A DNA stretch of 64,000 nucleotides from the NCBI RefSeq assembly GCF_002814095.1, contig NZ_CP021913.1, positions 434,001 through 498,000 of the forward strand, read 5' to 3'. The notes beneath the pieces are model-generated. The model worked only from the letters and a program-made list of their open reading frames with translations, made no database searches and was not told where the DNA came from. This document shows, in pieces, positions 1 to 64,000 of the stretch; positions within the stretch are counted from its first letter, which is position 1, and every line of letters starts with the position of its first letter. Source of the DNA: Sagittula sp. P11. GTDB lineage: Bacteria > Pseudomonadota > Alphaproteobacteria > Rhodobacterales > Rhodobacteraceae. Both the position numbers and the translations under genes were made by a program.

Positions 1-512
1 AAACCCGCAAGGAAGTCGCGGCTGCTCTCGACCACGCCGTCGTCGGTCACGATGTCCTGCACCTTGCCGATGTAGGCCTCGGGCTGCTGCAGCGTCGGCA
101 TGTCGAGAAACACGAGGCTCTGGCGCAGGTGGTGGTTCGCCCCGAAGCCGCCGGTCGCCCCCATGGAAGCGGTCACGATCCCCGCCGGTTTCCCGCCCCA
201 GACGCTTTGCCCGTAGGGTCGCGACCCCACGTCCAGCGCATTCTTCAGCACGGCGGGAACGGTGCGGTTGTACTCCGGCGTCGCAAAGAGCACGCCGTCG
301 ATATCGGTCATCTCTTCGCGGAAGCGCGTCCACTCCGCCGGAGGCGTGTCGGTTTCGAGATCCTGGTTGTAGAACGGCAGGTCGCCGATCTCGATGAACC
401 GGAACGCGAGGGTGTCGGGCGCAAGCGCCGTCATCGCTTCGATCAGCTTGCGGTTCCACGACTCCTTGCGCAGGCTGCCGACGATGATCGCGATCTGGTA
501 AGTCCTTGACAT
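1..512 (-). CDS. NADPH-dependent FMN reductase (3' part outside window)
   Basis: Flavodoxin-fold NAD(P)H:FMN/quinone reductase, cytosolic, expected to reduce FMN or quinones. The protein opens MSRTYQIAIIVGSLRKES, where GSLRKESWNR is the FMN-phosphate loop of this family, followed by PEYNRTVPAVLKNALDVGSR, the family's second flavin-contact motif. About 170 residues are visible before the frame runs off the left edge; the family is usually 175-195 residues, so little is missing. The ATG at 510-512 fits the domain start. The gene stands alone, transcribed towards the window edge. Family assignment is firm; the physiological substrate is unknown. Confidence 0.88.
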   Translation of the reverse strand, partial: MSRTYQIAIIVGSLRKESWNRKLIEAMTALAPDTLAFRFIEIGDLPFYNQDLETDTPPAEWTRFREEMTDIDGVLFATPEYNRTVPAVLKNALDVGSRPYGQSVWGGKPAGIVTASMGATGGFGANHHLRQSLVFLDMPTLQQPEAYIGKVQDIVTDDGVVESSRDFLAG

Positions 513-654
513 ATCTGTCTCCATTATGTGCCGCCCCGGTCGGGCGGTTCAGTGACAGACCTAACGTCAACGCCGGAAAAGTCGCCTCGGAAAAACCGAA
601 CACCAAGGGTGCGTTCGGGACATCCCTGGGCGATGCCGCCGTACAGATAGACCA

Positions 655-678
655 ACAGGGCCGCCAATGCGGCCCTGT
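655..678 (-). terminator. GC-rich hairpin after the BKACE gene
   Basis: A perfect 10-bp stem (ACAGGGCCGC / GCGGCCCTGT) with a 4-nt CAAT loop lies 24 nt past the stop of the BKACE gene on the minus strand. There is no clean T-run, so it is a likely but weak intrinsic terminator for the three-gene minus-strand operon. Confidence 0.5.
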
Positions 679-701
679 GTCACGCGGTTCGGCTGCCGCC
701 C

Positions 702-1613
702 TCAGCGCGGCGCGCGCTTCACAAGGCCCAGCTTCTCGCGCACCTCCGCCGGGCCGATCACCCGCGCGCCCATGCCTTCGATGATGCCGACGGCCTTTTC
801 CACAAGTTGCGCGTTGGTGGCCAGGACACCCTTTTCCAGCCAGAGGTTGTCCTCCAGCCCGACCCGCACGTTGCCCCCCGCCAGGACGGAGGCCGCCACA
901 TAGGCCATCTGGTTCCGCCCCAGCGCGAAGGCGCTGAAGGTCCAGTCGTCCGGCACGTTGTTGACCATCGCCATGAAGGTGTTGAGGTCGTCCGGCGCGC
1001 CCCAGGGCACGCCCATGCACAGTTGCACCAGTGCCGGGCCGTCCAGCACGCCCTCCTGCACCAGTTGCTTCGCAAACCACAGGTGCCCGGTGTCGAAGGC
1101 CTCGATCTCCGGCTTCACGCCCAGTTCGGTCATCATGCCGCCCATCGCGCGCAGCATCCCCGGCGTGTTGGTCATGACGTAATCGGCTTCGGCGAAGTTC
1201 ATCGTGCCGCAATCCAGCGTGCAGATCTCCGGCAGGCACTCCGCCACATGGGCGACACGCTCTTCCGCGCCGACCATGTCGGTGCCCGTCTCCCGCAGCG
1301 GCAGGGGTGAAGACGTGGGGCCGAACACCATGTCGCCGCCCATGCCCGCCGTCAGGTTCAGCACCACGTCGACCTCCGCATCGCGGATCCGGTCGGTGAC
1401 CTCTCGGTAGAGGTCGAGCCTGCGCGACGGTGCGCCGCTGTCCGGGTCGCGGACGTGGCAATGCACCACCGCGGCCCCCGCCTTTGCCGCAGCGATGGCA
1501 CTTTCGGCGATGTCCTTCGGAGAGCGCGGCACATGCGGGCTGCGATCCTGCGTGCCCCCCGACCCGGTCACCGCGCAGGTCACGAAGACCTCCTTGTTCA
1601 TCTCCAATGGCAT
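702..1613 (-). CDS. BKACE family beta-keto acid cleavage enzyme (DUF849)
   Basis: Zn-dependent enzyme family that condenses a beta-keto acid with acetyl-CoA and releases acetoacetate plus a new CoA thioester. The 303-residue length is normal. The metal-binding HCHVRDPDSG motif is at about residues 51-60 (His51, His53), in a TIM-barrel sequence typical of the family. I start at the ATG at 1611-1613 (MPLEMNKEV), which follows the stop of the upstream acyl-CoA synthetase by 2 nt; longer reading-frame extensions overlap that gene. Last gene of an apparent operon acyl-CoA dehydrogenase, acyl-CoA synthetase, BKACE. The context suggests catabolism of a small carboxylic acid through a CoA ester. The specific keto acid cannot be read from sequence. 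Confidence 0.87.
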   Translation of the reverse strand: MPLEMNKEVFVTCAVTGSGGTQDRSPHVPRSPKDIAESAIAAAKAGAAVVHCHVRDPDSGAPSRRLDLYREVTDRIRDAEVDVVLNLTAGMGGDMVFGPTSSPLPLRETGTDMVGAEERVAHVAECLPEICTLDCGTMNFAEADYVMTNTPGMLRAMGGMMTELGVKPEIEAFDTGHLWFAKQLVQEGVLDGPALVQLCMGVPWGAPDDLNTFMAMVNNVPDDWTFSAFALGRNQMAYVAASVLAGGNVRVGLEDNLWLEKGVLATNAQLVEKAVGIIEGMGARVIGPAEVREKLGLVKRAPR

Positions 1614-1615
1614 CG

Positions 1616-3688
1616 TCAAAGTCCTTCCCTGTCGTTCAGCCGGATCAGCGCATCCACCGCCACGGCGTCTTTTTCCCTGCAGATCAGCGGGTTGATCTCC
1701 ACCTCGGCGATCTCTCCGGCATGTGCTGTAACGAGGGTCTGCACCGCCTCGACCGCCCGCCAGACCGCGCCCAGGTCCGCCCCCGGCGCGCCGCGCCACC
1801 CTGCCAGCACCGGCGCCAGACGCAAGCGGTTCAGCGCGCCGCGCACCTCGGCCTCGATCACCGGCAGCAGCATCGACACGGTGTCCTGCCAGACCTCCGT
1901 CAGCACGCCCCCGGCCCCCAGCGTCAACACGAAGCCATGCGCCGGATCGTGCACCACGCCCAGCAAAAGCTCCGCCACCGTGCCACCGATCATCTCCTCG
2001 ACCAGCACCTCGGGCGTGCCCATGGCAGCCGCCGCCGCGGCCACGGCCTCCGCTGTGCGGAGGTTCAGGGCAACGCCGCCGGCCTCAGTCTTGTGCGCCA
2101 CTCCGACGGCCTTGACCGCCACCGGCAGGCCGATCTCCGCCGCGGCCTCCGCGGCTCCGGCCACCCGGACCTGCCGCCGGCCCGGCACCCGCATCCCGGC
2201 ACGCGCCAGCGCGCCCTTGGCGGTGTCCTCGTTCAACAGCGCGCCCTCCGCCCCCACGAAAAAGCCCCGCTCGCCTTGGATGCCCGCGTCCCCTGGCAAC
2301 AGGACCGGCGCGGCCTGCGCCTCCTGCCCCAGGAAGGCTGCCGCCGACACGGCGTCGAGCGCGGCGGGAAGGTCGCACAGCATCAGGATCCCGCGCGCAT
2401 GGCAGGCTTCGGCGACAGTCTCCGGCAGGGTTTCCACCAGCGTGGACAGCACCGCCACCGGCTTGCCCGACCGCTCCATGGCCCCCGCCACGGCGTCGAG
2501 CACCGGCATCCAGTCGTCCATCGAACAGCGGTCCGCGCGGGGGAAGTCCAGCACCACCAGCCCCAGCGCCGCCTCACCCGCCATCATCGCCGCGAAGGTC
2601 GCGGCCATGGCGGGCACGTCGCCCCAGATATAGGTGTTGTAATCCAACGGGTTGGCCAAGGCGACCTTCGGCCCCAAGGCCGCGCGCAACGCCTCCGCCT
2701 GCGCCTTGCCGAGCGGCGGGAACGACACGCCCCGTCCGAGCGCGCTGTCAGCCATCAGGCTCGCCTCGCCGCCCGAACAGGACATCGACACGACCCGGTC
2801 GGAGTCCAGCGGCCCCACGCCATCGAGGATCTTCAGCGTCTCGAGGAAGGCGCTCAAGGACCCGACCTGCGCGATCCCCAGCCGCCGCAACAGCGCCCGC
2901 GCGCCCACGTCCGATCCGGTCAGCGACGCGGTGTGCGACACCGCCGCCCGCGCCGACTGTTCCGACGCGCCAAGCTTCATCGCCACGATCCGCTTGCCAA
3001 GCGCCCGGGCGCGGGCCGCCAGCCGCTCCATCCCCCGCACGTCGCGGATTCCCTCGATATACAGCCCCAGCGCCGACACGCGCGGGTCCTCCACCAGCGC
3101 CTCGCCGAACCGTGCGAGGTCTACGCAGGCCTCGTTCCCGACCGTGCCGATATAGGCGATGGGCAGGCCGCGCGCCTGCATCGACAGGTTCAGCGCGACG
3201 TTGGAGCTCTGCGTCAGGATCGCCACGCCCGCCTCGCGCCGGATCAGCCCGTGCTGGTCGGGCCAGAGCGCGGCGCCGTCCAGCGCGTTCACGAAGCCGT
3301 AGCAGTTCGGCCCGAGGAACGGCATCCCGTCCGCCGCTGTGCGCAGCGCCTCCTGCAGGTCGCCGCCATCGACCAGCTCCGCCCGCGCCTCGCTGAACCC
3401 GGCGGCAAAGCACACCGCACCGCCCGCCCCGGCGTCCCGAAGGACGCGCAACGCCTCAACCGTCGCCGTCCGGTTAATCCCGACAAAGCAGGCGTCGGGC
3501 GGCTCCGGCAGGGACTCGACCGTGGGATAAGCTGGTACGCCGCCGATTTCCTTCCGTGTCGGATGGACCGGCCAGACCGGCCCCTCGAACCCGATCTTCG
3601 TGCACTCGCGGACCACATTCGTGCACCAAGCGCCGCCGCCGATCACCGCGATGCTGCGGGGCCTGAGCAAACGGTCCAGTCCGCTCAT
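1616..3688 (-). CDS. ADP-forming acyl-CoA synthetase (acetate-CoA ligase family), single chain
   Basis: Single-chain NDP-forming acyl-CoA synthetase of 690 residues that makes an acyl-CoA from an acid, CoA and ATP through a phosphohistidine. Order: CoA-binding Rossmann domain (residues 1-130, starting LLRPRSIAVIGGG), succinyl-CoA-synthetase-like flavodoxin domains with SHTASLTGSD (the phospho-acceptor is likely His252), and a C-terminal ATP-grasp domain containing VAVKAVGVAHKTEAGGVAL. The start at 3686-3688 is chosen because MSGLDRLLRPRSIAVIG matches the family N-terminus; upstream in-frame sequence is low-complexity. Lies 73 nt after an acyl-CoA dehydrogenase and 2 nt before the BKACE gene, so the three probably activate, oxidise and cleave one substrate. 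The natural acid is unknown. Confidence 0.87.
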   Translation of the reverse strand: MSGLDRLLRPRSIAVIGGGAWCTNVVRECTKIGFEGPVWPVHPTRKEIGGVPAYPTVESLPEPPDACFVGINRTATVEALRVLRDAGAGGAVCFAAGFSEARAELVDGGDLQEALRTAADGMPFLGPNCYGFVNALDGAALWPDQHGLIRREAGVAILTQSSNVALNLSMQARGLPIAYIGTVGNEACVDLARFGEALVEDPRVSALGLYIEGIRDVRGMERLAARARALGKRIVAMKLGASEQSARAAVSHTASLTGSDVGARALLRRLGIAQVGSLSAFLETLKILDGVGPLDSDRVVSMSCSGGEASLMADSALGRGVSFPPLGKAQAEALRAALGPKVALANPLDYNTYIWGDVPAMAATFAAMMAGEAALGLVVLDFPRADRCSMDDWMPVLDAVAGAMERSGKPVAVLSTLVETLPETVAEACHARGILMLCDLPAALDAVSAAAFLGQEAQAAPVLLPGDAGIQGERGFFVGAEGALLNEDTAKGALARAGMRVPGRRQVRVAGAAEAAAEIGLPVAVKAVGVAHKTEAGGVALNLRTAEAVAAAAAAMGTPEVLVEEMIGGTVAELLLGVVHDPAHGFVLTLGAGGVLTEVWQDTVSMLLPVIEAEVRGALNRLRLAPVLAGWRGAPGADLGAVWRAVEAVQTLVTAHAGEIAEVEINPLICREKDAVAVDALIRLNDREGL

Positions 3689-3713
3689 GCCTTGCCCACC
3701 TGCGCAACGGTTC

Positions 3714-3736
3714 GTAGGGCGGGGCTTTGCGCCGCC
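3714..3736 (+). repeat. Short intergenic GC repeat, copy 1
   Basis: GTAGGGCGGGGCTT followed by TGCGCCGCC. The same element, with a single T/C difference, recurs at 23246-23268. It sits in the 73-nt gap between the acyl-CoA dehydrogenase and the acyl-CoA synthetase. Both copies can fold through GGCGGGGC/GCGCCGCC pairing. It looks like a small palindromic repeat of REP type. Confidence 0.55.
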
Positions 3737-3761
3737 TTGCGCCCAGTCATCACGCGCCTCA

Positions 3762-4922
3762 TCACGCCCCCAGCGGCCGGAAGATTTCCCGGCTGATGAT
3801 ATGCCTCTGGATCTCCGACGTGCCGTCCCAAATCCGCTCCACCCGCGCATCGCGCCAGAACCGCTCGATCGGGAAATCGTCCATCAGTCCCATGCCTCCG
3901 AAGATCTGCAGCGTCGTGTCGGTGACCTTCGCCAGCATCTCCGACGCGTGCACCTTGGCCGACGCGATCTCGCGATTGGCGGGCAGTCCCTTGTCCAGTC
4001 GCCATGCCCCCATCAGCGTCAGCAGGTCCGAGGCGTCGATCTCCGTCACCATGTCCGCCACCTGGAAGGACACACCCTGGAACCCGGCGATGGGCTGGCC
4101 GAACTGCTTGCGCTGCGCGGCGTACTCCACCGCCATGTCGAAACACCGTCGCGCCCGGCCGACGCAAAAGGCCGCCACCGTCAGCCGCGTGGCGTAAAGC
4201 CATTCGTTCATCACCGCGAAACCGCCGTCGACCTCGCCCAGCACCTGCCCCTCCGGCAGGCGGCAGTCAGAGAATTCCAGCACGCAGTTCTTGTATCCGC
4301 GGTGCGACACCGACCGGTATCCGTCACGCACCGTGAACCCCGGATGCCCCCGGTCGACAAGGAAACAGGTGATCCGCTTCTTCGGCCCCTTCGGCGTCTC
4401 GTCTACGCCCGTCGCCACGAAAACGATAAAGAAATCAGCGTGATCCGCGCCGGAGATGAAGTGTTTCGTGCCGTTGACGATCCAGTCCGTGCCGTCGCGC
4501 ACGGCGGTGCAGCGCATCCCACGGACGTCGGATCCCGCCTCCGGCTCGGTCATCGCCAGCGCATCCATCCGCTCGCCTCTCACGGCGGGCAGAAGGTAAC
4601 GCTCCTTCTGCTCGCCCTCGCAGGCCATGAGGATGTTCTGCGGCCGCCCGAAGAAATGCGTGAGCGCCATGGAGCCCCGCCCCAGTTCCCGCTCCACCAG
4701 CGTGAAGTCGAGGTGCGACAGACCTGCGCCGCCCACCTCCTCCGGGAAATTGCAGGCGTAGAAGCCCAGTTCGATCACCTTGCGCTTCAGTTCCTCGCCA
4801 AGGCCCGGCGGCACTTCCCCGGTGCGCTCGACCTCTGCCTCGTGGGGATAGATCTCCTTCTCCACGAAACTCCTCACCGTGGAGACGATCATCTCCTGCT
4901 CGTCGCTCAGTCCGAAATCCAT
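3762..4922 (-). CDS. Acyl-CoA dehydrogenase
   Basis: FAD-dependent acyl-CoA dehydrogenase of 386 residues, the usual family size. It introduces a trans-2 double bond into an acyl-CoA and passes electrons to ETF. Visible features are the N-terminal helical domain (MDFGLSDEQEMIVSTVRSF), the middle motif ALAMTEPEAGSDVRGM, and the C-terminal segment QIFGGMGLMDDFPIERFWRDAR with WDGTSEIQRHIISREI. The catalytic Glu of short/medium-chain members maps to the C-terminal helices but I cannot place it with certainty. The start at 4920-4922 gives the standard N-terminus; in-frame sequence further upstream would cross the divergent promoter and operator. First gene of the operon with acyl-CoA synthetase and BKACE, divergent from the transketolase genes. 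The palindrome at 5049-5058 lies in the shared upstream region and may affect both. Confidence 0.9.
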   Translation of the reverse strand: MDFGLSDEQEMIVSTVRSFVEKEIYPHEAEVERTGEVPPGLGEELKRKVIELGFYACNFPEEVGGAGLSHLDFTLVERELGRGSMALTHFFGRPQNILMACEGEQKERYLLPAVRGERMDALAMTEPEAGSDVRGMRCTAVRDGTDWIVNGTKHFISGADHADFFIVFVATGVDETPKGPKKRITCFLVDRGHPGFTVRDGYRSVSHRGYKNCVLEFSDCRLPEGQVLGEVDGGFAVMNEWLYATRLTVAAFCVGRARRCFDMAVEYAAQRKQFGQPIAGFQGVSFQVADMVTEIDASDLLTLMGAWRLDKGLPANREIASAKVHASEMLAKVTDTTLQIFGGMGLMDDFPIERFWRDARVERIWDGTSEIQRHIISREIFRPLGA

Positions 4923-5048
4923 GAGGTCCCCTTTCCTGCCCATGAAAGACGTGAACCCCTTGGCACTCAAACACAAAACGCCGGATTTCCTGCCAAATAC
5001 GACATTCGTGACGCGACCCCTTGCGCAAAGGACCGTCCGGGGGTGGAA

Positions 5049-5058
5049 TGGTATACCA
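5049..5058. promoter_or_regulatory. UxuR/ExuR-type operator TGGTATACCA (site 1)
   Basis: Perfect 10-bp palindrome in the context AATGGTATACCAAA, 22 nt upstream of the transketolase ATG and 126 nt upstream of the divergent acyl-CoA dehydrogenase. It is identical in core to five other sites in this window and to the known E. coli UxuR/ExuR operator. Probable binding site for the GntR/FCD regulator encoded at 8928-9614. Confidence 0.75.
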
Positions 5059-5080
5059 AAAGATGGGCAAGGGAGGAGAC

Positions 5081-5929
5081 ATGTCCACAGACCCCCACGC
5101 GGGCTCCAATGTGAGTCTCGCGCGCCGCGCATGGGCGATCAGACGCCATGCGCTGCGCATGGCCGAAGTGCAGGGACAGGGCTACATCGGGCAGGCGCTC
5201 GGCGTGGCGGACGTGCTGGCCACCAGCTATTTCCACGCCCTGACCTACGACCCGAAGGATCCGGACTGGGAAGGGCGCGACCGCTTCTACCTGTCGATCG
5301 GTCACTATGCCATCGCCCTCTACGCCGCCCTGATCGAAGCCGGCATCCTGCCCGAGGACGAGATCGGCACCTACGGCATGGACGATTCGCGGATGCCTAT
5401 GTCGGGCATGGCCGCCTACACGCCGGGCATGGAGATCACCGGCGGCAGCCTCGGCCACGGCCTTGGCATCGCGGTGGGCGCCGCGCTGGGGCTGAAGCGC
5501 AAGAACAGCAAATCCTTCGTTTACAACATGATGTCGGACGGAGAGCTGGGCGAAGGCTCGACCTGGGAGGCAGTCATGGCCGCCAGCAGCCACCGGCTCG
5601 ACAACCTGATCTGCATCGTCGACTTCAACGACCAGCAGGCCGACGGGCCGACCACGGCGGCGCTCGCCAAGGGCGACGAGGCCCCGAAGTGGGCGGCTTT
5701 CGGCTGGCACGCGCAGGAGGTGGACGGCAACGATCTGGACGCGCTGGTGGACGCCTTCGACGCCGCCCGCAACCTGACCGATGCCCGGCCCCGCGTCATC
5801 ATCTGCAAGACCCAGATGTGCAAGGGCGTGCCCTTCCTAGAAGAGCGGGAGATCACCCATTTCGTCCGCGTGGAGCCCTCCGAATGGTCCCGCGCCATCG
5901 CCCATCTCGACGGGCAGATGCCTGCCTGA
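5081..5929 (+). CDS. Transketolase, N-terminal (TPP-binding) subunit
   Basis: Split-type transketolase alpha subunit, 282 residues. With the next gene it forms the thiamine-diphosphate enzyme that moves two-carbon ketol units between sugar phosphates. The TPP-binding region shows SDGELGEGSTWEAVMAAS followed by IVDFNDQQ, the GDG...N pattern of the superfamily; GGSLGHGLGIAVGAALG precedes it. I chose the ATG at 5081 because it directly follows GGAGGAG and gives the family N-terminus; an upstream ATG at 5021 would start before the operator at 5049-5058. Partner subunit begins 52 nt downstream. Two-subunit transketolases in sugar-acid clusters are often special-purpose copies rather than the housekeeping enzyme, and the operator supports substrate-induced expression here. 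Confidence 0.9.
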   Translation: MSTDPHAGSNVSLARRAWAIRRHALRMAEVQGQGYIGQALGVADVLATSYFHALTYDPKDPDWEGRDRFYLSIGHYAIALYAALIEAGILPEDEIGTYGMDDSRMPMSGMAAYTPGMEITGGSLGHGLGIAVGAALGLKRKNSKSFVYNMMSDGELGEGSTWEAVMAASSHRLDNLICIVDFNDQQADGPTTAALAKGDEAPKWAAFGWHAQEVDGNDLDALVDAFDAARNLTDARPRVIICKTQMCKGVPFLEEREITHFVRVEPSEWSRAIAHLDGQMPA

Positions 5930-5981
5930 CCCCCGATCACGGGCCGGTTTCGCTACGAAACCCCTGCCCCGGAGACACCCC

Positions 5982-7037
5982 ATGACCGAAGCCCCGACCG
6001 GCGCGCTGAGCCGCCGCAAGTCCAAGCACCAGCCCCGCACCCTCCCCGTCTCGGAGACCGGAGAACGGCTGACCACCTCCGCGATGATCGCTTCCCTCGA
6101 CGCCGAGGGCCGCGAAACCGTCACCGCCCCCTTCGGCGAGGCGCTCTGCGAACTGGCGAAGACCCGCGACGACATCGTCGGCCTCACCGCCGACCTGTCG
6201 AAATACACCGACCTGCATGTCTTTGCCAAAGCCTACCCCGACCGGTTCTACCAGATGGGCATGGCCGAGCAGGTGATGATCTCTGCCGCCGCCGGGCTGG
6301 CGCGCGAGGGGTTCACCCCCTTCGCCACCACCTATGCCGTCTTCGCCTCCCGTCGCGCCTACGACTTCATCGTCATGGCCATCGCGGAGGAGAACCTGCC
6401 GGTGAAGATCGTCTGCGCCCTGCCCGGCCTGACGACCGGCTATGGCCCCAGCCACCAGGCGACCGAGGACCTCGCGATCTTCCGCGGCATGCCCAACCTC
6501 ACCATCGTCGATCCCTGCGACGCGACGGAGATCACGCAGGCCACCCACGCCATCGCCGACCATCCCGGCCCGGTCTACATGCGCCTCCTGCGCGGCAAGG
6601 TCCCGGACGTGCTGGGCGAATACGGCTACCGGTTCGAACTGGGCAAGGCCAAGCTGATCCACGACGGGCGCGACGTGCTGTTCATCTCCACCGGCTTCAT
6701 GACCATGCGCGCGCTCGATGCCGCCAAGGCGCTGAAACAGGACGGCACCGACTGCGCGGTCCTGCATGTGCCGACGATCAAGCCCCTCGACGTGGAGACG
6801 ATCAAGGCGGAGGCGGCGAAGACCGGGCGGCTTGTGGTCACGCTCGAGAACCACACCATCGTCGGCGGATTGGGGGAGGCCGTGGCCGCGGCGCTGATGC
6901 GCGCGGGCATCCATCCGGCCTTCGACAGCATCGCCCTGCCGGACGAATTCCTCGACGCGGGCGCCCTGCCGACCCTGCACGACCAGTACGGTCTGTCCGT
7001 CCGGGCCATCACCGAACGGGTCAGGGCGCGCCTCTGA
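5982..7037 (+). CDS. Transketolase, C-terminal (pyrimidine-binding) subunit
   Basis: Beta subunit of the split transketolase, 351 residues. It carries the pyrimidine-binding domain with the catalytic Glu region (DRFYQMGMAEQVMISAAAGLA) and the C-terminal transketolase domain (LVVTLENHTIVGGLGEAVA). The first 45 residues (MTEAPTGALSRRKSKHQPR...) are a charged extension ahead of the usual domain start, so a later start is possible, but the ATG at 5982 follows a purine-rich GGAGAC ribosome site. Cotranscribed with the alpha subunit and followed at 73 nt by an SDR. Function assignment as a two-chain transketolase/DXS-like enzyme is firm; the exact donor and acceptor sugars are not known. Confidence 0.88.
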   Translation: MTEAPTGALSRRKSKHQPRTLPVSETGERLTTSAMIASLDAEGRETVTAPFGEALCELAKTRDDIVGLTADLSKYTDLHVFAKAYPDRFYQMGMAEQVMISAAAGLAREGFTPFATTYAVFASRRAYDFIVMAIAEENLPVKIVCALPGLTTGYGPSHQATEDLAIFRGMPNLTIVDPCDATEITQATHAIADHPGPVYMRLLRGKVPDVLGEYGYRFELGKAKLIHDGRDVLFISTGFMTMRALDAAKALKQDGTDCAVLHVPTIKPLDVETIKAEAAKTGRLVVTLENHTIVGGLGEAVAAALMRAGIHPAFDSIALPDEFLDAGALPTLHDQYGLSVRAITERVRARL

Positions 7038-7110
7038 TCCCCGCCTCTCTCGCAACCCTTTCCGGGAGGACAGGCCCCGCCCCCTCCCCGCCAGCCACGG
7101 GAAACCCATC

Positions 7111-7863
7111 ATGCTCCTGAAGGACAAGACCGCCCTCATCACCGGCGCCGCCAGCCCGCGCGGGCTGGGCAAGGCTACCGCGAAACTCTTCGCCGAACAT
7201 GGCGCGCGGGTGGCCATCCTCGACCTCGACGCCAGCGCCGCCGAGGCCGCCGCCGCCGATCTGCCCGGTGACGGCCACATCGGCCTCGCCTGCAACGTCA
7301 CCGACAAGGCCGCCTGCGATGCCGCCGCCGGGGCGGCCATCGCCGCCTTCGGCCAGATCGACGTGCTGGTGAACAACGCGGGCATCACCCAGCCGCTGAA
7401 GCTGATGCAGATCGAACCTGCCAACTACGACGCCGTGACCGACGTGAACCTGCGCGGCACGCTCTACATGAGCCAGGCGCTGATCCCGCACATGCGCGAC
7501 CGCAGGACCGGCGCCATCGTCAACATATCCTCGGTCTCGGCGCAGCGTGGTGGCGGCATCTTCGGCGGTCCGCATTACTCCGCAGCCAAGGCCGGCATCC
7601 TCGGGCTGACCAAGGCCATGGCCCGCGAACTGGCGCCTGACGGCATCCGCGCCAACGCGGTCTGCCCCGGCTTCATCGCGACCGACATCACCGCCGGAAA
7701 GCTGACGCCCGAGATGATGGAACAGATCCTGGCGGGCATTCCCATGGGCCGCGCGGGCGAGGCTTCGGACGTGGCGGGCTGCTGCCTGTTCCTCGCCTCC
7801 GACCTCTCGGCCTATGTCACCGGGTCGGAGGTCGACGTGAACGGCGGGTCGCTCATCCATTGA
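7111..7863 (+). CDS. SDR family oxidoreductase
   Basis: Classical short-chain dehydrogenase, 250 residues, NAD(P)-dependent. The dinucleotide-binding loop reads TGAASPRGLGKATAK, a GxxxGxG variant with a Pro-Arg insertion. NNAGIT, the catalytic Ser in NISSVSAQRGG and the YSAAKAG Tyr/Lys pair are all present, with a normal C-terminus (GSEVDVNGGSLIH). Probably the third gene of the transketolase operon. Likely reduces or oxidises a sugar, polyol or keto-acid in the same pathway, but SDR substrates cannot be deduced from sequence. Confidence 0.85.
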   Translation: MLLKDKTALITGAASPRGLGKATAKLFAEHGARVAILDLDASAAEAAAADLPGDGHIGLACNVTDKAACDAAAGAAIAAFGQIDVLVNNAGITQPLKLMQIEPANYDAVTDVNLRGTLYMSQALIPHMRDRRTGAIVNISSVSAQRGGGIFGGPHYSAAKAGILGLTKAMARELAPDGIRANAVCPGFIATDITAGKLTPEMMEQILAGIPMGRAGEASDVAGCCLFLASDLSAYVTGSEVDVNGGSLIH

Positions 7864-7873
7864 GCGCCGGCCG

Positions 7874-7890
7874 GTTAACCATAGGTTAAC
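7874..7890 (+). terminator. Hairpin after the transketolase operon
   Basis: GTTAACC / GGTTAAC stem with an ATA loop, enclosed by GGCCGG...CCGGCC, begins 10 nt after the SDR stop codon. It is a plausible stop or 3'-end stabiliser for the transketolase-SDR transcript, without a T-run. Confidence 0.4.
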
Positions 7891-7972
7891 GCTCCCTCCG
7901 GCCATCGCGCTCGGTATCTCGTCGGGCGCTGTCCCGGAGGGGGTACGGGGGAGGCAGCGCCTCTCCCGCGTG

Positions 7973-7991
7973 GCGCGGGCAAGGCCCGCGC
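7973..7991. repeat. GC hairpin block shared with 52446-52464
   Basis: Perfect palindromic hairpin GCGCGGGC-AAG-GCCCGCGC between two converging genes. The same 19 nt occur exactly at 52446-52464, inside a larger modular intergenic repeat. A second hairpin (GGATCGC GCCA GCGATCC) follows at about 7993-8012. The pair may serve as a bidirectional terminator for the plus-strand SDR and the minus-strand hydrolase. Confidence 0.5.
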
Positions 7992-8022
7992 GGATCGGAT
8001 CGCGCCAGCGATCCGAGGCCCG

Positions 8023-8868
8023 TCACTGCGCCGCGACGGTTTCCTGCTTCTGCGTGCCGAGGCCCTCGACATAGACCTCCATCACGTCGCCCGGCTTCAG
8101 GAAGCGCTGGGGTTTCATGCCCATGCCCACACCCGAGGGCGTGCCGGTGGCGATGATGTCGCCCGGTTGCAGCAGCATGAAGTTCGACATGTACGCCACG
8201 ATCTCGGCCACGCCGAAGATCATGTCGTCGGTGTTCGAATCCTGCACCGTCTCGCCGTTCAGCTTCAGCGACAGCGCCAGCTTCTGCGGGTCCGGGATCT
8301 CGTCGGCAGTCACCAGCCACGGGCCGGTCGGGCCGAAGGTCGGGGCAGACTTGCCCTTCATCCACGTGCCGCCGCGCTCGATCTGGTACTCGCGCTCGGA
8401 CATGTCGTTGATGACGCAGTAGCCCGCCACGTGGGACAGCGCCTCGGCTTCCGTGATGTAGGAGGCGGTCTTGCCGATCACCACGCCCAGCTCGACCTCC
8501 CAGTCCGACTTCACCGAGCCGCGCGGGATCACCACCGGGTCGAAGGGACCGGACAGCGACGAGGTCGCCTTGTTGAAGATGATCGGCTCTTTCGGCGGCT
8601 CCGCACCGGTTTCGGCGGCGTGCTTGGCGTAGTTCAGGCCGATGCAGAAGAAGTTCGGCACGGTGGCGAGGCAGGCGCCGATGCGGCCCGGGTTCTCGAC
8701 CACCGGCAGGCTCGACACGTCCACCGACCGCAGCTTGTCGAGCGCCTCGATGGAGACGCTTTCGCCCGCGAAGTCGCTGACATGGGCCGAGAGGTCGCGC
8801 ACGCGGCCTTCATCGTCCAGCATACCGGGCTTTTCCTGGCCCGCCGGGCCGTAGCGCAAGAGTTTCAT
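8023..8868 (-). CDS. Fumarylacetoacetate hydrolase-family enzyme, probable 2,4-diketo-3-deoxy-L-fuconate hydrolase
   Basis: 281-residue FAH-superfamily protein. The sequence pattern (MKLLRYGPAGQEKPGMLDD, FFCIGLNYAKHAAE, KSDWEVELGVVIGK, YQIERGGTWMKGK) matches the branch that hydrolyses 2,4-diketo-3-deoxy-L-fuconate or related diketo-deoxy sugar acids to pyruvate plus lactate or glycolate; database names for this branch also include ureidoglycolate lyase. The DWEVELG motif carries metal-binding acidic residues. The ATG at 8866-8868 was chosen over an upstream start lying in the gntR gene. It follows gntR on the minus strand at 59 nt, so the two are probably cotranscribed. A 2-keto-3-deoxy-L-fuconate dehydrogenase-like SDR at 16659-17381 would supply its substrate. 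Substrate assignment is inference. Confidence 0.8.
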   Translation of the reverse strand: MKLLRYGPAGQEKPGMLDDEGRVRDLSAHVSDFAGESVSIEALDKLRSVDVSSLPVVENPGRIGACLATVPNFFCIGLNYAKHAAETGAEPPKEPIIFNKATSSLSGPFDPVVIPRGSVKSDWEVELGVVIGKTASYITEAEALSHVAGYCVINDMSEREYQIERGGTWMKGKSAPTFGPTGPWLVTADEIPDPQKLALSLKLNGETVQDSNTDDMIFGVAEIVAYMSNFMLLQPGDIIATGTPSGVGMGMKPQRFLKPGDVMEVYVEGLGTQKQETVAAQ

Positions 8869-8927
8869 TTCTGTCCTTTCCTGGGGTGTCTTGTCTGAAG
8901 ATGTCGTTCCGGCCGCTCGGCAGCCGT

Positions 8928-9614
8928 TCAGCCGGAGGTCGCGGCAGAGGCAGGGTCCGTGGTCCCGGTCTGCTCGGAATCGAAGAAATCCGCCACGTTG
9001 ATCAGCAGGTGGTCGAGGTGCGCCCTGAGGCTCTTTTCCACTTCTGCCACGTCGCGGGCCCTGAGGCCCTGCACGATGGCCGCGTGCTGGTCCAGCACCC
9101 GGTCCCTTGCGTGCTTGCGGCTGGCCGAGAGGTAGCGCGCCCGCCACAGCCGTGCCAGCAGGGCGCGGTGCATCTCGGCCAGAACCGGATTGCCCGCCGC
9201 CTCCGCGATGGCGCGGTGAAAGCTCATGTCGATCTCGAAGACCTCCAGCTTGTCGAGTTTGTCGTATTCCCGTGCCATCCGGGCCGCGACGTCGCTGATG
9301 TGGTCGATCTCCGCGTCCGAGGCGCGTTCGCAGGCGAGCCGGGCAGACAGGAGCTCCAGCGCGGTCATCACTTCGATGTTGTGCGCCACGTCCTCGAAGG
9401 AGGGCTGCGCAACGATGGGCGACCGCGCCGGGCGCAGGATCACGAGGCCCTCCTTGGCGAGGATTCGAATCGCTTCGCGCATCGGCGTGCGGCTCACACC
9501 GAGTTCTCCCGCGTGATCGCGTTCCTTGACCGCCGTCCCGGGCGGCAGGACGCCCCGCAGGATGTCCCTCCGCAGACGATTCGCGATCTGCTCCGGCAAG
9601 GTCTCCTCGGCCAT
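8928..9614 (-). CDS. GntR-family (FadR/FCD) transcriptional regulator, candidate UxuR/ExuR-like regulator
   Basis: 228-residue DNA-binding protein with an N-terminal winged helix-turn-helix (residues about 5-70: QIANRLRRDILRGVLPPGT...GVSRTPMREAIRILAKEGLV) and a C-terminal FCD ligand-binding domain. The metal/ligand residues of FCD proteins are visible as Asp129 and His133 (EIDMSFH), His177 (LDQHAAI) and His199 (RAHLDHL). It is divergent from the TRAP transporter genes, with two TGGTATACCA palindromes between them, implying autoregulation and control of the transporter. UxuR and ExuR of E. coli belong to this family and bind this same palindrome. Effector expected to be a sugar acid or its keto-deoxy derivative; this is inferred. 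Confidence 0.88.
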   Translation of the reverse strand: MAEETLPEQIANRLRRDILRGVLPPGTAVKERDHAGELGVSRTPMREAIRILAKEGLVILRPARSPIVAQPSFEDVAHNIEVMTALELLSARLACERASDAEIDHISDVAARMAREYDKLDKLEVFEIDMSFHRAIAEAAGNPVLAEMHRALLARLWRARYLSASRKHARDRVLDQHAAIVQGLRARDVAEVEKSLRAHLDHLLINVADFFDSEQTGTTDPASAATSG

Positions 9615-9695
9615 GCTGCGCCCTAGCCTTTTCTTTCCGTTATATTTTTTGTTGCCCGCGCAAACATGCAGCCAACGCCTCCCACTGGCGAAATT

Positions 9696-9705
9696 TGGTA
9701 TACCA
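9696..9705. promoter_or_regulatory. UxuR/ExuR-type operator (site 2)
   Basis: Core TGGTATACCA inside a 14-bp perfect palindrome TTTGGTATACCAAA (9694-9707), in the divergent region between gntR (start 9614) and dctP (start 9889). 57 bp from site 3. Confidence 0.8.
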
Positions 9706-9752
9706 AAAATCCTTGCCTGTCGACATGGGTTTGGTTAGCGTACCTCCACGGG

Positions 9753-9762
9753 TGGTATACCA
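9753..9762. promoter_or_regulatory. UxuR/ExuR-type operator (site 3)
   Basis: Perfect TGGTATACCA palindrome, 126 nt upstream of the dctP start. With site 2 it forms a pair spaced 57 bp centre to centre. An imperfect half-site-like GGTTAGCGTACC lies between them at 9733-9744. Confidence 0.75.
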
Positions 9763-9888
9763 TCCTGGACCGGGGACGAGAATCCCGGTTGCGCATCGGG
9801 GTCGAGGCGCCCCTTTTCGACACCGGGGTGGAGGTACCCCGCATACAAATAGGGCGGCCCGCTAAGACGGTCGTCATGGGAGGAGACA

Positions 9889-10899
9889 ATGAAGAAATTG
9901 CTGACGACGGCTGCGGCCGTTGCCATTGTTGCGACCGGCGCGTCGGCGCAGGACGTGACCCTGCGCATCCAGACGCACTACGCGACCGAGCATCCCTCGG
10001 GCATCCTGGCTGCCCAGTTCGCCGACGACGTGGAAACCATGTCCGAAGGCTCCATCGACATCGAGATGTTCTACAGCTCGTCCGTCGTGGCCACGACGGA
10101 AACTTTCGATGCCGCGATCAACGGCATTCTCGACTGCGACATGACCGGCGGCGCATACCAGACCGGCAAGAACCCGGCCTTCCAGTTCGTCGGCGACATC
10201 ATGGGCGGCTACGACACGCCGTGGCAGCAGATCTCGTGGCTGTACTACGGTGGCGGCTACGATGCCGCGCAGGAGCTGTACAACTCGCAGGGCATGCAGC
10301 TGGTCGGCTGGTGGCTTTACGGACAGGAATCGCTCTCTTCGTCCCAGCCGCTGGCAGGCCCCGACGACCTGAAGGGCTGGAAGTTCCGTTCGCCCCCGGG
10401 CCTCGAAACCGAGATCTTCGAGCAGTTGGGCGCGCAGCCCATCGTGATGGATTTCACCGAGGTCTTCACGGCGCTGGAAACCGGCATCATCGACGGTGCG
10501 GACGCATCCGGCCTGGCAAACAACGTGGGCCTCGGTCTCTATGACCTCGTGAACCACGCGACCTACCCGGGCTTCCACTCCATGCCGTCCGACCACCTCG
10601 CCTGCAACAAGGGCGTGTGGGACGGCCTGACCGAGGCACAGCGCCGGATCATCGACACCGCGATGCAGAAACTGACGCTGCACACCGCGCTGTCGAACGA
10701 GAAGAAGAACGCCGAAGCGGCGGCCATGCTGACCGAGAAGGGCGTGACCCTGCACAACTGGTCGGCAGAGGACCGGGCCGACTTCCGCAAGGCCGCACAG
10801 GTCGCGTGGGATGACTGGGCCGGCCGTTCGCCCGAGGCCGCTGCACTGGTCGAAAGCCACCGCAGCTACCTCAAGGATCTCGGCCTGATCGCGGAATAA
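9889..10899 (+). CDS. dctP: TRAP transporter solute-binding protein DctP
   Basis: Periplasmic substrate-binding protein of a tripartite ATP-independent (TRAP) transporter, 336 residues. Signal peptide MKKLLTTAAAVAIVATGASAQ (residues 1-21). The mature protein shows the DctP-family carboxylate-binding segment KFRSPPGLETEIFEQLGAQP followed by ETGIIDGADASG, where the conserved Arg normally pairs with the ligand carboxylate. Preceded by GGGAGGAGAC and two UxuR-type operators, divergent from gntR. A strong intrinsic terminator separates it from dctQ, which would give excess binding protein over membrane subunits. Gene content and operator suggest an aldonate, uronate or related sugar-acid ligand; the sequence alone does not prove it. 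Confidence 0.92.
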   Translation: MKKLLTTAAAVAIVATGASAQDVTLRIQTHYATEHPSGILAAQFADDVETMSEGSIDIEMFYSSSVVATTETFDAAINGILDCDMTGGAYQTGKNPAFQFVGDIMGGYDTPWQQISWLYYGGGYDAAQELYNSQGMQLVGWWLYGQESLSSSQPLAGPDDLKGWKFRSPPGLETEIFEQLGAQPIVMDFTEVFTALETGIIDGADASGLANNVGLGLYDLVNHATYPGFHSMPSDHLACNKGVWDGLTEAQRRIIDTAMQKLTLHTALSNEKKNAEAAAMLTEKGVTLHNWSAEDRADFRKAAQVAWDDWAGRSPEAAALVESHRSYLKDLGLIAE

Positions 10900-10924
10900 C
10901 ATCCGCATCCGACCGATGGACAGC

Positions 10925-10958
10925 AACGGCGGGCTCTTTCCCGGGGCCCGCCGTTTTT
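10925..10958 (+). terminator. Intrinsic terminator/attenuator between dctP and dctQ
   Basis: Perfect 10-bp stem AACGGCGGGC / GCCCGCCGTT with an 11-nt loop, running straight into T5. This is the cleanest intrinsic terminator in the window. It lies 25 nt after dctP and 42 nt before dctQ, so partial read-through would set the ratio of binding protein to permease. Confidence 0.85.
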
Positions 10959-11000
10959 GACACCAAGGGCCCCGATAACGGGGTCGCGGGGAGGCATATC

Positions 11001-11810
11001 ATGAACGGCGAGAGCGTCTGGCTCGGGTCGATGCGGGGACCGATCCGCTTGGCCATGTTCATCTTCATCATTCTGTCGCTGGCGATTTACGCCTGGTTCC
11101 TTATCGCGCAATACACCACGGCCGAGCCGATCGGCATGCACGAGATGATCCGCCCCGGGGGCCGGCCGCTGGTGCAGGCGCTCCTGATCAGCATCTTGCT
11201 CGCGCTGCTGTTCAGTTCGCTTTACCTGTCGGACTTCAAGGGCGTGATCGAGGTGGAGCGCACCGGCCCGTTCGACATCTTCAGCCTCGTCCTCGGGCGG
11301 CTGTCGATGATCGCCACGGCCTTCATCGTCGTCACCATGGGTTTCGAGGTCGTGGCGCGCTACATCTTCAACGGCGGCACGCTCTGGGCGAACGAGTTGT
11401 CGCTCTGGATCGCGGCCTTCGTGTTCCTGTTCTCCGGCCTCTACGCCATGCAGCAGCGCTGCCATATCCGCATCTACGTGATCTACGACATGATGCCGCG
11501 CTGGATGCAGAAGGCGTCCGACTGCACGTCGGTCTTCCTGATCTGGGTCTTCGTGGGCTGCCTGATCTGGGGCGGGTACAACGACGCGATCCGGCGTCTG
11601 ATGAACCTTGAGGGCTATGGCTCCGCATGGGATCCGCCGATCCCCGGCACGGTCAAGACCGCCGTCCTGGTCGTCGGCCTGGCGGTGGCGCTGCAGGCGC
11701 TGTCGAACCTGATCGCCGACTGGAACAAGGCGCCGGAACACCACTCCGCCGACGACATCGACGAACACGAAATCGAGAACATCCGCAAAACGCTCGAAGG
11801 GGACAAGTAA
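11001..11810 (+). CDS. dctQ: TRAP transporter small permease DctQ, N-terminally extended
   Basis: Small membrane subunit of the TRAP system, 269 residues against the usual 160-200. The DctQ core starts near residue 90 (FDIFSLVLGRLSMIATAFIV) and has the normal four membrane segments, including ELSLWIAAFVFLFSGLYAM. Ahead of it lie two additional hydrophobic segments (IRLAMFIFIILSLAIYAWFL and ALLISILLALLFSSLYLSDF), giving about six in total. The ATG at 11001 follows GGGGAGG. It abuts dctM directly: the DctQ stop TAA ends at 11810 and the dctM ATG begins at 11811. The extension looks genuine because it is hydrophobic and in good coding context. An alternative would be a shorter start inside the gene. 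Confidence 0.88.
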   Translation: MNGESVWLGSMRGPIRLAMFIFIILSLAIYAWFLIAQYTTAEPIGMHEMIRPGGRPLVQALLISILLALLFSSLYLSDFKGVIEVERTGPFDIFSLVLGRLSMIATAFIVVTMGFEVVARYIFNGGTLWANELSLWIAAFVFLFSGLYAMQQRCHIRIYVIYDMMPRWMQKASDCTSVFLIWVFVGCLIWGGYNDAIRRLMNLEGYGSAWDPPIPGTVKTAVLVVGLAVALQALSNLIADWNKAPEHHSADDIDEHEIENIRKTLEGDK

Positions 11811-13406
11811 ATGGTCGATATCGGCACACTCTCCCTGGTCCTGCTGTTCGGGATGTTCGCCCTCCTGGCCATCGGGATGCCGCTGGGCTTCGCCTCGGCC
11901 TTCCTTGCCGTGGTCACGCTGCTTCTGAAGTTCGACACCGACATCCTGTTCCGCAACTTCGGCATGGGACCGTTCTCGGTGCTGGGCCAGGCGATCTACC
12001 GGCAGATGGTCAACTACGTCCTGATCTCGGTGCCGCTGTTCATATTCATGGCCGCGCTGCTGGAACGATCCGGCATCGCACGGGACATGTACTCGTCGCT
12101 CAACGTCTGGCTCAGCCGGACCCGGGGCGGCATCGCCATCGTGACCTCGGTCATGGCCGTCATCATGGCCGCCATGTCGGGCATCATCGGCGGCGAGGTC
12201 GTGCTTCTGGGCCTGATCGCCCTGCCCCAGATGCTGCGGCTGGGCTACAACCAGAACCTCGCCATCGGCACGATCTGCGCCTCCGGCTCTCTGGGCACCA
12301 TGATCCCGCCGTCCATCGTGCTGATCTTCTACGGCCTCGTGACGGAAACCTCGATCAAGGCGCTGTTCACCGCGTCCTTCCTGCCGGGCTTCATGCTGGC
12401 GTCCTTCTTCATCATCTACATCGTGGTGCGGACACGGATGAGTCCCGAGATGGCGCCCCTGCCGCCCGAGGACCCGGATGCGCCCAAGGGCAACGAGAAA
12501 CGGATGATGTTCCTCGGCTTCATCTCGAAGCTCGGCATGTACATCACCGCCGCGCTGCTGGTCCGCGCGCTGTTCTTCACCATCTTCGGCATGAACGTCC
12601 CCACCGAGGGCGTCGAGCCGATCCTTCTGGGCATGGTGTCGGACCTTCCGTGGCTTGCCGGGGCCTTCGTCCTCTTCGGGGTGATCGCCTTCGCGCTGGT
12701 CGGACGCGAGCGCACCGCCGCGGGCTGGGAGATGGGCCGCGGCCTGATCGCGCCCACGGTGGTGATCGGCGTGGTCCTGGGGTCGATCTACGGCGGCATC
12801 ACCGGCATCACCGAGGCCGCCGGCATGGGCGTCGTCGCCGTCTTCGTGATCGGCCTGATCCGGCGCGAGATGACCATCGAGATCGTGTGGGACGCGCTCC
12901 TGCGCACGGTGAAGTCCACCGGCACGATCATCTGGGTGACCATCGGCGCCGCCGCGCTGGCCGCCGCCTATACCCTTGCAGGCGGGCCGACCTACGTGGC
13001 GAACATGATCGTGGGTGCCGACATGCCGACTATGGGCGTGATCCTGATCATGATGTTCATCTTCCTGATCATGGGGATGTTCATGGACTGGGTCGGCATC
13101 GTGCTGCTCATCATGCCGGTCTTCCTGCCGATCGTCGTCCGCCTGCCCGCCGAAGAGATCGGCTGGTTCGCTCACGTCGACGCACGGATGATCCCGATCT
13201 GGTTCGGCGTGGTGTTCTGCATGAACATGCAGGTCAGTTTCCTGTCGCCCCCCTTCGGCCCGGCCGCGTTCTACCTGAAGTCGGTGGCGCCGCCGCACAT
13301 CTCGCTGACCGACATCTTCAAGGGCTTCCTGCCGTTCATCGCGCTCCAGCTTCTGGCGCTGGCGGTGCTGCTGGCCTGGCCGCCCATCGTGACGGTCTTC
13401 CTGTAA
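11811..13406 (+). CDS. dctM: TRAP transporter large permease DctM
   Basis: Large transmembrane subunit of the TRAP transporter, 531 residues, somewhat longer than the typical 425-450. It starts with the family-typical LLFGMFALLAIGMPLGFASAFLAVV and contains SGIIGGEVVLLGLIALPQM and SGSLGTMIPPSIVLIFYGL, the characteristic DctM segments. The extra length lies in the centre (about residues 205-310), a hydrophilic stretch plus added membrane segments before the second half, as in the longer dctM subclass. It couples substrate uptake to a cation gradient. Immediately follows dctQ with no gap and ends before a 12-bp terminator stem. Confidence 0.92.
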   Translation: MVDIGTLSLVLLFGMFALLAIGMPLGFASAFLAVVTLLLKFDTDILFRNFGMGPFSVLGQAIYRQMVNYVLISVPLFIFMAALLERSGIARDMYSSLNVWLSRTRGGIAIVTSVMAVIMAAMSGIIGGEVVLLGLIALPQMLRLGYNQNLAIGTICASGSLGTMIPPSIVLIFYGLVTETSIKALFTASFLPGFMLASFFIIYIVVRTRMSPEMAPLPPEDPDAPKGNEKRMMFLGFISKLGMYITAALLVRALFFTIFGMNVPTEGVEPILLGMVSDLPWLAGAFVLFGVIAFALVGRERTAAGWEMGRGLIAPTVVIGVVLGSIYGGITGITEAAGMGVVAVFVIGLIRREMTIEIVWDALLRTVKSTGTIIWVTIGAAALAAAYTLAGGPTYVANMIVGADMPTMGVILIMMFIFLIMGMFMDWVGIVLLIMPVFLPIVVRLPAEEIGWFAHVDARMIPIWFGVVFCMNMQVSFLSPPFGPAAFYLKSVAPPHISLTDIFKGFLPFIALQLLALAVLLAWPPIVTVFL

Positions 13407-13414
13407 GGCCCTGC

Positions 13415-13444
13415 GCGCCCGGGCGGGACGTACCGCCCGGGCGC
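13415..13444 (+). terminator. Terminator-like hairpin after dctPQM
   Basis: Perfect 12-bp stem GCGCCCGGGCGG / CCGCCCGGGCGC with loop GACGTA, starting 9 nt after the dctM stop. The downstream side is CGCTTTCG, a short T-run only. A second 7-bp hairpin (GCCCCGC / GCGGGGC) follows at about 13451-13471. Confidence 0.65.
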
Positions 13445-13570
13445 CGCTTTCGCCCCGCATCACCGGCGGGGCGCGACATATCCCGGTGTCCGGGGCAAGG
13501 CCCCCAGTCCCACATCCTCAGCAAGGACGGGCGCCGGTCGTGGCGCCGCCCCGCCGAAAGGGCCCCGCCG

Positions 13571-13828
13571 ATGCCGTTGATGGCACCCCCCGAACAGGTC
13601 TCCCGCTTCGAAACCGAAGGCTGCCTCGTGGTCGCCAACGTGCTCGACCCGCTGACGCCCGGCCGCTTGAAGGCCGGGTTCGCGGCCCGGTCCCGCCGCG
13701 CGCCGCAGACGGAGTTGCGCGACCGGCAGGCCCGGCGCACCCCGTGGCACGACACGCGGGCGCGGCTGTCAGGCACGGCGCACATCCCGATCCACCGCCG
13801 GAAATCCGACAGCCCGGTTTGCGCATGA
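13571..13828 (+). pseudogene. Possible remnant of a phytanoyl-CoA dioxygenase-type gene
   Basis: An 85-codon open frame in the 535-nt gap between dctM and the altronate-dehydratase-family gene. Its first 35 residues (PEQVSRFETEGCLVVANVLD...RLKAGF) resemble the N-terminus of PhyH-type Fe(II)/2-oxoglutarate dioxygenases, which begin with an F-x-x-x-G-x-L-V-V-x-x-V-L-D pattern; compare the intact PhyH gene at 23281-24171. The rest does not match and no HxD iron motif occurs, so this would be a truncated relic. Chance similarity in GC-rich sequence cannot be excluded. Apart from this and the terminator hairpins, I see no gene in 13407-13941; a short CCGGGC/GCCCGG hairpin lies just upstream of the next gene. 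Confidence 0.35.
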
Positions 13829-13941
13829 CTTGAATCCCCCGCCCGAAAGGCGCACAAGCCAACCCAGCACCCGAAACTGGAATATTAGAAGATCACCGCC
13901 GGGCTCCTGCCCGGTGTCTGCATGAAGCAAGAGAGATCGCA

Positions 13942-15435
13942 ATGACCACCGTTCGTTTGTCCGAGGCCGACAATGTCGTCACCGCCGTGACCGCCCTCGA
14001 GGCGGGCAGCCACGGCGCCACGCAACTGATCCCGCGCGGCCACAAGCTCGCCACCCGCGCCATCGCCAGGGGCGAGCCGGTCATCAAGTACGCGCAGGTG
14101 ATCGGCTTTGCCGCCGAGGACATCGCCGAGGGCGCGCATGTGCACACCCACAACCTCGATTTCCGCAACGTCGACACCGAATACGAGTATGCGACGAACA
14201 TCCGCCCTGCCGCGCCGGCCAAGACGCAGGATACCTTCATGGGGTACCGGCGGGCGTCGGGCCGGGTCGGGACGCGGAACTTCATCGCCGTGCTGACCTC
14301 GGTCAACTGCTCCGCCACCGCGGCCCGGCAGATCGCGGCGCATTTCACCCCGGAACGACTGGCCGACTATCCGAATGTCGACGGCGTCGCGGCCTTCGTG
14401 CATGGCACGGGCTGCGGCATGGCCGGACAGGGATCGGAAGGCTTCGAGGCGCTGCAGCGCGTGATGTGGGGCTATGCCAAGAACCCCAACGTCGGCGGCG
14501 TGCTGATGGCGGGACTGGGCTGCGAGATGAACCAGATCGACTGGCTGGTGGAGGCCTATGGCCTGACGCCCGGCCCGCTGTTCCAGTCGATGAACATCCA
14601 GGACGTGGGCGGCCTGCGCAAGACGGTCGAGCTGGGCATCCGCAAGATCGAGGCGATGCTTCCGGTGGTGAACGACGCGCAGCGCGAGGAATGCCCGGCC
14701 TCGGAACTGATGGTCGCGCTCCAGTGCGGCGGCTCGGACGCGTGGTCGGGCATCACGGCGAACCCCGCCGTGGGCCACGCCTGCGACCTGCTGGTCGCGC
14801 AGGGCGGCACCGGCGTGCTGGCCGAAACGCCGGAGATCTACGGCGCCGAGCACCTGCTGACCGCCCGCGCGGTCGACCGCGAGGTGGGCGAGAAGCTGGT
14901 CGGGCTGATCCGCTGGTGGGAGGATTACACCGCGCGCAACAAGGGCTCGATGGACAACAACCCCTCGCCCGGCAACAAGAAGGGCGGCCTGACCACGATC
15001 CTCGAGAAGTCGCTGGGCGCGGCGGCCAAAGGCGGCACCACGCCCCTGACCGGCGTCTACAAGTACGCGGAGCCCGTGACGGCGAAGGGCTTCACCTTCA
15101 TGGACAGCCCCGGTTACGACCCGGCCTCGGTCACCGGCCAGATCGCCTCGGGGTGCAACCTCGTGTGCTTCACCACCGGGCGCGGGTCTGCCTTCGGCGC
15201 GAAGCCCTCGCCCTCGATGAAGGTCGCGACCAACACCGAGATGTTCAACCGCCTGACCGAGGACATGGACATCAACGCGGGCTCGATCCTGACCGAGGGC
15301 AAGTCGGTGGAGGAGGTCGGCCGGGAGATCTACGAGATGTGGCTGCGCATGGCTTCGGGCGAGAAGACGAAGTCCGAGTTGCAGGGGCTGGGCGATTTCG
15401 AGTTCGTGCCATGGCAGATCGGCGCGGTGATGTGA
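13942..15435 (+). CDS. Altronate dehydratase-family sugar-acid dehydratase (UxaA/GarD family)
   Basis: 497-residue, full-length member of the D-altronate/D-galactarate dehydratase family, which removes water from sugar acids to give 2-keto-3-deoxy acids using a metal centre. The N-terminal SAF domain covers about residues 10-95 (LIPRGHKLATRAIARGEPVIKY, HVHTHNLDF). The catalytic domain follows with VGTRNFIAVLTSVNCSATAA, GTGCGMAGQG and CGGSDAWSGITANPA. Published biochemistry on this family shows activities beyond altronate, including L-fuconate and D-arabinonate dehydration. The nearby 2-keto-3-deoxy-L-fuconate dehydrogenase-like SDR and the diketo-acid hydrolase favour such a role here. Followed by a modular intergenic repeat and then a Gfo/Idh/MocA gene. 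Confidence 0.88.
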   Translation: MTTVRLSEADNVVTAVTALEAGSHGATQLIPRGHKLATRAIARGEPVIKYAQVIGFAAEDIAEGAHVHTHNLDFRNVDTEYEYATNIRPAAPAKTQDTFMGYRRASGRVGTRNFIAVLTSVNCSATAARQIAAHFTPERLADYPNVDGVAAFVHGTGCGMAGQGSEGFEALQRVMWGYAKNPNVGGVLMAGLGCEMNQIDWLVEAYGLTPGPLFQSMNIQDVGGLRKTVELGIRKIEAMLPVVNDAQREECPASELMVALQCGGSDAWSGITANPAVGHACDLLVAQGGTGVLAETPEIYGAEHLLTARAVDREVGEKLVGLIRWWEDYTARNKGSMDNNPSPGNKKGGLTTILEKSLGAAAKGGTTPLTGVYKYAEPVTAKGFTFMDSPGYDPASVTGQIASGCNLVCFTTGRGSAFGAKPSPSMKVATNTEMFNRLTEDMDINAGSILTEGKSVEEVGREIYEMWLRMASGEKTKSELQGLGDFEFVPWQIGAVM

Positions 15436-15467
15436 GGGGTTTCGCCCCGGCTGCGCCGGGACGACCC

Positions 15468-15486
15468 GCGGGGGCGCTGCCCCCGC
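15468..15486 (+). terminator. GC hairpin block of modular repeat, copy A
   Basis: Perfect 8-bp stem GCGGGGGC / GCCCCCGC with loop GCT, 32 nt after the stop of the dehydratase. Immediately followed by the conserved block at 15487-15516. The combination recurs near 52468-52527. Confidence 0.55.
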
Positions 15487-15516
15487 ACCCCCGAGGTATT
15501 TTCACCAAGATGAAGG
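15487..15516 (+). repeat. Modular intergenic repeat, copy A
   Basis: Contains CCCCCGAGGTATTTTC followed by ACCAAGATGAAGG. Three further direct copies occur at 33142-33171, 52499-52527 and 59655-59682, plus an inverted partial copy at 59701-59723. All are intergenic and most lie just past gene 3' ends. Confidence 0.7.
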
Positions 15517-15568
15517 CAGGGGCGCATTGGTTGCCGTTGCCCGGAAGACGGAACGAGAGGACGACTTC

Positions 15569-16630
15569 ATGACACGTTTGCCGTTGTGCGTGGTGGGCGC
15601 CGGCTCCATCGGGCAGCGCCATATCGAGGTGGCGGGCCTGTCGGAGATGATCGACCTGGTGGCCGTGGTGGAGCCGCATGCCCCGCTGCGCGAGGTGCTG
15701 GCGGCAAAAGGGCTGCCCATGGTGGCCGCGCTGGACGATGTGCCGGAGCGGGTGCGCGCCGCCGTCGTGGCGACGCCGACGCAGGATCACCATGCCTCCA
15801 CCCTCGCCTGCCTGTCGCGGGGCTGGGCGGTGATTGCGGAGAAGCCGCTGGCCGGCACACTCGACGACGCACGCGCCTTGCGGGACGCGGCGCAGGCGGC
15901 GGACCTGCCGCTCTTCACCGGGCATCATCGTCGCTGCCATCCGTTCTCCATCGCGGGACGAGAGGCGCTGTCCGCCATCGGCCCGCTGGTGGGCGTGCAG
16001 GGTTTCTGGTCCCTGCGCAAGCACGACAGCTATTACGAGGCCGACTGGCGGCGGAAGCCCGGGGCCGGGCCGCTGCTGACCAACATGACGCACGAGATCG
16101 ACCTCCTTCGGTTCCTGATCGGCGAGATGACGGAGGTGACGGCCCTGCTCTCCTCTGCCCGGCGGGGATTCGAAATCGAGGACACCGCCGCGCTGGCCTT
16201 CCGGTTCGGCAACGGCGCGCTGGGGTCCTTCCTGATCTCGGACGCGGGCGCCTCGCCCTGGTCGTTCGAGAGCGCATCGTCCGAGAACCCGGCGATTGCC
16301 GGATCGGGCGAGGATTACCTGCGCGTGACGGGCACCGAGGGGGCGCTGGCCTTCCCGTCGCTGACCCGCTGGGGGCGCTCCGGGCCGGGGGAGATCGAGT
16401 GGTCGAAACCGCTGGCGCGGACCGACGGCGCGCGCTTTGACCGGATCGACCCGCTGCTGGCGCAGATCGAGCGCTTCGCGGCCGTCGTCGCGGGCGGCGA
16501 GGATGACGTGCTTTGCACTGCCGCGGACGGGATCGCGGCGATGGAGATGACGCTGGCCTGCGCGCTGTCGGCCCGCGAGGGACGGCCCCTGACGCCACGC
16601 GATGTACCGGGACATTACACCGGGGTATGA
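15569..16630 (+). CDS. Gfo/Idh/MocA-family oxidoreductase
   Basis: NAD(P)-dependent sugar or sugar-acid dehydrogenase family protein, 353 residues. The N-terminal Rossmann fold carries GAGSIGQRH. The family's Lys is in WAVIAEKPLAGTLDDA (EKP motif), and the C-terminal alpha/beta domain has NMTHEIDLLRFLIGEMTEV with the usual Asp/His active-site pattern. The ATG at 15569 follows GAGAGGACGAC and gives the correct N-terminus; a longer frame begins in the repeat. Followed 28 nt later by the SDR, and both sit between a sugar-acid dehydratase and an exporter. Likely oxidises a sugar or sugar derivative; the exact substrate is not evident. Confidence 0.85.
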   Translation: MTRLPLCVVGAGSIGQRHIEVAGLSEMIDLVAVVEPHAPLREVLAAKGLPMVAALDDVPERVRAAVVATPTQDHHASTLACLSRGWAVIAEKPLAGTLDDARALRDAAQAADLPLFTGHHRRCHPFSIAGREALSAIGPLVGVQGFWSLRKHDSYYEADWRRKPGAGPLLTNMTHEIDLLRFLIGEMTEVTALLSSARRGFEIEDTAALAFRFGNGALGSFLISDAGASPWSFESASSENPAIAGSGEDYLRVTGTEGALAFPSLTRWGRSGPGEIEWSKPLARTDGARFDRIDPLLAQIERFAAVVAGGEDDVLCTAADGIAAMEMTLACALSAREGRPLTPRDVPGHYTGV

Positions 16631-16658
16631 GCCCCGGCGACCATACGGGAGGACAACC

Positions 16659-17381
16659 ATGAGACTGCAGGGCAAACGCGCCTTCATCACCGCCGCCGGA
16701 CAGGGCATCGGCCGCGCCATCGCCGAGGGCTACCTGCGCGAGGGCGCCACCGTCGTGGCCACGGACCTGAAGGCCGGGCTGATGGAGGGCCTCGGCTGCG
16801 AGACGGCGGCGCTGGACGTGACCGACAAGGCGGCGGTGCGCGCGGCGATCGAGGCGGCAGCACCGGACGTGCTGGTGAACTGCGCGGGCTTCGTGCACGC
16901 GGGCCCGCTGCTCGACGCCACCGACGACGAGTTCGACTTCGCCATCGCGCTCAATGTCCGCAGCCAGTTCCATGCGATGCAGGCGGCGCTGCCGGGGATG
17001 ATCTCGCGCGGCGGCGGGTCCATCGTCAACATCGCCTCCGTGGCGTCCTCCATCGTGGCGGCGCCCAACCGCTGCATCTACGGCATGTCGAAGGCGGCGG
17101 TGATCGGGCTGACCAAATCCGTCGCGGTCGATTACGTCAAGCAGGGCATCCGGGTGAACTGCATCTGCCCGGGCACGGTCGACAGCCCCTCCCTGCACGA
17201 CCGGCTGCGGGCGATGGGCGATTACGAGGAGGCACGCAAGGCCTTCGAGGCGCGCCAGCCCATGGGCCGGATCGGCACCGCGGAGGAGATCGCGCACCTG
17301 GCGATCTACCTGGGCTCGGACGAGAGCGCCTTCACCACCGGCCAGGCGCATGTGATCGACGGCGGCTGGGCGGCGGCCTGA
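16659..17381 (+). CDS. SDR, probable 2-keto-3-deoxy-L-fuconate dehydrogenase
   Basis: 240-residue short-chain dehydrogenase. It closely follows the pattern of the BDH2/DHRS6-like branch (VNCAGFVHAGPLLD, ALNVRSQFHAMQAALPGM, NIASVASSIVAAPNRCIYGM, CICPGTVDSPSLHDR), which includes bacterial 2-keto-3-deoxy-L-fuconate dehydrogenases. Cofactor loop TAAGQGIGRA; catalytic Ser in ASVASS, Tyr/Lys in YGMSKAA. I chose the ATG at 16659, preceded by GGGAGGACAACC. It would oxidise 2-keto-3-deoxy-L-fuconate to the 2,4-diketo acid, which the hydrolase at 8023-8868 could cleave. The substrate remains an inference from family resemblance and context. Confidence 0.83.
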   Translation: MRLQGKRAFITAAGQGIGRAIAEGYLREGATVVATDLKAGLMEGLGCETAALDVTDKAAVRAAIEAAAPDVLVNCAGFVHAGPLLDATDDEFDFAIALNVRSQFHAMQAALPGMISRGGGSIVNIASVASSIVAAPNRCIYGMSKAAVIGLTKSVAVDYVKQGIRVNCICPGTVDSPSLHDRLRAMGDYEEARKAFEARQPMGRIGTAEEIAHLAIYLGSDESAFTTGQAHVIDGGWAAA

Positions 17382-17424
17382 CACCGGCGCGCTGAACCCG
17401 CCCCCTGAAGCGAGAGGACCGAGG

Positions 17425-18333
17425 ATGTCGGAGGTGAAACCGCGCGAGGACCGCACCCGAACGGGTGTGCTGCTGATGGTGCTGGCGGTGGCCTTCTTCA
17501 CCTGCATCGACAGTTCCGCGAAGCTCCTGATCATCGCGGGGCTGCCTGCGCTGCAGGTGGTCTTTGCCCGCTACACCGGGCATTTCCTTGTCGCGGTCCT
17601 GCTGTTCGGCCTGCGCGATCCGTCCGCCTTCCGGAGCCATGCGCCGTTCAAGCAGTTGCTGCGCTCGCTCTTCCTGCTGGGATCGACGGTGCTGAACTTC
17701 TCGGCCCTGCAGTTCCTGCCGATCACCGTCACCACGACGATCATGTTCGCGGGACCCATCGCCATCACGCTGCTGGCGATCCCGCTGCTGGGCGAGAAGG
17801 TGGGCCTGAGGCGGATCGTGGCGGTCTGCTGCGGCTTTGCGGGCGTGCTGGTGGTGATGCAGCCCTGGGGCGCGGATTTCCACCCCGCCATGTTCCTGTC
17901 GCTCGGCGCGCTGGTCTGTGCCGCCTTCTACTTCATCCTGACGCGGATGCTGTCGGACGTGGAGGCCAACGCGACGCAGCAGCTCTGGTCCTCGGGGGTC
18001 GCCGCTCTGTGTCTGTTGCCCTTCGTGCTGCAGGACTGGACCTGGCCCTCGGGCTGGGCGTGGGTGCCCTTCGTGCTGATCGGGTGTTTCGGGGCCACGG
18101 GACACATCGCGGCGACGGCGGGCCATCGGCTGGCAGATGCCTCGATCCTTGCGCCGGTGGTCTACGTGCAGATCTTCATGGCCGCCTTCGCGGGCTGGGC
18201 GCTGTTCGACACCCTCCCGACCGTATGGACGCTGGGCGGCGGGGCGATCATCATCGCCTCGGGGCTCTATATCTGGCAGCGGGAGCGGGTGGTGCGCGGC
18301 CGTGTCCGCAGGCCTGTCCCGGCGCAGCGGTAG
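17425..18333 (+). CDS. EamA/DMT-family membrane transporter
   Basis: 302-residue integral membrane protein with about ten hydrophobic helices arranged as two EamA repeats (first repeat near residues 10-145, second near 155-295). Features typical of drug/metabolite transporters include FFTCIDSSAKLLIIAGLPALQVVFARY near the N-terminus and the FVLIGCFGATGHIAATAGHRLADASILAPVVY segment of the second repeat. The start at 17425 follows GAGAGGACCGAGG. 43 nt after the SDR, so probably in the same transcript. The family mostly exports metabolites; here it could export a pathway intermediate or amino acid, which is inference. No terminator is obvious downstream; 18334-18508 shows nothing else. Confidence 0.82.
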   Translation: MSEVKPREDRTRTGVLLMVLAVAFFTCIDSSAKLLIIAGLPALQVVFARYTGHFLVAVLLFGLRDPSAFRSHAPFKQLLRSLFLLGSTVLNFSALQFLPITVTTTIMFAGPIAITLLAIPLLGEKVGLRRIVAVCCGFAGVLVVMQPWGADFHPAMFLSLGALVCAAFYFILTRMLSDVEANATQQLWSSGVAALCLLPFVLQDWTWPSGWAWVPFVLIGCFGATGHIAATAGHRLADASILAPVVYVQIFMAAFAGWALFDTLPTVWTLGGGAIIIASGLYIWQRERVVRGRVRRPVPAQR

Positions 18334-18508
18334 GCGCGCCCGCTCCTGGTTCAGCCTGTCACGCCCGTCAGTGCCGGATACGGACGAGTTGCAGGACCCT
18401 GAAACGGCAGGGCCGCCCGGGCGTACACCCGAACGGCCCAGTGATCCGTTGTCTTCCATGACGTGACATGCCGGACGCGGCCGGGTTGCCCCGCCCGCCC
18501 GGAAAAGC

Positions 18509-19246
18509 TCAGCCGCGCCCGATGTAGGGCATCGCGGAGGCCATGACCGTCATGAACTGGACGTTCGCCTCCAGCGGCAGCGACGCCATGTGCAGCACCG
18601 ACGACGCCACATGCGCCACGTCCATCACCGGCTCGACCTCGATGGAACCGTCGGCCTGCGGCACGCCCTTGGTCATCTTCTCGGCCATGTCGGTCAGCGC
18701 GTTGCCGATGTCGATCTGCCCGCAGGCGATGTTGTAGGGCCGCCCGTCCAGCGAGAGCGACCGCGTCAGCCCGGTGATCGCATGCTTCGACGCGGTGTAG
18801 GGCGCCGATCCCCAGCGCGGCACGTAGGCCGAGACCGAACCGTTGTTGATGATCCGCCCGCCCATCGGGTCCTGCCTGCGCATCCGGCCAAACGCCGCGC
18901 GCGCGCAGATGAAAGAGCCGGTCACGTTGATGTCGATGCACTTGCGCCAGTCATCGACGCTGATCTCGTCCACCGGGCCGCCCATGACGGACACGCCCGC
19001 GTTGTTGAACAGCGCGTCGATGCGGCCCCATTCGGCCATCGCCTTGTCGAAAGCGGTATCCACCTGCGCCTCGTCCACCACGTCGCAGGGCAAGGCCAGC
19101 GCGTTCTCGTGGCTGTCGGCCATCTCGGCCACCGTTTCGGGCGTGCGGCCCACGATGCCCACGCGCCAGCCTGCATCCAGGAAGACCTGTGCGCAGGCCT
19201 TGCCGATGCCGCGCGCGCCGCCGGTGATGATGATCGTCTTGCTCAT
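18509..19246 (-). CDS. SDR family oxidoreductase
   Basis: 245-residue classical SDR. TGGARGIGKACAQ is the cofactor loop, NNAGVSVMGG follows, and the active-site Ser lies in NNGSVSAYVP with Tyr/Lys in YTASKHAITGL. The start at 19244-19246 was chosen because MSKTIIITGG is the normal SDR beginning; the longer frame runs into low-complexity sequence. Downstream (98 nt) of the XylD-like dehydratase on the same strand, so it probably belongs to that operon and is under the operator at 21190-21199. Substrate unknown, likely a sugar, sugar acid or lactone precursor such as an aldose dehydrogenase. Confidence 0.82.
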   Translation of the reverse strand: MSKTIIITGGARGIGKACAQVFLDAGWRVGIVGRTPETVAEMADSHENALALPCDVVDEAQVDTAFDKAMAEWGRIDALFNNAGVSVMGGPVDEISVDDWRKCIDINVTGSFICARAAFGRMRRQDPMGGRIINNGSVSAYVPRWGSAPYTASKHAITGLTRSLSLDGRPYNIACGQIDIGNALTDMAEKMTKGVPQADGSIEVEPVMDVAHVASSVLHMASLPLEANVQFMTVMASAMPYIGRG

Positions 19247-19343
19247 GTGAGCCTCTCCCCCGTGTTTCTTCGAGCCTTGGAAATGCCGGAGGGCGCGCCG
19301 GGGGCCCTGCCCCCGGTCCTTCCCGGATCGCGCCCGCCCGGTC

Positions 19344-21125
19344 TCAGTGGTTGTCGCGGGGCAGGTCCCTGCGGATCTTCTGGTAGGCCGTCGCCAGTTC
19401 GAGGCAGCCGCCTTCGGCCAGTTGGCCGACGTGCGTGCGGTAGATCTCCTGCCACGGCGTCTGGTGATGAATCTCCGGCGCCTCCCATGCGTCGATGCGG
19501 GCCTGCCACTCTGCCTCGTCCACCAGCGCATCCATGCGCGAGGCGTTGAGGTCCAGCCGCACCCGGTCGCCGGTCTTCAGGTAGGCGAGCCCCCCGCCGA
19601 CCACCGCCTCGGGCGAGGCGTTCAGGATCGACGGGCTTTCAGAAGTGCCCGACTGCCGCCCGTCGCCCACCGTCGGCAGGTGGTTGATCCCCGCCTTGAT
19701 GAGCGCGTCCGGCGGTTGCATGTTCACCACCTCGGCCGAGCCGGGATAGCCCACGCAGCCCACGCCGCGGATGAACAGGATCGAATGCTCGTCGATCTCC
19801 AGCGAGGCGTCGTTGATCCGGTCGTGGTAATCCTCCGGCCCTTCGAAGACCACGGCCCGGGCCTCGTAGGTGCCCTCCTCGCCCGGCGTCGACAGGAACC
19901 GCTTGCGGAAGTCCGGCGAGATCACCGAGGTCTTCATCAATGCGCTGTCGAACAGGTTGCCGGTCAGCACCTTGAAGCCGGCGTTGGTCCGCAGCGGCTC
20001 TGCATAGGTGCGGATCACGTCGAGGTCGACGCTTTCCACCCCGGCGAGGTTCACGCCCATGGTGTTGCCCGTGGCGGTCATCGCGCCCTCGTGCAGGCGC
20101 CCGGCCTTCATCAGTTCGCCCATGACGGCAGGGACGCCGCCCGCGCGGAAGAAGCTCTCCCCGAGGTATTCACCGGCGGGCTGCATGTTCACCAGAAGCG
20201 GCACGTCGAAACCGACCGTCTCCCAGTCCTTCACGTTCAGTTCCACCCCGGCGTGGCGGGCCACCGCCTGCAGGTGCGGCGGCGCGTTGGTCGACCCGCC
20301 GATGGCCGCGTTGACGATGATCGCGTTCTCGAAAGCCTCGCGCGTCAGGATGTCGGACGGTTTCAGGTCGTCGAGCACCATCTGCACGATGCGCTTGCCG
20401 GTCTCGTAGGCCATGGCCATCCGTTCGCGGAACGGCGCGGGGATCGCCGAGGACCCGGTCAGCGTCATGCCGAGCGCCTCCGCCATGGCGTTCATGGTCG
20501 AGGCGGTGCCCATGGTGTTGCAATGCCCCAGCGACGGCGCCGAGGAGCAGACGCGTCCCATGAACTCCTCGTAATCGATCTTGCCTTCGGCCAGCAGCCG
20601 ACGCGATTCCCAGACGATGGCGCCCGATCCGGCGCGCTTGCCCTTCCACCAGCCGTCCAGCATCGGACCGCCGTTCAGGGCAATGGCCGGGATGTCCACG
20701 GTCGCCGCACCCATCAGCTGCGCAGGCGTGGTCTTGTCGCAGCCGGTGGTCAGCACGACGCCGTCGATCGGATACCCGTGCAGCACCTCCACGAGGCTCA
20801 GGTACGCTAGGTTGCGGTCCAGCGCCGCGGTCGGGCGCTTGCCGGTTTCCTGGATCGGGTGAACGGGGAATTCCATCGGAATGCCGCCCGCCTCGCGGAT
20901 GCCCGCCTTGATCCGGTCCATCAGGAAGACGTGGATCTTGTTGCAGGGCGCAATGTCGCTGCCTGTGTTGGCGATCCCGATCACCGGGCGGTCGGACATC
21001 AGCTCTTCGCGCGTGTAAGTGCTGTTCTGGTAGCGCTCCACGTAAAGTGCGGTCATGCCCGGGTTGTTCGGATTGTCGAACCACTCCTGGCTACGGAAAC
21101 GCTTCTTCGCGCGTGTGTCTGACAT
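19344..21125 (-). CDS. IlvD/EDD-family sugar-acid dehydratase, XylD-like (D-xylonate/L-arabinonate type)
   Basis: 593-residue Fe-S dehydratase of the IlvD/Edd superfamily. Length and sequence track the pentonate dehydratase branch: RFRSQEWFDNPNNPGMTALY at the N-terminus, VLTTGCDKTTPAQLMGAA and SSAPSLGHCNTMGTASTMNA with the cluster-ligand cysteines, and the C-terminal LPRDNH. D-Xylonate dehydratase (XylD) converts xylonate to 2-keto-3-deoxyxylonate in the Weimberg and Dahms routes. A XylX-like enzyme for the next Weimberg step lies at 29277-30401. The ATG at 21123-21125 gives the family N-terminus; the longer frame is antisense to other genes. A perfect UxuR-type operator lies 64 nt upstream. 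L-arabinonate, gluconate or galactonate are alternative substrates. Confidence 0.87.
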   Translation of the reverse strand: MSDTRAKKRFRSQEWFDNPNNPGMTALYVERYQNSTYTREELMSDRPVIGIANTGSDIAPCNKIHVFLMDRIKAGIREAGGIPMEFPVHPIQETGKRPTAALDRNLAYLSLVEVLHGYPIDGVVLTTGCDKTTPAQLMGAATVDIPAIALNGGPMLDGWWKGKRAGSGAIVWESRRLLAEGKIDYEEFMGRVCSSAPSLGHCNTMGTASTMNAMAEALGMTLTGSSAIPAPFRERMAMAYETGKRIVQMVLDDLKPSDILTREAFENAIIVNAAIGGSTNAPPHLQAVARHAGVELNVKDWETVGFDVPLLVNMQPAGEYLGESFFRAGGVPAVMGELMKAGRLHEGAMTATGNTMGVNLAGVESVDLDVIRTYAEPLRTNAGFKVLTGNLFDSALMKTSVISPDFRKRFLSTPGEEGTYEARAVVFEGPEDYHDRINDASLEIDEHSILFIRGVGCVGYPGSAEVVNMQPPDALIKAGINHLPTVGDGRQSGTSESPSILNASPEAVVGGGLAYLKTGDRVRLDLNASRMDALVDEAEWQARIDAWEAPEIHHQTPWQEIYRTHVGQLAEGGCLELATAYQKIRRDLPRDNH

Positions 21126-21189
21126 ACTCTTCCCTCCCTTCCCCGTTTCGGGCGATTCCCGGCGCGGGCTTCGCGGCATCCTCGCCATT

Positions 21190-21199
21190 TGGTATACCA
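21190..21199. promoter_or_regulatory. UxuR/ExuR-type operator (site 4)
   Basis: Core TGGTATACCA within the 14-bp perfect palindrome TTTGGTATACCAAA (21188-21201), identical to site 2. It lies between the XylD-like gene (start 21125, minus) and the secreted-protein gene (start 21294, plus), so it could control both. Confidence 0.8.
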
Positions 21200-21293
21200 A
21201 ATGCAAGCACCGCCCTTGACAAGATCGGCCCGCCCCCGTGCTATGCCACCCGGAAAGGGCCGCCGCCCTGCGCGCGCCCCGAGGGAGGACATC

Positions 21294-21818
21294 ATGAACC
21301 GTGCGCTGCCCATGCTCGCCGTGGCGTGGCTTGCCCTGCCCGCTTGGGCAGAGGAGCCCCTGACACCGGCCATCGACACCGCGGCCGTGGCCGGATGCGT
21401 GGCCGAGGCTCAGGCGCGCAAAGCCGCCCCCGACATCTGCATCGGCCCGACGCTGGCGGGCTGCGGCAGCCTGCCTGCCGACGCCCCGGCGCTGGCCACG
21501 CTCTGCTATGACGAGGCGCGCCGCCAGCTGGCGGAGGCCACGGCGACACGGCTGACCCTGCTCGACGATACGGCGCCCGAACCGCTCGCCCTGCGCGCCC
21601 GGGTAGAAGCCAAGTACGACCTGCTCTCCGGCCTCCTGCAATGTGACCGGCTGGAGGAACTGGGGCGGCTCGACGACACGCCCGCAGAGGCCCTCGCCCT
21701 GCAGAAGACCCGCTGCGAGGCGACCGCCTCCGGCCTCGCCTACATCCGCCTGCTCTGGCGTGTGGCACCGGACGACCAAGACCTGACACCGCCGGACGGC
21801 CCGGCCCAAGGAGACTGA
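21294..21818 (+). CDS. Hypothetical secreted cysteine-containing protein
   Basis: 174 residues. A signal peptide is clear (MNRALPMLAVAWLALPAWAEE, cleavage probably after AWA near residue 19). The mature part has six cysteines and is Ala/Leu-rich and helical, which suggests a small disulfide-bonded periplasmic protein. The spacing of Cys and the QKTRC segment recall the LprI/DUF1311 type loosely, but I cannot assign it. The ATG at 21294 follows GAGGGAGGACATC. It lies 3 nt before the RraA-like aldolase, so the two are cotranscribed, and shares its upstream region with the XylD-like gene through the operator at 21190-21199. Confidence 0.7.
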   Translation: MNRALPMLAVAWLALPAWAEEPLTPAIDTAAVAGCVAEAQARKAAPDICIGPTLAGCGSLPADAPALATLCYDEARRQLAEATATRLTLLDDTAPEPLALRARVEAKYDLLSGLLQCDRLEELGRLDDTPAEALALQKTRCEATASGLAYIRLLWRVAPDDQDLTPPDGPAQGD

Positions 21819-21821
21819 CCC

Positions 21822-22517
21822 ATGATCGAAGAACCGCCCGTCCTGACCATCGTCGAAGGCGCACCCACTCCGACGCCGGAGCAGATCGCCGCCCTGAAGG
21901 GGGTGGAGACCGCCTTCATCTGCGACGCGATGGGCGGGATCGCCGCCATGTCCACCGCCATCGCACCGCTGGGCCTCGGGGAAGAGCTTGACCGCCACGT
22001 GGTGGGCCGCGCCCTCGTGGCCGACAGCGGGCCGATGGACATAATGGCGACCCTCGCGGCCGTCAACCTTCTGACGCCGGGTGACGTGGTGGTCCATGCC
22101 GCACATGGCCACGGCGGCTGCGCCACCATCGGCGACCAGTTGTCCGGCATGCTGAAGAACGCGGGCGCCGCGGCCTTCGTCACCGACGGGCCGATGCGCG
22201 ACTTCGACGGCATCCGCGCCACCGGCCTGCCCTGCTGGTGCGCCGGCCTGAACCCGAACTCTCCCTACGCCAACGGCCCCGGCACCCTCGGCGGCGCGGC
22301 CGTTGTCGGCGGGCGCGAGGTGGCGACGGGCGACATCATCGTGGCTGACCGCAACGGCGTCGTGGTCATCCCCTACGCCCGGATCGACACGGTGATCGCC
22401 AAGGCAAAGGCGGTCGCGCAGATGGAGAAGGAGCTCGAGGTCAAGGTGAAGGACGGCTTCTGCACCCCGCTGGACATCGACGCCATGCTGGCAGACGGTC
22501 GCGCGAAGAAGGTGTAG
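21822..22517 (+). CDS. RraA-like class II aldolase (HMG/CHA aldolase family)
   Basis: 231-residue member of the RraA/4-hydroxy-4-methyl-2-oxoglutarate aldolase family. It carries GDQLSGMLKNAGAAAFVTDGPMRDFDGI, in which the Arg and Asp of the DGxxRD motif bind pyruvate and the divalent metal. Length and C-terminus (MEKELEVKVKDGFCTPLDID) fit the aldolase rather than the RNase E inhibitor RraA. Expected reaction is retro-aldol cleavage or decarboxylation of a 2-oxo acid to give pyruvate. Cotranscribed with the secreted protein and followed by a GNAT. In this sugar-acid region it may cleave a keto-deoxy acid, but this is inference. Confidence 0.83.
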   Translation: MIEEPPVLTIVEGAPTPTPEQIAALKGVETAFICDAMGGIAAMSTAIAPLGLGEELDRHVVGRALVADSGPMDIMATLAAVNLLTPGDVVVHAAHGHGGCATIGDQLSGMLKNAGAAAFVTDGPMRDFDGIRATGLPCWCAGLNPNSPYANGPGTLGGAAVVGGREVATGDIIVADRNGVVVIPYARIDTVIAKAKAVAQMEKELEVKVKDGFCTPLDIDAMLADGRAKKV

Positions 22518-22556
22518 GGGCCGCGCGGGCGGCCCGCCGATCCGGAGAGGCCGCCC

Positions 22557-23021
22557 TTGCCCCACGACCTGCACATGCCCTGCCGCTTCCGCCCCGCGAC
22601 CGGGGCCGAAGCCGATACCCTCGCCGACATCCGCGTCGCGGCGATGCGCCCGAGCCTCGAAGCTATCGGGCGCTTCTCGCCGGAGCGCGCCCGCGAACGG
22701 TTCCTGAAGGGCTTCGATCCGGCGGACACGACGGTGATCGAATGCGGGGAAGAGATCGCCGGCTTCTTCGTCGTGCGGCGGCGGAAGGATCACCTCTACC
22801 TCGACCACCTCTATGTCACGCCGTCCCGCCAGGGCCGCGGACTGGGTTGGCGCGTCGTCTCGGACCTGCAGGCACGGGCCAGTGCCGAAGGGCTGCCGAT
22901 CCGCCTGATGGCGCTGAACGGCAGCCCTGCCAATGAGTTCTACAAGCGGTGCGGGTTCGAGGTCGTGTCCTCCGACGCGCTCGACACGATCTATGTATGG
23001 CAGGCGCGCGCCACGTCCTGA
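22557..23021 (+). CDS. GNAT family N-acetyltransferase
   Basis: 154-residue acetyltransferase with the acetyl-CoA-binding signature HLYVTPSRQGRGLGWRVVSDL (motif A RxGxG) and the C-terminal NEFYKRCGFEVV motif B. I take the TTG at 22557 as start, since GGAGAGG lies 7 nt before it; the ATG at 22575 lacks a ribosome site. Follows the aldolase by 39 nt. Acceptor substrate unknown. Confidence 0.8.
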   Translation: MPHDLHMPCRFRPATGAEADTLADIRVAAMRPSLEAIGRFSPERARERFLKGFDPADTTVIECGEEIAGFFVVRRRKDHLYLDHLYVTPSRQGRGLGWRVVSDLQARASAEGLPIRLMALNGSPANEFYKRCGFEVVSSDALDTIYVWQARATS

Positions 23022-23245
23022 AACGCCCGGGTCCGCTCGGTCAGTTCATGAAACGGCTGCGGCGGCCCTGCCGACCGGCGCGACCTGCTGTCACCAGACC
23101 GCATTCCTGAAAGCGGGCCTACCGCCGGATCAGCTGTCGTCGGACACTGGCGGAAAGCCGATAAAATACCGGCATTTCCTGCGGTACTTCGCAGTCCAGT
23201 CGCGTCCCAAGGCTCAGGGCCACCAGCCGCCCTTCGCGACAACCT

Positions 23246-23268
23246 GTAGGGCGGGGCTTCGCGCCGCC
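23246..23268 (+). repeat. Short intergenic GC repeat, copy 2
   Basis: GTAGGGCGGGGCTT followed by CGCGCCGCC, one base different from 3714-3736. It sits 12 nt beyond the 3' end of the PhyH gene in the 259-nt converging gap (23022-23280), which otherwise holds no gene I can support. Confidence 0.55.
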
Positions 23269-23280
23269 CCGCCGCAGCCG

Positions 23281-24171
23281 TCAGGCAAAGGCGCTCTTCA
23301 TGCCGCCCGACATCTGTGTCCGGAAGATCGAGGTGTTGTCTTTCGCGGGCGGCAGCGGCATCCGCACCGGCACCTGCTCCAGCCTTGGCGTGAAGCACGG
23401 CTCGCCGGTGATGATCCGCTCCTGCAGGTCCGCCCAGAAGCCGCGCTGGCCCAGCCCGTGGATGTAGCTCGACGCGCCCAGAAGCGGCCAGGCATCGGCA
23501 CTGGCGCATTCGTAGAACAGGATCTTGCGCGCCCGGTCGGACCGGTTCGGGGCCGAACCGTGCAGCGCGCGGACGTGGTGCACCGTCATGTCGCCCGCCT
23601 TCCCGGTCAGCGTCACCGCCTTCGACAGATCGAAGTCCGGATCGTCCGGCGACACCGCCCCGCAGAAATACCCGTCGTGGTGGTGCGACAGCACCGGTCC
23701 GCGGTGCGAGCCCGGGATCACCATCAGCGGCCCGTTCTCCTCGTCCATGTCCTCCAGCAGCACGCCGAAGGCCAGGAGGTCGTCGTTGGTCGCGGGGTAG
23801 AAGGCCCAGTCCTGGTGCCATTCCACCGCCGCCCCGCCGCCCGGCGCCTTGCAGTTCAGCTTCGACGTGTTGATGATCGTCGACGGCCCGAGCAGATCGT
23901 TCAGCACCTCCGTCACCCGCGACGCCGTCAAAAGCTGCCAGAAGAACGGATCGTTCCGGTGGGGCAGCTTCACCCGGGTCAGGCGCGGGGTCTCTGCCGA
24001 ATGCCCCTTGTCGAGATCGTAGAGCTCGTCGCTCTCCGTCACGCTGCGTGATCCTTCGATCCAGTCGGTGACGATGGACTGCGCCCGGGACAGCTCCTCC
24101 GCCGTCAGCACGCTTTCGGCCTTCAGGTATCCGTTTTCGGCGTAAAACGCCTTCTGTGCCTCCGTCAGCAT
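23281..24171 (-). CDS. Phytanoyl-CoA dioxygenase (PhyH) family protein
   Basis: 296-residue Fe(II)/2-oxoglutarate-dependent oxygenase. The iron triad is visible as His119 and Asp121 (EWHQDW) and His204 (RALHGSAPNRSD), with Arg210 in position to hold 2-oxoglutarate. The N-terminus LTEAQKAFYAENGYLKAESVL is typical. The ATG at 24169-24171 precedes this domain directly. Divergent from a LacI-family gene with two mirrored operator-like sequences between them (24198-24235), so it is probably the main target of that regulator. Substrates of bacterial PhyH proteins are diverse (hydroxylation of small acids, osmolytes, side chains), so none can be named. Confidence 0.86.
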   Translation of the reverse strand: MLTEAQKAFYAENGYLKAESVLTAEELSRAQSIVTDWIEGSRSVTESDELYDLDKGHSAETPRLTRVKLPHRNDPFFWQLLTASRVTEVLNDLLGPSTIINTSKLNCKAPGGGAAVEWHQDWAFYPATNDDLLAFGVLLEDMDEENGPLMVIPGSHRGPVLSHHHDGYFCGAVSPDDPDFDLSKAVTLTGKAGDMTVHHVRALHGSAPNRSDRARKILFYECASADAWPLLGASSYIHGLGQRGFWADLQERIITGEPCFTPRLEQVPVRMPLPPAKDNTSIFRTQMSGGMKSAFA

Positions 24172-24197
24172 CCGCGCTCCTCCCTGCGTCCGACTCG

Positions 24198-24235
24198 ATG
24201 GTACCGATACCACCGTTTCATGGTATCGGTACCAT
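24198..24235. promoter_or_regulatory. Mirrored pair of LacI-family operators
   Basis: ATGGTACCGATACCA (24198-24212) and its exact reverse complement TGGTATCGGTACCAT (24221-24235) flank an 8-nt spacer. Each 14-mer core is a near-palindrome with a central CG step, the classic LacI/GntR-type operator layout. Centres are 22 bp apart, about two helical turns, in the 101-nt region between the PhyH and lacI-type genes. Confidence 0.75.
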
Positions 24236-24272
24236 CGCTACAGCAAAGGTGTCAAACGCGGACGGGACAGGC

Positions 24273-25277
24273 ATGACGGAACAACGGAAATGGGTGACGA
24301 TGGGCGACGTGGCGCGCCAAGCGGGCGTGGGCAAGATCACCGTCAGCCGCGCCCTGCGCACCCCCGGCAAGGTCAGCCCCGACACGCTGACCCGCGTCAT
24401 GACGGCGGTCCGGGACCTGGGCTACGTCCGGGACGAAACCGCCGGCGCCCTGTCCTCGCAGCGTTCACGCATCGTCGGCGCGCTCGTATCGACGCAGGAA
24501 CAGTCGGTCTTTGCCACCACCATTCGCGGGCTGGAGGAAGGCCTGCGCGACGGCGGCCTGCAACTTCTGCTCGCCAGCACGGGCTACGCGCCCGAGACGG
24601 AGGCCGCGCTGATCGCCACCCTGCTGGGCCGCCGCCCCGACGCGCTGGTGCTGACCAGTTCGCTGCACACGCCAGAGGCGCGGCGCCTGCTGGACGGGGC
24701 GGGCCTGCCGGTGTTCGAACTCTGGGAGCTGCCGGAGGATCCGGTCTTTGCCGCCGTGGGGTTTTCCAACCGGGCCGCGAGCCGTGACATGACCCGCCAC
24801 CTCGCGGACAAGGGCCGCGAAAGGATCGCCTTCCTGCGCACCGACCGTCCCGCCGACACGCGGGCGGAGATGCGACAGCAGGGTTATCTGGACGTGGTGG
24901 CAGAGCCGCGCATCCTTGCCGTGCCCCCCGATCCCGGCCTCACCGGCCCGGACTACGGCGCGCAGGGGCTGGCGCGTATCCTCGACCGCTGGCCCGACAC
25001 CGACGCGGTGGTCTGCGTGTCGGACACGCTGGCGCTCGGCGCCTGGTGCGAGGCGATGCGGCGCGGCCTTCCGGTGCCGCAGAGGCTTGCGCTGACGGGC
25101 TTCGGCGACACCGACTTTGCCGGGGAGTCGGGCATCGGCCTGACCACGGTACGGGTCGACGGCGACACCATCGGGCGCACCGCCGCCGCGATGATCCTCG
25201 ACGCCACGGCGGGCGAGGACATCCCCCGCCGCACCGTCGATCTCGGTTACACGCTGATGCTGCGCGGGACGGCCTAG
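24273..25277 (+). CDS. LacI-family transcriptional regulator
   Basis: 334-residue repressor-type regulator. The N-terminal helix-turn-helix is VTMGDVARQAGVGKITVSRA and the hinge follows (GALSSQRSRIVGALVS); the remainder is a periplasmic-binding-protein-like ligand domain. The sequence resembles the gluconate-repressor (GntR) subgroup of LacI proteins. The ATG at 24273 gives the standard LacI N-terminus; an upstream in-frame ATG would begin inside the operator region. Divergent from PhyH. Its stop codon shares the four bases CTAG (25274-25277) with the stop of the converging dehydrogenase gene. Likely regulates the divergent PhyH and itself; the effector may be a sugar or sugar acid. Confidence 0.87.
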   Translation: MTEQRKWVTMGDVARQAGVGKITVSRALRTPGKVSPDTLTRVMTAVRDLGYVRDETAGALSSQRSRIVGALVSTQEQSVFATTIRGLEEGLRDGGLQLLLASTGYAPETEAALIATLLGRRPDALVLTSSLHTPEARRLLDGAGLPVFELWELPEDPVFAAVGFSNRAASRDMTRHLADKGRERIAFLRTDRPADTRAEMRQQGYLDVVAEPRILAVPPDPGLTGPDYGAQGLARILDRWPDTDAVVCVSDTLALGAWCEAMRRGLPVPQRLALTGFGDTDFAGESGIGLTTVRVDGDTIGRTAAAMILDATAGEDIPRRTVDLGYTLMLRGTA

Positions 25278-26194
25278 CGGCCCTTCGCCGCTTCCTCCGC
25301 CATCTCGACCCCGTTCAGCCGCGCCACGTGGTCGGCCAGCCACGGCACGTAATCCTGCGCATGGCCGATGGCCTCGGCATGGACGAAGTACTGCCGCGCG
25401 GCGCCCAGCATCAGCGTCATCACGTCGGCCTCCGCCGCCATCGAACCCGCATACTTCAGGTCCTTCGACGCGTTGGCGATGGAGAACTTGTGCACCTCGC
25501 GCTCCCCGTCGACGACGCAGCGCATGAAGGTGTCGAAGAAGCCGTTGCCCAGCCGCGAGGACCCGATGACCTTCTGCACCATCTTCGGCGGGATGCCCGC
25601 CTTGGCGCCCAGCACCGTGACCTCCGCATAAAGCGCGGCGTAGCCCATCGAGATGGTGTTCATCAGGAGCTTCATCTTGTGGCCCGCGCCGACACCGCCC
25701 ACGCGGTTGATGTTGCCCGCCCAGCACTCGATCACCGGCAGCACGCGGGCAAAGACCTCCTCGTCCGCGCCCACCATCGCGTCGAGCGTGCCTTCCTCGG
25801 CTTCCTTCGGGGTCCGGCCCAGCGGCGCATCGACGAAATGCCCGCCCTTCTCGGCCAGTTCCGCCGCCAGCACCATGGTGGAGGTCGGGTCGGCCGTGGT
25901 GCAATCCACCACGATCAGCCCCTCGCGCGCCCCGGCCAGCAGCCCGTCCTCGCCGCGGAAAACCGATTCCACCTGCGGCGAGTTCGACAGGCAGATGTGG
26001 ACGATGTCGCACTGTTCCGCCATCTCGCGCGGGCTTGCCGCCTCGGTCGCGCCCATGCCCACGAGGCTCTCCACCGGCGTGCGGTTGCGGTTGCCCTTGA
26101 CCATCATTGGATGGCCGTTCTGCAGGATGTTCTTGGCCATCCCGTGCCCCATGTAGCCCAGCCCGATGAAGCCGACCTTTGCCTTGTCCGACAT
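25274..26194 (-). CDS. Beta-hydroxyacid dehydrogenase (3-hydroxyisobutyrate/tartronate semialdehyde reductase family)
   Basis: 306-residue NAD(P)-dependent 3-hydroxyacid dehydrogenase. Rossmann motif GFIGLGYMGHGMAKN at residues 8-22, substrate-binding segment DAPLGRTPKEAEEGTL, and the catalytic Lys in GAGHKMKLLMN (Lys175, Asn179). I start at the ATG at 26192-26194 since GGGAGGA precedes it; the track-long start 15 nt upstream lies within that ribosome site. Located 99 nt downstream of the gluconate-5-dehydrogenase-like gene on the same strand. In sugar-acid pathways such enzymes reduce tartronate semialdehyde or oxidise C4-C6 3-hydroxyacids, but the specific substrate is open. Confidence 0.85.
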   Translation of the reverse strand: MSDKAKVGFIGLGYMGHGMAKNILQNGHPMMVKGNRNRTPVESLVGMGATEAASPREMAEQCDIVHICLSNSPQVESVFRGEDGLLAGAREGLIVVDCTTADPTSTMVLAAELAEKGGHFVDAPLGRTPKEAEEGTLDAMVGADEEVFARVLPVIECWAGNINRVGGVGAGHKMKLLMNTISMGYAALYAEVTVLGAKAGIPPKMVQKVIGSSRLGNGFFDTFMRCVVDGEREVHKFSIANASKDLKYAGSMAAEADVMTLMLGAARQYFVHAEAIGHAQDYVPWLADHVARLNGVEMAEEAAKGR

Positions 26195-26293
26195 ATCCAT
26201 TCCTCCCATGTCGCTGAAATTTCTGCGCCTGCGGGCTGGCGGGCGGGCGCCTTTGCGTCAGCAAACAGTGCCGTCCGCCAGCCCCGCGATCCG

Positions 26294-27055
26294 TTACAGC
26301 CGCGCGGTGATCCCCCCGTCCACGTACAGGACGTGGCCGTTCACGAAACTCGCCGCGTCCGAGCAGAGGAACACGCAGGCGCCTGCCAGCTCCTCCACCC
26401 TGCCCCAGCGGCCCTGCGGCGTGCGTTCCTCCAGCCAGCGGCAGAACTCCGGGTTCTCCACCAGCGCCTTGTTCAGCGGCGTGTCGAAATAGCCCGGCGC
26501 GATGGCGTTGACGTTCAGCCCCTTCGGCGCCCAGTCCGTCGACATGCCCTTCGTCAGGTTCGCCACCGCCCCCTTCGAGGCTGTGTAGGGCGCGATGCCC
26601 GGCCGCGCCTGCAAGGTCTGGACCGAGGCGATGTTGACGATCCGGCCCGCACCGCGCCCGATCATGTGGCGCGCGCAGGCCTGCCCCACGTAGAAGGCCG
26701 AGGCCACGTTGGTCCGCATCAGCCGGTCGAAGATCTCCGGCGGGAACTCCTCCAGCGGCGCGCGGTGCTGCATGCCGGCGTTGTTGATCAGGATGTCGAT
26801 GGCGCCCGTTCCGGCCTCGAATCCGTCGACCGCCTCCCGCGCCGCCGCCGCGTCCGTCACGTCGAAGGGCAGCACCTCGACCTCCGCCCCCTCGCCGCGC
26901 AGCACCTCTGCCGCCGCCTCCAGTTTCTCCACGCCGCGCGCGTTCAGCACGAGCGATGCGCCCGCCTGCGCCAGCCCGCGCGCCAGTGCGAAACCGATCC
27001 CCATGGAGGCGCCCGTGACAAGCGCCCTCCGGCCCGACAAGTCGAAAAGTCCCAT
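26294..27055 (-). CDS. SDR, gluconate 5-dehydrogenase-like
   Basis: 253-residue SDR very similar in pattern to gluconate 5-dehydrogenases (Gno/IdnO): MGLFDLSGRRALVTGASMGI, NNAGMQHRAPLEEFP, ARHMIGRGAGRIVNIASVQT, APGYFDTPLNKALV, NGHVLYVDGGITARL. Catalytic Ser in ASVQT and Tyr/Lys in YTASKGA. Such enzymes reduce 5-keto-D-gluconate, and some homologues act on 2-deoxy-gluconate or other aldonates. The start at 27053-27055 is the family N-terminus. First gene of a minus-strand pair, divergent from the LysE operon with the UxuR-type operator 63 nt upstream, so it is likely part of the same regulon. Confidence 0.85.
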   Translation of the reverse strand: MGLFDLSGRRALVTGASMGIGFALARGLAQAGASLVLNARGVEKLEAAAEVLRGEGAEVEVLPFDVTDAAAAREAVDGFEAGTGAIDILINNAGMQHRAPLEEFPPEIFDRLMRTNVASAFYVGQACARHMIGRGAGRIVNIASVQTLQARPGIAPYTASKGAVANLTKGMSTDWAPKGLNVNAIAPGYFDTPLNKALVENPEFCRWLEERTPQGRWGRVEELAGACVFLCSDAASFVNGHVLYVDGGITARL

Positions 27056-27117
27056 GTTCCTCCCGGCGGTCTGTCTTCGCGCGTTGACATCCCTGCGCCC
27101 AGCCGCTTTGTTCCAAA

Positions 27118-27127
27118 TGGTATACCA
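27118..27127. promoter_or_regulatory. UxuR/ExuR-type operator (site 5)
   Basis: TGGTATACCA within the 12-bp palindrome ATGGTATACCAT (27117-27128), located between the gluconate-5-dehydrogenase-like gene (minus) and the LysE-led operon (plus). A TTGACA at 27084-27089 on the plus strand could be a -35 element, but no good -10 follows at standard spacing. Confidence 0.75.
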
Positions 27128-27216
27128 TCCGCGAAGCGATGCAACCCGAGGTGCGCGAAGACGCCCCGCTCGCGATGGTCACCGGAGGACCACATGCCAC
27201 ACACGACAGGCGCGCG

Positions 27217-27816
27217 ATGCTGACCTTCGCCGCCGCCGTCTTCTTCCTGATCGTGACACCCGGACCCGGCGTGCTCTCGACCGCCGGGCTGGGCGCCGCC
27301 TACGGCTTCCGCGCCGGACTGCGCTATCTGATCGGCCTGTTCATCGGGACGAACCTCGTGGCGCTGGCGGTGATCTCCGGCGTCGCGGCCATCGTGCTGT
27401 CGGTGCCGGTGATCCGCTGGGTTCTCATGGTGGCCTCCATCGGATATCTCCTGTTCCTCGCCTCGCGCATCGCCTTCGCAGGCTCGCGCCTCGCCTTCAT
27501 CGAGGCCAAGGCCCCGCCGGCCATAGGCGCCGGCATCCTGCTGCAGGCGATCAACCCCAAGGCCTATGCCGTCAACACCACGCTCTTCGCCGGCTTTCCC
27601 TTCGCCCCCGACAATCTCGTGTTCGAGACCGTGGCCAAGCTCCTGATCGTCAACACGATCTGGATTCCGATCCACCTCGGCTGGCTCTTCGCCGGGGCTT
27701 CGCTGCACCGCCTCAACCTCTCCGACCGCAGCCAGCGGATCATCAACATCGCGATGGCCGCCTCCATGCTGCTGGTCGTCGCCCTTGCCCTCTATTCCGG
27801 CCTGAAGAATGCCTGA
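27217..27816 (+). CDS. LysE/RhtB-family exporter
   Basis: Integral membrane exporter of about 199 residues with roughly six hydrophobic helices. The family signature is at the N-terminus: FFLIVTPGPGVLSTAGLGAA, then GFRAGLRYLIGLFIGTNLVA. The preferred start is the ATG at 27217, because LysE proteins begin just before this motif; in-frame ATGs at 27175 and 27139 would add residues with no similarity. The only good ribosome site (GGAGGA, 27185-27190) precedes a 9-codon ORF (27194-27223) that overlaps this ATG, so translation may be coupled. First gene of the operon; its end overlaps the next gene by 8 nt. The family exports amino acids or other small polar compounds; its role here is not clear. 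Confidence 0.8.
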   Translation: MLTFAAAVFFLIVTPGPGVLSTAGLGAAYGFRAGLRYLIGLFIGTNLVALAVISGVAAIVLSVPVIRWVLMVASIGYLLFLASRIAFAGSRLAFIEAKAPPAIGAGILLQAINPKAYAVNTTLFAGFPFAPDNLVFETVAKLLIVNTIWIPIHLGWLFAGASLHRLNLSDRSQRIINIAMAASMLLVVALALYSGLKNA

Positions 27817-29191
27817 CACATTGCACACCAACGCCCTCACCCGTCTCACCGCCCTGCTCGGAGACCGGCTCGTCACCTCGGAGGCCGACCGCCGCCTGCA
27901 CGGCCAGAACGAGACCTACTACCCCAACACCCCGCCCGACGCGGTGGCCTACCCGGAGACGACCGCCGAGGTCTCGGAGATCGTGAAGATCTGCGCCGAC
28001 ACCGGCACGCCCGTCACCCCCTACGGCGCCGCCAGTTCGCTGGAAGGACAGCACCTCGCCGTCCAAGGCGGCATCAGCCTCGATTTCGCGCGGATGAACC
28101 GGCTGCTTTCTGTCTCCGCCGAGGACCTGCTCTGCACCGCGCAGCCCGGCCTGACCCGCAAGCGCCTGAACGAGGACCTGCGCGACACCGGGCTCTTCTT
28201 CTCCGTCGATCCCGGCGCCGATGCCTCGCTGGGCGGCATGGCCGCCACCCGCGCCTCCGGCACCACCGCCGTCCGCTACGGCACCATCCGAGAGAACATC
28301 CTCGCGCTCGAGGCGGTGATGGCGGACGGCACGATCATCCGCACCGGGTCGGAGGCGCGCAAGTCCGCCACCGGCTACGACCTCACGCACCTGCTGATCG
28401 GGTCGGAGGGCACGCTGGGCATCATCACCGAGCTGACGCTCCGCCTGCACGGCCTGCCCGAATCCGTCGCCGCCGCCACCTGCCGCTTCGCGTCCGTCGA
28501 GGACGCGGTGAACTGCGTGATCCTGACGATCCAGTCCGGCCTGCCCATGGCGCGCATCGAACTGCTGGACCACATGATGGTGCGCGGCTTCAACCGCTAC
28601 GCCCAGGCCGACCTGCCGGAAGAACCGCACCTCTTCCTCGAATTCCACGGCTCGGAGGCCGGCGTGGCCGAACAGTCCGCCGCCTTCCGCGAGATCGCCG
28701 CAGACTTCGGCGCCTCGGGCTGGAAGGACGCCGTGAAGGCCGAGGACCGCAACGCGCTCTGGGCCATGCGCCACAGCGCGCATTACGCATCGGCCGCGCT
28801 CGGCGAAGGCCGCCACATCTGGCCCACCGACACCTGCGTGCCGATCTCGAAACTGGCGGAGGCGGTGACATGGGCGCAGACCCGCGCCGCCGAGATCGGG
28901 CTGACGGCCACCATCGTCGGCCACGTCGGCGACGGCAACTTCCACGTGGGCCTCTCCGTCGATCCCGAAAACCCGGCCGAGATGGCGCGCGCCCATGACT
29001 ACACCCACGCGCTGGGAGAGATGGCGCTGCGCCTGCGCGGCACGGTCAGCGGCGAACACGGCATCGGCATCGGCAAGCAGGATTTCATGACCGAGGAACA
29101 CGGCCCCGCCGTCCCCTTCATGCGCGCCATCAAGCAGGCGCTCGACCCCGGGGGCATCCTGAACCCCGGCAAGTTGCTCCCGCCCGCCTGA
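27809..29191 (+). CDS. FAD-linked 2-hydroxyacid dehydrogenase (D-lactate/glycolate oxidase GlcD-type)
   Basis: 460-residue flavoprotein of the vanillyl-alcohol-oxidase fold that oxidises a D-2-hydroxyacid (lactate, glycolate or similar) to the 2-oxoacid. FAD-binding PCMH domain near residues 35-215 (TPVTPYGAASSLEGQHLAVQ, GADASLGGMAATRASGT), then the FAD-oxidase C-terminal domain with the conserved HVGDGNFHV and SGEHGIGIGK. Starts inside the end of the LysE gene (8-nt overlap). In this operon it could oxidise the glycolate or lactate released from diketo-deoxy acids, or a C4 aldonate. D-lactate dehydrogenase is the nearest textbook name, but the donor is not proven. Confidence 0.86.
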   Translation: MPDTLHTNALTRLTALLGDRLVTSEADRRLHGQNETYYPNTPPDAVAYPETTAEVSEIVKICADTGTPVTPYGAASSLEGQHLAVQGGISLDFARMNRLLSVSAEDLLCTAQPGLTRKRLNEDLRDTGLFFSVDPGADASLGGMAATRASGTTAVRYGTIRENILALEAVMADGTIIRTGSEARKSATGYDLTHLLIGSEGTLGIITELTLRLHGLPESVAAATCRFASVEDAVNCVILTIQSGLPMARIELLDHMMVRGFNRYAQADLPEEPHLFLEFHGSEAGVAEQSAAFREIAADFGASGWKDAVKAEDRNALWAMRHSAHYASAALGEGRHIWPTDTCVPISKLAEAVTWAQTRAAEIGLTATIVGHVGDGNFHVGLSVDPENPAEMARAHDYTHALGEMALRLRGTVSGEHGIGIGKQDFMTEEHGPAVPFMRAIKQALDPGGILNPGKLLPPA

Positions 29192-29204
29192 CATGCGACA
29201 CCCT

Positions 29205-29256
29205 GAGTTTTCGGACGAAAACTCTGCCCCTTCAGGACTTTTCGAAGAAAAGTCCT
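29205..29256 (+). repeat. Two tandem perfect hairpins in the intercistronic gap
   Basis: Hairpin 1: GAGTTTTC-GGAC-GAAAACTC (29205-29224). Hairpin 2: AGGACTTTTC-GAA-GAAAAGTCCT (29234-29256). Both are perfect, share a TTTTCG/GAAAA theme, and occupy nearly the whole 85-nt gap between the FAD dehydrogenase and the XylX-like gene. They could be an internal attenuator, an RNase-processing or stability element, or a short palindromic repeat. Confidence 0.75.
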
Positions 29257-29276
29257 CTGCCACGGAAAGACGACTG

Positions 29277-30401
29277 ATGACACTGAGAAACCCCGACCCC
29301 AAAGGCACCTTCCTCGCCCGCGTCCTGCGCCCCGGCACAGGCCCCTGCATCGCCCGCCTCGACGGCGACACGCTGGTGGACATCACCTCGAAGACCGCGC
29401 CGACGATGCGCGACCTGCTCGAACTCGACGACCCGCTGGCCCATGTCCGCGCGGCAGAGGGCGAGAGCTTCGCCACCCTCGCCGACATCGGCACCGGCGG
29501 CCTGGAGCTGCTCGCCCCCTGCGACCTGCAGGTGGTCAAGGCCTCCGGCGTCACCTTCGCCCAGTCCATGGTCGAACGCGTGATCGAGGAGCAGGCCGCC
29601 GGCGATCCCGACCGGGCGGAGGCGATCCGCACCCGGGTCGGGCGGATCATCGGCGACAGCCTCGCGGGCCTCGTGCCCGGCTCCGAGAAGGCGGCGGAGG
29701 TCAAGAAGGTCCTGCAGGCCGAGGGCCTCTGGTCGCAGTACCTCGAGGTCGGCATCGGCCCGGACGCGGAGGTCTTCACCAAGTGCCCCACCCTCGCCGC
29801 CGTGGGCCATGGCGCCGACGTGGGCCTGCACCCCATGTCGCGCTGGAACAACCCCGAACCGGAGGTCGTGCTGGCCGTCACGTCGAAGGGCGACATCGTC
29901 GGCGCCACGCTGGGCAACGACGTCAACCTGCGCGACGTCGAGGGCCGTTCCGCCCTGCTGCTGGGCAAGGCCAAGGACAACAACGCCTCCGCCTCCGTCG
30001 GGCCCTTCCTGCGGCTCTTCGACGAGACCTACGGCATGGCGGATGTCGAATCCGCCGAACTCACCCTGACGGTCGAGGGCGAGGACGGCTACACGCTCAA
30101 CGGCAGTTCGTCGATGTCGAAGATCTCGCGCCCGCCCGCCTCCATCGTCGGGCAGACCATCGGCAAGCACCACCAGTACCCCGACGGCTTTTTCCTCTAC
30201 CTCGGCACGCTCTTCGCGCCGACCGAGGACCGCGACACCAAGGGCCAGGGCTTCACGCACAAGGTGGGCGACGTGGTGACCATCGCCGAGCCGAAGCTCG
30301 GCGCGCTGACCAACACCGTGCGGCTTTCGACCGACTGTGCGCCCTGGACCTTCGGCGTGGCGGCCCTGATGCGCAACCTCGCACAAAGGGGGCTTCTGTG
30401 A
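29277..30401 (+). CDS. FAH-family 2-keto-3-deoxy-pentonate dehydratase, XylX-like
   Basis: 374-residue FAH-superfamily protein that follows the XylX pattern of the Weimberg pathway closely (ASGVTFAQSMVERVIEEQA, LWSQYLEVGIGPDAEVFTK, GNDVNLRDVEGRSALLLGKA, HHQYPDGFFLYLGTLFAPT, C-terminus LMRNLAQRGLL). XylX dehydrates 2-keto-3-deoxy-D-xylonate or its L-arabinonate equivalent to 2-oxoglutarate semialdehyde. The ATG at 29277 follows GGAAAGACGACTG and gives the right start; an earlier frame start would cross the two hairpins. Overlaps the kinase gene by 4 nt (GTGA). A XylD-like dehydratase (19344-21125) could feed it. I see no 2-oxoglutarate-semialdehyde dehydrogenase in the window. Confidence 0.85.
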   Translation: MTLRNPDPKGTFLARVLRPGTGPCIARLDGDTLVDITSKTAPTMRDLLELDDPLAHVRAAEGESFATLADIGTGGLELLAPCDLQVVKASGVTFAQSMVERVIEEQAAGDPDRAEAIRTRVGRIIGDSLAGLVPGSEKAAEVKKVLQAEGLWSQYLEVGIGPDAEVFTKCPTLAAVGHGADVGLHPMSRWNNPEPEVVLAVTSKGDIVGATLGNDVNLRDVEGRSALLLGKAKDNNASASVGPFLRLFDETYGMADVESAELTLTVEGEDGYTLNGSSSMSKISRPPASIVGQTIGKHHQYPDGFFLYLGTLFAPTEDRDTKGQGFTHKVGDVVTIAEPKLGALTNTVRLSTDCAPWTFGVAALMRNLAQRGLL

Positions 30402-31312
30402 ACTTCCTCTCCATCGGAGAAATCATGGTCGAACTGGCGCCCGCGGGCGAAGGGCTGCTGCGGCAGGGCTTTGCCGGGGACACGTTCAACACCGCATGGT
30501 ACGCCCGCCGCCTGCTGCCGCCCGGCTGGACGGTCAGCTACGGCACGGTGATCGGCGAGGATGCGGTGTCCGAGGACATGGCCCGCTTCATATCCGGCGA
30601 AGGGCTGTCGACCGACGCGCTGGCCCGCCACCCCGACCGCACCGTCGGGCTCTACATGATCTCGCTGAAGGACGGCGAGCGGAGCTTTTCCTACTGGCGC
30701 GGCCAGTCGGCGGCAAAGACGCTGGCCGACGATCCGGCGCGGCTGGCGGACATGCTGAAGGGCCGCGACAACATCCATTTCTCCGGCATCACGCTGGCGA
30801 TCCTGCCCTCCGAGGCGCGCCGCACCTTCTGCGATGCGCTCGCCACCGCGCGGGCCGAAGGCGCGCACATCAGCTTCGACACCAACCTCCGGCCCCGCCT
30901 CTGGGAAGGGACCGACGCCATGCGCGACGGCCTGACGCTCGGCGCCTCCGTCGCCGACACCGTGCTGCCCTCCTTCGACGAGGAACAGACCGTCTTCGAC
31001 GACAAGACGCCCGAGGACACCATCGCCCGCTACGCCAATGGCGGCGCCACCTGCGTTGCGGTCAAAAACGGCGGCGCGGCGGTGACCGCATGGGCGTCCT
31101 CCGAAGGCAGCGCCGAAATCGCCCCGCCCCGCGTCGAGCAGGTCGTGGACAGCACGGCAGCCGGCGACAGCTTTGCCGCGGGCTTCCTCTGCGCGCGGGC
31201 CGAAGGGGCATCCGCGGCCGAGGCGGCCCACCGCGCGGCGGACCTCGCCTCGCGGGTCATCCAATATCGCGGCGCGCTTGCGCCGGCCATCTTCACGGGA
31301 GACGAGACATGA
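30398..31312 (+). CDS. PfkB-family sugar kinase, 2-keto-3-deoxygluconate kinase-like
   Basis: 304-residue ribokinase/PfkB-family kinase. The start is a GTG at 30398, preceded by AAAGGGGGC and overlapping the XylX-like stop by 4 nt; it gives the family N-terminus (M)NFLSIGEIMVEL. ERSFSYWRGQSAAKTL matches KDG kinase, FDTNLRPRLWEG is the sugar-pocket region, and the catalytic Asp lies in DSTAAGDSFAAGF. KdgK phosphorylates 2-keto-3-deoxy-D-gluconate for the Entner-Doudoroff aldolase. Overlaps the next gene by 4 nt (ATGA), so translation is coupled. The presence of KdgK alongside a UxuR-type operator suits hexuronate or aldonate catabolism. Confidence 0.86.
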   Translation: MNFLSIGEIMVELAPAGEGLLRQGFAGDTFNTAWYARRLLPPGWTVSYGTVIGEDAVSEDMARFISGEGLSTDALARHPDRTVGLYMISLKDGERSFSYWRGQSAAKTLADDPARLADMLKGRDNIHFSGITLAILPSEARRTFCDALATARAEGAHISFDTNLRPRLWEGTDAMRDGLTLGASVADTVLPSFDEEQTVFDDKTPEDTIARYANGGATCVAVKNGGAAVTAWASSEGSAEIAPPRVEQVVDSTAAGDSFAAGFLCARAEGASAAEAAHRAADLASRVIQYRGALAPAIFTGDET

Positions 31313-32271
31313 ACATCCTCATCATCGGCGGCGCGGGTGTCGTCGCCAGAAAACTCGCACGCGCCCTCGCGGACAAGGGCACCCTGCGCGGCAAGGACAT
31401 CAGCAAACTGACGCTGGCCGACATCGGCGAGGCCGAGACGGTCGACGCGCCCTTCCCGGTCGAGACCGCGCAATGCGACATCACCGATCCGGCCTCCGTC
31501 GCGAAGATCATCACCGAAGAGACCGACGTCATCTACCTGCTCGCCGCCGTCGTTTCGGCCCATGCCGAGGAGGACTTCGACTTCGGCTACAAGGTCAACA
31601 TGTTCGGCACGCTGAACGTGCTGGAGCGCTGCCGCGCGCTGGGGACGAAGCCCGTTCTGGTCTTCACCTCCTCCATCGCCGTTTTCGGCGGCGAGGTGCC
31701 GCAGCCGTTCCACGACCATTCCGCGCTCAACCCGCAGATCAGCTACGGCGCGCAGAAGGCCATCGGCGAACTGCTGGTCAACGACTACACCCGGCGCGGC
31801 TTCATTGACGGGCGCGGTTTCCGTCTGCCGACGATCTCCGTCCGGCCCGGCAAGGCCAACCGCGCGGCCTCGTCCTTCATGTCCTCGATCTTCCGCGAGC
31901 CGCTGCAGGGCCAGGAAGCGGTCTGCCCGGTCGACGAGGCGTTTCCGCATTTCTACCTCTCGCCGAAGCAATGCGCGCTGAACCTCGTGACCGGCGCCGA
32001 GATCCCGGCCGAGGACCTCGGGCTCTGCCCGACCATGACCATGCCGGGCCGGGTCTGGACGATCCGCCAGATGATCGACGCGATGACCGCCGTCGCCGGG
32101 CCCGAGCCGGCCAAGCTGATCCGCTGGGAGGAACAGCCCGAGATCGCGCATATCCTCAAGGGCTGGCGGCTCGACGTCCGCCCGCAGAAGGCCGAGCGCC
32201 TGGGCCTGAAGGCCGACGACAGCTTCGAGGACAACATCCGCTACTTCCTGGAAGAGGACATCGTGCGCTGA
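31309..32271 (+). CDS. NAD-dependent epimerase/dehydratase, D-erythronate dehydrogenase (DenD)-like
   Basis: 320-residue extended SDR. NAD-binding loop IGGAGVVARKLARALADKG, then IYLLAAVVSAHAEEDFDFGY, FTSSIAVFGGEVPQPF and YGAQKAIGELLVNDYTRRGF with the YxxxK pair, then LPTISVRPGKANRAASSF. This pattern is typical of the DenD group, which oxidises D-erythronate at C2 in tetronate catabolism. Start ATG overlaps the kinase stop by 4 nt. No OtnK/OtnI/OtnC partners of the tetronate pathway are visible, so related sugar-acid oxidation is also possible. Confidence 0.8.
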   Translation: MNILIIGGAGVVARKLARALADKGTLRGKDISKLTLADIGEAETVDAPFPVETAQCDITDPASVAKIITEETDVIYLLAAVVSAHAEEDFDFGYKVNMFGTLNVLERCRALGTKPVLVFTSSIAVFGGEVPQPFHDHSALNPQISYGAQKAIGELLVNDYTRRGFIDGRGFRLPTISVRPGKANRAASSFMSSIFREPLQGQEAVCPVDEAFPHFYLSPKQCALNLVTGAEIPAEDLGLCPTMTMPGRVWTIRQMIDAMTAVAGPEPAKLIRWEEQPEIAHILKGWRLDVRPQKAERLGLKADDSFEDNIRYFLEEDIVR

Positions 32272-32335
32272 CCCGGCGCACGATCCCCGAAGCTCACCAA
32301 CGCCACAGGACCACCACACCCCGAAAGGAGTGCAC

Positions 32336-33091
32336 ATGCCCGATTTTGCCATCTACCCGAGCCTGAAAGGCAAGTCCGTCCTCGTCACCGGCGGCGCCTC
32401 CGGCATCGGCGCCGAGATAGTGAAGGCCTTCGCCGCGCAGGGCGCGCGCGTGGGTTTCGTCGATTTCGACGAGAAGACCGCCGAGGCGCTGGTCGCCGAT
32501 ACCGAGGGCGAGCTGGCCTTCGAACCCTGCGACCTGCGCGACATCGACCAGCTCCGCGCGGCCTTTGCCCGGATCGCCGACCGCATCGGCGCGCCGACCG
32601 TGCTGGTCAACAACGCCGCCCGCGACGACCGCCACGGCTGGGAAGACGTGACGCCCGAGTACTGGGACGAACGCTTTGCCACCAACTTCCGGCACATGTT
32701 CTTTGCGATCCAGGCGGTGGTGCCGGGCATGATCGAGGCCGGCGGCGGTTCGATCATCAACATGGGGTCGAATTCGTGGTGGGAGAAATCCACCGGCATG
32801 CCCGCCTACACGGCCGCGAAGTCCGCCGTGCACGGGCTGACGCGGTCCTCGGCCAAGGAGTTCGGCAAGCACCGCATCCGGGTCAACGCCGTGGTGCCCG
32901 GCTGGGTCATGACGGAGCGCCAGAAGGAGCTCTGGGCCACGCCGGAAAAGCTGGACGAACACCTCAAGGGCCAGTGCCTGCCCGACCTGATCGAGCCGGT
33001 CTACCTCGCCCGGATGGTGCTGTTCCTCGCGTCTGACGATTCCGCCATGTGCACGGCCAGCAACTTCTTCGTCGAGGCCGGGTCCGTGTGA
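32336..33091 (+). CDS. SDR family oxidoreductase
   Basis: 251-residue SDR. Cofactor loop TGGASGIGAEIVKA, NNAARDDRHGW, catalytic Ser in NMGSNSWWEKS and Tyr/Lys in YTAAKSAVHGL. The ATG at 32336 is preferred over a GTG at 32330, since AAAGGAG ends 5 nt before the ATG. Last gene of the LysE-led operon, 64 nt after the DenD-like gene, and followed by terminator hairpins. The SNSWWEKS active-site region is characteristic of aldose/galactose dehydrogenase-like SDRs, so a sugar dehydrogenase providing the aldonate or lactone is plausible. Confidence 0.83.
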   Translation: MPDFAIYPSLKGKSVLVTGGASGIGAEIVKAFAAQGARVGFVDFDEKTAEALVADTEGELAFEPCDLRDIDQLRAAFARIADRIGAPTVLVNNAARDDRHGWEDVTPEYWDERFATNFRHMFFAIQAVVPGMIEAGGGSIINMGSNSWWEKSTGMPAYTAAKSAVHGLTRSSAKEFGKHRIRVNAVVPGWVMTERQKELWATPEKLDEHLKGQCLPDLIEPVYLARMVLFLASDDSAMCTASNFFVEAGSV

Positions 33092-33120
33092 GGCGCGGGG
33101 GAGGGGGCGCCGCCCCCCTC

Positions 33121-33136
33121 TTGGCCTGACGGCCAA
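33121..33136 (+). terminator. Hairpins after the LysE-xylX-kdgK operon
   Basis: TTGGCC-TGAC-GGCCAA, perfect 6-bp stem, preceded by a second GC stem (GGGGGCG...GCCCCC) at about 33102-33119. Located 30 nt past the operon's last stop and directly before repeat copy B. Confidence 0.5.
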
Positions 33137-33141
33137 TTCAC

Positions 33142-33171
33142 CCCCCGAGGTATTTTCCGCCAAGATGAAGG
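33142..33171 (+). repeat. Modular intergenic repeat, copy B
   Basis: CCCCCGAGGTATTTTCC then GCCAAGATGAAGG; one extra C compared with the copies at 15487 and 52499. Lies between the hairpins after the operon and the converging 2-hydroxyacid dehydrogenase relic. Confidence 0.65.
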
Positions 33172-33284
33172 TGGAGGTCGTGCTTTCGGGGGAGAGGGGT
33201 TGTGTCGGGCGGTTGACGGTTCGCGCCCCGCTGTCGCGGGCCTGGCCGGGCGGCGGCCATCTTGGGCACCGCCCGGCAGAGGGG

Positions 33285-34222
33285 TCAGTTGACCGGCGTG
33301 ACGAGGTCCTTGCCTTCGAGGAAGGCGGTGATGTTGGCCAGTTGCAGCTCGGCCATGGCGCGGCGCGTTTCCACCGTGCCGGAGCCCTGGTGCGGCTGCA
33401 GGTGCACGTTCTTCAGCTTGCGGAAGCGCGGGTCGATGTCGGGTTCGTTCAGGAAGACGTCGAGCGCCGCGCCGCGCAGCTGGCGCTTCTCGAGCGCATC
33501 GAGGAGCGCGCCCTCGTCCACCGTGGTGCCGCGCGAGATGTTGACCACCACGCCCTCGGACCCCAGCGCCTCGAGCGCCTCCGCCCCGACGAAGTTGCGG
33601 GTCTCCTCGCCGCCGACCAGCGCGATCACCAGCCAGTCCACCGCACCGGCCAGAGAGACCACGTCGGAGTGGAAGGTCCAGCCCGGTGTCTCCTTCTCGG
33701 AGCGGGCGAAGTAGTGGATGTCCATCTTGAAGGCCGCCAGACGGTCCGCGATCTCGCGCCCGATGCGGCCCAGGCCCACGATGCCCACGGTGCCACCCGA
33801 CATCTTGCGGTTCAGCGGCAGCGACTGCTGCGCCCATCCGCCCGAGATGGTCAGCGCGTGGCCGCGGACCATGTCGCGCGAGAAGGCCAGCATCATGCCC
33901 ACCGCCAGGTCTGCCACATCGTCGTTCAGCACGTCGGGCGTGTTCGTCACCGCGACGCTGCGGGCCGAGGCCGCGTCCACGTCGATGGCGTCGTAGCCCA
34001 CGCCGAAGTTCGCGATCAGGCCAAGGTTCGGCAGGGCGTCCATCGCCTCCGGACCGAAGGGGGTGTGGCCCTTGAAGGCCACCGCCCGCACTTCCGTCCG
34101 GAGCGTGGTGTCCATCCCGGCGATGTCCTCGGGGAGGACACGAAGGCGGCGGCATGGGCACCGGCGAGACGCCCGCGCTCTTCCTCGGTGAATGCGTTGC
34201 CGACGATCAGCAGATTGGTCAT
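33285..34222 (-). pseudogene. 2-hydroxyacid dehydrogenase, disrupted by a frameshift
   Basis: D-isomer-specific 2-hydroxyacid dehydrogenase split over two frames. The N-terminal part (MTNLLIVGNAFTEEERGRL..., from 34222) and the main part (MDTTLRTEVRAVAFKGHTPF to LEGKDLVTPVN, ending 33285) join around 34128-34138, at a GGGG run (34131-34134) inside a small hairpin GTCCTC-GGG-GAGGAC. Restoring one base gives an intact protein of about 312 residues, the family norm, with GIVGLGRIGREIAD and the catalytic Arg, Glu and His regions present. The downstream part is otherwise undamaged, so this is either a very recent mutation or a sequencing error in a homopolymer. It begins 1 nt after the stop of the aminotransferase gene and would reduce a 2-oxoacid such as glyoxylate or hydroxypyruvate. 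Confidence 0.8.
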
Positions 34223-34223
34223 G

Positions 34224-35411
34224 TTATTTTTCCTTTCTGGCCTCCAGCAGGCCGCGGATGCGGCGCAGGGCCTCTTCTATGTTCTCGGTCGAATTGGCGT
34301 AGGAGAAGCGCAGGTAGCCCTCTCCGTACGCGCCGAAGGAGGTGCCGGCGACCGTGGCCACGCCTCCTTCCTCAAGGAACAGCGTCTGCGCCTCCATGGC
34401 GGAAAGACCAGTCCCCTCGATATTGGGGAAGGCGTAGAACGCGCCCGCCGCGTCGGCGCAGCGCACCCCCGGCAGCGCGTTCAGCCCGTCGACGATCACC
34501 TTGCGGCGGGTGTCGAAGGCCTCGTTCATCGCGGCGACCTCGTCCTGCGGGCCTTCCAGCGCGGCGATGCCGGCGAACTGCGTTGCGGCGTTCACGCACG
34601 AGTGGTCGTTGACGCAGAGCCGGGTGACATGCTCCACCAGCTGTTCCGGCCAGACCGCGTAGCCCAGCCGCCAGCCGGTCATGGCGTAGCGCTTCGACCA
34701 GCCGTCGAGCACGATCAGCCGGTCGCGGATCTCCGGGTATTGCAGCAGCGAGACGTGCTGGCGCCCGCCGTAGAGCATCGTCGAGTAGATCTCGTCCGAC
34801 AGGATCGCGACGTGCGGGTGTTCTGCCAGACCGGCGACCAGCTTGTCGACCTCTTCCTTCGGCGTGACACCGCCGGTCGGGTTCGCGGGCGAGTTGATGA
34901 TGATCAGCCGGGTCGCGGGCGTGATCTGGGCCAGCACCTCCTCGGCGGAGAAGGCAAAGCCGTTCTCTTCCTTCAGGGCCATCGGCACGGCCTTGGCGCC
35001 GCTGTACCGGATGACCGACTCGTAGATCGGGAAGCCGGGGTTGGGATAGATGATCTCGGCCCCCGGTTCGCCGAACATCAGGACGGCGAAGAACATCGTG
35101 GGCTTGCCGCCCGGCACGACGACCACGTGATCGGGGTTCACCTCGACGCCGTGGCGCCTGTCCAGATCGGCGGCCACCGCCGAGCGGAGCTGCGGCAGGC
35201 CGTTGGCCGGGGTGTAGCCATGGGCGCCGTCGTGCAACGCCTTCACCGCCGCCTCGACGATGTGGTCGGGCGTGCGGAAATCGGGCTGGCCGATCCCGAG
35301 GTTGATGATGTCACGCCCCTGGGCGACCAGCGCACCTGCGCGTGCCAGCACCACGAAAGCCGATTCAGTTCCGAGCCGCGACATCCCCGCGGCAAGCGTC
35401 AGTTGCGCCAT
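34224..35411 (-). CDS. Class I/II PLP-dependent aminotransferase (aspartate aminotransferase-like)
   Basis: 395-residue fold-type I aminotransferase. Key segments are HGYTPANGLPQLRSAVAADL, NSPANPTGGV, DEIYSTMLYGG and LDGWSKRYAMTGWRLGYAV, in which the Lys of WSKRYAMTGWR is the PLP Schiff-base residue. The ATG at 35409-35411 (MAQLTLAAGMSRL) is taken as start; the longer frame continues through the operator. Preceded by GGGGGAGGACAC. An UxuR-type operator lies 42 nt upstream and the broken 2-hydroxyacid dehydrogenase follows 1 nt downstream, which suggests linked transamination and reduction of a 2-oxoacid, for example glyoxylate or hydroxypyruvate metabolism. Substrate is not determinable. Confidence 0.87.
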   Translation of the reverse strand: MAQLTLAAGMSRLGTESAFVVLARAGALVAQGRDIINLGIGQPDFRTPDHIVEAAVKALHDGAHGYTPANGLPQLRSAVAADLDRRHGVEVNPDHVVVVPGGKPTMFFAVLMFGEPGAEIIYPNPGFPIYESVIRYSGAKAVPMALKEENGFAFSAEEVLAQITPATRLIIINSPANPTGGVTPKEEVDKLVAGLAEHPHVAILSDEIYSTMLYGGRQHVSLLQYPEIRDRLIVLDGWSKRYAMTGWRLGYAVWPEQLVEHVTRLCVNDHSCVNAATQFAGIAALEGPQDEVAAMNEAFDTRRKVIVDGLNALPGVRCADAAGAFYAFPNIEGTGLSAMEAQTLFLEEGGVATVAGTSFGAYGEGYLRFSYANSTENIEEALRRIRGLLEARKEK

Positions 35412-35452
35412 GTGTCCTCCCCCGGCCATCGCCTCGCGACCGTTCGGAAATC

Positions 35453-35462
35453 TGGTATACCG
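35453..35462. promoter_or_regulatory. UxuR/ExuR-type operator, degenerate copy (site 6)
   Basis: TGGTATACCG: the central 8 bp GGTATACC are perfect, the outermost base differs from sites 1-5. Located 42 nt upstream of the aminotransferase start on the minus strand. Confidence 0.6.
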
Positions 35463-35744
35463 GTTTGCCGGGGTTTGAAAGCCTCTCCGCCCGGCGGCAC
35501 CCGGCCCGCAGCCGTGATGGATTTCATCACGGGCTAGCTGTAATTCCATCAGGCTTGCAAGAATCTATCACGACCCAGCCCGGCACGGCTTGCCGTGGCG
35601 TCCCCCAGTCGTTAGCGATAGCACAGCGCGGGTGACAGGTTGTCGCGGCGCTGCTAACGTCCCGATGTTCCGTTCCGCCATGGGAGGGCGAGGACGGTCA
35701 ACACGGCCCGCCAAGGGGCCGGACAACAGTTGGAGGAGACATCC
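35463..35744. other. Intergenic region between aminotransferase and sugar ABC transporter
   Basis: No gene. Contains a perfect inverted repeat CCGTGATG-GATTT-CATCACGG (35512-35532), which could be an operator or the end of a short transcript, and the long-range pair GTTAGC / GCTAAC around 35612 and 35653. The promoter of the ABC operon must lie here, but I could not find convincing -35/-10 boxes. GGAGGAGAC precedes the ABC binding-protein ATG. Confidence 0.5.
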
Positions 35745-36656
35745 ATGAAGAATATCCTGCTCACGGCCACCGCCGTTGTGGCACTTGCCGCACCGGCATT
35801 CGCCGAGCGTTACGTCATGATCACCCACACCCAGGGCACCGACCCGTTCTGGCCGGTCGTCGAGAAGGGTGGCAAGGACGCCGCCGCCGCCGTGGGCGCC
35901 GAACTGGAATACAACTACGACGCATCCGGCGACATGTCCGCGATGGCCAAGCTGATCGAGGCGGCCGCCGCGACCCAGCCCGACGGCATCATCGTCTCGC
36001 TGCCCGACGCCGATGCGCTTGGCGGCGCGATCAAGGGTGCGGTGGATTCCGGCATCCCGGTCATCACGATCAACTCCGGCCTCGAGGCGTCGAAGGAAGT
36101 GGGCGCGCTGATGCACATCGGCCAGCCGGAGAAGCTCGCGGGCCAGGCCGCAGGTGAGCGCGCCAAGGAAGAAGGCGTGACCAAGCCGCTCTGCCTCAAC
36201 CAGGAAGCCTACAACACCGCGCTCGCGGACCGTTGCCAGGGCTACTTCGACGCGATGGGCATGGACCTGAACATGATCGACGTGTCGAACGACGTGGCGC
36301 AGATCAAGACCCGCACCGCGGCCGCACTGCAGGCGGACGAGTCGATCGACGGCCTGCTGGCCACCGGCCCACACGTCTGCGAAGCCGCAGCCGCCGCGGT
36401 CGAGGAAGTGGGCGCCGACGTGCACCTCTCCTGCTTCGACCTCTCTCCGGGCGTGATGAACCTGATCGAGGCGGGCCAGGTCGCCTACACCATCGACCAG
36501 CAGCAGCGCCTGCAGGGCTACCTGCCGGTGATCTTCCTGCATCTCTACAACACCAACGCGGGCATGCTGCCGGGCTCCGACGTGCCCTCCGGTCCGGGCT
36601 TCGTCGATGCGTCGAACGCAGGCGACGTGGCAGACCAGGCCGGCGTGAACCGCTGA
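35745..36656 (+). CDS. Sugar ABC transporter substrate-binding protein (CUT2/RbsB type)
   Basis: 303-residue periplasmic binding protein with signal peptide MKNILLTATAVVALAAPAFA (residues 1-20) and a type I two-lobe fold of the RbsB/FrcB kind: THTQGTDPFWPVVEKGGKDAA at the start, DGIIVSLPDADALGGAIK, then GLLATGPHVCEAAAAAVEEV in the second lobe. It contains several Cys (CLNQEAY, RCQGYF, HVCEA, LSCFDL), unusual for such proteins but even in distribution. The ATG at 35745 follows GGAGGAGACATCC. First gene of a sugar importer operon, 121 nt before the permease, with an attenuator-like hairpin between. Ligand probably a monosaccharide or derivative; the fructose (FrcBCA) system is the nearest well-known type. 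Confidence 0.87.
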   Translation: MKNILLTATAVVALAAPAFAERYVMITHTQGTDPFWPVVEKGGKDAAAAVGAELEYNYDASGDMSAMAKLIEAAAATQPDGIIVSLPDADALGGAIKGAVDSGIPVITINSGLEASKEVGALMHIGQPEKLAGQAAGERAKEEGVTKPLCLNQEAYNTALADRCQGYFDAMGMDLNMIDVSNDVAQIKTRTAAALQADESIDGLLATGPHVCEAAAAAVEEVGADVHLSCFDLSPGVMNLIEAGQVAYTIDQQQRLQGYLPVIFLHLYNTNAGMLPGSDVPSGPGFVDASNAGDVADQAGVNR

Positions 36657-36688
36657 GGCACCGGCACTGTTTGTAAGGTGACAATGGG

Positions 36689-36720
36689 GGGACAGACGGA
36701 CAACCGCCTGTCCCTCTTCT
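36689..36720 (+). terminator. Attenuator-like hairpin between binding protein and permease genes
   Basis: GGGACAG / CTGTCCC stem with a 12-nt loop, followed by TCTTCTT. Partial termination here would favour the binding protein over the membrane parts, as at 10925-10958 in the TRAP operon. Confidence 0.5.
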
Positions 36721-36777
36721 TGCAAGAGACCTTGCCCGTCGGGAGGACGGGACCCAATCGACAAAAAGGGGGACAGG

Positions 36778-38712
36778 ATGTCTGATCGCAGCGAAGCGGA
36801 CAGGCTTGTGAGGGAATCCGGGCTTCAGAGACTGCTCCGGCGGCCCGAAGTCGGCGCGTTCAGCGTGATGCTGGTGATCGTCGTGGCACTCGCCATCGCC
36901 TCGGATTTCAAGGCCTTCAATCCGCTCGGCCTCAAGAACAACATCGCCATCGTCGCACAGTACGGCATCATCGCCACCGGCGCCGCCGCCCTGATGATCG
37001 CAGGCGAATTCGACCTTTCCATCGGCTCCATGATCGGCTTCACCGGGATGATCATGGCCATGGTGCTGAAATACGGCTTCCTGCCGCTGGGCATCCCGCC
37101 CGGCCTGCCCGTGGCCGCCTTCCTGATCGCGCTCACCGCGGCGCTCTTCCTCGGCTGGGTGATCGGCACGATCGTGGTCCGGTCGGGGCTGTCGTCCTTC
37201 ATCGTGACGCTGGCGTTCCTGTTCTTCCTGCGCGGGGCGACCGAGGCCTCCTACCGGCTGATCAACCAGTCGACGCAGATCTCCGGCCTGCAGGACTTCA
37301 AGGAAACCTCCTGGTTCGCCAACATCCTCGGCGGCGAGGTCTTCGGCTGGTTCTACGACGCGTGGTTCATGCTGGGCGGCAACCTCAACCGCCGCGGCGA
37401 ACAGTGGGTCACAGGCTTCGACGCGCGCTTCCTGTGGTGGCTGGTGATCGCAGGCGTGGCGTGGTTCGTCCTGTCGCGCACCCAGCTCGGCAACTGGATC
37501 TACGCCACCGGCGACGACAAGAACGCGGCCCGCGCCAACGGCGTTCCCACCAACAAGGTGAAGATCGGCCTGTTCATGTTCACCGCCTTCTGCGCCACCA
37601 TGTTCGCCGCCTGCCAGGTGTTCGACACCAACACCGCGGACGCCGCCAAGGGCAACCTGCTTGAGCTTTTCGCCATCGCCATCGCCGTTGTCGGCGGCAC
37701 GCTGATGACCGGCGGCTTCGGCTCCATCCTGGGCGTGGCCTTCGGGGCGATCACCGTGGGGCTCGTGGCAAACGCCGTGTTCTTCATCCCGTGGATCGAC
37801 GGGTCGTGGTTCCGCGTCTTCGTGGGCACCATCCTGCTGGCCGCGGTCTTCGCCAACGAACGCATCCGCAAGCGCATCACGGGGGGATATGATGACTGTC
37901 ACCGTCCAGACACCGACGACCCGGAACAGGGAGTGCGCGACATGACCGAACCCTATCTCCGCGTCGAGAACGTCATCAAGAAGTTCGGCCCCTTCACCGC
38001 GCTGAACGGCGTCAACCTCGAGGTCTACCCCGGCGAAGTGCACGCGCTTCTGGGCGACAACGGCGCCGGCAAGTCCACCCTCATCAAGACGCTGGCGGGG
38101 GTGCACGAACCGACCTCCGGCCAGCTCTATATCGAGGGCAAGCCGGTCAACTTCCGCTCGCCACGCGATGCGACGGCCGCTGGCATCGGCACGGTCTACC
38201 AGGACCTCGCGCTGAACCAGCTCATGTCGGTGACGCGCAACTTCTTCATGGGGCGCGAACTGAAGGGGCCGCTCGGCACGATGCGCATGTCCGAGATGGA
38301 CCAGATCGCCCATGACGAGATGGCCAAGATCGGCATCAACTTCTCCGATCCGACGCAGGCCGTGGGCACCATGTCCGGCGGCCAGCGCCAGACCCTCGCC
38401 ATCGCGCGCGCCATCTACTTCGGCGCCCGCGTGCTGATCCTGGACGAACCGACCTCGGCGCTGGGCCAGAAGCAGCAGATGGAAGTGCTGAAGACGATCA
38501 TGCGGGTGAAGAAGCGCGGCGACATCGCCATCATCTTCATCACCCACAACGAGATCCACTCCCAGCTCGTGGGCGACCGCTTCACCTTCCTCGCCCTCGG
38601 CGAAGTCATCGGCTCCGGCAGGAAGGGCGAGCTGACCCACGACGAGATCCGCCGCCTGATGGCCGGCGGGACAGAGATGAAGGACCTCGCGGGCGAACTC
38701 GCCGCGATCTGA
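36778..38712 (+). CDS. Sugar ABC transporter, permease and ATP-binding domains in one frame (CUT2/FrcCA-like)
   Basis: 644-codon frame. Residues 1 to about 367 are a CUT2 permease with 8-10 membrane helices (IAGEFDLSIGSMIGFTGMIM, ATGDDKNAARANGVPTNKVK, GGTLMTGGFGSILGVAFGAI). Residues 389-644 are a complete ATPase: Walker A LLGDNGAGKSTLI, signature MSGGQRQTLAIARA, Walker B VLILDEPTSALGQ. The 21-residue linker (YDDCHRPDTDDPEQGVRD) is hydrophilic. These two are normally separate genes (FrcC and FrcA type). The ATPase has its own ATG at 37942 preceded by GGGAG, and the linker begins at a G6 run (37881-37886). One more base there would end the permease at a TGA and restore two genes. So a real fusion, a frameshift, or separate internal initiation are all possible. 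Ends before a strong hairpin at 38735. Confidence 0.85.
   Translation: MSDRSEADRLVRESGLQRLLRRPEVGAFSVMLVIVVALAIASDFKAFNPLGLKNNIAIVAQYGIIATGAAALMIAGEFDLSIGSMIGFTGMIMAMVLKYGFLPLGIPPGLPVAAFLIALTAALFLGWVIGTIVVRSGLSSFIVTLAFLFFLRGATEASYRLINQSTQISGLQDFKETSWFANILGGEVFGWFYDAWFMLGGNLNRRGEQWVTGFDARFLWWLVIAGVAWFVLSRTQLGNWIYATGDDKNAARANGVPTNKVKIGLFMFTAFCATMFAACQVFDTNTADAAKGNLLELFAIAIAVVGGTLMTGGFGSILGVAFGAITVGLVANAVFFIPWIDGSWFRVFVGTILLAAVFANERIRKRITGGYDDCHRPDTDDPEQGVRDMTEPYLRVENVIKKFGPFTALNGVNLEVYPGEVHALLGDNGAGKSTLIKTLAGVHEPTSGQLYIEGKPVNFRSPRDATAAGIGTVYQDLALNQLMSVTRNFFMGRELKGPLGTMRMSEMDQIAHDEMAKIGINFSDPTQAVGTMSGGQRQTLAIARAIYFGARVLILDEPTSALGQKQQMEVLKTIMRVKKRGDIAIIFITHNEIHSQLVGDRFTFLALGEVIGSGRKGELTHDEIRRLMAGGTEMKDLAGELAAI
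37881..37944 (+). other. Permease-ATPase junction with G6 run and nested reading frames
   Basis: G6 (37881-37886) is followed by ATATGATGACTG. In the +1 frame the permease would stop at the TGA, and an 18-codon frame starting at ATGATG would end in a TGA that overlaps the ATPase ATG (37942-37944). This staggered arrangement looks like a formerly or actually coupled intercistronic junction. Confidence 0.6.
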
Positions 38713-38734
38713 CGTATCCCTTTTAGACAGGCGC

Positions 38735-38760
38735 AAGGGCGGGGCCACGGTCCCGCCCTT
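38735..38760 (+). terminator. Hairpin after the sugar ABC operon
   Basis: Perfect 9-bp stem AAGGGCGGG / CCCGCCCTT with an 8-nt loop, 22 nt past the ATPase stop. T-rich sequence (CGTGTTTGCTTTG) follows, so it is a good candidate terminator. Confidence 0.7.
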
Positions 38761-38851
38761 CGTGTTTGCTTTGCCCTTGCGCCTGTGGTCCGATGCTCCT
38801 GCGTGGAAGGCCCCCGCGTGCGAAACCCTCCCGGCCCCCTCACACAGGACG

Positions 38852-39517
38852 ATGCCCATGCTGGATCCGCTCGACGACAATCTCTGGGGCGTCGGCGGCC
38901 CGGACGTCGTGGCAGCGCTGGGGTTCAGCTATCCGACCCGGATGATCGTGGCCCGGCTGCCGGACGGCGGGCTGTGGGTGCATTCACCCATCCGCCTGAC
39001 CGACGACCTGCGCGCCGCACTGGCCGGCCTCGGTCCCGTGGCCCACATCCTTGCACCGAACGCCCTGCACGACACATGGCTGGCGGACTGGGCCACGGCC
39101 TTCCCCGGTGCTGCCGTGTGGACGGCCCCCGGCGTCGCCGGGCCCGACCGCGCGCAGGTGGTCGAAACCGCCCCCGAGGCCTGGCAAGGCGTCTTCGACA
39201 CGGTCCTGTTTCCCACCCGCCTCGCCCGGGAGCTGGTGCCCTTCCACCGCCCCTCGGGCACGATCCTCTTCACCGACCTCGTCCAGCACCTGTCGCCCCG
39301 GCGCTATCGCGGGTGGCGGTCGGTCGTGGCCCGCCTCGACGGCATGACTGCCCCCGCCCCCCGCGTGCCGCGAAAGTTCCGGCTGGCCACCGCCCCGCGC
39401 GAAGACGCCCGCGCAGCCCTGCGCGTGATGCTGGGCTGGCCGGTGACACGGATGACCATGGCACACGGGCCGGTCACACCGCAGCCCGACCTGGCGGCGC
39501 TCTTCGACTGGCTTTAG
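38852..39517 (+). CDS. DUF4336 domain-containing protein
   Basis: 221-residue protein of a family related in fold to metallo-beta-lactamases but lacking an obvious metal motif. Recognised from LDPLDDNLWGVGGPDVVAALGF, VHSPIRLTDDLRAALAGLG and LAPNALHDTWLADWATAFP; function is not established. Two ATGs, at 38852 and 38858, are close together; I use the first. Cytosolic, with no signal peptide or membrane segment. Its stop codon overlaps the end of the converging DUF4239 gene by 4 nt (TTAG, 39514-39517). Confidence 0.8.
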   Translation: MPMLDPLDDNLWGVGGPDVVAALGFSYPTRMIVARLPDGGLWVHSPIRLTDDLRAALAGLGPVAHILAPNALHDTWLADWATAFPGAAVWTAPGVAGPDRAQVVETAPEAWQGVFDTVLFPTRLARELVPFHRPSGTILFTDLVQHLSPRRYRGWRSVVARLDGMTAPAPRVPRKFRLATAPREDARAALRVMLGWPVTRMTMAHGPVTPQPDLAALFDWL

Positions 39518-40275
39518 GAGCCGCCGATCTCCGTCTTCAGCAATTGCTGGAAGGCCACCGGGCTCAGGGCGCCGGGCTGCTCGAACGGGTCCGAGAAGGC
39601 GTAGATCACGTACATCACCAGCCCGCTGAACGCGCCGTAGACACTCAGCAGCATCAGGTGCAGCCGCGTCGGCGAAAAGACGAAATACGGCACCGTCACC
39701 AGCACCAGCCCCGACAGCGCCGCGACCCAGAACAGCATGTTCACCTCGTGCAGCGCCGTGTTCTGGCGTGCCTGCCGCAGCTCCGCGATCAGCTGCGCCT
39801 TGTGGACCATGTGCGTCCGCAGGTCCTCCTCCCGCGCGGTGCGGGGTTCGAGGTCGAGGACGGCGAGGTAGATCTTCTCCCGCAGCTGCCAGCCCTCCGC
39901 GCTCAGCGCCCGGTCGGCGGCCAGCTCCTGCCATTCCTCCTCCACCACCAGATGGGTGTAGCGCGTCAGCGCGGGCTGGACCTGTGCCGCGACATCCTCG
40001 CCGTAGCGGGCCGCATCGTTCCAGATGTCGGCGATGGCGGTGGCTTCCTCCGTCAGGTTGCCCTGAAGCTGGGTGTAATCCACCAGCTCCTGCGCAAAGA
40101 CCAGCGCAAGGATCAGCCCGTGCAGCGCCGAGACGCGGATGATCACAGATCCCGCCAGCGTCTGCGTGTCGTCGGAGAAGCGCTGCCCCGCCAACAGCCG
40201 CACCGCGAAATAGACCGTCCAGGCGATCAGCACGGTGCCGCCCACGAACAGCACAGGATAAAGCATGTCGAGCAC
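39514..40275 (-). CDS. DUF4239 (bestrophin-like) membrane protein
   Basis: 253-residue membrane protein. Two hydrophobic helices lie near the N-terminus (YPVLFVGGTVLIAWTVYFAV; VIIRVSALHGLILALVFAQE) and two near the C-terminus (VAALSGLVLVTVPYFVF; LMLLSVYGAFSGLVMYVIYA), with a charged helical middle. This is the DUF4239 layout; some databases call it bestrophin-like, suggesting an anion channel, but function is unproven. The start is a GTG at 40273-40275 preceded by a purine-rich GAGAGGGGGGAAC; an ATG three codons later is the alternative. Monocistronic. Confidence 0.75.
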   Translation of the reverse strand: MLDMLYPVLFVGGTVLIAWTVYFAVRLLAGQRFSDDTQTLAGSVIIRVSALHGLILALVFAQELVDYTQLQGNLTEEATAIADIWNDAARYGEDVAAQVQPALTRYTHLVVEEEWQELAADRALSAEGWQLREKIYLAVLDLEPRTAREEDLRTHMVHKAQLIAELRQARQNTALHEVNMLFWVAALSGLVLVTVPYFVFSPTRLHLMLLSVYGAFSGLVMYVIYAFSDPFEQPGALSPVAFQQLLKTEIGGS

Positions 40276-40503
40276 CCGCGTTCCCCCCTCTCGGCCCCCG
40301 TCATGGATAATCCGGGCGGCGCCTCTCTGCCAAGCCGGCAGACCGCAGGCCCCGCGAAGAGCCCGCGCACCATGGCAAATAGCGCGCAGCCCCCACCCCG
40401 TCCCGGCGCCGCGCCGAAAACGGATGACTGACCTGCCCCGCGGATTGCGCTATTGATCCGGCAAGGCCCGGCCCCGCCGGGCGGCCAGAACGGGAATCGC
40501 ACC

Positions 40504-41199
40504 ATGTCCTTCGTCATAGACCCCCAGCCGCAACCCTCCGTCGAGGTGGCCGGCAGCGCCGACCGCTTCCCGGTGCGCCGCATCTTCTGCGTCGGGCGCA
40601 ACTACGCCGCCCACGCCCGCGAGATGGGAAAGGACCCGGATCGCGAACCGCCCTTCTTCTTCACCAAGCCCGCCGACGCCGTCGTCGGCCACGGCGCCAC
40701 CATCCCCTATCCGCCAGAAACCGAGGACCTGCATTACGAGGCAGAGCTCGTGGTCGCGCTCGGCACCGGCGGCGCCGACATCGCCGAGGCGGACGCGCTC
40801 TCGCACATCTGGGGCTATGCCGCGGGCAACGACCTCACCCGGCGCGACCTGCAGGCCGCCGCGAAGGAACTGGGCCGCCCCTGGGACTTCGGCAAGGCCT
40901 TCGACAACTCCGCCGTGATCGGCCCGGTGCACCCCGTCAGCCGCACCGGCCACCTGTCCGAGGGCAGCATCCGCTTCACCGTGAACGGCACCGTCCGGCA
41001 GGAGGGCGACCTGGCCGAGATGATCTGGACCGTGCCGGAGGTGATCTCCATCCTGTCCCGCTCCATGACGCTGAAACCCGGCGACCTGATCATGACGGGC
41101 ACGCCCGCGGGCGTCGGCGCGCTGACCTCCGGCGACACCTGCACCGTCTCGATCATGGGACTGCCCGACCTGACCTTCGGCATCGGACCACGGGGCTGA
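40504..41199 (+). CDS. Fumarylpyruvate hydrolase-like FAH-family protein
   Basis: 231-residue FAH-fold hydrolase. FPVRRIFCVGRNYAAHAREM, PFFFTKPADAVV, LHYEAELVVALG (metal ligands) and GDLIMTGTPAGVGAL are typical of the short NagK/fumarylpyruvate hydrolase branch, which splits fumarylpyruvate to fumarate and pyruvate in gentisate breakdown. The ATG at 40504 gives the normal N-terminus. Only 5 nt separate it from the zeta-class isomerase gene that follows, matching the gentisate-pathway pair. No gentisate dioxygenase lies in the window. Confidence 0.84.
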   Translation: MSFVIDPQPQPSVEVAGSADRFPVRRIFCVGRNYAAHAREMGKDPDREPPFFFTKPADAVVGHGATIPYPPETEDLHYEAELVVALGTGGADIAEADALSHIWGYAAGNDLTRRDLQAAAKELGRPWDFGKAFDNSAVIGPVHPVSRTGHLSEGSIRFTVNGTVRQEGDLAEMIWTVPEVISILSRSMTLKPGDLIMTGTPAGVGALTSGDTCTVSIMGLPDLTFGIGPRG

Positions 41200-41204
41200 C
41201 GGGC

Positions 41205-41846
41205 ATGATCCTGCACAACTACTTCCGCTCCTCCACCTCGACCCGGCTGCGGGCGGCGCTGAACCTCAAGGGGCTGGGCTACGATTACGTCGCTCTGCCC
41301 CTGAAGGAGGGCGCCCACAGGACGCCCGAATTCCTCGCCAAGAACCCCGCCGGGCTGGTTCCGGTGCTGGAACTGGACGACGGCACGCTGCTGTCCCAAT
41401 CGCTGGCGATCATCGAGTACCTCGACGACGTCCACCCCGAGCCGCCGCTCCTGCCCGCCGATCCGGTGCTCAGGGCCAAGGCGCGGGCGCTGGCCTATAC
41501 CGTCGCCTGCGAGATCCACCCGCTGAACAACCTGCGCGTCCTGCAATACATCGCCCGCTCCTACGGCGCCTCCGCCGAAGCGCAGAAGGAGTGGTTCACC
41601 CACTGGGTCACCGAAAGCTTCGAGGCGCTGGAAACCATCCTCGCCGCATCGCCGGAAACCGGCACCTTCTGCATCGGCGACACGCCGGGCCTGCCGGACA
41701 TCTGCCTCTATGCGCAGGTCTGGAACAACCGCCGCTTCGGCATCGCCACCGAACAGTGGCCGACCATCGCCCGGATCTACGCCACGCTCGACGGCATCGA
41801 CGCCTTCACCCGCGCCGCCCCGCCGAACCAGCCCGACGCGGAGTAG
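41205..41846 (+). CDS. Maleylpyruvate/maleylacetoacetate isomerase (zeta-class GST)
   Basis: 213-residue zeta-class glutathione transferase that isomerises maleylpyruvate or maleylacetoacetate using glutathione. The N-terminal thioredoxin domain begins ILHNYFRSSTSTRLRAALNL (SSxxxR active-site segment), followed by NPAGLVPVLELDDGTLLSQS and the helical C-terminal domain with GDTPGLPDICLYAQVWNNRR. Partner of the fumarylpyruvate hydrolase just upstream. Ends before a GGGCCGG-CTCT-CCGGCCC hairpin (41864-41881). Confidence 0.86.
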   Translation: MILHNYFRSSTSTRLRAALNLKGLGYDYVALPLKEGAHRTPEFLAKNPAGLVPVLELDDGTLLSQSLAIIEYLDDVHPEPPLLPADPVLRAKARALAYTVACEIHPLNNLRVLQYIARSYGASAEAQKEWFTHWVTESFEALETILAASPETGTFCIGDTPGLPDICLYAQVWNNRRFGIATEQWPTIARIYATLDGIDAFTRAAPPNQPDAE

Positions 41847-41863
41847 CCGCGTCTCGGCCGACA

Positions 41864-41881
41864 GGGCCGGCTCTCCGGCCC
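41864..41881 (+). terminator. Hairpin after the isomerase gene
   Basis: Perfect 7-bp stem GGGCCGG / CCGGCCC with loop CTCT, 17 nt after the stop. No T-run follows, so efficiency is doubtful. Confidence 0.4.
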
Positions 41882-41993
41882 CGTCCCGGCACAACCGCCA
41901 CGCCAGAGGTCATTCAAGGCCCTGCCAAGCGACCGGCCCGACCACGCGCAAGGCGTTCGCGACCCGCTTCACAGGTCCGCATCCCCAAGCCCC

Positions 41994-42026
41994 AAAGATA
42001 AAGGCCGGAGGCTTCCGCCCCCGGCC
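41994..42026 (-). terminator. Intrinsic terminator of the tamA-tamB operon
   Basis: On the minus strand: GGCCGGGGGC, GGAA tetraloop, GCCTCCGGCC, then TTTATCTTT. The 10-bp stem has one G-U pair. Located 33 nt past the tamB stop. Confidence 0.75.
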
Positions 42027-42059
42027 CTGTCCCTCACACGGCCCCCTCCGGGGTGTGCG

Positions 42060-45000
42060 TCAGTAATCCTTCTCGAAGTACACGCCCAGGCCGCTGGTGC
42101 CGTCGGACCCGACCCGTCCCCGCACCGTCACCGAATCCGTGACGTTGAGGTTCAGGTTGATCTCGCTCGTACCGTCGCTCCCGACCACCACGTCGGTATA
42201 GATGTTCTCCGAGATGTACTTGCCGACCCGCGCCTCGGCGGTGCCGTCCTCCGACGTGCCGATGTCGAGGTTGTCGACACCAAGGCCGTTGCGCAGCTCG
42301 TTGGTCAGGCCAAGCCCGCCCTGCCCCGACAGCGTCCGGATCGCGGCGGCCAGCTGCACCGCCTGCAACGGCGACAGGTTCGTGACCGACTGGCCGAAGA
42401 GGAAGAAGGCCAGCGCCTCGTCCTGCGGCAGGTCGGGCGAACTGGTCACCGTCAGCTCCGGCGAGGTGGCCGGCCCCTCGATCGAGATGGTGATCTCCGT
42501 GTCCTCGACCCGGCTGACCGCGGCGAAGCGGATGTAGGGGTCGAAACTGCCGCGCAGCGCGACCTCCCCGACCGTCAGGTCCAGCCTGCGGCCCAGCAGG
42601 TCCAGACGACCGCGCACGAGGTCGAACTGCCCCACCGGCACGATGTCCGCCGTGGTGCCCGTCAGCCGCAGGGAGCCGCCCAGTTCCGCGTCCAGCCCGC
42701 GCCCGCGCACGAAGATGCGGTTCGGCGCGTTCACCGTCAGGTCGATGGGATAGGCCGCGCGCGCGCCGCCGTCCCCGCCCTGCGCCGCCTGCACCTTCGG
42801 TCCCAGCCCCGCGAACTTCAGCGTCAGCGCCACGTCCGAGGGCATGTTGACGTGCTTCAGCCCGTCCAGCGCCTGGTAGCTCGGCCCGATGTTGGGGATG
42901 CGCACCTCGACCTGTCCAAGGTCGATGCGGCCCGCGATCCGGGCACCGCCGGTGAGCGGCCCGTCGACGGTGATGCGCCCGTCCGCCGTGGTCTCGAACA
43001 CGTCCGCGCGGCGCAGCCCGGCATCGACCAGCGTGGCGACGAGCTGCGCGTTGTACGGCGCCGACAGCGTGATCGGTCCGGTGATCCGCACCTGCCCGCC
43101 GGTCGAGATGTTGCCCGTCAGGTCAAGCTCCGCCCGACCGCCGTTCAGCCCCACGCCACCCGCAATCCCGTCGAGCGAGATGTCGAGCGAGGGCACCGCC
43201 AGCCGCGCGCCGGTGGTCGACACGCGCCCGCTGATCGCCGCAAGCGAGGGCCGCCCGTTCACCGCCACCTCGAAATTGAGGACGCCGGTGATCGACTGCG
43301 GCGCCAGCCGCGCGTTGGCCAGCCCCAAGGGCGCCGTGCCGTTCAGGTTCAGGTTCACGGTCGAGAAGTCCTGCGCCGCCGTGCCGCTGACCCGCGCGCC
43401 AACCCCGCCCGGCCCGGTGCCGTTCAGGTCCACCTGCCATGGTCCGCCGGAATGCCGCACCGTGCCAGAGACGGTCCCGGTGCCCGGAAGCTCCGGCACC
43501 AGCCGCTCCAGACCGGCAACCGAAACGTCGAGCCTCAGGTCCGCCGCCTGCCCCGACAGCGACCCGCTGACCGAGCCGTCGATGGAAGAGCCGTCGACCA
43601 CCAGCCGCTCGATCCTGAGCGCGCCGCCCGCGGTGCGCTGGATGTCGATGTCGGCCCGCGTGGTGCCCGCAAGGAAGGGGTCCAGCGTCAGGTTGCCGAT
43701 GCCGAGGCCCTGCGCCGTCACCGTGCCGGTCACGTCCACCGGCCCGTCCGGCTGCACCAGCGCGATATCGGTGTCGAAGGTGACCGACCCGCGCAGCGCC
43801 TGCCCGGTCAGCCCCGCCAGCGCGGAAAGGTTGGGCATGCTGCCCTGCGCCCGGCCGTCGACCCGAAGCTGCCCGTCGTCCATCAGCCCCGCCACGGTGC
43901 CGGAGAAGCGCAGGTTCGCCGCGCCGTCCAGCGACAGCGACGACACGGTGATGACGTCCGACGCATCGCGCGAGGCCGTGACGTTCAGCGTCGTGGTGCC
44001 GCGCAGCAGGGGATCGACCGCCGGGATCGACAGCGCCACGTCGCGCGCCTGCACGTCCGCCGACAGGTCGAGCGGTCCCGACATCAGGGTGCCGCTGGCC
44101 CGCACATCGGCCACCACCGCGCCCGACAGCTGCCGTCCCGCAAGGCCCGACAGCGGCGCCAGCCGCGGCAGGTCCGCCTGCACGCGCCCGTCGATGGCCG
44201 CATCCTCCAGCGAGGAGCCAGACACCGTGCCGTCCAGCGTGACCGTGCCCACGCCGTCATAGTTCAGATCGCTCAGGGTATAGCGCCCCTCTGCGTCCCG
44301 CTCTGCCGCGAAGCGCAGCGAGGAGGTCCCCGCCAGAAGCGGATCGACGGAGGGCAGCGACAGGACCACGTCCCGCGTCGATGCCGTGCCCGACACCTCC
44401 AGCGGCCCGGACATGATCGTGCCCGAGGCGGTGACATCGGCGATCACCGCGCCCGACATCTCCCGCCCGGCCAGCCCCGACAAGGGTGCCAGCCTTGGCA
44501 GGTCCGCCTGCACACGCCCGTCGATGGCGGCATCCTCCAGCGAGGTGCCCGTCACCGTTCCGTCCAGCGTGATCGTCCCGATGCCGCGATAGGTGAACGC
44601 GCTCAGGGTATAGAGCCCATCCGCATTCCGCCGCGCATCGAACTGCAGGTCCGAGCGTCCGGTCAGCAGCGGATCGAAGCGGTCGAGCCCGGTCACCACG
44701 TCCTGCGTCCGGGCATTGCCGCGCAGGGTCAGCGGGCCCTGCATCACCTGCCCCGTCGCATCGACGTTGGCCAGCACGCTGCCCGACATCTGCCGCCCGG
44801 CGACACCGCTCAGCGGCGCGAGGTTCGGCACGTCGACCAGCAACTTGCCGTCGACCTCCGCATCCTCCAGCGAAGACCCCGTCACCGTCCCGTCCAGCCG
44901 GATCGTGCCCAGCCCGTCGTACTTCAGGTCCTGCAGCTCGAACCGCTTGTCGATGCCGCGCCGCGCGGTGAAGGACAGGTCCGACACGCCGTCCAGCAGC

Positions 45001-47126
45001 GCATCCACCGCGTCGATGGACACCGACACGTTGGTCGTCCGCGCCTCGACCGTCGCCTCGAAAGTCTGCGCGCCGACCACGCCCTGTCCGTTCACCGACA
45101 GGTTGGCCGCGCCCGACAGGTCGCGCCCCGCAAGCTCGGAGAAGGGCGAGAGCCGCGACACCTGCGCCTCGAGCGCGCCGATGATCGACGGACCGTTCTG
45201 CGCCTCCGGATCGACCGTCCCGTCGAACTGCACCTGCGCCACGTCCGGGATCGTGCCGTTCAGGTCGATGTCCCAGCCCTGCGGCCCCTGCACCGCCGTC
45301 ACGGCGATGTCCGACTGGCCCTCGACCCCCGGCAGCAGCAGCGCCGTGTCGTTCAGCACGATGTCGAGGTCCGCCTGCCCGGTGCCGCTGGCCAGTTGCG
45401 CCGTGCCGTTGATCTGCGCCGCCGCCGTGGCGATGCGCAGCACGTCGGCAAACAGCCCGGTCTCGTCGCGCCGCGCCTCCACCCGGATCGATCCGCTCCC
45501 CGCGAGCAGCGGGTCGGCCTGCGCGATGCCGGTGGCAAGGTTGCGCGTCGTACCGTTCAGCGCGATGTCGAACCCGCCCGAGGACGGCAGCACCGCCCCG
45601 CTGATCCTCACCTCGGCGGAACCGTCGAGGTCGAGACCCGCCAGCGCGCCAAAGCGCGACAGGTTGTCGGCCCTCAGCCGCACATCCGGCGAGATCACCG
45701 GGTTCAGCGCGTCCAGCGCGCTCACCGACACCTCGCCGTCCAGCCCGTAGTCGGCGCCCGACAGGTCGAGATCGGTGATCAGCAGCGGCGAACTCGGCTG
45801 CCAGCCGAAATCGAGCGTCCCGTTCAGCGCCGGGCCCACCGCCTGCGCCAGCGCCGGATCGTCCAGCCCGAGGTCCGACACGCCAAGCCGCACGGTCCCC
45901 GTGACCCGCGTCTCGTCGCGCGCGATCTCGCCGTTGCCCGACAGGGACAGCCGGTCGATGGTGCCCAGCCCCTCGCGGTCGAAGCCCTCGACCACGGTCT
46001 GCAGGCTCCAGCCGTTGCCTTCCTCGGCGTTGAAGGTGGCCTCAAGCGTGACACCCGCCACGCTCGTCTCGGCCCCCGGGATCGGCAGGACCACGCGCTC
46101 GCCCTGCGGCGGGGTGATCCCGCCCTGAAGGTCCAGCCGCTCCGGCCAGCCGTCCGCACCGATCCGGGCATACCCGGTCAGCCGCAGCGCCTCCGCGCTC
46201 AGTTCCAGCTCGCTCAGCTCCGTGGCGCCGTCCGCCTGCTGCAGGACCTCCGTCGTCATCGACACGCTGTCGCCCAGGAACTCGCGGTACTGCGGCGCCA
46301 CCAGCGAGGCCACGTCGCCCGCCACGTCCATCCGGAAGCGGCGCGTGTCCTCGTTGCCGTCGGCGCGCAGGATCACCGTCCCGGCCAGCCGCTCCGTGCC
46401 GTCGGTGGCCAGCGTCAGCTCCGCCTCGAAATCGTCGATCGGCGCATTGCCCTGAAGGGTCAGCGCCAGCGACGGCTCCCCCGGCACGCCCAGCAGCGAC
46501 ACAGCAAGACCGCCCTCGGGCTCCTGCACCGACAGGTCGAGCCCCAGCACCCGCGTGCCGTTCGAATAGCTGCCGGTCAGCGCGATCTGCCCGCCCCGGT
46601 CCAGCCGCTCGATGTTCAGTTCCGCCTGCCCCTCGCCGCCCTGGAGGGAGGCAGAGCCGGTGACGCGCAGCTGCGCCGCCTCGCCGATCACGGCCTCGCC
46701 CAGCTCGACCGTGTCGACCTGCAACTGTTCGAGGATCAGCGCCACCGGCAGGTCGGGCAGCGCGAAGGCACTGCGCGCCTCGGGCGCCGGCGTCTCGGAC
46801 GGGGCACTGGGCAGACGCGGCAGCGACAGCGTCTCCATCGAGATCTCCTGGATCTCGACCCGGCCACGCAACAGGTCGCTGCGGTTCCACTGGAGCGCGA
46901 CGTTCGACGCCTCCAGCCAGACGCCCTGCGGATCGGCGATGGTGATCCGGTCGACCGTGGCGCGCGACGACAGCGCCCCGCGGAACCCTTCCAGCCGCAC
47001 CGTCATGTTGTCGTTCGACAGCGCGTCTTCCAGAAGCCCCTGGATGTAGCCGCGGTCGCTGTTCTCGTCCTGCGCCACGACCGCAAAGGGCCACAGCAGG
47101 CAGAGGCAAAGTAGGAGAAGCCGCAT
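42060..47126 (-). CDS. tamB: Translocation and assembly module protein TamB
   Basis: 1688-residue AsmA-like bridge protein spanning inner to outer membrane, thought to work with TamA in outer-membrane protein or lipid transport. N-terminal signal/anchor MRLLLLCLCLLWPFAVVAQ, then a very long beta-rich region with repeated motifs (LDGTVTGSSLEDAEVDGKLL, DGTVTGTSLEDAAIDGRVQA, DGTVSGSSLEDAAIDGRVQA, each followed by LPRLAPLSGLAGR-type sequence), typical beta-taco repeats. The C-terminal DUF490 domain ends SDGTSGLGVYFEKDY with VYFEKDY interacting with TamA. Its ATG shares one base with the tamA stop (TGATG), so translation is coupled. Internal repeats at about 43.8-45.0 kb are near-identical in DNA, a likely site of recombination. 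Confidence 0.93.
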   Translation of the reverse strand: MRLLLLCLCLLWPFAVVAQDENSDRGYIQGLLEDALSNDNMTVRLEGFRGALSSRATVDRITIADPQGVWLEASNVALQWNRSDLLRGRVEIQEISMETLSLPRLPSAPSETPAPEARSAFALPDLPVALILEQLQVDTVELGEAVIGEAAQLRVTGSASLQGGEGQAELNIERLDRGGQIALTGSYSNGTRVLGLDLSVQEPEGGLAVSLLGVPGEPSLALTLQGNAPIDDFEAELTLATDGTERLAGTVILRADGNEDTRRFRMDVAGDVASLVAPQYREFLGDSVSMTTEVLQQADGATELSELELSAEALRLTGYARIGADGWPERLDLQGGITPPQGERVVLPIPGAETSVAGVTLEATFNAEEGNGWSLQTVVEGFDREGLGTIDRLSLSGNGEIARDETRVTGTVRLGVSDLGLDDPALAQAVGPALNGTLDFGWQPSSPLLITDLDLSGADYGLDGEVSVSALDALNPVISPDVRLRADNLSRFGALAGLDLDGSAEVRISGAVLPSSGGFDIALNGTTRNLATGIAQADPLLAGSGSIRVEARRDETGLFADVLRIATAAAQINGTAQLASGTGQADLDIVLNDTALLLPGVEGQSDIAVTAVQGPQGWDIDLNGTIPDVAQVQFDGTVDPEAQNGPSIIGALEAQVSRLSPFSELAGRDLSGAANLSVNGQGVVGAQTFEATVEARTTNVSVSIDAVDALLDGVSDLSFTARRGIDKRFELQDLKYDGLGTIRLDGTVTGSSLEDAEVDGKLLVDVPNLAPLSGVAGRQMSGSVLANVDATGQVMQGPLTLRGNARTQDVVTGLDRFDPLLTGRSDLQFDARRNADGLYTLSAFTYRGIGTITLDGTVTGTSLEDAAIDGRVQADLPRLAPLSGLAGREMSGAVIADVTASGTIMSGPLEVSGTASTRDVVLSLPSVDPLLAGTSSLRFAAERDAEGRYTLSDLNYDGVGTVTLDGTVSGSSLEDAAIDGRVQADLPRLAPLSGLAGRQLSGAVVADVRASGTLMSGPLDLSADVQARDVALSIPAVDPLLRGTTTLNVTASRDASDVITVSSLSLDGAANLRFSGTVAGLMDDGQLRVDGRAQGSMPNLSALAGLTGQALRGSVTFDTDIALVQPDGPVDVTGTVTAQGLGIGNLTLDPFLAGTTRADIDIQRTAGGALRIERLVVDGSSIDGSVSGSLSGQAADLRLDVSVAGLERLVPELPGTGTVSGTVRHSGGPWQVDLNGTGPGGVGARVSGTAAQDFSTVNLNLNGTAPLGLANARLAPQSITGVLNFEVAVNGRPSLAAISGRVSTTGARLAVPSLDISLDGIAGGVGLNGGRAELDLTGNISTGGQVRITGPITLSAPYNAQLVATLVDAGLRRADVFETTADGRITVDGPLTGGARIAGRIDLGQVEVRIPNIGPSYQALDGLKHVNMPSDVALTLKFAGLGPKVQAAQGGDGGARAAYPIDLTVNAPNRIFVRGRGLDAELGGSLRLTGTTADIVPVGQFDLVRGRLDLLGRRLDLTVGEVALRGSFDPYIRFAAVSRVEDTEITISIEGPATSPELTVTSSPDLPQDEALAFFLFGQSVTNLSPLQAVQLAAAIRTLSGQGGLGLTNELRNGLGVDNLDIGTSEDGTAEARVGKYISENIYTDVVVGSDGTSEINLNLNVTDSVTVRGRVGSDGTSGLGVYFEKDY

Positions 47127-48940
47127 CAGAAGGCCTGCCCGATCCCGATATAGAGTTGCACGCCGTCGCCCGTATCGCCCGACACCGGCCCTGCGATGTC
47201 GAAGCGGATCGGGCCGACCGGCGTCTTATAGCGCGCGCCGATCCCGGCACCGGAGTGCCAGTCGCCGCTGCCGTCGTAGAAACTTTCGGGGCCGATGTAG
47301 CCCGCGTCGGCAAAGGCCACGATGCCCAGCTTGCCGGTCACGTCGACCCGCACCTCGCCCGACAGGCCGACGAAGCTGCGCCCGCCAAGGCGCGTGCCAT
47401 CGGAATAGAGCGCATTGAGCGACTCGAAGGGCTGGCCGCGCACGGTGCCGCCGCCGCCCGAGTAGTACAGGTAATCCGGCGGCGCATCCGCCGCCTCCGG
47501 CCCGAACAGCCCGCCCAGTTGCAGGCGCGCCGCGGCAACCACCGCGTCGTCCTCCATGAAGGCCTTGTAGTACCGCGCGTCGAAATCGTACTTCGCGCCC
47601 GCGTCGTCGCCCGACAGGATGGTGAACGGCTCCACCGCCGAGCGCAGGAAAAATCCGTTGCGCGCGTCAAGCTGATCGTCGCGCTTGTCCCATGTCAGCG
47701 AGACCGGCAGCGCCAGCACGTCCAGCGTCCGCTCCGGTTCGCCCGGCAGGTAGAGGTCGGTGATCTCCGACCGCGACAGGGTCAGGCCGATCTCGCCGGT
47801 CAGCGTGTCGCTGAACTCCTGGCTGACACCGATGCCAAAGCCCGCCTGCCGCGAGATGTAATCCGGCTCTTCCTCGTAGCTGACCGAGGCGGTGGCAAAG
47901 AACAGCGTGTCCGGCCCGTAGACCGCCGGCTTCTCGAACCGGGCGGAAATCTCGTAGTCCGGCTTCACGTCCTGCCCGGCAAGCTGCCGCACCTCGCCGT
48001 CGATGCGGAACCGTTCCGCCCCGCCGAAGATGTTGCGGTGCAGCCAGAAGGAGGTCAGCTTCAGCCCCTCGTTCGAGGACAGCTCCGCGCCGAAGCCGAA
48101 GCGCCGCGGCTTGCGGTCGGTGACGTCGATCAGGATGTCCAGCTCGTTGCCCGGCCCGGGCCGCTCTTCCAGCGTGACCGACCGGAAGGTGCCGACGGTG
48201 CGCAGCCGCTCCGCGCCCTTGTCCACCTCGTCGGGATCGAAGACCCCGCCGCGCGGGATGCCCGCGATCTGCCGGATGCGCGCGTCTTTGACCGCGCTGT
48301 CGGAGGTCACGATCACCTCGCCGAAGCGGTACTGACGGCCCGGGTCGATGCGCACGATCACGTCGAGGATACCGGCCTCGTGACGCGCGGTGATCGACTG
48401 GTCCTGCACCCGCGCCGTGGCGTTGCCCACCTGCCGCCAGCCGGTGATCACGTCTTGCGTGCGGTTGCGCACGGCGCTGGCCCGCGCCCGCTCGCCGCTG
48501 TCGAACTGCTCGGTCTCTGGCGTGCCCGGCGCCACCGGCGCCACCACCGCGTCGCCGAAGACGAACCGCTTGCCCGGTTCCACGATCACGTCGATATGCG
48601 AAATCCGGTCCGGCGTCTCGAACGGCGGAATGGTCGCCGCCTCGCGCCCGTCGATGCGGATGCGCACGTTCGGCCCGTAATAGCCCTGCGCATAAAGCGC
48701 CTCGACCAGCCGGGTGTAGTCCCCCTGCGCCGCGGCCATGACGTCCTGCGGCGGCTGTTCGTCCCGCGACTCGATCTCCGACAAGGTCGAAACGGCCCGC
48801 AGGATGTCCCGCAGTTCCTCCGACACGTCGCCGACGTACTGGAAATTGATGCTGTCGAGCGCGGGCGCGATACCCGGGCACATGGCCAGAACCATCACAC
48901 CACAGGCCTTGCCTGCACGCCGCCACCCCCGGAGCCCCAT
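47126..48940 (-). CDS. tamA: Outer-membrane protein TamA (Omp85 family)
   Basis: 604-residue BamA/TamA-type outer-membrane protein. Signal peptide MGLRGWRRAGKACGVMVLAMCPGIAPA, POTRA domains (LDSINFQYVGDVSEELRDIL onwards; DVIVRIDPGRQYRFGEVIVT) and a C-terminal 16-strand barrel ending with the phenylalanine of YIGIGQAF. GGGGTVRGQPFESLN is the conserved barrel loop with the RG-F motif. The ATG at 48938-48940 is preceded by GGAAAGGAACGTGC; longer in-frame starts lack a signal peptide. Forms an operon with tamB. Confidence 0.92.
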   Translation of the reverse strand: MGLRGWRRAGKACGVMVLAMCPGIAPALDSINFQYVGDVSEELRDILRAVSTLSEIESRDEQPPQDVMAAAQGDYTRLVEALYAQGYYGPNVRIRIDGREAATIPPFETPDRISHIDVIVEPGKRFVFGDAVVAPVAPGTPETEQFDSGERARASAVRNRTQDVITGWRQVGNATARVQDQSITARHEAGILDVIVRIDPGRQYRFGEVIVTSDSAVKDARIRQIAGIPRGGVFDPDEVDKGAERLRTVGTFRSVTLEERPGPGNELDILIDVTDRKPRRFGFGAELSSNEGLKLTSFWLHRNIFGGAERFRIDGEVRQLAGQDVKPDYEISARFEKPAVYGPDTLFFATASVSYEEEPDYISRQAGFGIGVSQEFSDTLTGEIGLTLSRSEITDLYLPGEPERTLDVLALPVSLTWDKRDDQLDARNGFFLRSAVEPFTILSGDDAGAKYDFDARYYKAFMEDDAVVAAARLQLGGLFGPEAADAPPDYLYYSGGGGTVRGQPFESLNALYSDGTRLGGRSFVGLSGEVRVDVTGKLGIVAFADAGYIGPESFYDGSGDWHSGAGIGARYKTPVGPIRFDIAGPVSGDTGDGVQLYIGIGQAF

Positions 48941-49086
48941 GCACGTTCCTTTCCCGTGTCTCATTGGCGGAAACACTAAATCATCTTTGTTCAGTAGACA
49001 GGGCCTAATCCGAAATTAGGCGAAAAAAGGCACAGATTTTGTGGCCTGGGCGCGTGCAGACCGCCACTTATGTCGGTGCCCACAAG

Positions 49087-49139
49087 AGTTGCCCCTGCGG
49101 AAACTTCCAATCCGGGGCTACGCCCGGGCAACTTTTCCG
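49087..49139. other. Pseudoknot-like complementarity in the tamA/aminotransferase divergent region
   Basis: AGTTGCCC (49087-49094) pairs with GGGCAACT (49126-49133). CGGAAA (49098-49103), inside that loop, pairs with TTTCCG (49134-49139) just after it. The crossing order is that of an H-type pseudoknot, upstream of the aminotransferase (start 49219). A competing hairpin CCGGGGC/GCCCGG (49112-49127) shares bases with the first helix. Separately, GCCTAAT-CCGAA-ATTAGGC (49002-49020) is a simple hairpin in the same 278-nt gap. Confidence 0.45.
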
Positions 49140-49218
49140 TGTTAAGGACGGCCAGTCCCGGCACGTGGGCGGACCCGGTCCCTGCCCCGCGCCCCATCCA
49201 TCCGACCGGAGACGCGCC

Positions 49219-50400
49219 ATGTCCCACCCGCCCTTCGCCGACTGGCTCAGCCAGACGAACGATGTCACCTCCACCTTCCTCGCCGCGGGCCAGATCCCCG
49301 GCCTGATCAACCTGGCGGGCGGGCTGCCCGATCCTTCCGCCTGGCCGGTGGAGGCGCTGGCCGACCTGGCTAAAGAAGCGGTGCGGGACTTCCCGGCGGA
49401 ATCGCTGGCCTACGGCCCGGTGCCCGGACAGCCCCGGCTGCGCGACGCCATCGCCGCGCGTTTCTCCACCGACGCGCTGCCGCTCACCCGTGACAACGTG
49501 CTCGTGACCACCGGCGGCACCCAGGCGCTGGCCGCCCTCGGGCTGGCGCTGGTGATGCCCGGCCAGACCATCGCCGTGCAGACGCCCGCCTACCTCGGCG
49601 CGCTCGACACATGGCGCGCGCGGATGCCCGACTACCGGCCCATGGTGCTGGAGGATCCGGGCTTCGACCCGACAGCCGCCATGACCGGCGCGCAGTTCGC
49701 CTACACCGTGCCGAACTTCTCCAATCCGTCCGGACGCCTCGTCGGCACGGACCGGCGCCGCGCCCTGATCGACGCCGCCCGCCACACCGGCACATGGCTG
49801 GTGGAGGACGATCCCTACGGCGCGCTCTACTACGACGGCGCCCCCCTGCCCACCATGCTTGAGATGGCCGGCCCCGGCAGCCCGGTGATCTACCTCGGCA
49901 CCGTGTCGAAGGAGCTGGCCCCCGGCCTGCGCATCGGCTGGGCCATCGCCGACCCCGCGATGATCGAGGCGCTCTCTGCCGCCAAGCAGGGCACCGACAT
50001 GTTCTCCTCCGGGCTCTGCCAGATGGTCACCGCGCTGGCCTTCGAACGCGGCGTGCCGGAGGCGATCCGCCCGCACATCCTGTCGATGTACCGGGCGCGC
50101 CGGGATGCGCTCTGCGCCGCGATGGAGACACACCTCTCCGACTGGTTCACCTGGGAAAAGCCTGAGGGCGGCATGTTCATCTGGGCCCGCGCCCGCGACA
50201 GCCGTCTGAACACCGACGCGCTGATGCGCGCAGGGCTGGCGGAAGGCGTGTGCATCTCCCCCTCCAGCGTCTTCGACCCGGCGCACCGCGACCACGGCGG
50301 GATGCGGCTGAACTTCACGCTGAACCCGCCGGAGAAGCTGGAGGAAGGCATCCGCCGCCTCGCCCGCACCACCCGCGCCGTCCTCCGCGACGCCGCCTGA
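49219..50400 (+). CDS. PLP-dependent aminotransferase (MocR/2-aminoadipate aminotransferase-like, no HTH)
   Basis: 393-residue fold-type I aminotransferase. It shows INLAGGLPDPSAWPVEAL near the N-terminus, LVTTGGTQALAALGLALV, YTVPNFSNPSGRL, LVEDDPYGALYYDG, and the PLP Lys in YLGTVSKELAPGLRIGW. This is the LysN/2-aminoadipate aminotransferase subgroup, which often accepts broad amino acids. The ATG at 49219 follows ACCGGAGACGCGCC and precedes the family N-terminus. Divergent from tamA; the leader holds a pseudoknot-like element. Amino donor and oxoacid acceptor cannot be told from sequence. Confidence 0.86.
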   Translation: MSHPPFADWLSQTNDVTSTFLAAGQIPGLINLAGGLPDPSAWPVEALADLAKEAVRDFPAESLAYGPVPGQPRLRDAIAARFSTDALPLTRDNVLVTTGGTQALAALGLALVMPGQTIAVQTPAYLGALDTWRARMPDYRPMVLEDPGFDPTAAMTGAQFAYTVPNFSNPSGRLVGTDRRRALIDAARHTGTWLVEDDPYGALYYDGAPLPTMLEMAGPGSPVIYLGTVSKELAPGLRIGWAIADPAMIEALSAAKQGTDMFSSGLCQMVTALAFERGVPEAIRPHILSMYRARRDALCAAMETHLSDWFTWEKPEGGMFIWARARDSRLNTDALMRAGLAEGVCISPSSVFDPAHRDHGGMRLNFTLNPPEKLEEGIRRLARTTRAVLRDAA

Positions 50401-50433
50401 CCGGCCCGCGCAGGCACACAGCTTGCCGGAGAG

Positions 50434-50457
50434 GACCGTCGCGCTCAAGCGGCGGTC
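50434..50457 (+). terminator. Hairpin after the aminotransferase gene
   Basis: GACCGTCGC / GCGGCGGTC, 9-bp stem with one T-G pair and loop GCTCAA, 33 nt after the stop; short TT follows. Confidence 0.45.
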
Positions 50458-50501
50458 TTCAGTCACGGCCCGCGGCCCTCCGCGTCCCTCCCCAATCGCA
50501 C

Positions 50502-50790
50502 CGATCCAACCGCAAACGCCCCTTTCCGCGCGGCAAAAATCCGGCCGGCAGCCCGCCGTGCAGGACATGCGCGTGCCCCGGCCTCACGCGAACCGGACAA
50601 GCCTCCGATCCAACGCCAAACGCCCCTTTCCATGCAAAAAGCGCCTCTCCATCGGCCTTTCGCGCACGATCCCGGCGCGCCCGCCCCAAACAGCGTGCCC
50701 GATCCCTCGCGGTCCACCAATGAACGCCCGTTTTCGTGCATCAAACGCCGCGCCAAAGGCGCATCCTGCACGATACCCGGCGGGCGATGC
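50502..50790 (+). repeat. Three diverged tandem units with exact 104-nt period
   Basis: Cores begin at 50502, 50606 and 50710. Units 1 and 2 share CGATCCAAC, then AAACGCCCCTTTCC; unit 3 is more diverged (CGGTCCACC...GAACGCCCGTTTTC). A second conserved spot keeps the same 104-nt register at 50560 (GCAGGACATGCG), 50664 (GCACGATCCCGG) and 50768 (GCACGATACCCG). In translation each unit reads RS(N/T)xxRPF(P/S), and units 2 and 3 also share TIP; because 104 is not a multiple of 3, each unit falls in a different frame. No continuous gene is therefore likely. This is the 491-nt gap between the aminotransferase and malonyl-CoA synthetase. Tandem small RNAs or duplicated leader sequence are possible explanations. 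Confidence 0.65.
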
Positions 50791-50891
50791 GTGACGCCCC
50801 CGGCCCCGTCCTCCATCACCCCCGCCCTCTCGACATCCGCGACCGGCTCCGCCAGAACACCCCGGACCGCGAATTCAGGACAGGTGATGCG

Positions 50892-52403
50892 ATGGCCAAC
50901 CCGCTCTACGACGCCCTTTTCGGCAAGCACGAAGGCAAGGACACGCCCTTCCTGCACATGCTCGACGGGACGACGCTGACCCATGCGAGCTTTGTCCGCA
51001 ACGCCGCGCGCATCGCCCATGTGCTGACCTCGCTCGGCCTCGAACCCGGGGACCGGCTGGCCATGCAGGTCGAGAAGAGCGCCGAGGCCCTCGCCCTCTA
51101 CGCCGCCTGCGTGCAGGCCGGGGTGATCTTCCTGCCGCTCAACACCGCCTACACCGCAGACGAGCTGAGCTATTTCATCGAGAACAGCGGCGCGAAGGTC
51201 GTGGTCTGCGACAGTGCCGCCGTCCCGGTGCTGGAGCCCATCGCCGACCGCCTCGGCGCGCGCGTCGAGACGATGGACGCCGACGGCACGGGCACGCTGA
51301 CGACCTCTGCCGCGGGCCAGCCCGACACCTTCATGACGGTGGACCGCACGAAGGACGACCTCGCCGCCTTCCTCTACACCTCCGGCACCACAGGGCGGTC
51401 GAAGGGCGCGATGCTGACGCAGGACAACCTGCTGTCGAACGCCACCGTCCTCGCCACCGAATGGCGCTTCACGGCGGACGACGTGCTGATCCACGCGCTG
51501 CCGATCTTCCACACCCACGGGCTTTTCGTGGCCACCAACGTCTCGCTCGTCGCGGGCGGCGCGATGATCTTCATGCCGAAGTTCGACGCCGCCACCGTGC
51601 TGGACCGGATGCCCGAAGCGACCGCGCTGATGGGCGTGCCGACCTTCTACACCCGCCTGCTGGACGAGCCGCGCTTCACCCGCGACCTGGCCGCGGGCAT
51701 GCGGCTCTTCGTCTCCGGCTCCGCGCCGCTGCTGGCCGAAACCCATGTCCGTTTCGAGGAACGCACCGGCCACCGCATCCTCGAACGCTACGGCATGACC
51801 GAGACCAACATGAACACCTCAAACCCCTACGACGGCGAACGCCGCGCCGGCACCGTGGGCTTCCCGCTGCCGGGGGTGGAGCTCAAGGTCTGCGACCCCG
51901 AGACCGGCGCCGACCTGCCGCGGGGCGAGATCGGCGTGATCGAGGTGCGCGGCCCCAATGTCTTCAAGGGCTACTGGCAGATGCCCGAGAAGACCGCCGC
52001 CGAGCTGCGCGAGGACGGCTTCTTCATCACCGGCGACCTCGGGATGATCGACGCGGAGGGCTACGTGGTGATCGTCGGGCGCAACAAGGACCTCGTCATC
52101 TCCGGCGGGTTCAACATCTACCCCAAGGAGATCGAGCTGGTGCTGGACGACCAGCCCGGCGTGCTGGAAAGCGCGGTGATCGGTGTCCCCCACCCGGATT
52201 TCGGCGAGACCCCGGTGGGCCTGCTGGTGGCAGAGGCGGGCGCCACCCCCGACCTCGACGCGATCGCCGCCGACGTGGCGGGGAAACTCGCCCGCTTCAA
52301 GCATCCCCGCCGCCTGATCGTCGTGGACGCCCTGCCGCGCAACACCATGGGCAAGGTCCAGAAGAACGTGCTGCGCGAGACCTACGCCGGCCTCTTCGCC
52401 TGA
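50892..52403 (+). CDS. matB: Malonyl-CoA synthetase (MatB-like acyl-CoA synthetase)
   Basis: 503-residue AMP-forming acyl-CoA synthetase resembling MatB, which ligates malonate or methylmalonate to CoA. Visible: LAAFLYTSGTTGRSKGAMLT (P-loop/A3), LPIFHTHGLFVATNV, LERYGMTETNMNTSNPYDGE, FFITGDLGMIDAEGY, and the catalytic Lys in LPRNTMGKVQKNVLR. ERYGMTETxMxTSNP with NPYDGERRAGTVG is characteristic of the malonyl-CoA group. The start ATG at 50892 gives MANPLYDALF, the family N-terminus; a much longer frame begins inside the repeats. Monocistronic; no malonyl-CoA decarboxylase or malonate transporter is visible nearby. Followed by a modular intergenic repeat. Confidence 0.87.
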   Translation: MANPLYDALFGKHEGKDTPFLHMLDGTTLTHASFVRNAARIAHVLTSLGLEPGDRLAMQVEKSAEALALYAACVQAGVIFLPLNTAYTADELSYFIENSGAKVVVCDSAAVPVLEPIADRLGARVETMDADGTGTLTTSAAGQPDTFMTVDRTKDDLAAFLYTSGTTGRSKGAMLTQDNLLSNATVLATEWRFTADDVLIHALPIFHTHGLFVATNVSLVAGGAMIFMPKFDAATVLDRMPEATALMGVPTFYTRLLDEPRFTRDLAAGMRLFVSGSAPLLAETHVRFEERTGHRILERYGMTETNMNTSNPYDGERRAGTVGFPLPGVELKVCDPETGADLPRGEIGVIEVRGPNVFKGYWQMPEKTAAELREDGFFITGDLGMIDAEGYVVIVGRNKDLVISGGFNIYPKEIELVLDDQPGVLESAVIGVPHPDFGETPVGLLVAEAGATPDLDAIAADVAGKLARFKHPRRLIVVDALPRNTMGKVQKNVLRETYAGLFA

Positions 52404-52414
52404 GCGGGGTTGCC

Positions 52415-52482
52415 GGTTTCGCCGCGCTGACGCGCGCCGATCCGCGCGCGGGCAAGGCCCGCGCGGTGGGGGCGCTGCCCCC
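52415..52482 (+). repeat. Composite hairpin blocks of modular repeat, copy C
   Basis: Three blocks in order after matB: 52415-52440, identical over 26 nt to 59496-59521; 52446-52464, identical over 19 nt to 7973-7991 (GCGCGGGC-AAG-GCCCGCGC hairpin); and 52468-52482, the GGGGGC-GCT-GCCCCC hairpin also seen at 15469-15485. They lead directly into the conserved block at 52499-52527 and probably terminate matB transcription. Confidence 0.65.
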
Positions 52483-52498
52483 GCCGCCCGAGGCGGCT

Positions 52499-52527
52499 CC
52501 CCCGAGGTATTTTCGCCAAGATGAAGG
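52499..52527 (+). repeat. Modular intergenic repeat, copy C
   Basis: CCCCCGAGGTATTTTCGCC then AAGATGAAGG, differing from copy A by one base in the shared part. It lies 95 nt beyond the matB stop. Confidence 0.7.
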
Positions 52528-52620
52528 CCGGGAGCGGTCCGGCGGTTCCGGGGAGGGCGGCCCGTATGGGGTGCCGTGCGGGGCGCGTCCGACCGGGCCG
52601 CCGGGGGCGCCTTGCCGGGC

Positions 52621-53505
52621 CTATTCGTCGGTCGGGACCATGTCGACGCTGTGTTCCGTCGTGTGCGGCCCGGCGCTGCGCAGCGAGCCCTTGACCGGCG
52701 CCACGTCGGCGTAGTCGCGCCCGACCGCCACCGCCACGTGGTCCTGCGCCACGCGCAGGTCGTTTGTCGGGTCGATCTCCACCCACCCGGTTTCGCGCCC
52801 GCACCAGGCACGCACCCAGGCGTGCATCGCATCGGCCCCTTCGAGGCGGGGCTGGCCTTCGGGCGGCGTGGTCCTGAGGAACCCCGAGACGTAGCCCGCG
52901 GGCACGCCCACCGACCTCAGCCCCGCGATCATCACGTGGCTGAAGTCCTGGCAGACGCCGCGTCTCTGGCGGAAGGCCTCGGCGGGATCGGTGGCCACGT
53001 CGGTCGCCTCCGGGTCGAAGGCGAAGGCCTCGTGCAGCGCCGTGCTGAGCGCGGTCACCGCCTCCAGCGCGGTCTGCGCCGGGTTCGTCACGTCGCGCGC
53101 GAAGGCGGTGATGTCCCTGACCGGGCGCACCCGTTCGGAGGCGCCGGTGAAGTGGTGCGGGCTTTCCGGTCCCAGCGCGTGTTCCGCCGCCACGTCCTCC
53201 TTCAGGAGGCCCAGCGGCGGCGAGAGGTCCATCAGCGCCTCCGGCCGGTGGCACATCATCCGCCCCTGGAAGCGGAAGGAGACGTCCTCCAGCGCCTCCT
53301 CGAAGGTCATCGCCGTCAGCGCGTTGCCGAAGAAGTCGCGCTCGTCGCTGCGCAGCTGCGGTTCGGGATCGGCCGAGACATGCCCCGCCATCAGCCGCTG
53401 GCGCGCGTTGGTCAGCGGCAGCATCCTGAGCAGCGTCCGCGCCGCGGTGGCCGGGCTCTCGTACAGGTAGCGGATCGCCAGCGTGATGTCGTATTGAACA
53501 GGCAT
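52621..53505 (-). CDS. Transglutaminase-family protein (predicted thiol peptidase/amidase)
   Basis: 294-residue protein with the bacterial transglutaminase-like N-terminal region (residues 1-85, MPVQYDITLAIRYLYESP) and a transglutaminase core. The triad is complete: Cys185 (RRGVCQDFSH), His228 (DAMHAWVRAW) and Asp245 (EIDPTNDL). Bacterial members are thought to act as peptidases or amidases rather than cross-linking enzymes. Third gene of an operon: its start is 7 nt from the end of the ATP-grasp/alpha-E gene upstream. In conserved neighbourhoods such a protein is paired with the ligase components, suggesting it removes or processes the ligase product; this is family-level inference. Confidence 0.86.
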   Translation of the reverse strand: MPVQYDITLAIRYLYESPATAARTLLRMLPLTNARQRLMAGHVSADPEPQLRSDERDFFGNALTAMTFEEALEDVSFRFQGRMMCHRPEALMDLSPPLGLLKEDVAAEHALGPESPHHFTGASERVRPVRDITAFARDVTNPAQTALEAVTALSTALHEAFAFDPEATDVATDPAEAFRQRRGVCQDFSHVMIAGLRSVGVPAGYVSGFLRTTPPEGQPRLEGADAMHAWVRAWCGRETGWVEIDPTNDLRVAQDHVAVAVGRDYADVAPVKGSLRSAGPHTTEHSVDMVPTDE

Positions 53506-53512
53506 CTGCCCC

Positions 53513-55909
53513 TCAGTTCATGTAGCGCGCGCCAAGCGCATCCGACACCGCCATCAGCCGCTCCGCCACCCCGAGCAGGTCCGCGGTGGTCACGGTCTCC
53601 GGCGTGGCGACGGCCAGGTCGGTCTCGAGCCGCAGGAGCGCGCGCGCCGTGTCGCCCATCTGCGTGCCCTCGTAGGGCTGCGGCAGGCGCGCCTGTTCCG
53701 CCCTCAGGATCTCCACCTGAGAGAAGATGGAGCGCGGGTTGTCCGGGTCGAGGGCCAGCATGTCGACCACCGTCTCGCGCTGTGCCACCACGGAGTAGCG
53801 GCGGCGGTGGGTCATGACGCTGTCGCCGATCTCGATCGCCGCGTCGAGCCCACCGGGCGGCGCCTCCTCGTCGGCGAAGGCGGCCAGAAGCCGCGCGGTC
53901 TGGATGCCGCGTTCGACGCAGCGCCCCATGGTCATGAAGCGCCAGCCCGAGGCGCGGAACATGTTGTCGTTCACAAGCCCCGCGAAGCCCGCGTTCTTGC
54001 GCAGGAGCTGGCTCATGGGGCGGGCCATGTCCACGTCCTCCGCCTCTTCGCCGGACAGCGTGCGGGCCAGCGCCGTCACCTCGTTCAGCGCGTACCAGCC
54101 GTCGTCGGAGAAGCGGTCGCGCACCTTGCCCGCGCAGGTCAGCGCGCTTTCGAAGAGGCGCAGCAGCCCCTGCGGGATCACCTGGTCGTCGTCCATGCCG
54201 AGGCCGCTCAGCATGTCGTCGAAGATGTCGAACAGAGGGCTGTGCCCCAGACCGCTGTCGTCGCGCCTCAGCCGCACGGCGCGCAGCGTGCGCATGGCGA
54301 ACTCGGCCCGTTCCACGTAGCGGCCCAGCCAGAAGAGGTTGTCGGCGGCCCGCGCCGGCAGCCGGGCAGAGCGGTAGCGCACGAAGGGCGCGCCGCCGGT
54401 ATGGGTCAGGCTGTCGGGTTTCACCGGTTTCCTGGCCACCACCCAGACGTCCGCGACCGATCCGCCGGACTGCATCGCCAGCGCCGTGGGGTCTTCCGTC
54501 CGGCCGATGCGGGCATAGCCGCCGGGCATCACCTCCCAGCCCTGCGGGGTGCGCACGGCGAAGGCGCGGATCACCATCGGGCGCGGCAGCAGCTTGCCGT
54601 CGATCATCGCGGGCGTCGTGGACAGCGTCACCGCCTCCTGCCCCACGAGGTCGGCGCCGTTCGCCTCCAGCCAGTCGCGGACCGCCATCTGCGCGGTGGA
54701 GCGGAACCGCCCCCCCAGCGCCGTCGAGCCGTCCATCTCGAACGGCAGGTCGGTGGACATGGCGGGCGCGATCATCATCCGTTCGAGGTTCTCGCGCACA
54801 TGCGCCAGCTCGCGCCGCTGGCCGCACCACCATGTCGCGATGTTGGGCAGCTTCAGCGGCGCGCCGGTCACCTGCTCGCAGATCCGCGGCAGGAAGGCCA
54901 TCAGCGCCCGCGCCTCCAGCACACCCGACCCCAGCGCATTCAGCATCGACACCGTGCCCGCGCGCAGGGCGGACACCATCCCCGGCGTCCCGATGGCCGA
55001 ACGTTCGTCCAGCTCCAGGGGATCGGCAAAGCGCGCGTCCAGCCTGCGCCACAGCACCGACACAGGCTCAAGCCCGTTGATCGTGCGCACCATCAGCCCG
55101 TCCGGCGTCACCGTCAGGTCGGCGCATTCCAGCAGCAGAAGGCCCAGGTAACGCGCGATATAGGCATGTTCGAAATAGGTGTCGGTGTGCTGGCCCGGCG
55201 TCAGGATCGCCACCTGCCCGCCGCCCGGCCCCTTCAGCCCGGTCAGGCTGTCGCGGAACGAGCGGAAGAACCCCGCCAGCCGGTGCACGTTGGCCTCCGG
55301 GAAGAAATCGGTGAAGGTCCGCGTCGTGGCCATGCGGTTTTCCAGCGCAAAGCCCGACCCCGAAGGCGCCTGCGTCCGGTCGCCCAGTACCAGCCAGCTG
55401 CCGTCCGGCGACCGACCGATCTCGAAGGCGATCATGTGCAGGTAATGTCCCGACCGCGGCTGCACGCCCACCAGAGGGCGCAGCCATTCGGGGTTGTCGG
55501 TCACCAGCTGCGGCGGCAACAGCCCCTTCTTCACCAGGTCGCCCGGCCCGTAGAGGTCCGCCATCAGCGCCTCAAGCAGGTCGGCGCGCTGGATCAGCCC
55601 CTCGGCCAAATCGGCCCATTCGGATTCGGCGATCATCACCGGGATGTGCGACAGCGGCCAGTCGCGCATGGTGGAATCGCTGTCGGTGTACTGCCGGTAA
55701 TAGACGCCCGCATCCTTCAGGTACTGGTCGCCGCGCGCGAAATCCGCCGCCAGATCCTCGGGCGAGGTCCTGGCGAGGAACTCGATCATCGGCTTCCAGA
55801 CCGGGCGCACCGTGCCGTCGGCGCGCAGAAGCTCGTCGGCCACCCCTTCGGGCGGCCGATAGCCTTCGATCGCCTTGAGGCGTGACTTGGCGGCCCTCCC
55901 TTCCGCCAT
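53513..55909 (-). CDS. Circularly permuted ATP-grasp (DUF404/DUF407) plus alpha-E domain fusion protein
   Basis: 798 residues with two parts often encoded separately. Residues about 15-470 are the circularly permuted ATP-grasp ligase (GVYYRQYTDSDSTMRDWPLS, LVLGDRTQAPSGSGFALENR, AILTPGQHTDTYFEHAYIAR, VSMLNALGSGVLEARALMAF). From about 485 to the end is the helical alpha-E domain (LPARAADNLFWLGRYVERAE, DNMFRASGWRFMTMGRCVERGIQ). The ligase domain is predicted to form amide bonds at the expense of ATP; alpha-E function is unknown. Start at 55909 follows the DUF2126 stop by 3 nt. No substrate has been shown for this system to my knowledge. Confidence 0.88.
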   Translation of the reverse strand: MAEGRAAKSRLKAIEGYRPPEGVADELLRADGTVRPVWKPMIEFLARTSPEDLAADFARGDQYLKDAGVYYRQYTDSDSTMRDWPLSHIPVMIAESEWADLAEGLIQRADLLEALMADLYGPGDLVKKGLLPPQLVTDNPEWLRPLVGVQPRSGHYLHMIAFEIGRSPDGSWLVLGDRTQAPSGSGFALENRMATTRTFTDFFPEANVHRLAGFFRSFRDSLTGLKGPGGGQVAILTPGQHTDTYFEHAYIARYLGLLLLECADLTVTPDGLMVRTINGLEPVSVLWRRLDARFADPLELDERSAIGTPGMVSALRAGTVSMLNALGSGVLEARALMAFLPRICEQVTGAPLKLPNIATWWCGQRRELAHVRENLERMMIAPAMSTDLPFEMDGSTALGGRFRSTAQMAVRDWLEANGADLVGQEAVTLSTTPAMIDGKLLPRPMVIRAFAVRTPQGWEVMPGGYARIGRTEDPTALAMQSGGSVADVWVVARKPVKPDSLTHTGGAPFVRYRSARLPARAADNLFWLGRYVERAEFAMRTLRAVRLRRDDSGLGHSPLFDIFDDMLSGLGMDDDQVIPQGLLRLFESALTCAGKVRDRFSDDGWYALNEVTALARTLSGEEAEDVDMARPMSQLLRKNAGFAGLVNDNMFRASGWRFMTMGRCVERGIQTARLLAAFADEEAPPGGLDAAIEIGDSVMTHRRRYSVVAQRETVVDMLALDPDNPRSIFSQVEILRAEQARLPQPYEGTQMGDTARALLRLETDLAVATPETVTTADLLGVAERLMAVSDALGARYMN

Positions 55910-55912
55910 GGA

Positions 55913-58900
55913 TCACACCCCCGGCGAGCGGCGCAGGTCCAGCGTCATCGGGAACTCCGGGTGCGGGACCTCGCTTGCGGGCCAGAAGGCGCCGGCCGTG
56001 TGGCCGAACTTCTCGAACCGCGCAAGGCGGCGGGCATCGGCCTCGTTGGTGTTGACCGGGAAGGTGTCGTAGTTGCGCCCGCCCGGATGCGCCACGTGAT
56101 AGGTGCAGCCGCCGATGGAGCGCCCCGACCACGTGTCGAAGACATCGAAGACCAGCGGCGCATCGACCGGCAGCACCGGGTGCAGCGCCTCCGCCGGCTG
56201 CCACGCCTTGAAGCGCACGCCGCCCACCTTCACGCCGCTCGTCTCCGTCGCGGTCAGCGGCACGGCGCGGCGGTTGCAGGTCACCGTGTAGCGGTCGGGG
56301 TTCAGCGAGGTCAGCTGCACCTGCATCCGCTCCACCGAGCTGTCGGTATAGCGCACCGTCCCGCCGATGGCGCCGCGCTCGCCCAGCACGTGCCAGGGCT
56401 CCAGCGCCTGCCGGACCTCGAGGTTCACGCCCTGGTAGGTCACGTCGCCCGCATAGGGGAAGCGGAACTCCCGCTGCGCCTCGAACCACTCCGGCCGCAG
56501 GTCGAACCCGTTGTCGCGCAGGTCGCCCAGCACGTCGAGGAAATCGGCCCAGACGAAATGCGGCAGCATGAACCGGTCATGCAGCTGCGTGCCCCAGCGC
56601 ACCGGCCGGCCCTTGATCGGGTTCTTCCAGAGCCGCGCGAGGATCGCCCGGATCAGCAACTGCTGGGCAAGGCTCATGCGCGGGTCCGGCGGCATCTCGA
56701 AGCCGCGGAACTCCAGAAGACCCAGCCGCCCGGTCGGCCCGTCCGGAGAGAACATCTTGTCGATGCACAGCTCCGCCCGGTGGGTGTTGCCGGTCACGTC
56801 GATCAGCATGTTCCTGAGCAGCCGGTCCACCAGCCAGGGCTGGGGCTGCGGATAGTCCTCGCCGGGATCGGGGATCTGCGCCAGCGCGATCTCCAGCTCG
56901 TAAAGCGTGTCGTGCCGCGCCTCGTCGATCCGCGGCGCCTGGCTGGTCGGGCCGATGAACAGCCCCGAGAACAGGTAGGAAAGCGCCGGGTGCCGTTGCC
57001 AGTAGAGGATCAGCGACCGCAGCAGGTCCGGACGCCGCAGGAAGGGCGAATCGTGGGTCGTGGCGCCGCCGACAACCACGTGGTTGCCGCCCCCGGTGCC
57101 GACGTGCTTGCCGTCGATCATGAACTTGTCGGCGCCCAGCCGCGACTGCCGCGCCTCCTCGTAGACGCCGGTGGTGATGTCGACGCAGTCCTGCCAGTTC
57201 TGCGCGGGGTGGATGTTCACCTCGATCACGCCCGGATCGGGCGCCACGCGGATCACGTTCAACCGGCTGTCGGACGGCGGGGCGTAGCCCTCGATGTGGA
57301 TCGGCAGCCCCAGCTCTGCGGCGGTCGTCTCGGCCGCAGCAAGCAGTTCGAGGTAATCCTCAAGCGTGCCCACCGGCGGCATGAACAGGCACAGCCGCCC
57401 GTCGCGCGGCTCCACCGCGATGGCGGTGCGCACGTATCCCAGCGCCGGGTCGACGCCGTCCATGCTCATCGGGTTCTGCCGTGCCTGCCGCCCGCCCTCC
57501 TCGGGCTTGACCCCCGACACCGGCTGGCTGCGCTCCTGCGTGACATCGGGCAGCACGTCCGCCTCTTCGGCGGCGATGCGCTCCAGCTCCTCGAGGATCG
57601 CCTTCCGGCGGCGCTCAAGTTCCGCGTGGAAGTTCGGCAGCGCGGCGACCGGCACGCTCGGATCGGCGCTGTAGGTATAGGGATAGTCGGAGGCCGGGAT
57701 ATAGGGCAGCGTGCCCAGCGGCAGGCGGAAGCCCACGGGGCTGTCGCCGGGGATCAGGTAGAGATGCCCGCGCCGCGTCTTCCAGTGCTCCGACACCCAG
57801 GACGACTTCGACGCCTTCCCCTGCCAGCGCTGGATCGGCAGCACGTGACCGGCAGGCTCCGTCAGCCCGCGGTTGAAGACCCGCGCGATCCGGGCGCGCG
57901 CCTCCGGGTCCTTCAGCTTCGGATCCTCCGGCGTGACGTTGATCGGCAGCCCGGCCTCCTTCAGCACCCATTCGGCGGGGTCCTCGTAGGCGGGCCGGAC
58001 GAACTCCGGCTCGATCCCCAGGGTCTCCGCGAAGGTCTCCATGAACTTCTCGGAATCGGCGTTTGTCGCGCCCGACTGCGTTTCCGGCGCGACGAGGTCG
58101 GGGTTCTTCCAGATCGGCTCCCCGTCGCGGCGCCAGAACAGGCTGAAGGTCCAGCGCGGCAGGGTCTCGCCCGGATACCACTTGCCCTGCCCGTAATGCA
58201 GGAAACCGCCCGGCGCGAAACGCTGCCGCAGGCGGCGGATCAGCAGGTCGGCGCGCATCCGCTTCGTCGGACCCACCGCGGCGGTGTTCCACTCCGCGCT
58301 CTCGAAATCGTCGATGCTGACGAAGGTCGGCTCGCCGCCCATGGTCAGCCGCATGTCCTCGGCCTCCATCACCGCGTCGACCTCGCGCCCCAGCTTGTCG
58401 AGCGCCTGCCAGCTTTCCTCGCTGAACGGCTTGGTGATGCGCGGATGTTCCGCGACGCGGTGCACCTCCATCTCGAAGTTGAAGGCGGTCTGGGTGTCCG
58501 GATCGCCGGTGAACCCGCCGACGATGGGGGCTGCGTTGGAATAATGCGGCGTTGCAGCCAGCGGGATGTGGCTCTCGCCGGTCAGCAGGCCCGAGGTCGG
58601 GTCAAGCCCGATCCAGCCCGCGCCCGGCAGGTAGACCTCGCACCAGGCGTGCAGGTCGGTGAAGTCGTGGTCCGTGCCCGACGGCCCGTCCAGCGCCTCG
58701 AGGTCGGGCTTCAGCTGGATCAGGTAGCCCGAGACGAAGCGCGCGGCAAAGCCGAAGCGCCGCAGGATGTTGATCAGCAGCCACGAGGTGTCGCGGCAGG
58801 AGCCCGAGCCCTTCTCCAGCGTCTCCTCCGGCGTCTGCACGCCCGGCTCCATGCGGATCAGGTAGTCGATCTCCTGCTCGAGCCGCGCGTTGAGCGCCAC

Positions 58901-59335
58901 GAGGAAATCCACCGTGCCGGTCTTCTCGCGCGGGACGCTGTCGACCCAGGCCTTCACCTTCGGCGTCAGATCGACCGCCTTGAGGTACTGCGCCAGGTCG
59001 CCCGCGATCTCCGCCGGGTAGTCGAAAGGCCACTCCCGCGCGCCCTCTTCGAGGAAGAAGTCGAACGGGTTGTAGACCGTCATGTCCGCAACGAGGTCCA
59101 CCTCGATCGAGAACTCCGTCACCGGCTCCGGAAACACGAAGCGGGCCATCCAGTTGCCGTAGATGTCCTGCTGGTGATTGACGAAATGCCCCTCCGGCCC
59201 GACTTTCAGAGAGTGCGAGATCACGCGGGTCCGGCTGTGCGGCGCCGGCCTCAGGCGCACGATCTGCGGCGACAGGGTGACCGGCCGGTCGTACTTGTAA
59301 TGCGTGAGATGCCGGATGCTTGCGGTGATCGCCAT
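55913..59335 (-). CDS. Transglutaminase and DUF2126 (predicted GS-like amidoligase) fusion protein
   Basis: 1140-residue protein. Residues 1-300 form a transglutaminase-like module with triad Cys180 ([12 protein letters not shown]), His229 (DLHAWCEV) and Asp245 (GLDPTSG). Residues about 340-1130 are DUF2126, which Pfam lists as a putative amidoligase. It contains [16 protein letters not shown] and [19 protein letters not shown], reminiscent of the His-rich ATP site and Glu-x-Arg of glutamine-synthetase-fold ligases. The ATG at 59333-59335 ([18 protein letters not shown]) is the usual N-terminus. First gene of the three-gene operon with the ATP-grasp/alpha-E fusion and a second transglutaminase. 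Together they look like a peptide-tag synthesis/processing system of unknown target. Confidence 0.88.
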
Positions 59336-59495
59336 GAGGTGCCTTCCAGGGTGATGTCCTGCCCGACAGATGACCCGCCAGGCGCTCCGATGTAAAGCAA
59401 GCCCGCTTTGCTGCGCCACAAATCCGGGCATTCCCGCGACACCCTGCCATCGAAACACGCAGACCCGCCCGCCGCACCCGTCCCGTCCCGATAAG

Positions 59496-59650
59496 GGTTT
59501 CGCCGCGCTGACGCGCGCCGACCCGCGCGGGCTGCGCCCGCGCCACCTTTGACCGAGCCTCCGCTCCCCCGTCCGGATCGCACATAGCTTGGCCCGGCGC
59601 CCGTCGCGCTGCGCGCGAAGGGGGGCGCTGCCCCGCCGCGCCTGCGGCGC
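59496..59650. repeat. Composite hairpin blocks of modular repeat, copy D
   Basis: The first 26 nt (59496-59521) are identical to 52415-52440. GC-rich palindromes follow (around 59524-59537; GGGGGCGCTGCCCC near 59624-59637; GCGCCTGCGGCGC near 59638-59650), leading into repeat copy D. This is most of the 472-nt gap 59336-59807, in which I see no gene. Confidence 0.5.
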
Positions 59651-59654
59651 GACT

Positions 59655-59723
59655 CCCCGAGGTATTTGGACCAAGATGAAGGACAGGCGCCGCGCTTACA
59701 CCTTCATCTTGGTCCAAATACCT
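59655..59723. repeat. Repeat copy D forming a perfect 23-bp inverted repeat
   Basis: The modular repeat (59655-59682: CCCCGAGGTATTTGG then ACCAAGATGAAGG) is followed, after an 18-nt spacer, by its exact reverse complement at 59701-59723. Arms 59660-59682 and 59701-59723 match at all 23 positions, so transcripts in either direction would form a long stem. It lies between the promoter side of the DUF2126 operon and the 3' end of the minus-strand gene at 59808. Confidence 0.85.
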
Positions 59724-59807
59724 GTGACGGCGGTGCCGCCATGCCTGCGGCCGGGCGAAGGCGGGCCCTTTGCGGCAGAAACAGCCACGGGGCGCGGGCA
59801 GCCGGTT

Positions 59808-60782
59808 TCAGGCGACGCGGTCGGGCGGCGCCCGGCCATCCAGCGCAGCGGCGAGGTTCTCGAGGGCGCGGAAACCCATGGCTTCCCGCGTTTCCCGGGT
59901 GGCGCTGCCGAGGTGCGGCAGCACGACGATGTTCGGACAGTCGAGGAGCCGCGCTTCGACCGCCGGTTCGCCGTCGAAGACGTCGAGCCCCGCACCGCCA
60001 AGCCGCCCCGCGCCGACCGCCTCGGCAAGCGCCGCCTCGTCGACCACCTCGCCGCGCGCAGTGTTGATCAGGAAGGCGCCGGGCTTCATCAGCGCCAGCC
60101 GCGCGGCATTGACGAGGTGCCGGTTCGCAGCCCCGCCCGGGCAGTGCAGCGAGACGAAGTCGCATTCGGGCATCAGCGCCTCCAGGCTCTCGACCTGCCG
60201 CGCGTCGCAGGCCGCCAGCACCTCCGGCGCCACGGCAGAGCGGTTCTGGACAAGGATCCGCATGCCGAAACCATGATGCGCCCGGCGCGCCATCTCCTGC
60301 CCGATCCGCCCGAAGCCCACGATGCCCAGCGTCTTGCCGGTCACCTTCGTCCCCACGAGGTGGGTGGGCCGCCAGCCGGTCCACGCCCCGGCACGGACCT
60401 CGCGTTCGCCCTCGCCCGCCCGGCGCGCGGCCATCAGCAGAAGCGTCATGGCGATGTCCGCCGTGCAGTCGCTCAGCACGTCCGGGGTGTTCGTCACGAC
60501 GATGCCGAGCCGCGCCGCAGCCTCCGTGTCGATGTGCGAGAAGCCCACCCCGTAATTCGCCAGCACCCTGCAGCGCGGCGCCTCGATCCCGTCGAAGACC
60601 GCGCGGCCCATGGCATCCGTCACCGTGGGCAGGATCGCGTCATGCGTCGCCAGCGCCTCCCGGAAGGCCGCGGTGTCGAGCGGCCTGTCCTCCGCGTTGA
60701 ACGTCGCATCGTAGCGCTCGGCCAGCGCGGCCTCCACCGCCTCCGGCCAGCGGCGGCTTACCAGAACCTTCGGTCGCGACAT
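59808..60782 (-). CDS. D-2-hydroxyacid dehydrogenase (glyoxylate/hydroxypyruvate reductase-like)
   Basis: 324-residue D-isomer-specific 2-hydroxyacid dehydrogenase. NAD-binding GIVGFGRIGQEMARRAHHGF, the catalytic Arg in FLINTARGEVVDEAALAE, Glu in LDVFDGEPAVEARLL, and His in VVLPHLGSATRETREAMG. Length and sequence suit the GhrB/D-glycerate dehydrogenase type, reducing glyoxylate or hydroxypyruvate. The ATG at 60780-60782 gives MSRPKVLVSRRWP. Downstream of the ketopantoate-reductase-like gene by 133 nt. Confidence 0.87.
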   Translation of the reverse strand: MSRPKVLVSRRWPEAVEAALAERYDATFNAEDRPLDTAAFREALATHDAILPTVTDAMGRAVFDGIEAPRCRVLANYGVGFSHIDTEAAARLGIVVTNTPDVLSDCTADIAMTLLLMAARRAGEGEREVRAGAWTGWRPTHLVGTKVTGKTLGIVGFGRIGQEMARRAHHGFGMRILVQNRSAVAPEVLAACDARQVESLEALMPECDFVSLHCPGGAANRHLVNAARLALMKPGAFLINTARGEVVDEAALAEAVGAGRLGGAGLDVFDGEPAVEARLLDCPNIVVLPHLGSATRETREAMGFRALENLAAALDGRAPPDRVA

Positions 60783-60915
60783 CGCGCTCTCCCTCCTGTC
60801 TCGGCCGCGCATGGGTCCTGCCCGGCCATCTTGCCCGCAGGCACCCCGCAGCGCCGCCCTGCTCCAGACAAACCCCGATGCCGGCGCGCCGTAAACCCAG
60901 TCTTTCGGCGCGGCC

Positions 60916-61890
60916 TCAGTAAAGCCCCGCCACCCTGCCGCGCAGCGCCACCAGCGCCAGCACCGTATCGATCGCCGGCGTCGCCACACCCGTCAGCCGG
61001 CCCAGCTCCTGGACCGAGGCCACCAGCGCGTCGATCTCCATCGGGCGCCCGGCGTCGAGGTCCTGCAGCATGGAGGTCCGGTGCGCGCCCACCGCCGCAC
61101 CGCCGTCGATCCGCCGCTCCACGTCGATGGGGAACTTCACGCCCAGCTTCTCGGCGATCTCCTGCGCTTCCAGCATCATCGCCTTCGCCACAGCGCGCGT
61201 GCCCGGATCGGTGCAAAGCACGTCGAGCGTCGCGTGGGTCAGCGCCGAGATCGGGTTGAACGACAGGTTGCCCCAGAGCTTCACCCAGATCTCGTCCCTC
61301 AGCCTCGGCCGCACCGGCGCCTTCAGCCCCGCCGCGGTCAGCGCCTTCGACAGGGCCTGCGCACGCTCCGACTTGCTGCCGTCAGGCTCCCCCAGCGAGA
61401 ACCGGTTGCCCTCGACGTGCCTGACCACGCCCGGCCGGATCACCTCCGCCGCAGGGTAAACCACGCAGCCCAGCACCCGGTCGGGGCCGAAACCGTCCCA
61501 CTGCCGGCCGCCGGGATCGACGGTCTCGAGCCGCGTGCCCTCCAGGTCCCCGCCGTGCTTGTGGAAATACCACCACGGCACGCCGTTCACGCCCGAGACC
61601 ACGCAGGTCCCCGCGCCGATCAGCGGTGTCATCGCGTCCACCACGCCGGGCACCGAATGCGCCTTCAGCGTCACGATCACGTAGTCCTGCTCGCCCAGTT
61701 CCGCCGCATCCGAAGAGGCGCGCACCGGCACCACCGTCTCCGTCCCCTCCTCGATCAGCCGCAAGCCGTCCGCCTGCATCGCCGCCAGATGCGGGCCGCG
61801 CGCCACCAGCGACACCTCGGCCCCGGCCTGCGCCAGCTTCGCGCCCATGTAGCCGCCGATGGCCCCCGCGCCAAAGATACATATCCGCAT
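60916..61890 (-). CDS. 2-dehydropantoate 2-reductase family protein (PanE/ApbA)
   Basis: 324-residue NADPH-dependent ketopantoate-reductase family enzyme. N-terminal MRICIFGAGAIGGYMGAKLA is the nucleotide-binding loop; the catalytic Lys is expected in DEIWVKLWGNLSFNPISALT, and Glu in the C-terminal helical domain. The ATG at 61888-61890 is the family start. True PanE makes pantoate for CoA synthesis, but this family has many oxoacid-reducing paralogues, and its position among acyl-CoA and oxoacid genes leaves that open. 84 nt after the acyl-CoA synthetase. Confidence 0.84.
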   Translation of the reverse strand: MRICIFGAGAIGGYMGAKLAQAGAEVSLVARGPHLAAMQADGLRLIEEGTETVVPVRASSDAAELGEQDYVIVTLKAHSVPGVVDAMTPLIGAGTCVVSGVNGVPWWYFHKHGGDLEGTRLETVDPGGRQWDGFGPDRVLGCVVYPAAEVIRPGVVRHVEGNRFSLGEPDGSKSERAQALSKALTAAGLKAPVRPRLRDEIWVKLWGNLSFNPISALTHATLDVLCTDPGTRAVAKAMMLEAQEIAEKLGVKFPIDVERRIDGGAAVGAHRTSMLQDLDAGRPMEIDALVASVQELGRLTGVATPAIDTVLALVALRGRVAGLY

Positions 61891-61974
61891 GTCACCCCGC
61901 CCGGCCCGCGCCCGGCGCCCCTGCTTCTCTGCTTTCCAAATACTCACCCGCGACACCCGCCGCGGGCGTGCCGG

Positions 61975-63489
61975 TCAGGACACCAGCCCCAGCTTCTCCG
62001 CCATGCCGATGCGCTGCATCTTGCCCGTCGCGCCCTTGGGGATCTCGTCGAGGATCACCACCCGCGCCGGCACCTTGAAGGCCGCCATCCGCTCCGTGGC
62101 AAAGGCGCGGATCTCCGCCTCGTCCGCCGACATGCCCTCGCGCAGGACCACCGCCGCCGCGACCTCCTCGCCCAGCTTGGGGTGCGGGCAGGCGAAGGCC
62201 ACGCATTGCGCCACCGCCGGGTGGTCCATCAGCACGCCGTCCACCTCCAGCGGCGACACCTTCTCGCCCCCGCGGTTGATGATCTCCTTCAGCCGCCCCG
62301 TCAGGAACAGGTAGCCGTCGGCGTCGAAGGCACCCTGGTCGCCGGTGCGGAACCAGCGCCGGCCCTCCGCCTCGAAGAACGACTTCGCGTTGGCCTCCGG
62401 GTTGCCCTCGTAGCCGGGCGTCACGTTCGGGCCCGAGATCACGACCTCGCCGGTGCCCTCTGTCAGCCGGTCCTCCGCCTCGTCGGCGATGGCCACCTGC
62501 GGCCCGGCCGCGATCCCCACCGCGCCCGGCTTCTGCCGCGACAGCGGGTTGCAGCACATCTGGTGCGCAGCCTCGGTCATGCCGTAGGCCTCCACCACCG
62601 GCGCGCCGAAGGTCTCCGCCAGCGCCGTCATGACCTGCGCCGGAAGCGAGGCCGAGGACGAGCGCAGGAAGCGCAGCGGCACCTCCGCGATGACTTCCGC
62701 GTTGCGTTCCGCGCGCGACAGGATCGCCTGGTGCATGGTCGGCACAGCGGTGTACCAGGTGGGCCGCGCCTCCTTCATCATCGCGAAGAAGTTCAGCGCG
62801 TTGAAGCCGCCGGTGCAGAAGATCGACGCCCCCGCCGCCAGCGAGGCCGAGACCGCCGCCACCAGCCCGTGGATGTGGAACAGCGGCATCACGTTCAGGC
62901 AGCGGTCGCCCGGCTCCAGCGACAGCGAGGCCGCGATGTGACCGGCCGAGGCCGCCACGTTCGACTGCAAGAGCGGCACGATCTTCGGGCGCGAGGTGGT
63001 GCCGGAGGTGTGCAGGATCAGCGCCACGTCCTCCGCGCCGGGCATGTCACCCTCCGCCGGCGTGACCTCGCCCTCCGCCGTCAGCGCAAAGACCCCCGCC
63101 ACCGAAGGGTCCTCCGCCAGCCGCAGCACCGTCAGACCGAAGCGCCGCGCCGCCGCCAGCGCCGGCCCGTCATAACCCGCCTCGAGGATGATCGCCCGGG
63201 CCTTCAGGTCCTCGAGGTAGAAGGCGAACTCGTCCTCGCGGTAGGCCGGGTTCAGCGGCGCGGTGCAGGCCGCCTGCGCCACGGTGACAAAGGCCGCGGC
63301 CATCGCCGCCCCGTTCGGCAGCACGATGGCCACCCGGTCGGACGGCCCGACACCGGCGGCGCGCAGGTCCTCGCGCACCCGCTCCGTCAGCGCCCGGAGC
63401 CCGTCGTAATCCAGCCAGTCGCGGCCCGGCCCGCCGATCGCCGGCGCCTCGCCCGGATGTTTCGCCAAGAGCGCGTTGATGGTCGTCAT
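61975..63489 (-). CDS. AMP-forming acyl-CoA synthetase, oxalyl-CoA synthetase-like
   Basis: 504-residue adenylate-forming ligase. LILHTSGTTSRPKIVPLLQS (P-loop), NVMPLFHIHGLVAAVSA, WYTAVPTMHQAILSRAERN, VVEAYGMTEAAHQMCCNPLS, ISGPNVTPGYEGNPEANAKS, and the catalytic Lys in IPKGATGKMQRIGMAEK. The combination WYTAVPTxHQxIL with GPNVTxGYxxNPEAN is typical of oxalyl-CoA synthetases such as plant AAE3. The ATG at 63487-63489 gives MTTINALLAKHPGEAPA. No oxalyl-CoA decarboxylase or formyl-CoA transferase is in the window, so oxalate use is tentative. Confidence 0.82.
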   Translation of the reverse strand: MTTINALLAKHPGEAPAIGGPGRDWLDYDGLRALTERVREDLRAAGVGPSDRVAIVLPNGAAMAAAFVTVAQAACTAPLNPAYREDEFAFYLEDLKARAIILEAGYDGPALAAARRFGLTVLRLAEDPSVAGVFALTAEGEVTPAEGDMPGAEDVALILHTSGTTSRPKIVPLLQSNVAASAGHIAASLSLEPGDRCLNVMPLFHIHGLVAAVSASLAAGASIFCTGGFNALNFFAMMKEARPTWYTAVPTMHQAILSRAERNAEVIAEVPLRFLRSSSASLPAQVMTALAETFGAPVVEAYGMTEAAHQMCCNPLSRQKPGAVGIAAGPQVAIADEAEDRLTEGTGEVVISGPNVTPGYEGNPEANAKSFFEAEGRRWFRTGDQGAFDADGYLFLTGRLKEIINRGGEKVSPLEVDGVLMDHPAVAQCVAFACPHPKLGEEVAAAVVLREGMSADEAEIRAFATERMAAFKVPARVVILDEIPKGATGKMQRIGMAEKLGLVS

Positions 63490-63742
63490 GCCATCCTCCC
63501 CTTCCAAGTTCCCCGGCCGGTTCCGGCCCTTGCCCCCGTTCTAGCGGATCGCGCCCGCAAGAACAGGCCCCATCGCCCCGCCTGTACCGACGCGCCGCGC
63601 ACCGCCCGGTCCCGGGTGTCCGGACAGCCGCAAACCGAAGGGCGCAGCCCGAAAGCCCCGCCCCTCATCCGTCCGGCCCGGAAGCCCCAGTGCCTCCGGG
63701 CCTCTGGGCCTCTCTGCCCCTGCGCCTCCGCGCGCCCCCGGC

Positions 63743-64000
63743 CTACAGCACGACCCGCGCCGCCACGCCCTGCTCCTCCGCCAGCCGCGCCGCGACAGAG
63801 GCCACAGCGAGGTCCTGCAGCCCCACGCCCGTGCCGTCGAACAGGGTGATCTCCGCATCGGAGGTCCGGCCGGGGTGTGCCCCGTTGATCACCGCACCGA
63901 TGGGCGTGATGTCGCCCTCCGCCAGCAGCCCCGCCGCCACCGCGTGCTGCGCCTCGCCGATGCTGACCGATTGCGCCACCTCGTCGGCAAAGACCGTCGC
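63743..64000 (-). CDS. Ornithine cyclodeaminase/mu-crystallin family protein (C-terminal part)
   Basis: The last 85 or so residues of a protein whose N-terminus lies beyond the right edge. The visible piece (EITLFDGTGVGLQDLAVASV near the C-terminus, SIGEAQHAVAAGLLAEGDIT before it) matches the C-terminal lobe of ornithine cyclodeaminase/mu-crystallin family NAD(P)-enzymes; the LFDGTGVGLQDLA motif is diagnostic. Family members include ornithine cyclodeaminase, alanine dehydrogenase and ketimine reductases. It lies upstream of the acyl-CoA synthetase on the same strand, separated by 253 nt with no other feature. Confidence 0.85.
   Translation of the reverse strand, partial: ATVFADEVAQSVSIGEAQHAVAAGLLAEGDITPIGAVINGAHPGRTSDAEITLFDGTGVGLQDLAVASVAARLAEEQGVAARVVL

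Follow-up and report, generated by a model that had tools for sequence, protein, structure and literature searches.

The UxuR regulon of gammaproteobacteria is governed by a regulator of the GntR family and FadR subfamily, which controls sugar-acid dehydratase genes through a palindrome with two nucleotides between GT and AC (GT-2-AC). UxaA-type dehydratase, KdgK and UxuA belong to the pathway that E. coli ExuR and UxuR control, and the inducer of UxuR is fructuronate. Operators of the FadR subfamily follow the consensus TKGT/ACMA, with 2 or 3 nt between GT and AC; according to PMC4494728, the table of which covers 76 alphaproteobacterial FadR-subfamily proteins, the GT-2-AC spacing is found in groups such as UxuR, HypR and GntR, and ExuR sites have 3 nt. 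For Rhodobacteraceae, PMC5507952 gives a predicted UxuR whose targets are an ABC transporter for glucuronate and the UxaC route. The same paper presents Halomonas sugar-acid loci with TRAP genes under AraR2, named there as a GntR-family protein, and FucR, the fuconate/galactonate locus also holding uxaA, COG1028 (SDR) and COG0179 (FAH) genes. The E. coli FCD protein NanR, whose operator has the letters GGTATA (PMC8012715), uses close direct repeats of them and three dimers.

We analyzed a window of Sagittula sp. P11, i.e., the whole stretch of 64,000 nucleotides under study, in which six palindromes surround or accompany a gene for an FCD-type GntR protein at 8928-9614 (REG). We consider it highly likely that REG reads these palindromes as the operators of a single regulon, in which it would repress sugar-acid operons. 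This regulon resembles that of UxuR in regulator family and subfamily, in the GT-2-AC palindrome, in the control of sugar-acid dehydratases and in the uxuA, uxaA-family and kdgK steps. It differs in that REG is not orthologous to UxuR by model score or tree, in that its operon set is headed by a TRAP transporter, an IlvD-type dehydratase and FAH enzymes, and in that its uxuA site is not conserved in our family sample. The UxuR predicted for Rhodobacteraceae likewise belongs to the GntR family, regulates sugar-acid genes and comes from the bacterial family of this genome but has other targets, and the Halomonas loci differ in bacterial class and gene order; both comparisons are by description only. 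NanR shares the FCD domain and the letters GGTATA and is a phmmer match to REG, but REG scores 84.5 bits with the NanR model NF003011 (cut-off 260), and its predicted sites are palindromes that stand alone or in pairs spaced by 55-60 bp.

Table 1. Features of the window, by position; operon membership, operators and promoter are predictions.
Feature	Positions	Strand	Remarks
Operator TGGTATACCA	5049..5058		22 bp ahead of the putative transketolase N subunit start
Split transketolase N and C subunits, SDR	5081..7863	+	C subunit and SDR assigned by model
FAH-family hydrolase	8023..8868	-	2,4-didehydro-3-deoxy-L-rhamnonate-hydrolase-like; probable operon partner of REG
REG, FCD/GntR regulator	8928..9614	-	Predicted repressor of the regulon and of its own gene; FCD domain, motif upstream in relatives
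Operator TGGTATACCA, REG-proximal	9696..9705		Matrix score 28.7; center at about -48 of the putative TRAP promoter
Putative sigma-70-like promoter TTGCCT-17-TAGCGT	9713..9741	+	For the TRAP operon; between two operators
Operator TGGTATACCA, TRAP-proximal	9753..9762		Matrix score 18.4; center at about +10 of the putative TRAP promoter
TRAP transporter DctP, DctQ, DctM	9889..13406	+	
UxaA/GarD-family dehydratase	13942..15435	+	Putative TRAP operon; 36% identical to E. coli UxaA
GFO/IDH/MocA oxidoreductase	15527..16630	+	Putative TRAP operon; ORF extent, true start maybe later
SDR and EamA permease	16602..18333	+	Putative TRAP operon
IlvD/EDD-type dehydratase, SDR	18509..21125	-	Dehydratase 19344-21125; SDR 18509-19531 (longest ORF)
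Operator	21190..21199		Lies between the divergently oriented IlvD/EDD dehydratase and 21294 genes
Small protein, RraA-like aldolase	21294..22517	+	Divergent from the dehydratase; small protein without Pfam match 21294-21818, aldolase 21822-22517
HIBDH/2-hydroxy-3-oxopropionate-reductase-like gene, SDR	25274..27055	-	Reductase models below cut-offs
Operator TGGTATACCA	27118..27127		Between SDR (26294-27055) and the LysE-GlcD-XylX-KdgK-DenD operon
LysE, GlcD-like oxidase, XylX-like FAH protein, KdgK-like kinase, D-erythronate dehydrogenase, SDR	27139..33091	+	Kinase at about 30398-31312; D-erythronate dehydrogenase 31306-32271
2-Hydroxyacid dehydrogenase, aminotransferase	33285..35411	-	
Operator TGGTATACCG, one mismatch	35453..35462		41 bp ahead of the putative aminotransferase start

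Predicted operators in the window and across the genome

The core GGTATACC occurs six times in the 64-kb window (5050, 9697, 9754, 21191, 27119 and 35454); shuffled versions of the window contained it 0.06 times on average and once at most. An earlier note on this DNA had described six same-core palindromes ahead of genes, five of them perfect, and had judged a chance origin very unlikely, all of which our analysis bears out. Five copies are exact TGGTATACCA and the sixth, at 35453, is TGGTATACCG, while the operator at 21190 is embedded in an 18-bp perfect palindrome, CATTTGGTATACCAAATG. All six are intergenic provided that genes start at an ATG after a GGAGG-like ribosome site, a call that hinges on the choice of start: for the transketolase N subunit, the 21294 gene, an acyl-CoA-dehydrogenase-like gene, the dehydratase and the aminotransferase, the longest ORF extends upstream across a site. 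A scoring matrix built from the regulator promoters of 42 relatives, with the window left out, gave the six sites scores of 11.4-28.7; the next best within the 64 kb was 3.4.

The 5.58-Mb genome contains TGGTATACCA eight times, compared with three for the reversed control. By arithmetic, the chance of at least five of the eight falling in one given 64-kb stretch, as they do here, is about 1e-8. The 8-mer GGTATACC was found 17 times genome-wide versus 16 for its reversed control, indicating that it is concentrated in the window, not enriched in the genome. The comparison of motif positions with gene starts that the earlier note had proposed placed two of the three outside perfect sites in intergenic DNA, whereas the third overlaps the uxuA reading frame at its 5′ edge. 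The genes beside these unlinked sites are uxuA, an ilvD and an ABC transporter gene. Because such sites exist, the operator set is not purely local, and the idea of one local regulon holds only in part.

The probable regulator and its divergent promoter region

The C-terminal FCD domain of REG (PF07729, 99.7 bits, cut-off 24.3) scores best among the 23 FCD genes of the genome, and at the N terminus, where a GntR winged helix would be expected, GntR-family profiles match residues 3-92 below the profile cut-offs. The palindrome TGGT-AT-ACCA fits the FadR/FCD-subfamily consensus, as a predicted operator. Among the FCD genes, only REG has strong sites nearby (28.7 and 18.4), two others having weak variants that score 6.9-8.7. 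We retrieved 42 relatives' loci by the REG protein and not by the motif, the criterion being one of six short peptides in common with the query, so that more distant relatives of REG are missed. GGTATACC lies within about 165 bp upstream of REG in 42/42 of them and is paired in 36; the loci are related and some near-identical, and therefore do not represent 42 independent events.

The number of sites also followed the regulator in a family sample of 198 genomes, each of a different genus. TGGTATACCA averaged 5.44 copies (minimum 2) in the 25 genomes whose regulator reaches 47% identity versus 0.87 in the other 173 (p = 3e-16), and the reversed control averaged 1.56 versus 1.69 (p = 0.32). Counting all 35 regulator matches at E 1e-40 gave means of 4.37 versus 0.82 (p = 3e-14), and p was <1e-13 with each identity cut-off tried (47, 45 and 38%). 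Proteins of 38-46% identity occur in ten genomes, nine of which contain 0-2 copies of TGGTATACCA and one of which contains 7. Twelve of the 163 genomes without a regulator match at E 1e-40 carry 3-7 copies, so other proteins may use the motif. REG is accompanied by no TRAP genes in the stretch examined of two loci (L062 and L070), yet keeps a site; IlvD genes with sites lie nearby, in L070 also the aminotransferase gene. In the congener G001, REG is part of an apparent IlvD-SDR-regulator-FAH operon with a site at its head, IlvD, and none at the regulator gene itself. The 42 loci and the site numbers support the proposal of the FCD gene between two sites as that of the regulator; the reader of the sites is very probably the protein it encodes.

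Paired sites are present in 37 of 43 divergons, window included, and single sites in the other six. The pairs are 55-60 bp apart in all 37 (mean 56.1, sd 1.1), with no correlation between spacing and intergenic length (r = 0.13). Between the operators, 32 of the 37 contain TTGnnTGTCGA..TAnC, a pattern composed after viewing the divergon alignment, with a 17-nt spacer in 31; in the window the element corresponds to the putative TRAP-operon promoter. The near-fixed spacing and the bracketed promoter-like element suggest repression by occlusion plus autoregulation, although the operator at -48 could in principle activate instead of repress.

A REG dimer would most likely bind TTGGTATACCAA-like sites and repress the sugar-acid uptake and breakdown operons. 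In its own divergon, dimers on the operators at about -48 and +10 of the TRAP promoter would block RNA polymerase, and the regulator-proximal operator would additionally limit transcription of REG itself. REG would leave the DNA in the presence of an acid from the pathway; a 2-keto-3-deoxy acid or an aldonate may be the one.

Probable target genes and their conservation

The view of the targets as sugar-acid genes is supported by the operons predicted around the sites. The FAH hydrolase next to REG scores 393.9 bits with NF053535, under the cut-off of 500, and its best solved match is 8gsr; the IlvD/EDD-type dehydratase reaches 996 bits with PRK13017 (cut-off 684). The TRAP binding protein best matches 4pe3, followed by 2zzv, 7ug8 (ketoacid-binding) and 7e9y (lactate-binding fusion). 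The transketolase N subunit was assigned by reading frame, adjacency to the C subunit and conservation. Two candidate genes were discarded: the 15586-16440 ORF, without Pfam match, is in the wrong frame for the real GFO/IDH/MocA gene, and the first 270 residues of an apparent fused enzyme at 30496-32271 are in the wrong frame across the KdgK-like gene.

For every site of the window, one relative or more has a matching site at the same gene. Orthologues were counted at an identity of at least 45%, with a match starting near the protein's first residues and at least 250 bp of upstream sequence at hand. On this basis, the IlvD site at 21190 has counterparts in 4/6 relatives and the aminotransferase site in 2/2, plus G001 and G002. 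The site at 27118 recurs in G002 and G003 between the same two genes, and it has counterparts headed by HIBDH in 5/5 relatives and by LysE in 1/1. The 2-hydroxyacid dehydrogenase has a site in 1/3 relatives and SDR2 in 1/30. The transketolase site is kept in just four of the 19 relatives with the gene, as well as in G003, which weakens transketolase as a core target; five of the 19 promoters score above 99% of the matrix background. No orthologue had a site of its own for FAH (0/33), GarD (0/23), EamA (0/32) or SDR1 (0/20), which fits genes internal to operons only if the operons are as predicted.

Alternative readings and significance

REG had been taken for a UxuR/ExuR-type protein, in which case it would be the true UxuR/ExuR of the lineage and its regulon the hexuronate regulon. 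The window operators do have the UxuR spacing, not the GT-3-AC of ExuR, an unlinked perfect site lies at uxuA, and a UxaA/GarD-family dehydratase and a KdgK-like kinase belong to the putative operons. REG nevertheless falls far under the model cut-offs for UxuR (NF007588, 23.9 bits, cut-off 442; 27% identity to the E. coli protein) and ExuR (NF008571, 33.3 bits, cut-off 396; 28% identity). A tree of 39 proteins, among them the window REG, those of three congeners and five from the 42 relatives, paired E. coli ExuR and UxuR; another FCD protein of the same genome, L030, joins this pair (97/93, long branch) and REG does not, although both the pair and REG stand within a broader, weakly supported fork (87/84). 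Our survey of uxuA gave 52 matches in 48 of 120 genomes, from which 30 loci were retrieved, own included. Among these, GGTATACC is upstream of uxuA in the own locus only, one further copy (L124) lying inside the gene; outside the own genome, we saw the uxuA site in congener G003 alone. A different FCD-like gene adjoins uxuA in six of the 29 other loci, without GGTATACC, and a search of these six genomes found no TKGT-N2/3-ACMA palindrome for it. GGTATACC is also absent from the E. coli uxuA-uxuB-uxuR and uxaCA-exuT-exuR stretches examined. The model scores, the tree and the poor conservation of the uxuA site led us to reject the UxuR/ExuR label, and we regard the hexuronate regulon as improbable.

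It is a little less probable still that the sites are read by another DNA-binding protein, for instance the LacI-family protein at 24156-25277 or a second FCD protein, and that the REG gene is a mere target. The motif-bearing genomes without the regulator and the 22 further FCD genes would allow this, but site number tracks REG across the 198 genomes and only REG among the 23 FCD genes has strong sites nearby. That the palindromes cluster by chance or through a repeat and regulate nothing, for which the near-equal genome-wide counts of the 8-mer and its control might speak, is extremely unlikely given the expectation of 0.06 in the window and the sites kept by orthologous promoters over many genera. 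As to how the divergon pair acts, cooperative looping or bridging of two dimers in place of promoter bracketing has some appeal in the invariable 55-60 bp range, constant spacing being the class termed co-operative in PMC4494728. We consider it rather unlikely, since 55-57 bp corresponds to about 5.2-5.4 helical turns, no whole number, and the promoter-like element that occupies the gap is sufficient to fix the spacing. Looping and promoter bracketing are not mutually exclusive.

With control by REG as the preferred reading, the gene switch is well supported but ordinary in kind. We found no description of this regulon in the literature searched on the motif, GntR/FCD proteins, UxuR/ExuR and Rhodobacteraceae sugar acids; an earlier description may exist. 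There is perhaps a little less than an even chance that REG is an undescribed Rhodobacteraceae regulator whose single type of operator joins IlvD-type dehydration, FAH-type cleavage, UxaA/UxuA/KdgK and glycolate-type oxidation. In that case, the conserved pair of operators, which differ in their flanks and enclose the transporter promoter, would give graded uptake control and autoregulation. The analysis corrects a mislabel, as a UxuR-like operator does not make the protein a UxuR. About 25 scattered genes would become one testable regulon, with a common signal for several enzymes whose substrates are uncertain, and in many Rhodobacteraceae the motif may help to locate more targets and perhaps to identify the substrate.

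The palindrome in the window and the genome

All six GGTATACC palindromes reported in the earlier note were confirmed, far above chance, as shuffled windows held a mean of 0.06. Five are the perfect 10-mer TGGTATACCA; the site at 35453 has G as its last base. Across the genome (5,576,178 bases, with the window at C1:434001-498000) TGGTATACCA occurs eight times, five of them in the window, against three for the reversed control. The 8-mer core GGTATACC occurs 17 times, six of them in the window, against 16 for its control, and is therefore concentrated in the window rather than commoner genome-wide. A matrix trained on 78 regulator-promoter sites of relatives of the regulator scored the six sites 11.4 to 28.7; the next best position in the window reached 3.4, under the 99% background of 3.5. 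Gene starts were chosen as the ATG following a GGAGG-like site; several of the longest ORFs would overrun a palindrome.

Palindromes, candidate promoter elements and best-assigned products (window coordinates unless marked C1, the contig)
Feature	Position	Context or assignment
Site	5049 (5050 for the core)	22 bp before transketolase N subunit, with chosen start
Sites	9696 and 9753	Both between FCD regulator and TRAP operon
Candidate -35 box TTGCCT	9713-9718	
Candidate -10 box TAGCGT	9736-9741	
Site	21190	Between IlvD-type dehydratase and the 21294 gene
Site	27118	Between SDR and LysE-GlcD-XylX-KdgK-DenD operon
Site	35453	41 bp before aminotransferase, with chosen start
Unlinked perfect site		5' edge of uxuA (TIGR00695, 468 bits, cut-off 200)
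Unlinked perfect site	L091 8991 (C1:1912489)	Before ilvD-type gene (TIGR00110, 655 bits, cut-off 618)
Unlinked perfect site		Upstream of ABC-transporter ATPase
IlvD/EDD-type dehydratase		PRK13017, 996 bits, cut-off 684
D-erythronate dehydrogenase (DenD)	31306-32271	NF043036, 376 bits, cut-off 325
FAH hydrolase		Like 2,4-didehydro-3-deoxy-L-rhamnonate hydrolase; 394 bits, under cut-off of 500
GlcD-like oxidase		321 bits, under cut-off of 568
KdgK-like kinase	about 30398-31312	244 bits, under cut-off of 400
UxaA/GarD-family dehydratase		36% identical to E. coli UxaA

Conservation at the regulator and the candidate TRAP promoter

The genome encodes 23 FCD proteins, of which only that at 8928-9614, the probable reader of the palindromes, has strong sites adjoining its gene (matrix scores 28.7 and 18.4); two others have weak variants nearby (6.9-8.7). 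Searching the genome collection with the regulator protein alone yielded 42 relatives, 42-79% identical, most of them from Rhodobacteraceae or from genera that we take to be Rhodobacteraceae; four are named only to Alphaproteobacteria, and one (L086) is from Rhizobiaceae. GGTATACC lies upstream of the regulator gene in 42 of 42 relatives, within about 165 bp of its start, and sites are paired there in 37 of 43 loci, window included, counts that do not represent independent events because the loci are related. Pair spacing is 55-60 bp (mean 56.1, sd 1.1) and uncorrelated with intergenic length (r = 0.13, lengths 182-274 bp). Two relatives' loci, L062 and L070, have no TRAP genes in the stretch examined; a site still precedes the regulator, and IlvD genes bearing sites, in L070 an aminotransferase gene too, lie nearby. 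Some relatives (locus L054, at 1049 and 1067; genomes G115, G200 and G042) show a tighter pairing, with two TGGTATACCA only 18-25 bp apart.

Counting usable cases with a site at most 300 bp upstream of the gene, the relatives' loci have sites before the regulator (41/41), TrapP (40/40), HIBDH (5/5), IlvD (4/6), the aminotransferase (2/2), AcDH (2/3), RraA, SDR4 and LysE (1/1 each), 2HADH (1/3), TktN (4/19) and SDR2 (1/30). Within that distance no site of their own was found for TrapQ (0/38), TrapM (0/39), FAH (0/33), EamA (0/32), GarD (0/23), SDR1 (0/20), TktC (0/19) and a few genes with one to three cases, all presumably internal operon genes.

Of the 37 operator pairs, 32 enclose the pattern TTGnnTGTCGA...TAnC, whose spacer is 17 nt long in 31; written after the alignment was viewed, the pattern is descriptive and not a test. 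Taking TTGCCT as the -35 and TAGCGT as the -10 box would place the center of the regulator-proximal operator at about -48 and that of the TRAP-proximal one at about +10 (about +8 to +12 across relatives). The simplest reading would be repression by operators that bracket the TRAP promoter. Constant-spacing pairs are assigned to cooperative control in PMC4494728, and the operators lie 5.2-5.4 helical turns apart; promoter bracketing would fix their spacing too. Their flanks differ, the TRAP-side operator having GATGGTATACCATC and the regulator-side one ATTTGGTATACCAAA.

Motif and regulator across the family

Among 198 family genomes, one per genus, 25 encode a regulator of 47% identity or more and hold a mean of 5.44 TGGTATACCA copies (minimum 2), against 0.87 in the other 173 (Mann-Whitney p = 3.3e-16); the reversed control gave 1.56 versus 1.69 (p = 0.32). 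Counting all 35 matches at E 1e-40 as positive, the means were 4.37 and 0.82 (p = 2.6e-14). Against the association, 12 of the 163 genomes without such a match hold 3-7 copies, and genomes with 38-46% identical proteins hold 0-2 copies in nine of ten cases and 7 in the other. The family genomes G139 and G066 lack a regulator match but hold 7 and 5 copies, respectively, and another regulator may use the motif there.

The congener G003 has a counterpart for each of the genome's eight perfect sites, three of which are unlinked to the window. That before the ilvD-type gene, kept in G003, may reflect a connection with the synthesis of branched-chain amino acids or may have arisen by chance. CGGTATACCA precedes a xylulokinase gene, which has a perfect site in congener G002. 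In congener G001, IlvD, SDR, regulator and FAH genes follow in this order on the same strand, and the stretches examined contain no TRAP genes; a site heads IlvD, and none lies at the regulator itself.

Relation to UxuR and ExuR, and the sugar-acid gene set

The proposal that the regulator is UxuR or ExuR did not hold. It reached 23.9 bits against the UxuR model, whose cut-off is 442, and 33.3 against that of ExuR (cut-off 396). The tree places it among its own relatives (100/97) and pairs E. coli ExuR with UxuR (100/99), with L030, another FCD protein of the window's genome (C1:1340003-1340377), adjoining the pair on a long branch (97/93); the two groups share one broader, weaker fork (87/84). 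In six other genomes of the family an FCD-like gene adjoins uxuA, and these genes make up a group of their own (83/86). Among 30 family uxuA loci fetched, GGTATACC was found upstream of uxuA only in the locus of this genome, and it was absent from the E. coli uxu and exu stretches fetched, the former containing TGGTCAACCA, TGGTTAACCA and TGGTTGACCA. On the model scores, the tree and the family uxuA loci we rejected orthology. From its place in the tree, L030 may be the closer counterpart of the E. coli proteins. PMC4494728 gives the GT-2-AC spacing for UxuR, HypR, GntR, PrpR, MdcY and HpxS, not for ExuR. The window regulon thus resembles that of UxuR in its mode of working and in some of its enzymes.

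The FCD paralogue nearest the regulator in the tree (locus L035, C1 about 3.068 Mb) has the palindrome AAAATGGAATGCCATTTT nearby, at 1196-1213 of that locus, which may be a related operator whose center has changed.

The best-assigned products, namely the dehydratases, DenD, and the FAH, GlcD-like and KdgK-like proteins, point, as judged from sequence, to more than one type of sugar-acid catabolism. A single long ORF at 30496-32271 was discarded as an artefact, its first 270 residues being a wrong frame over the KdgK-like kinase gene, with DenD second. A transketolase split into two subunits (5081-7037) lies within the set. The window's mix of TRAP, UxaA, SDR and FAH genes is comparable to the one that PMC5507952 reports from Halomonas for L-fuconate and L-galactonate. 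The literature searched yielded no prior description of the sugar-acid regulon. We infer binding, repression and an inducer; the FCD-type regulon for sugar acids is real, well conserved and of a known kind.
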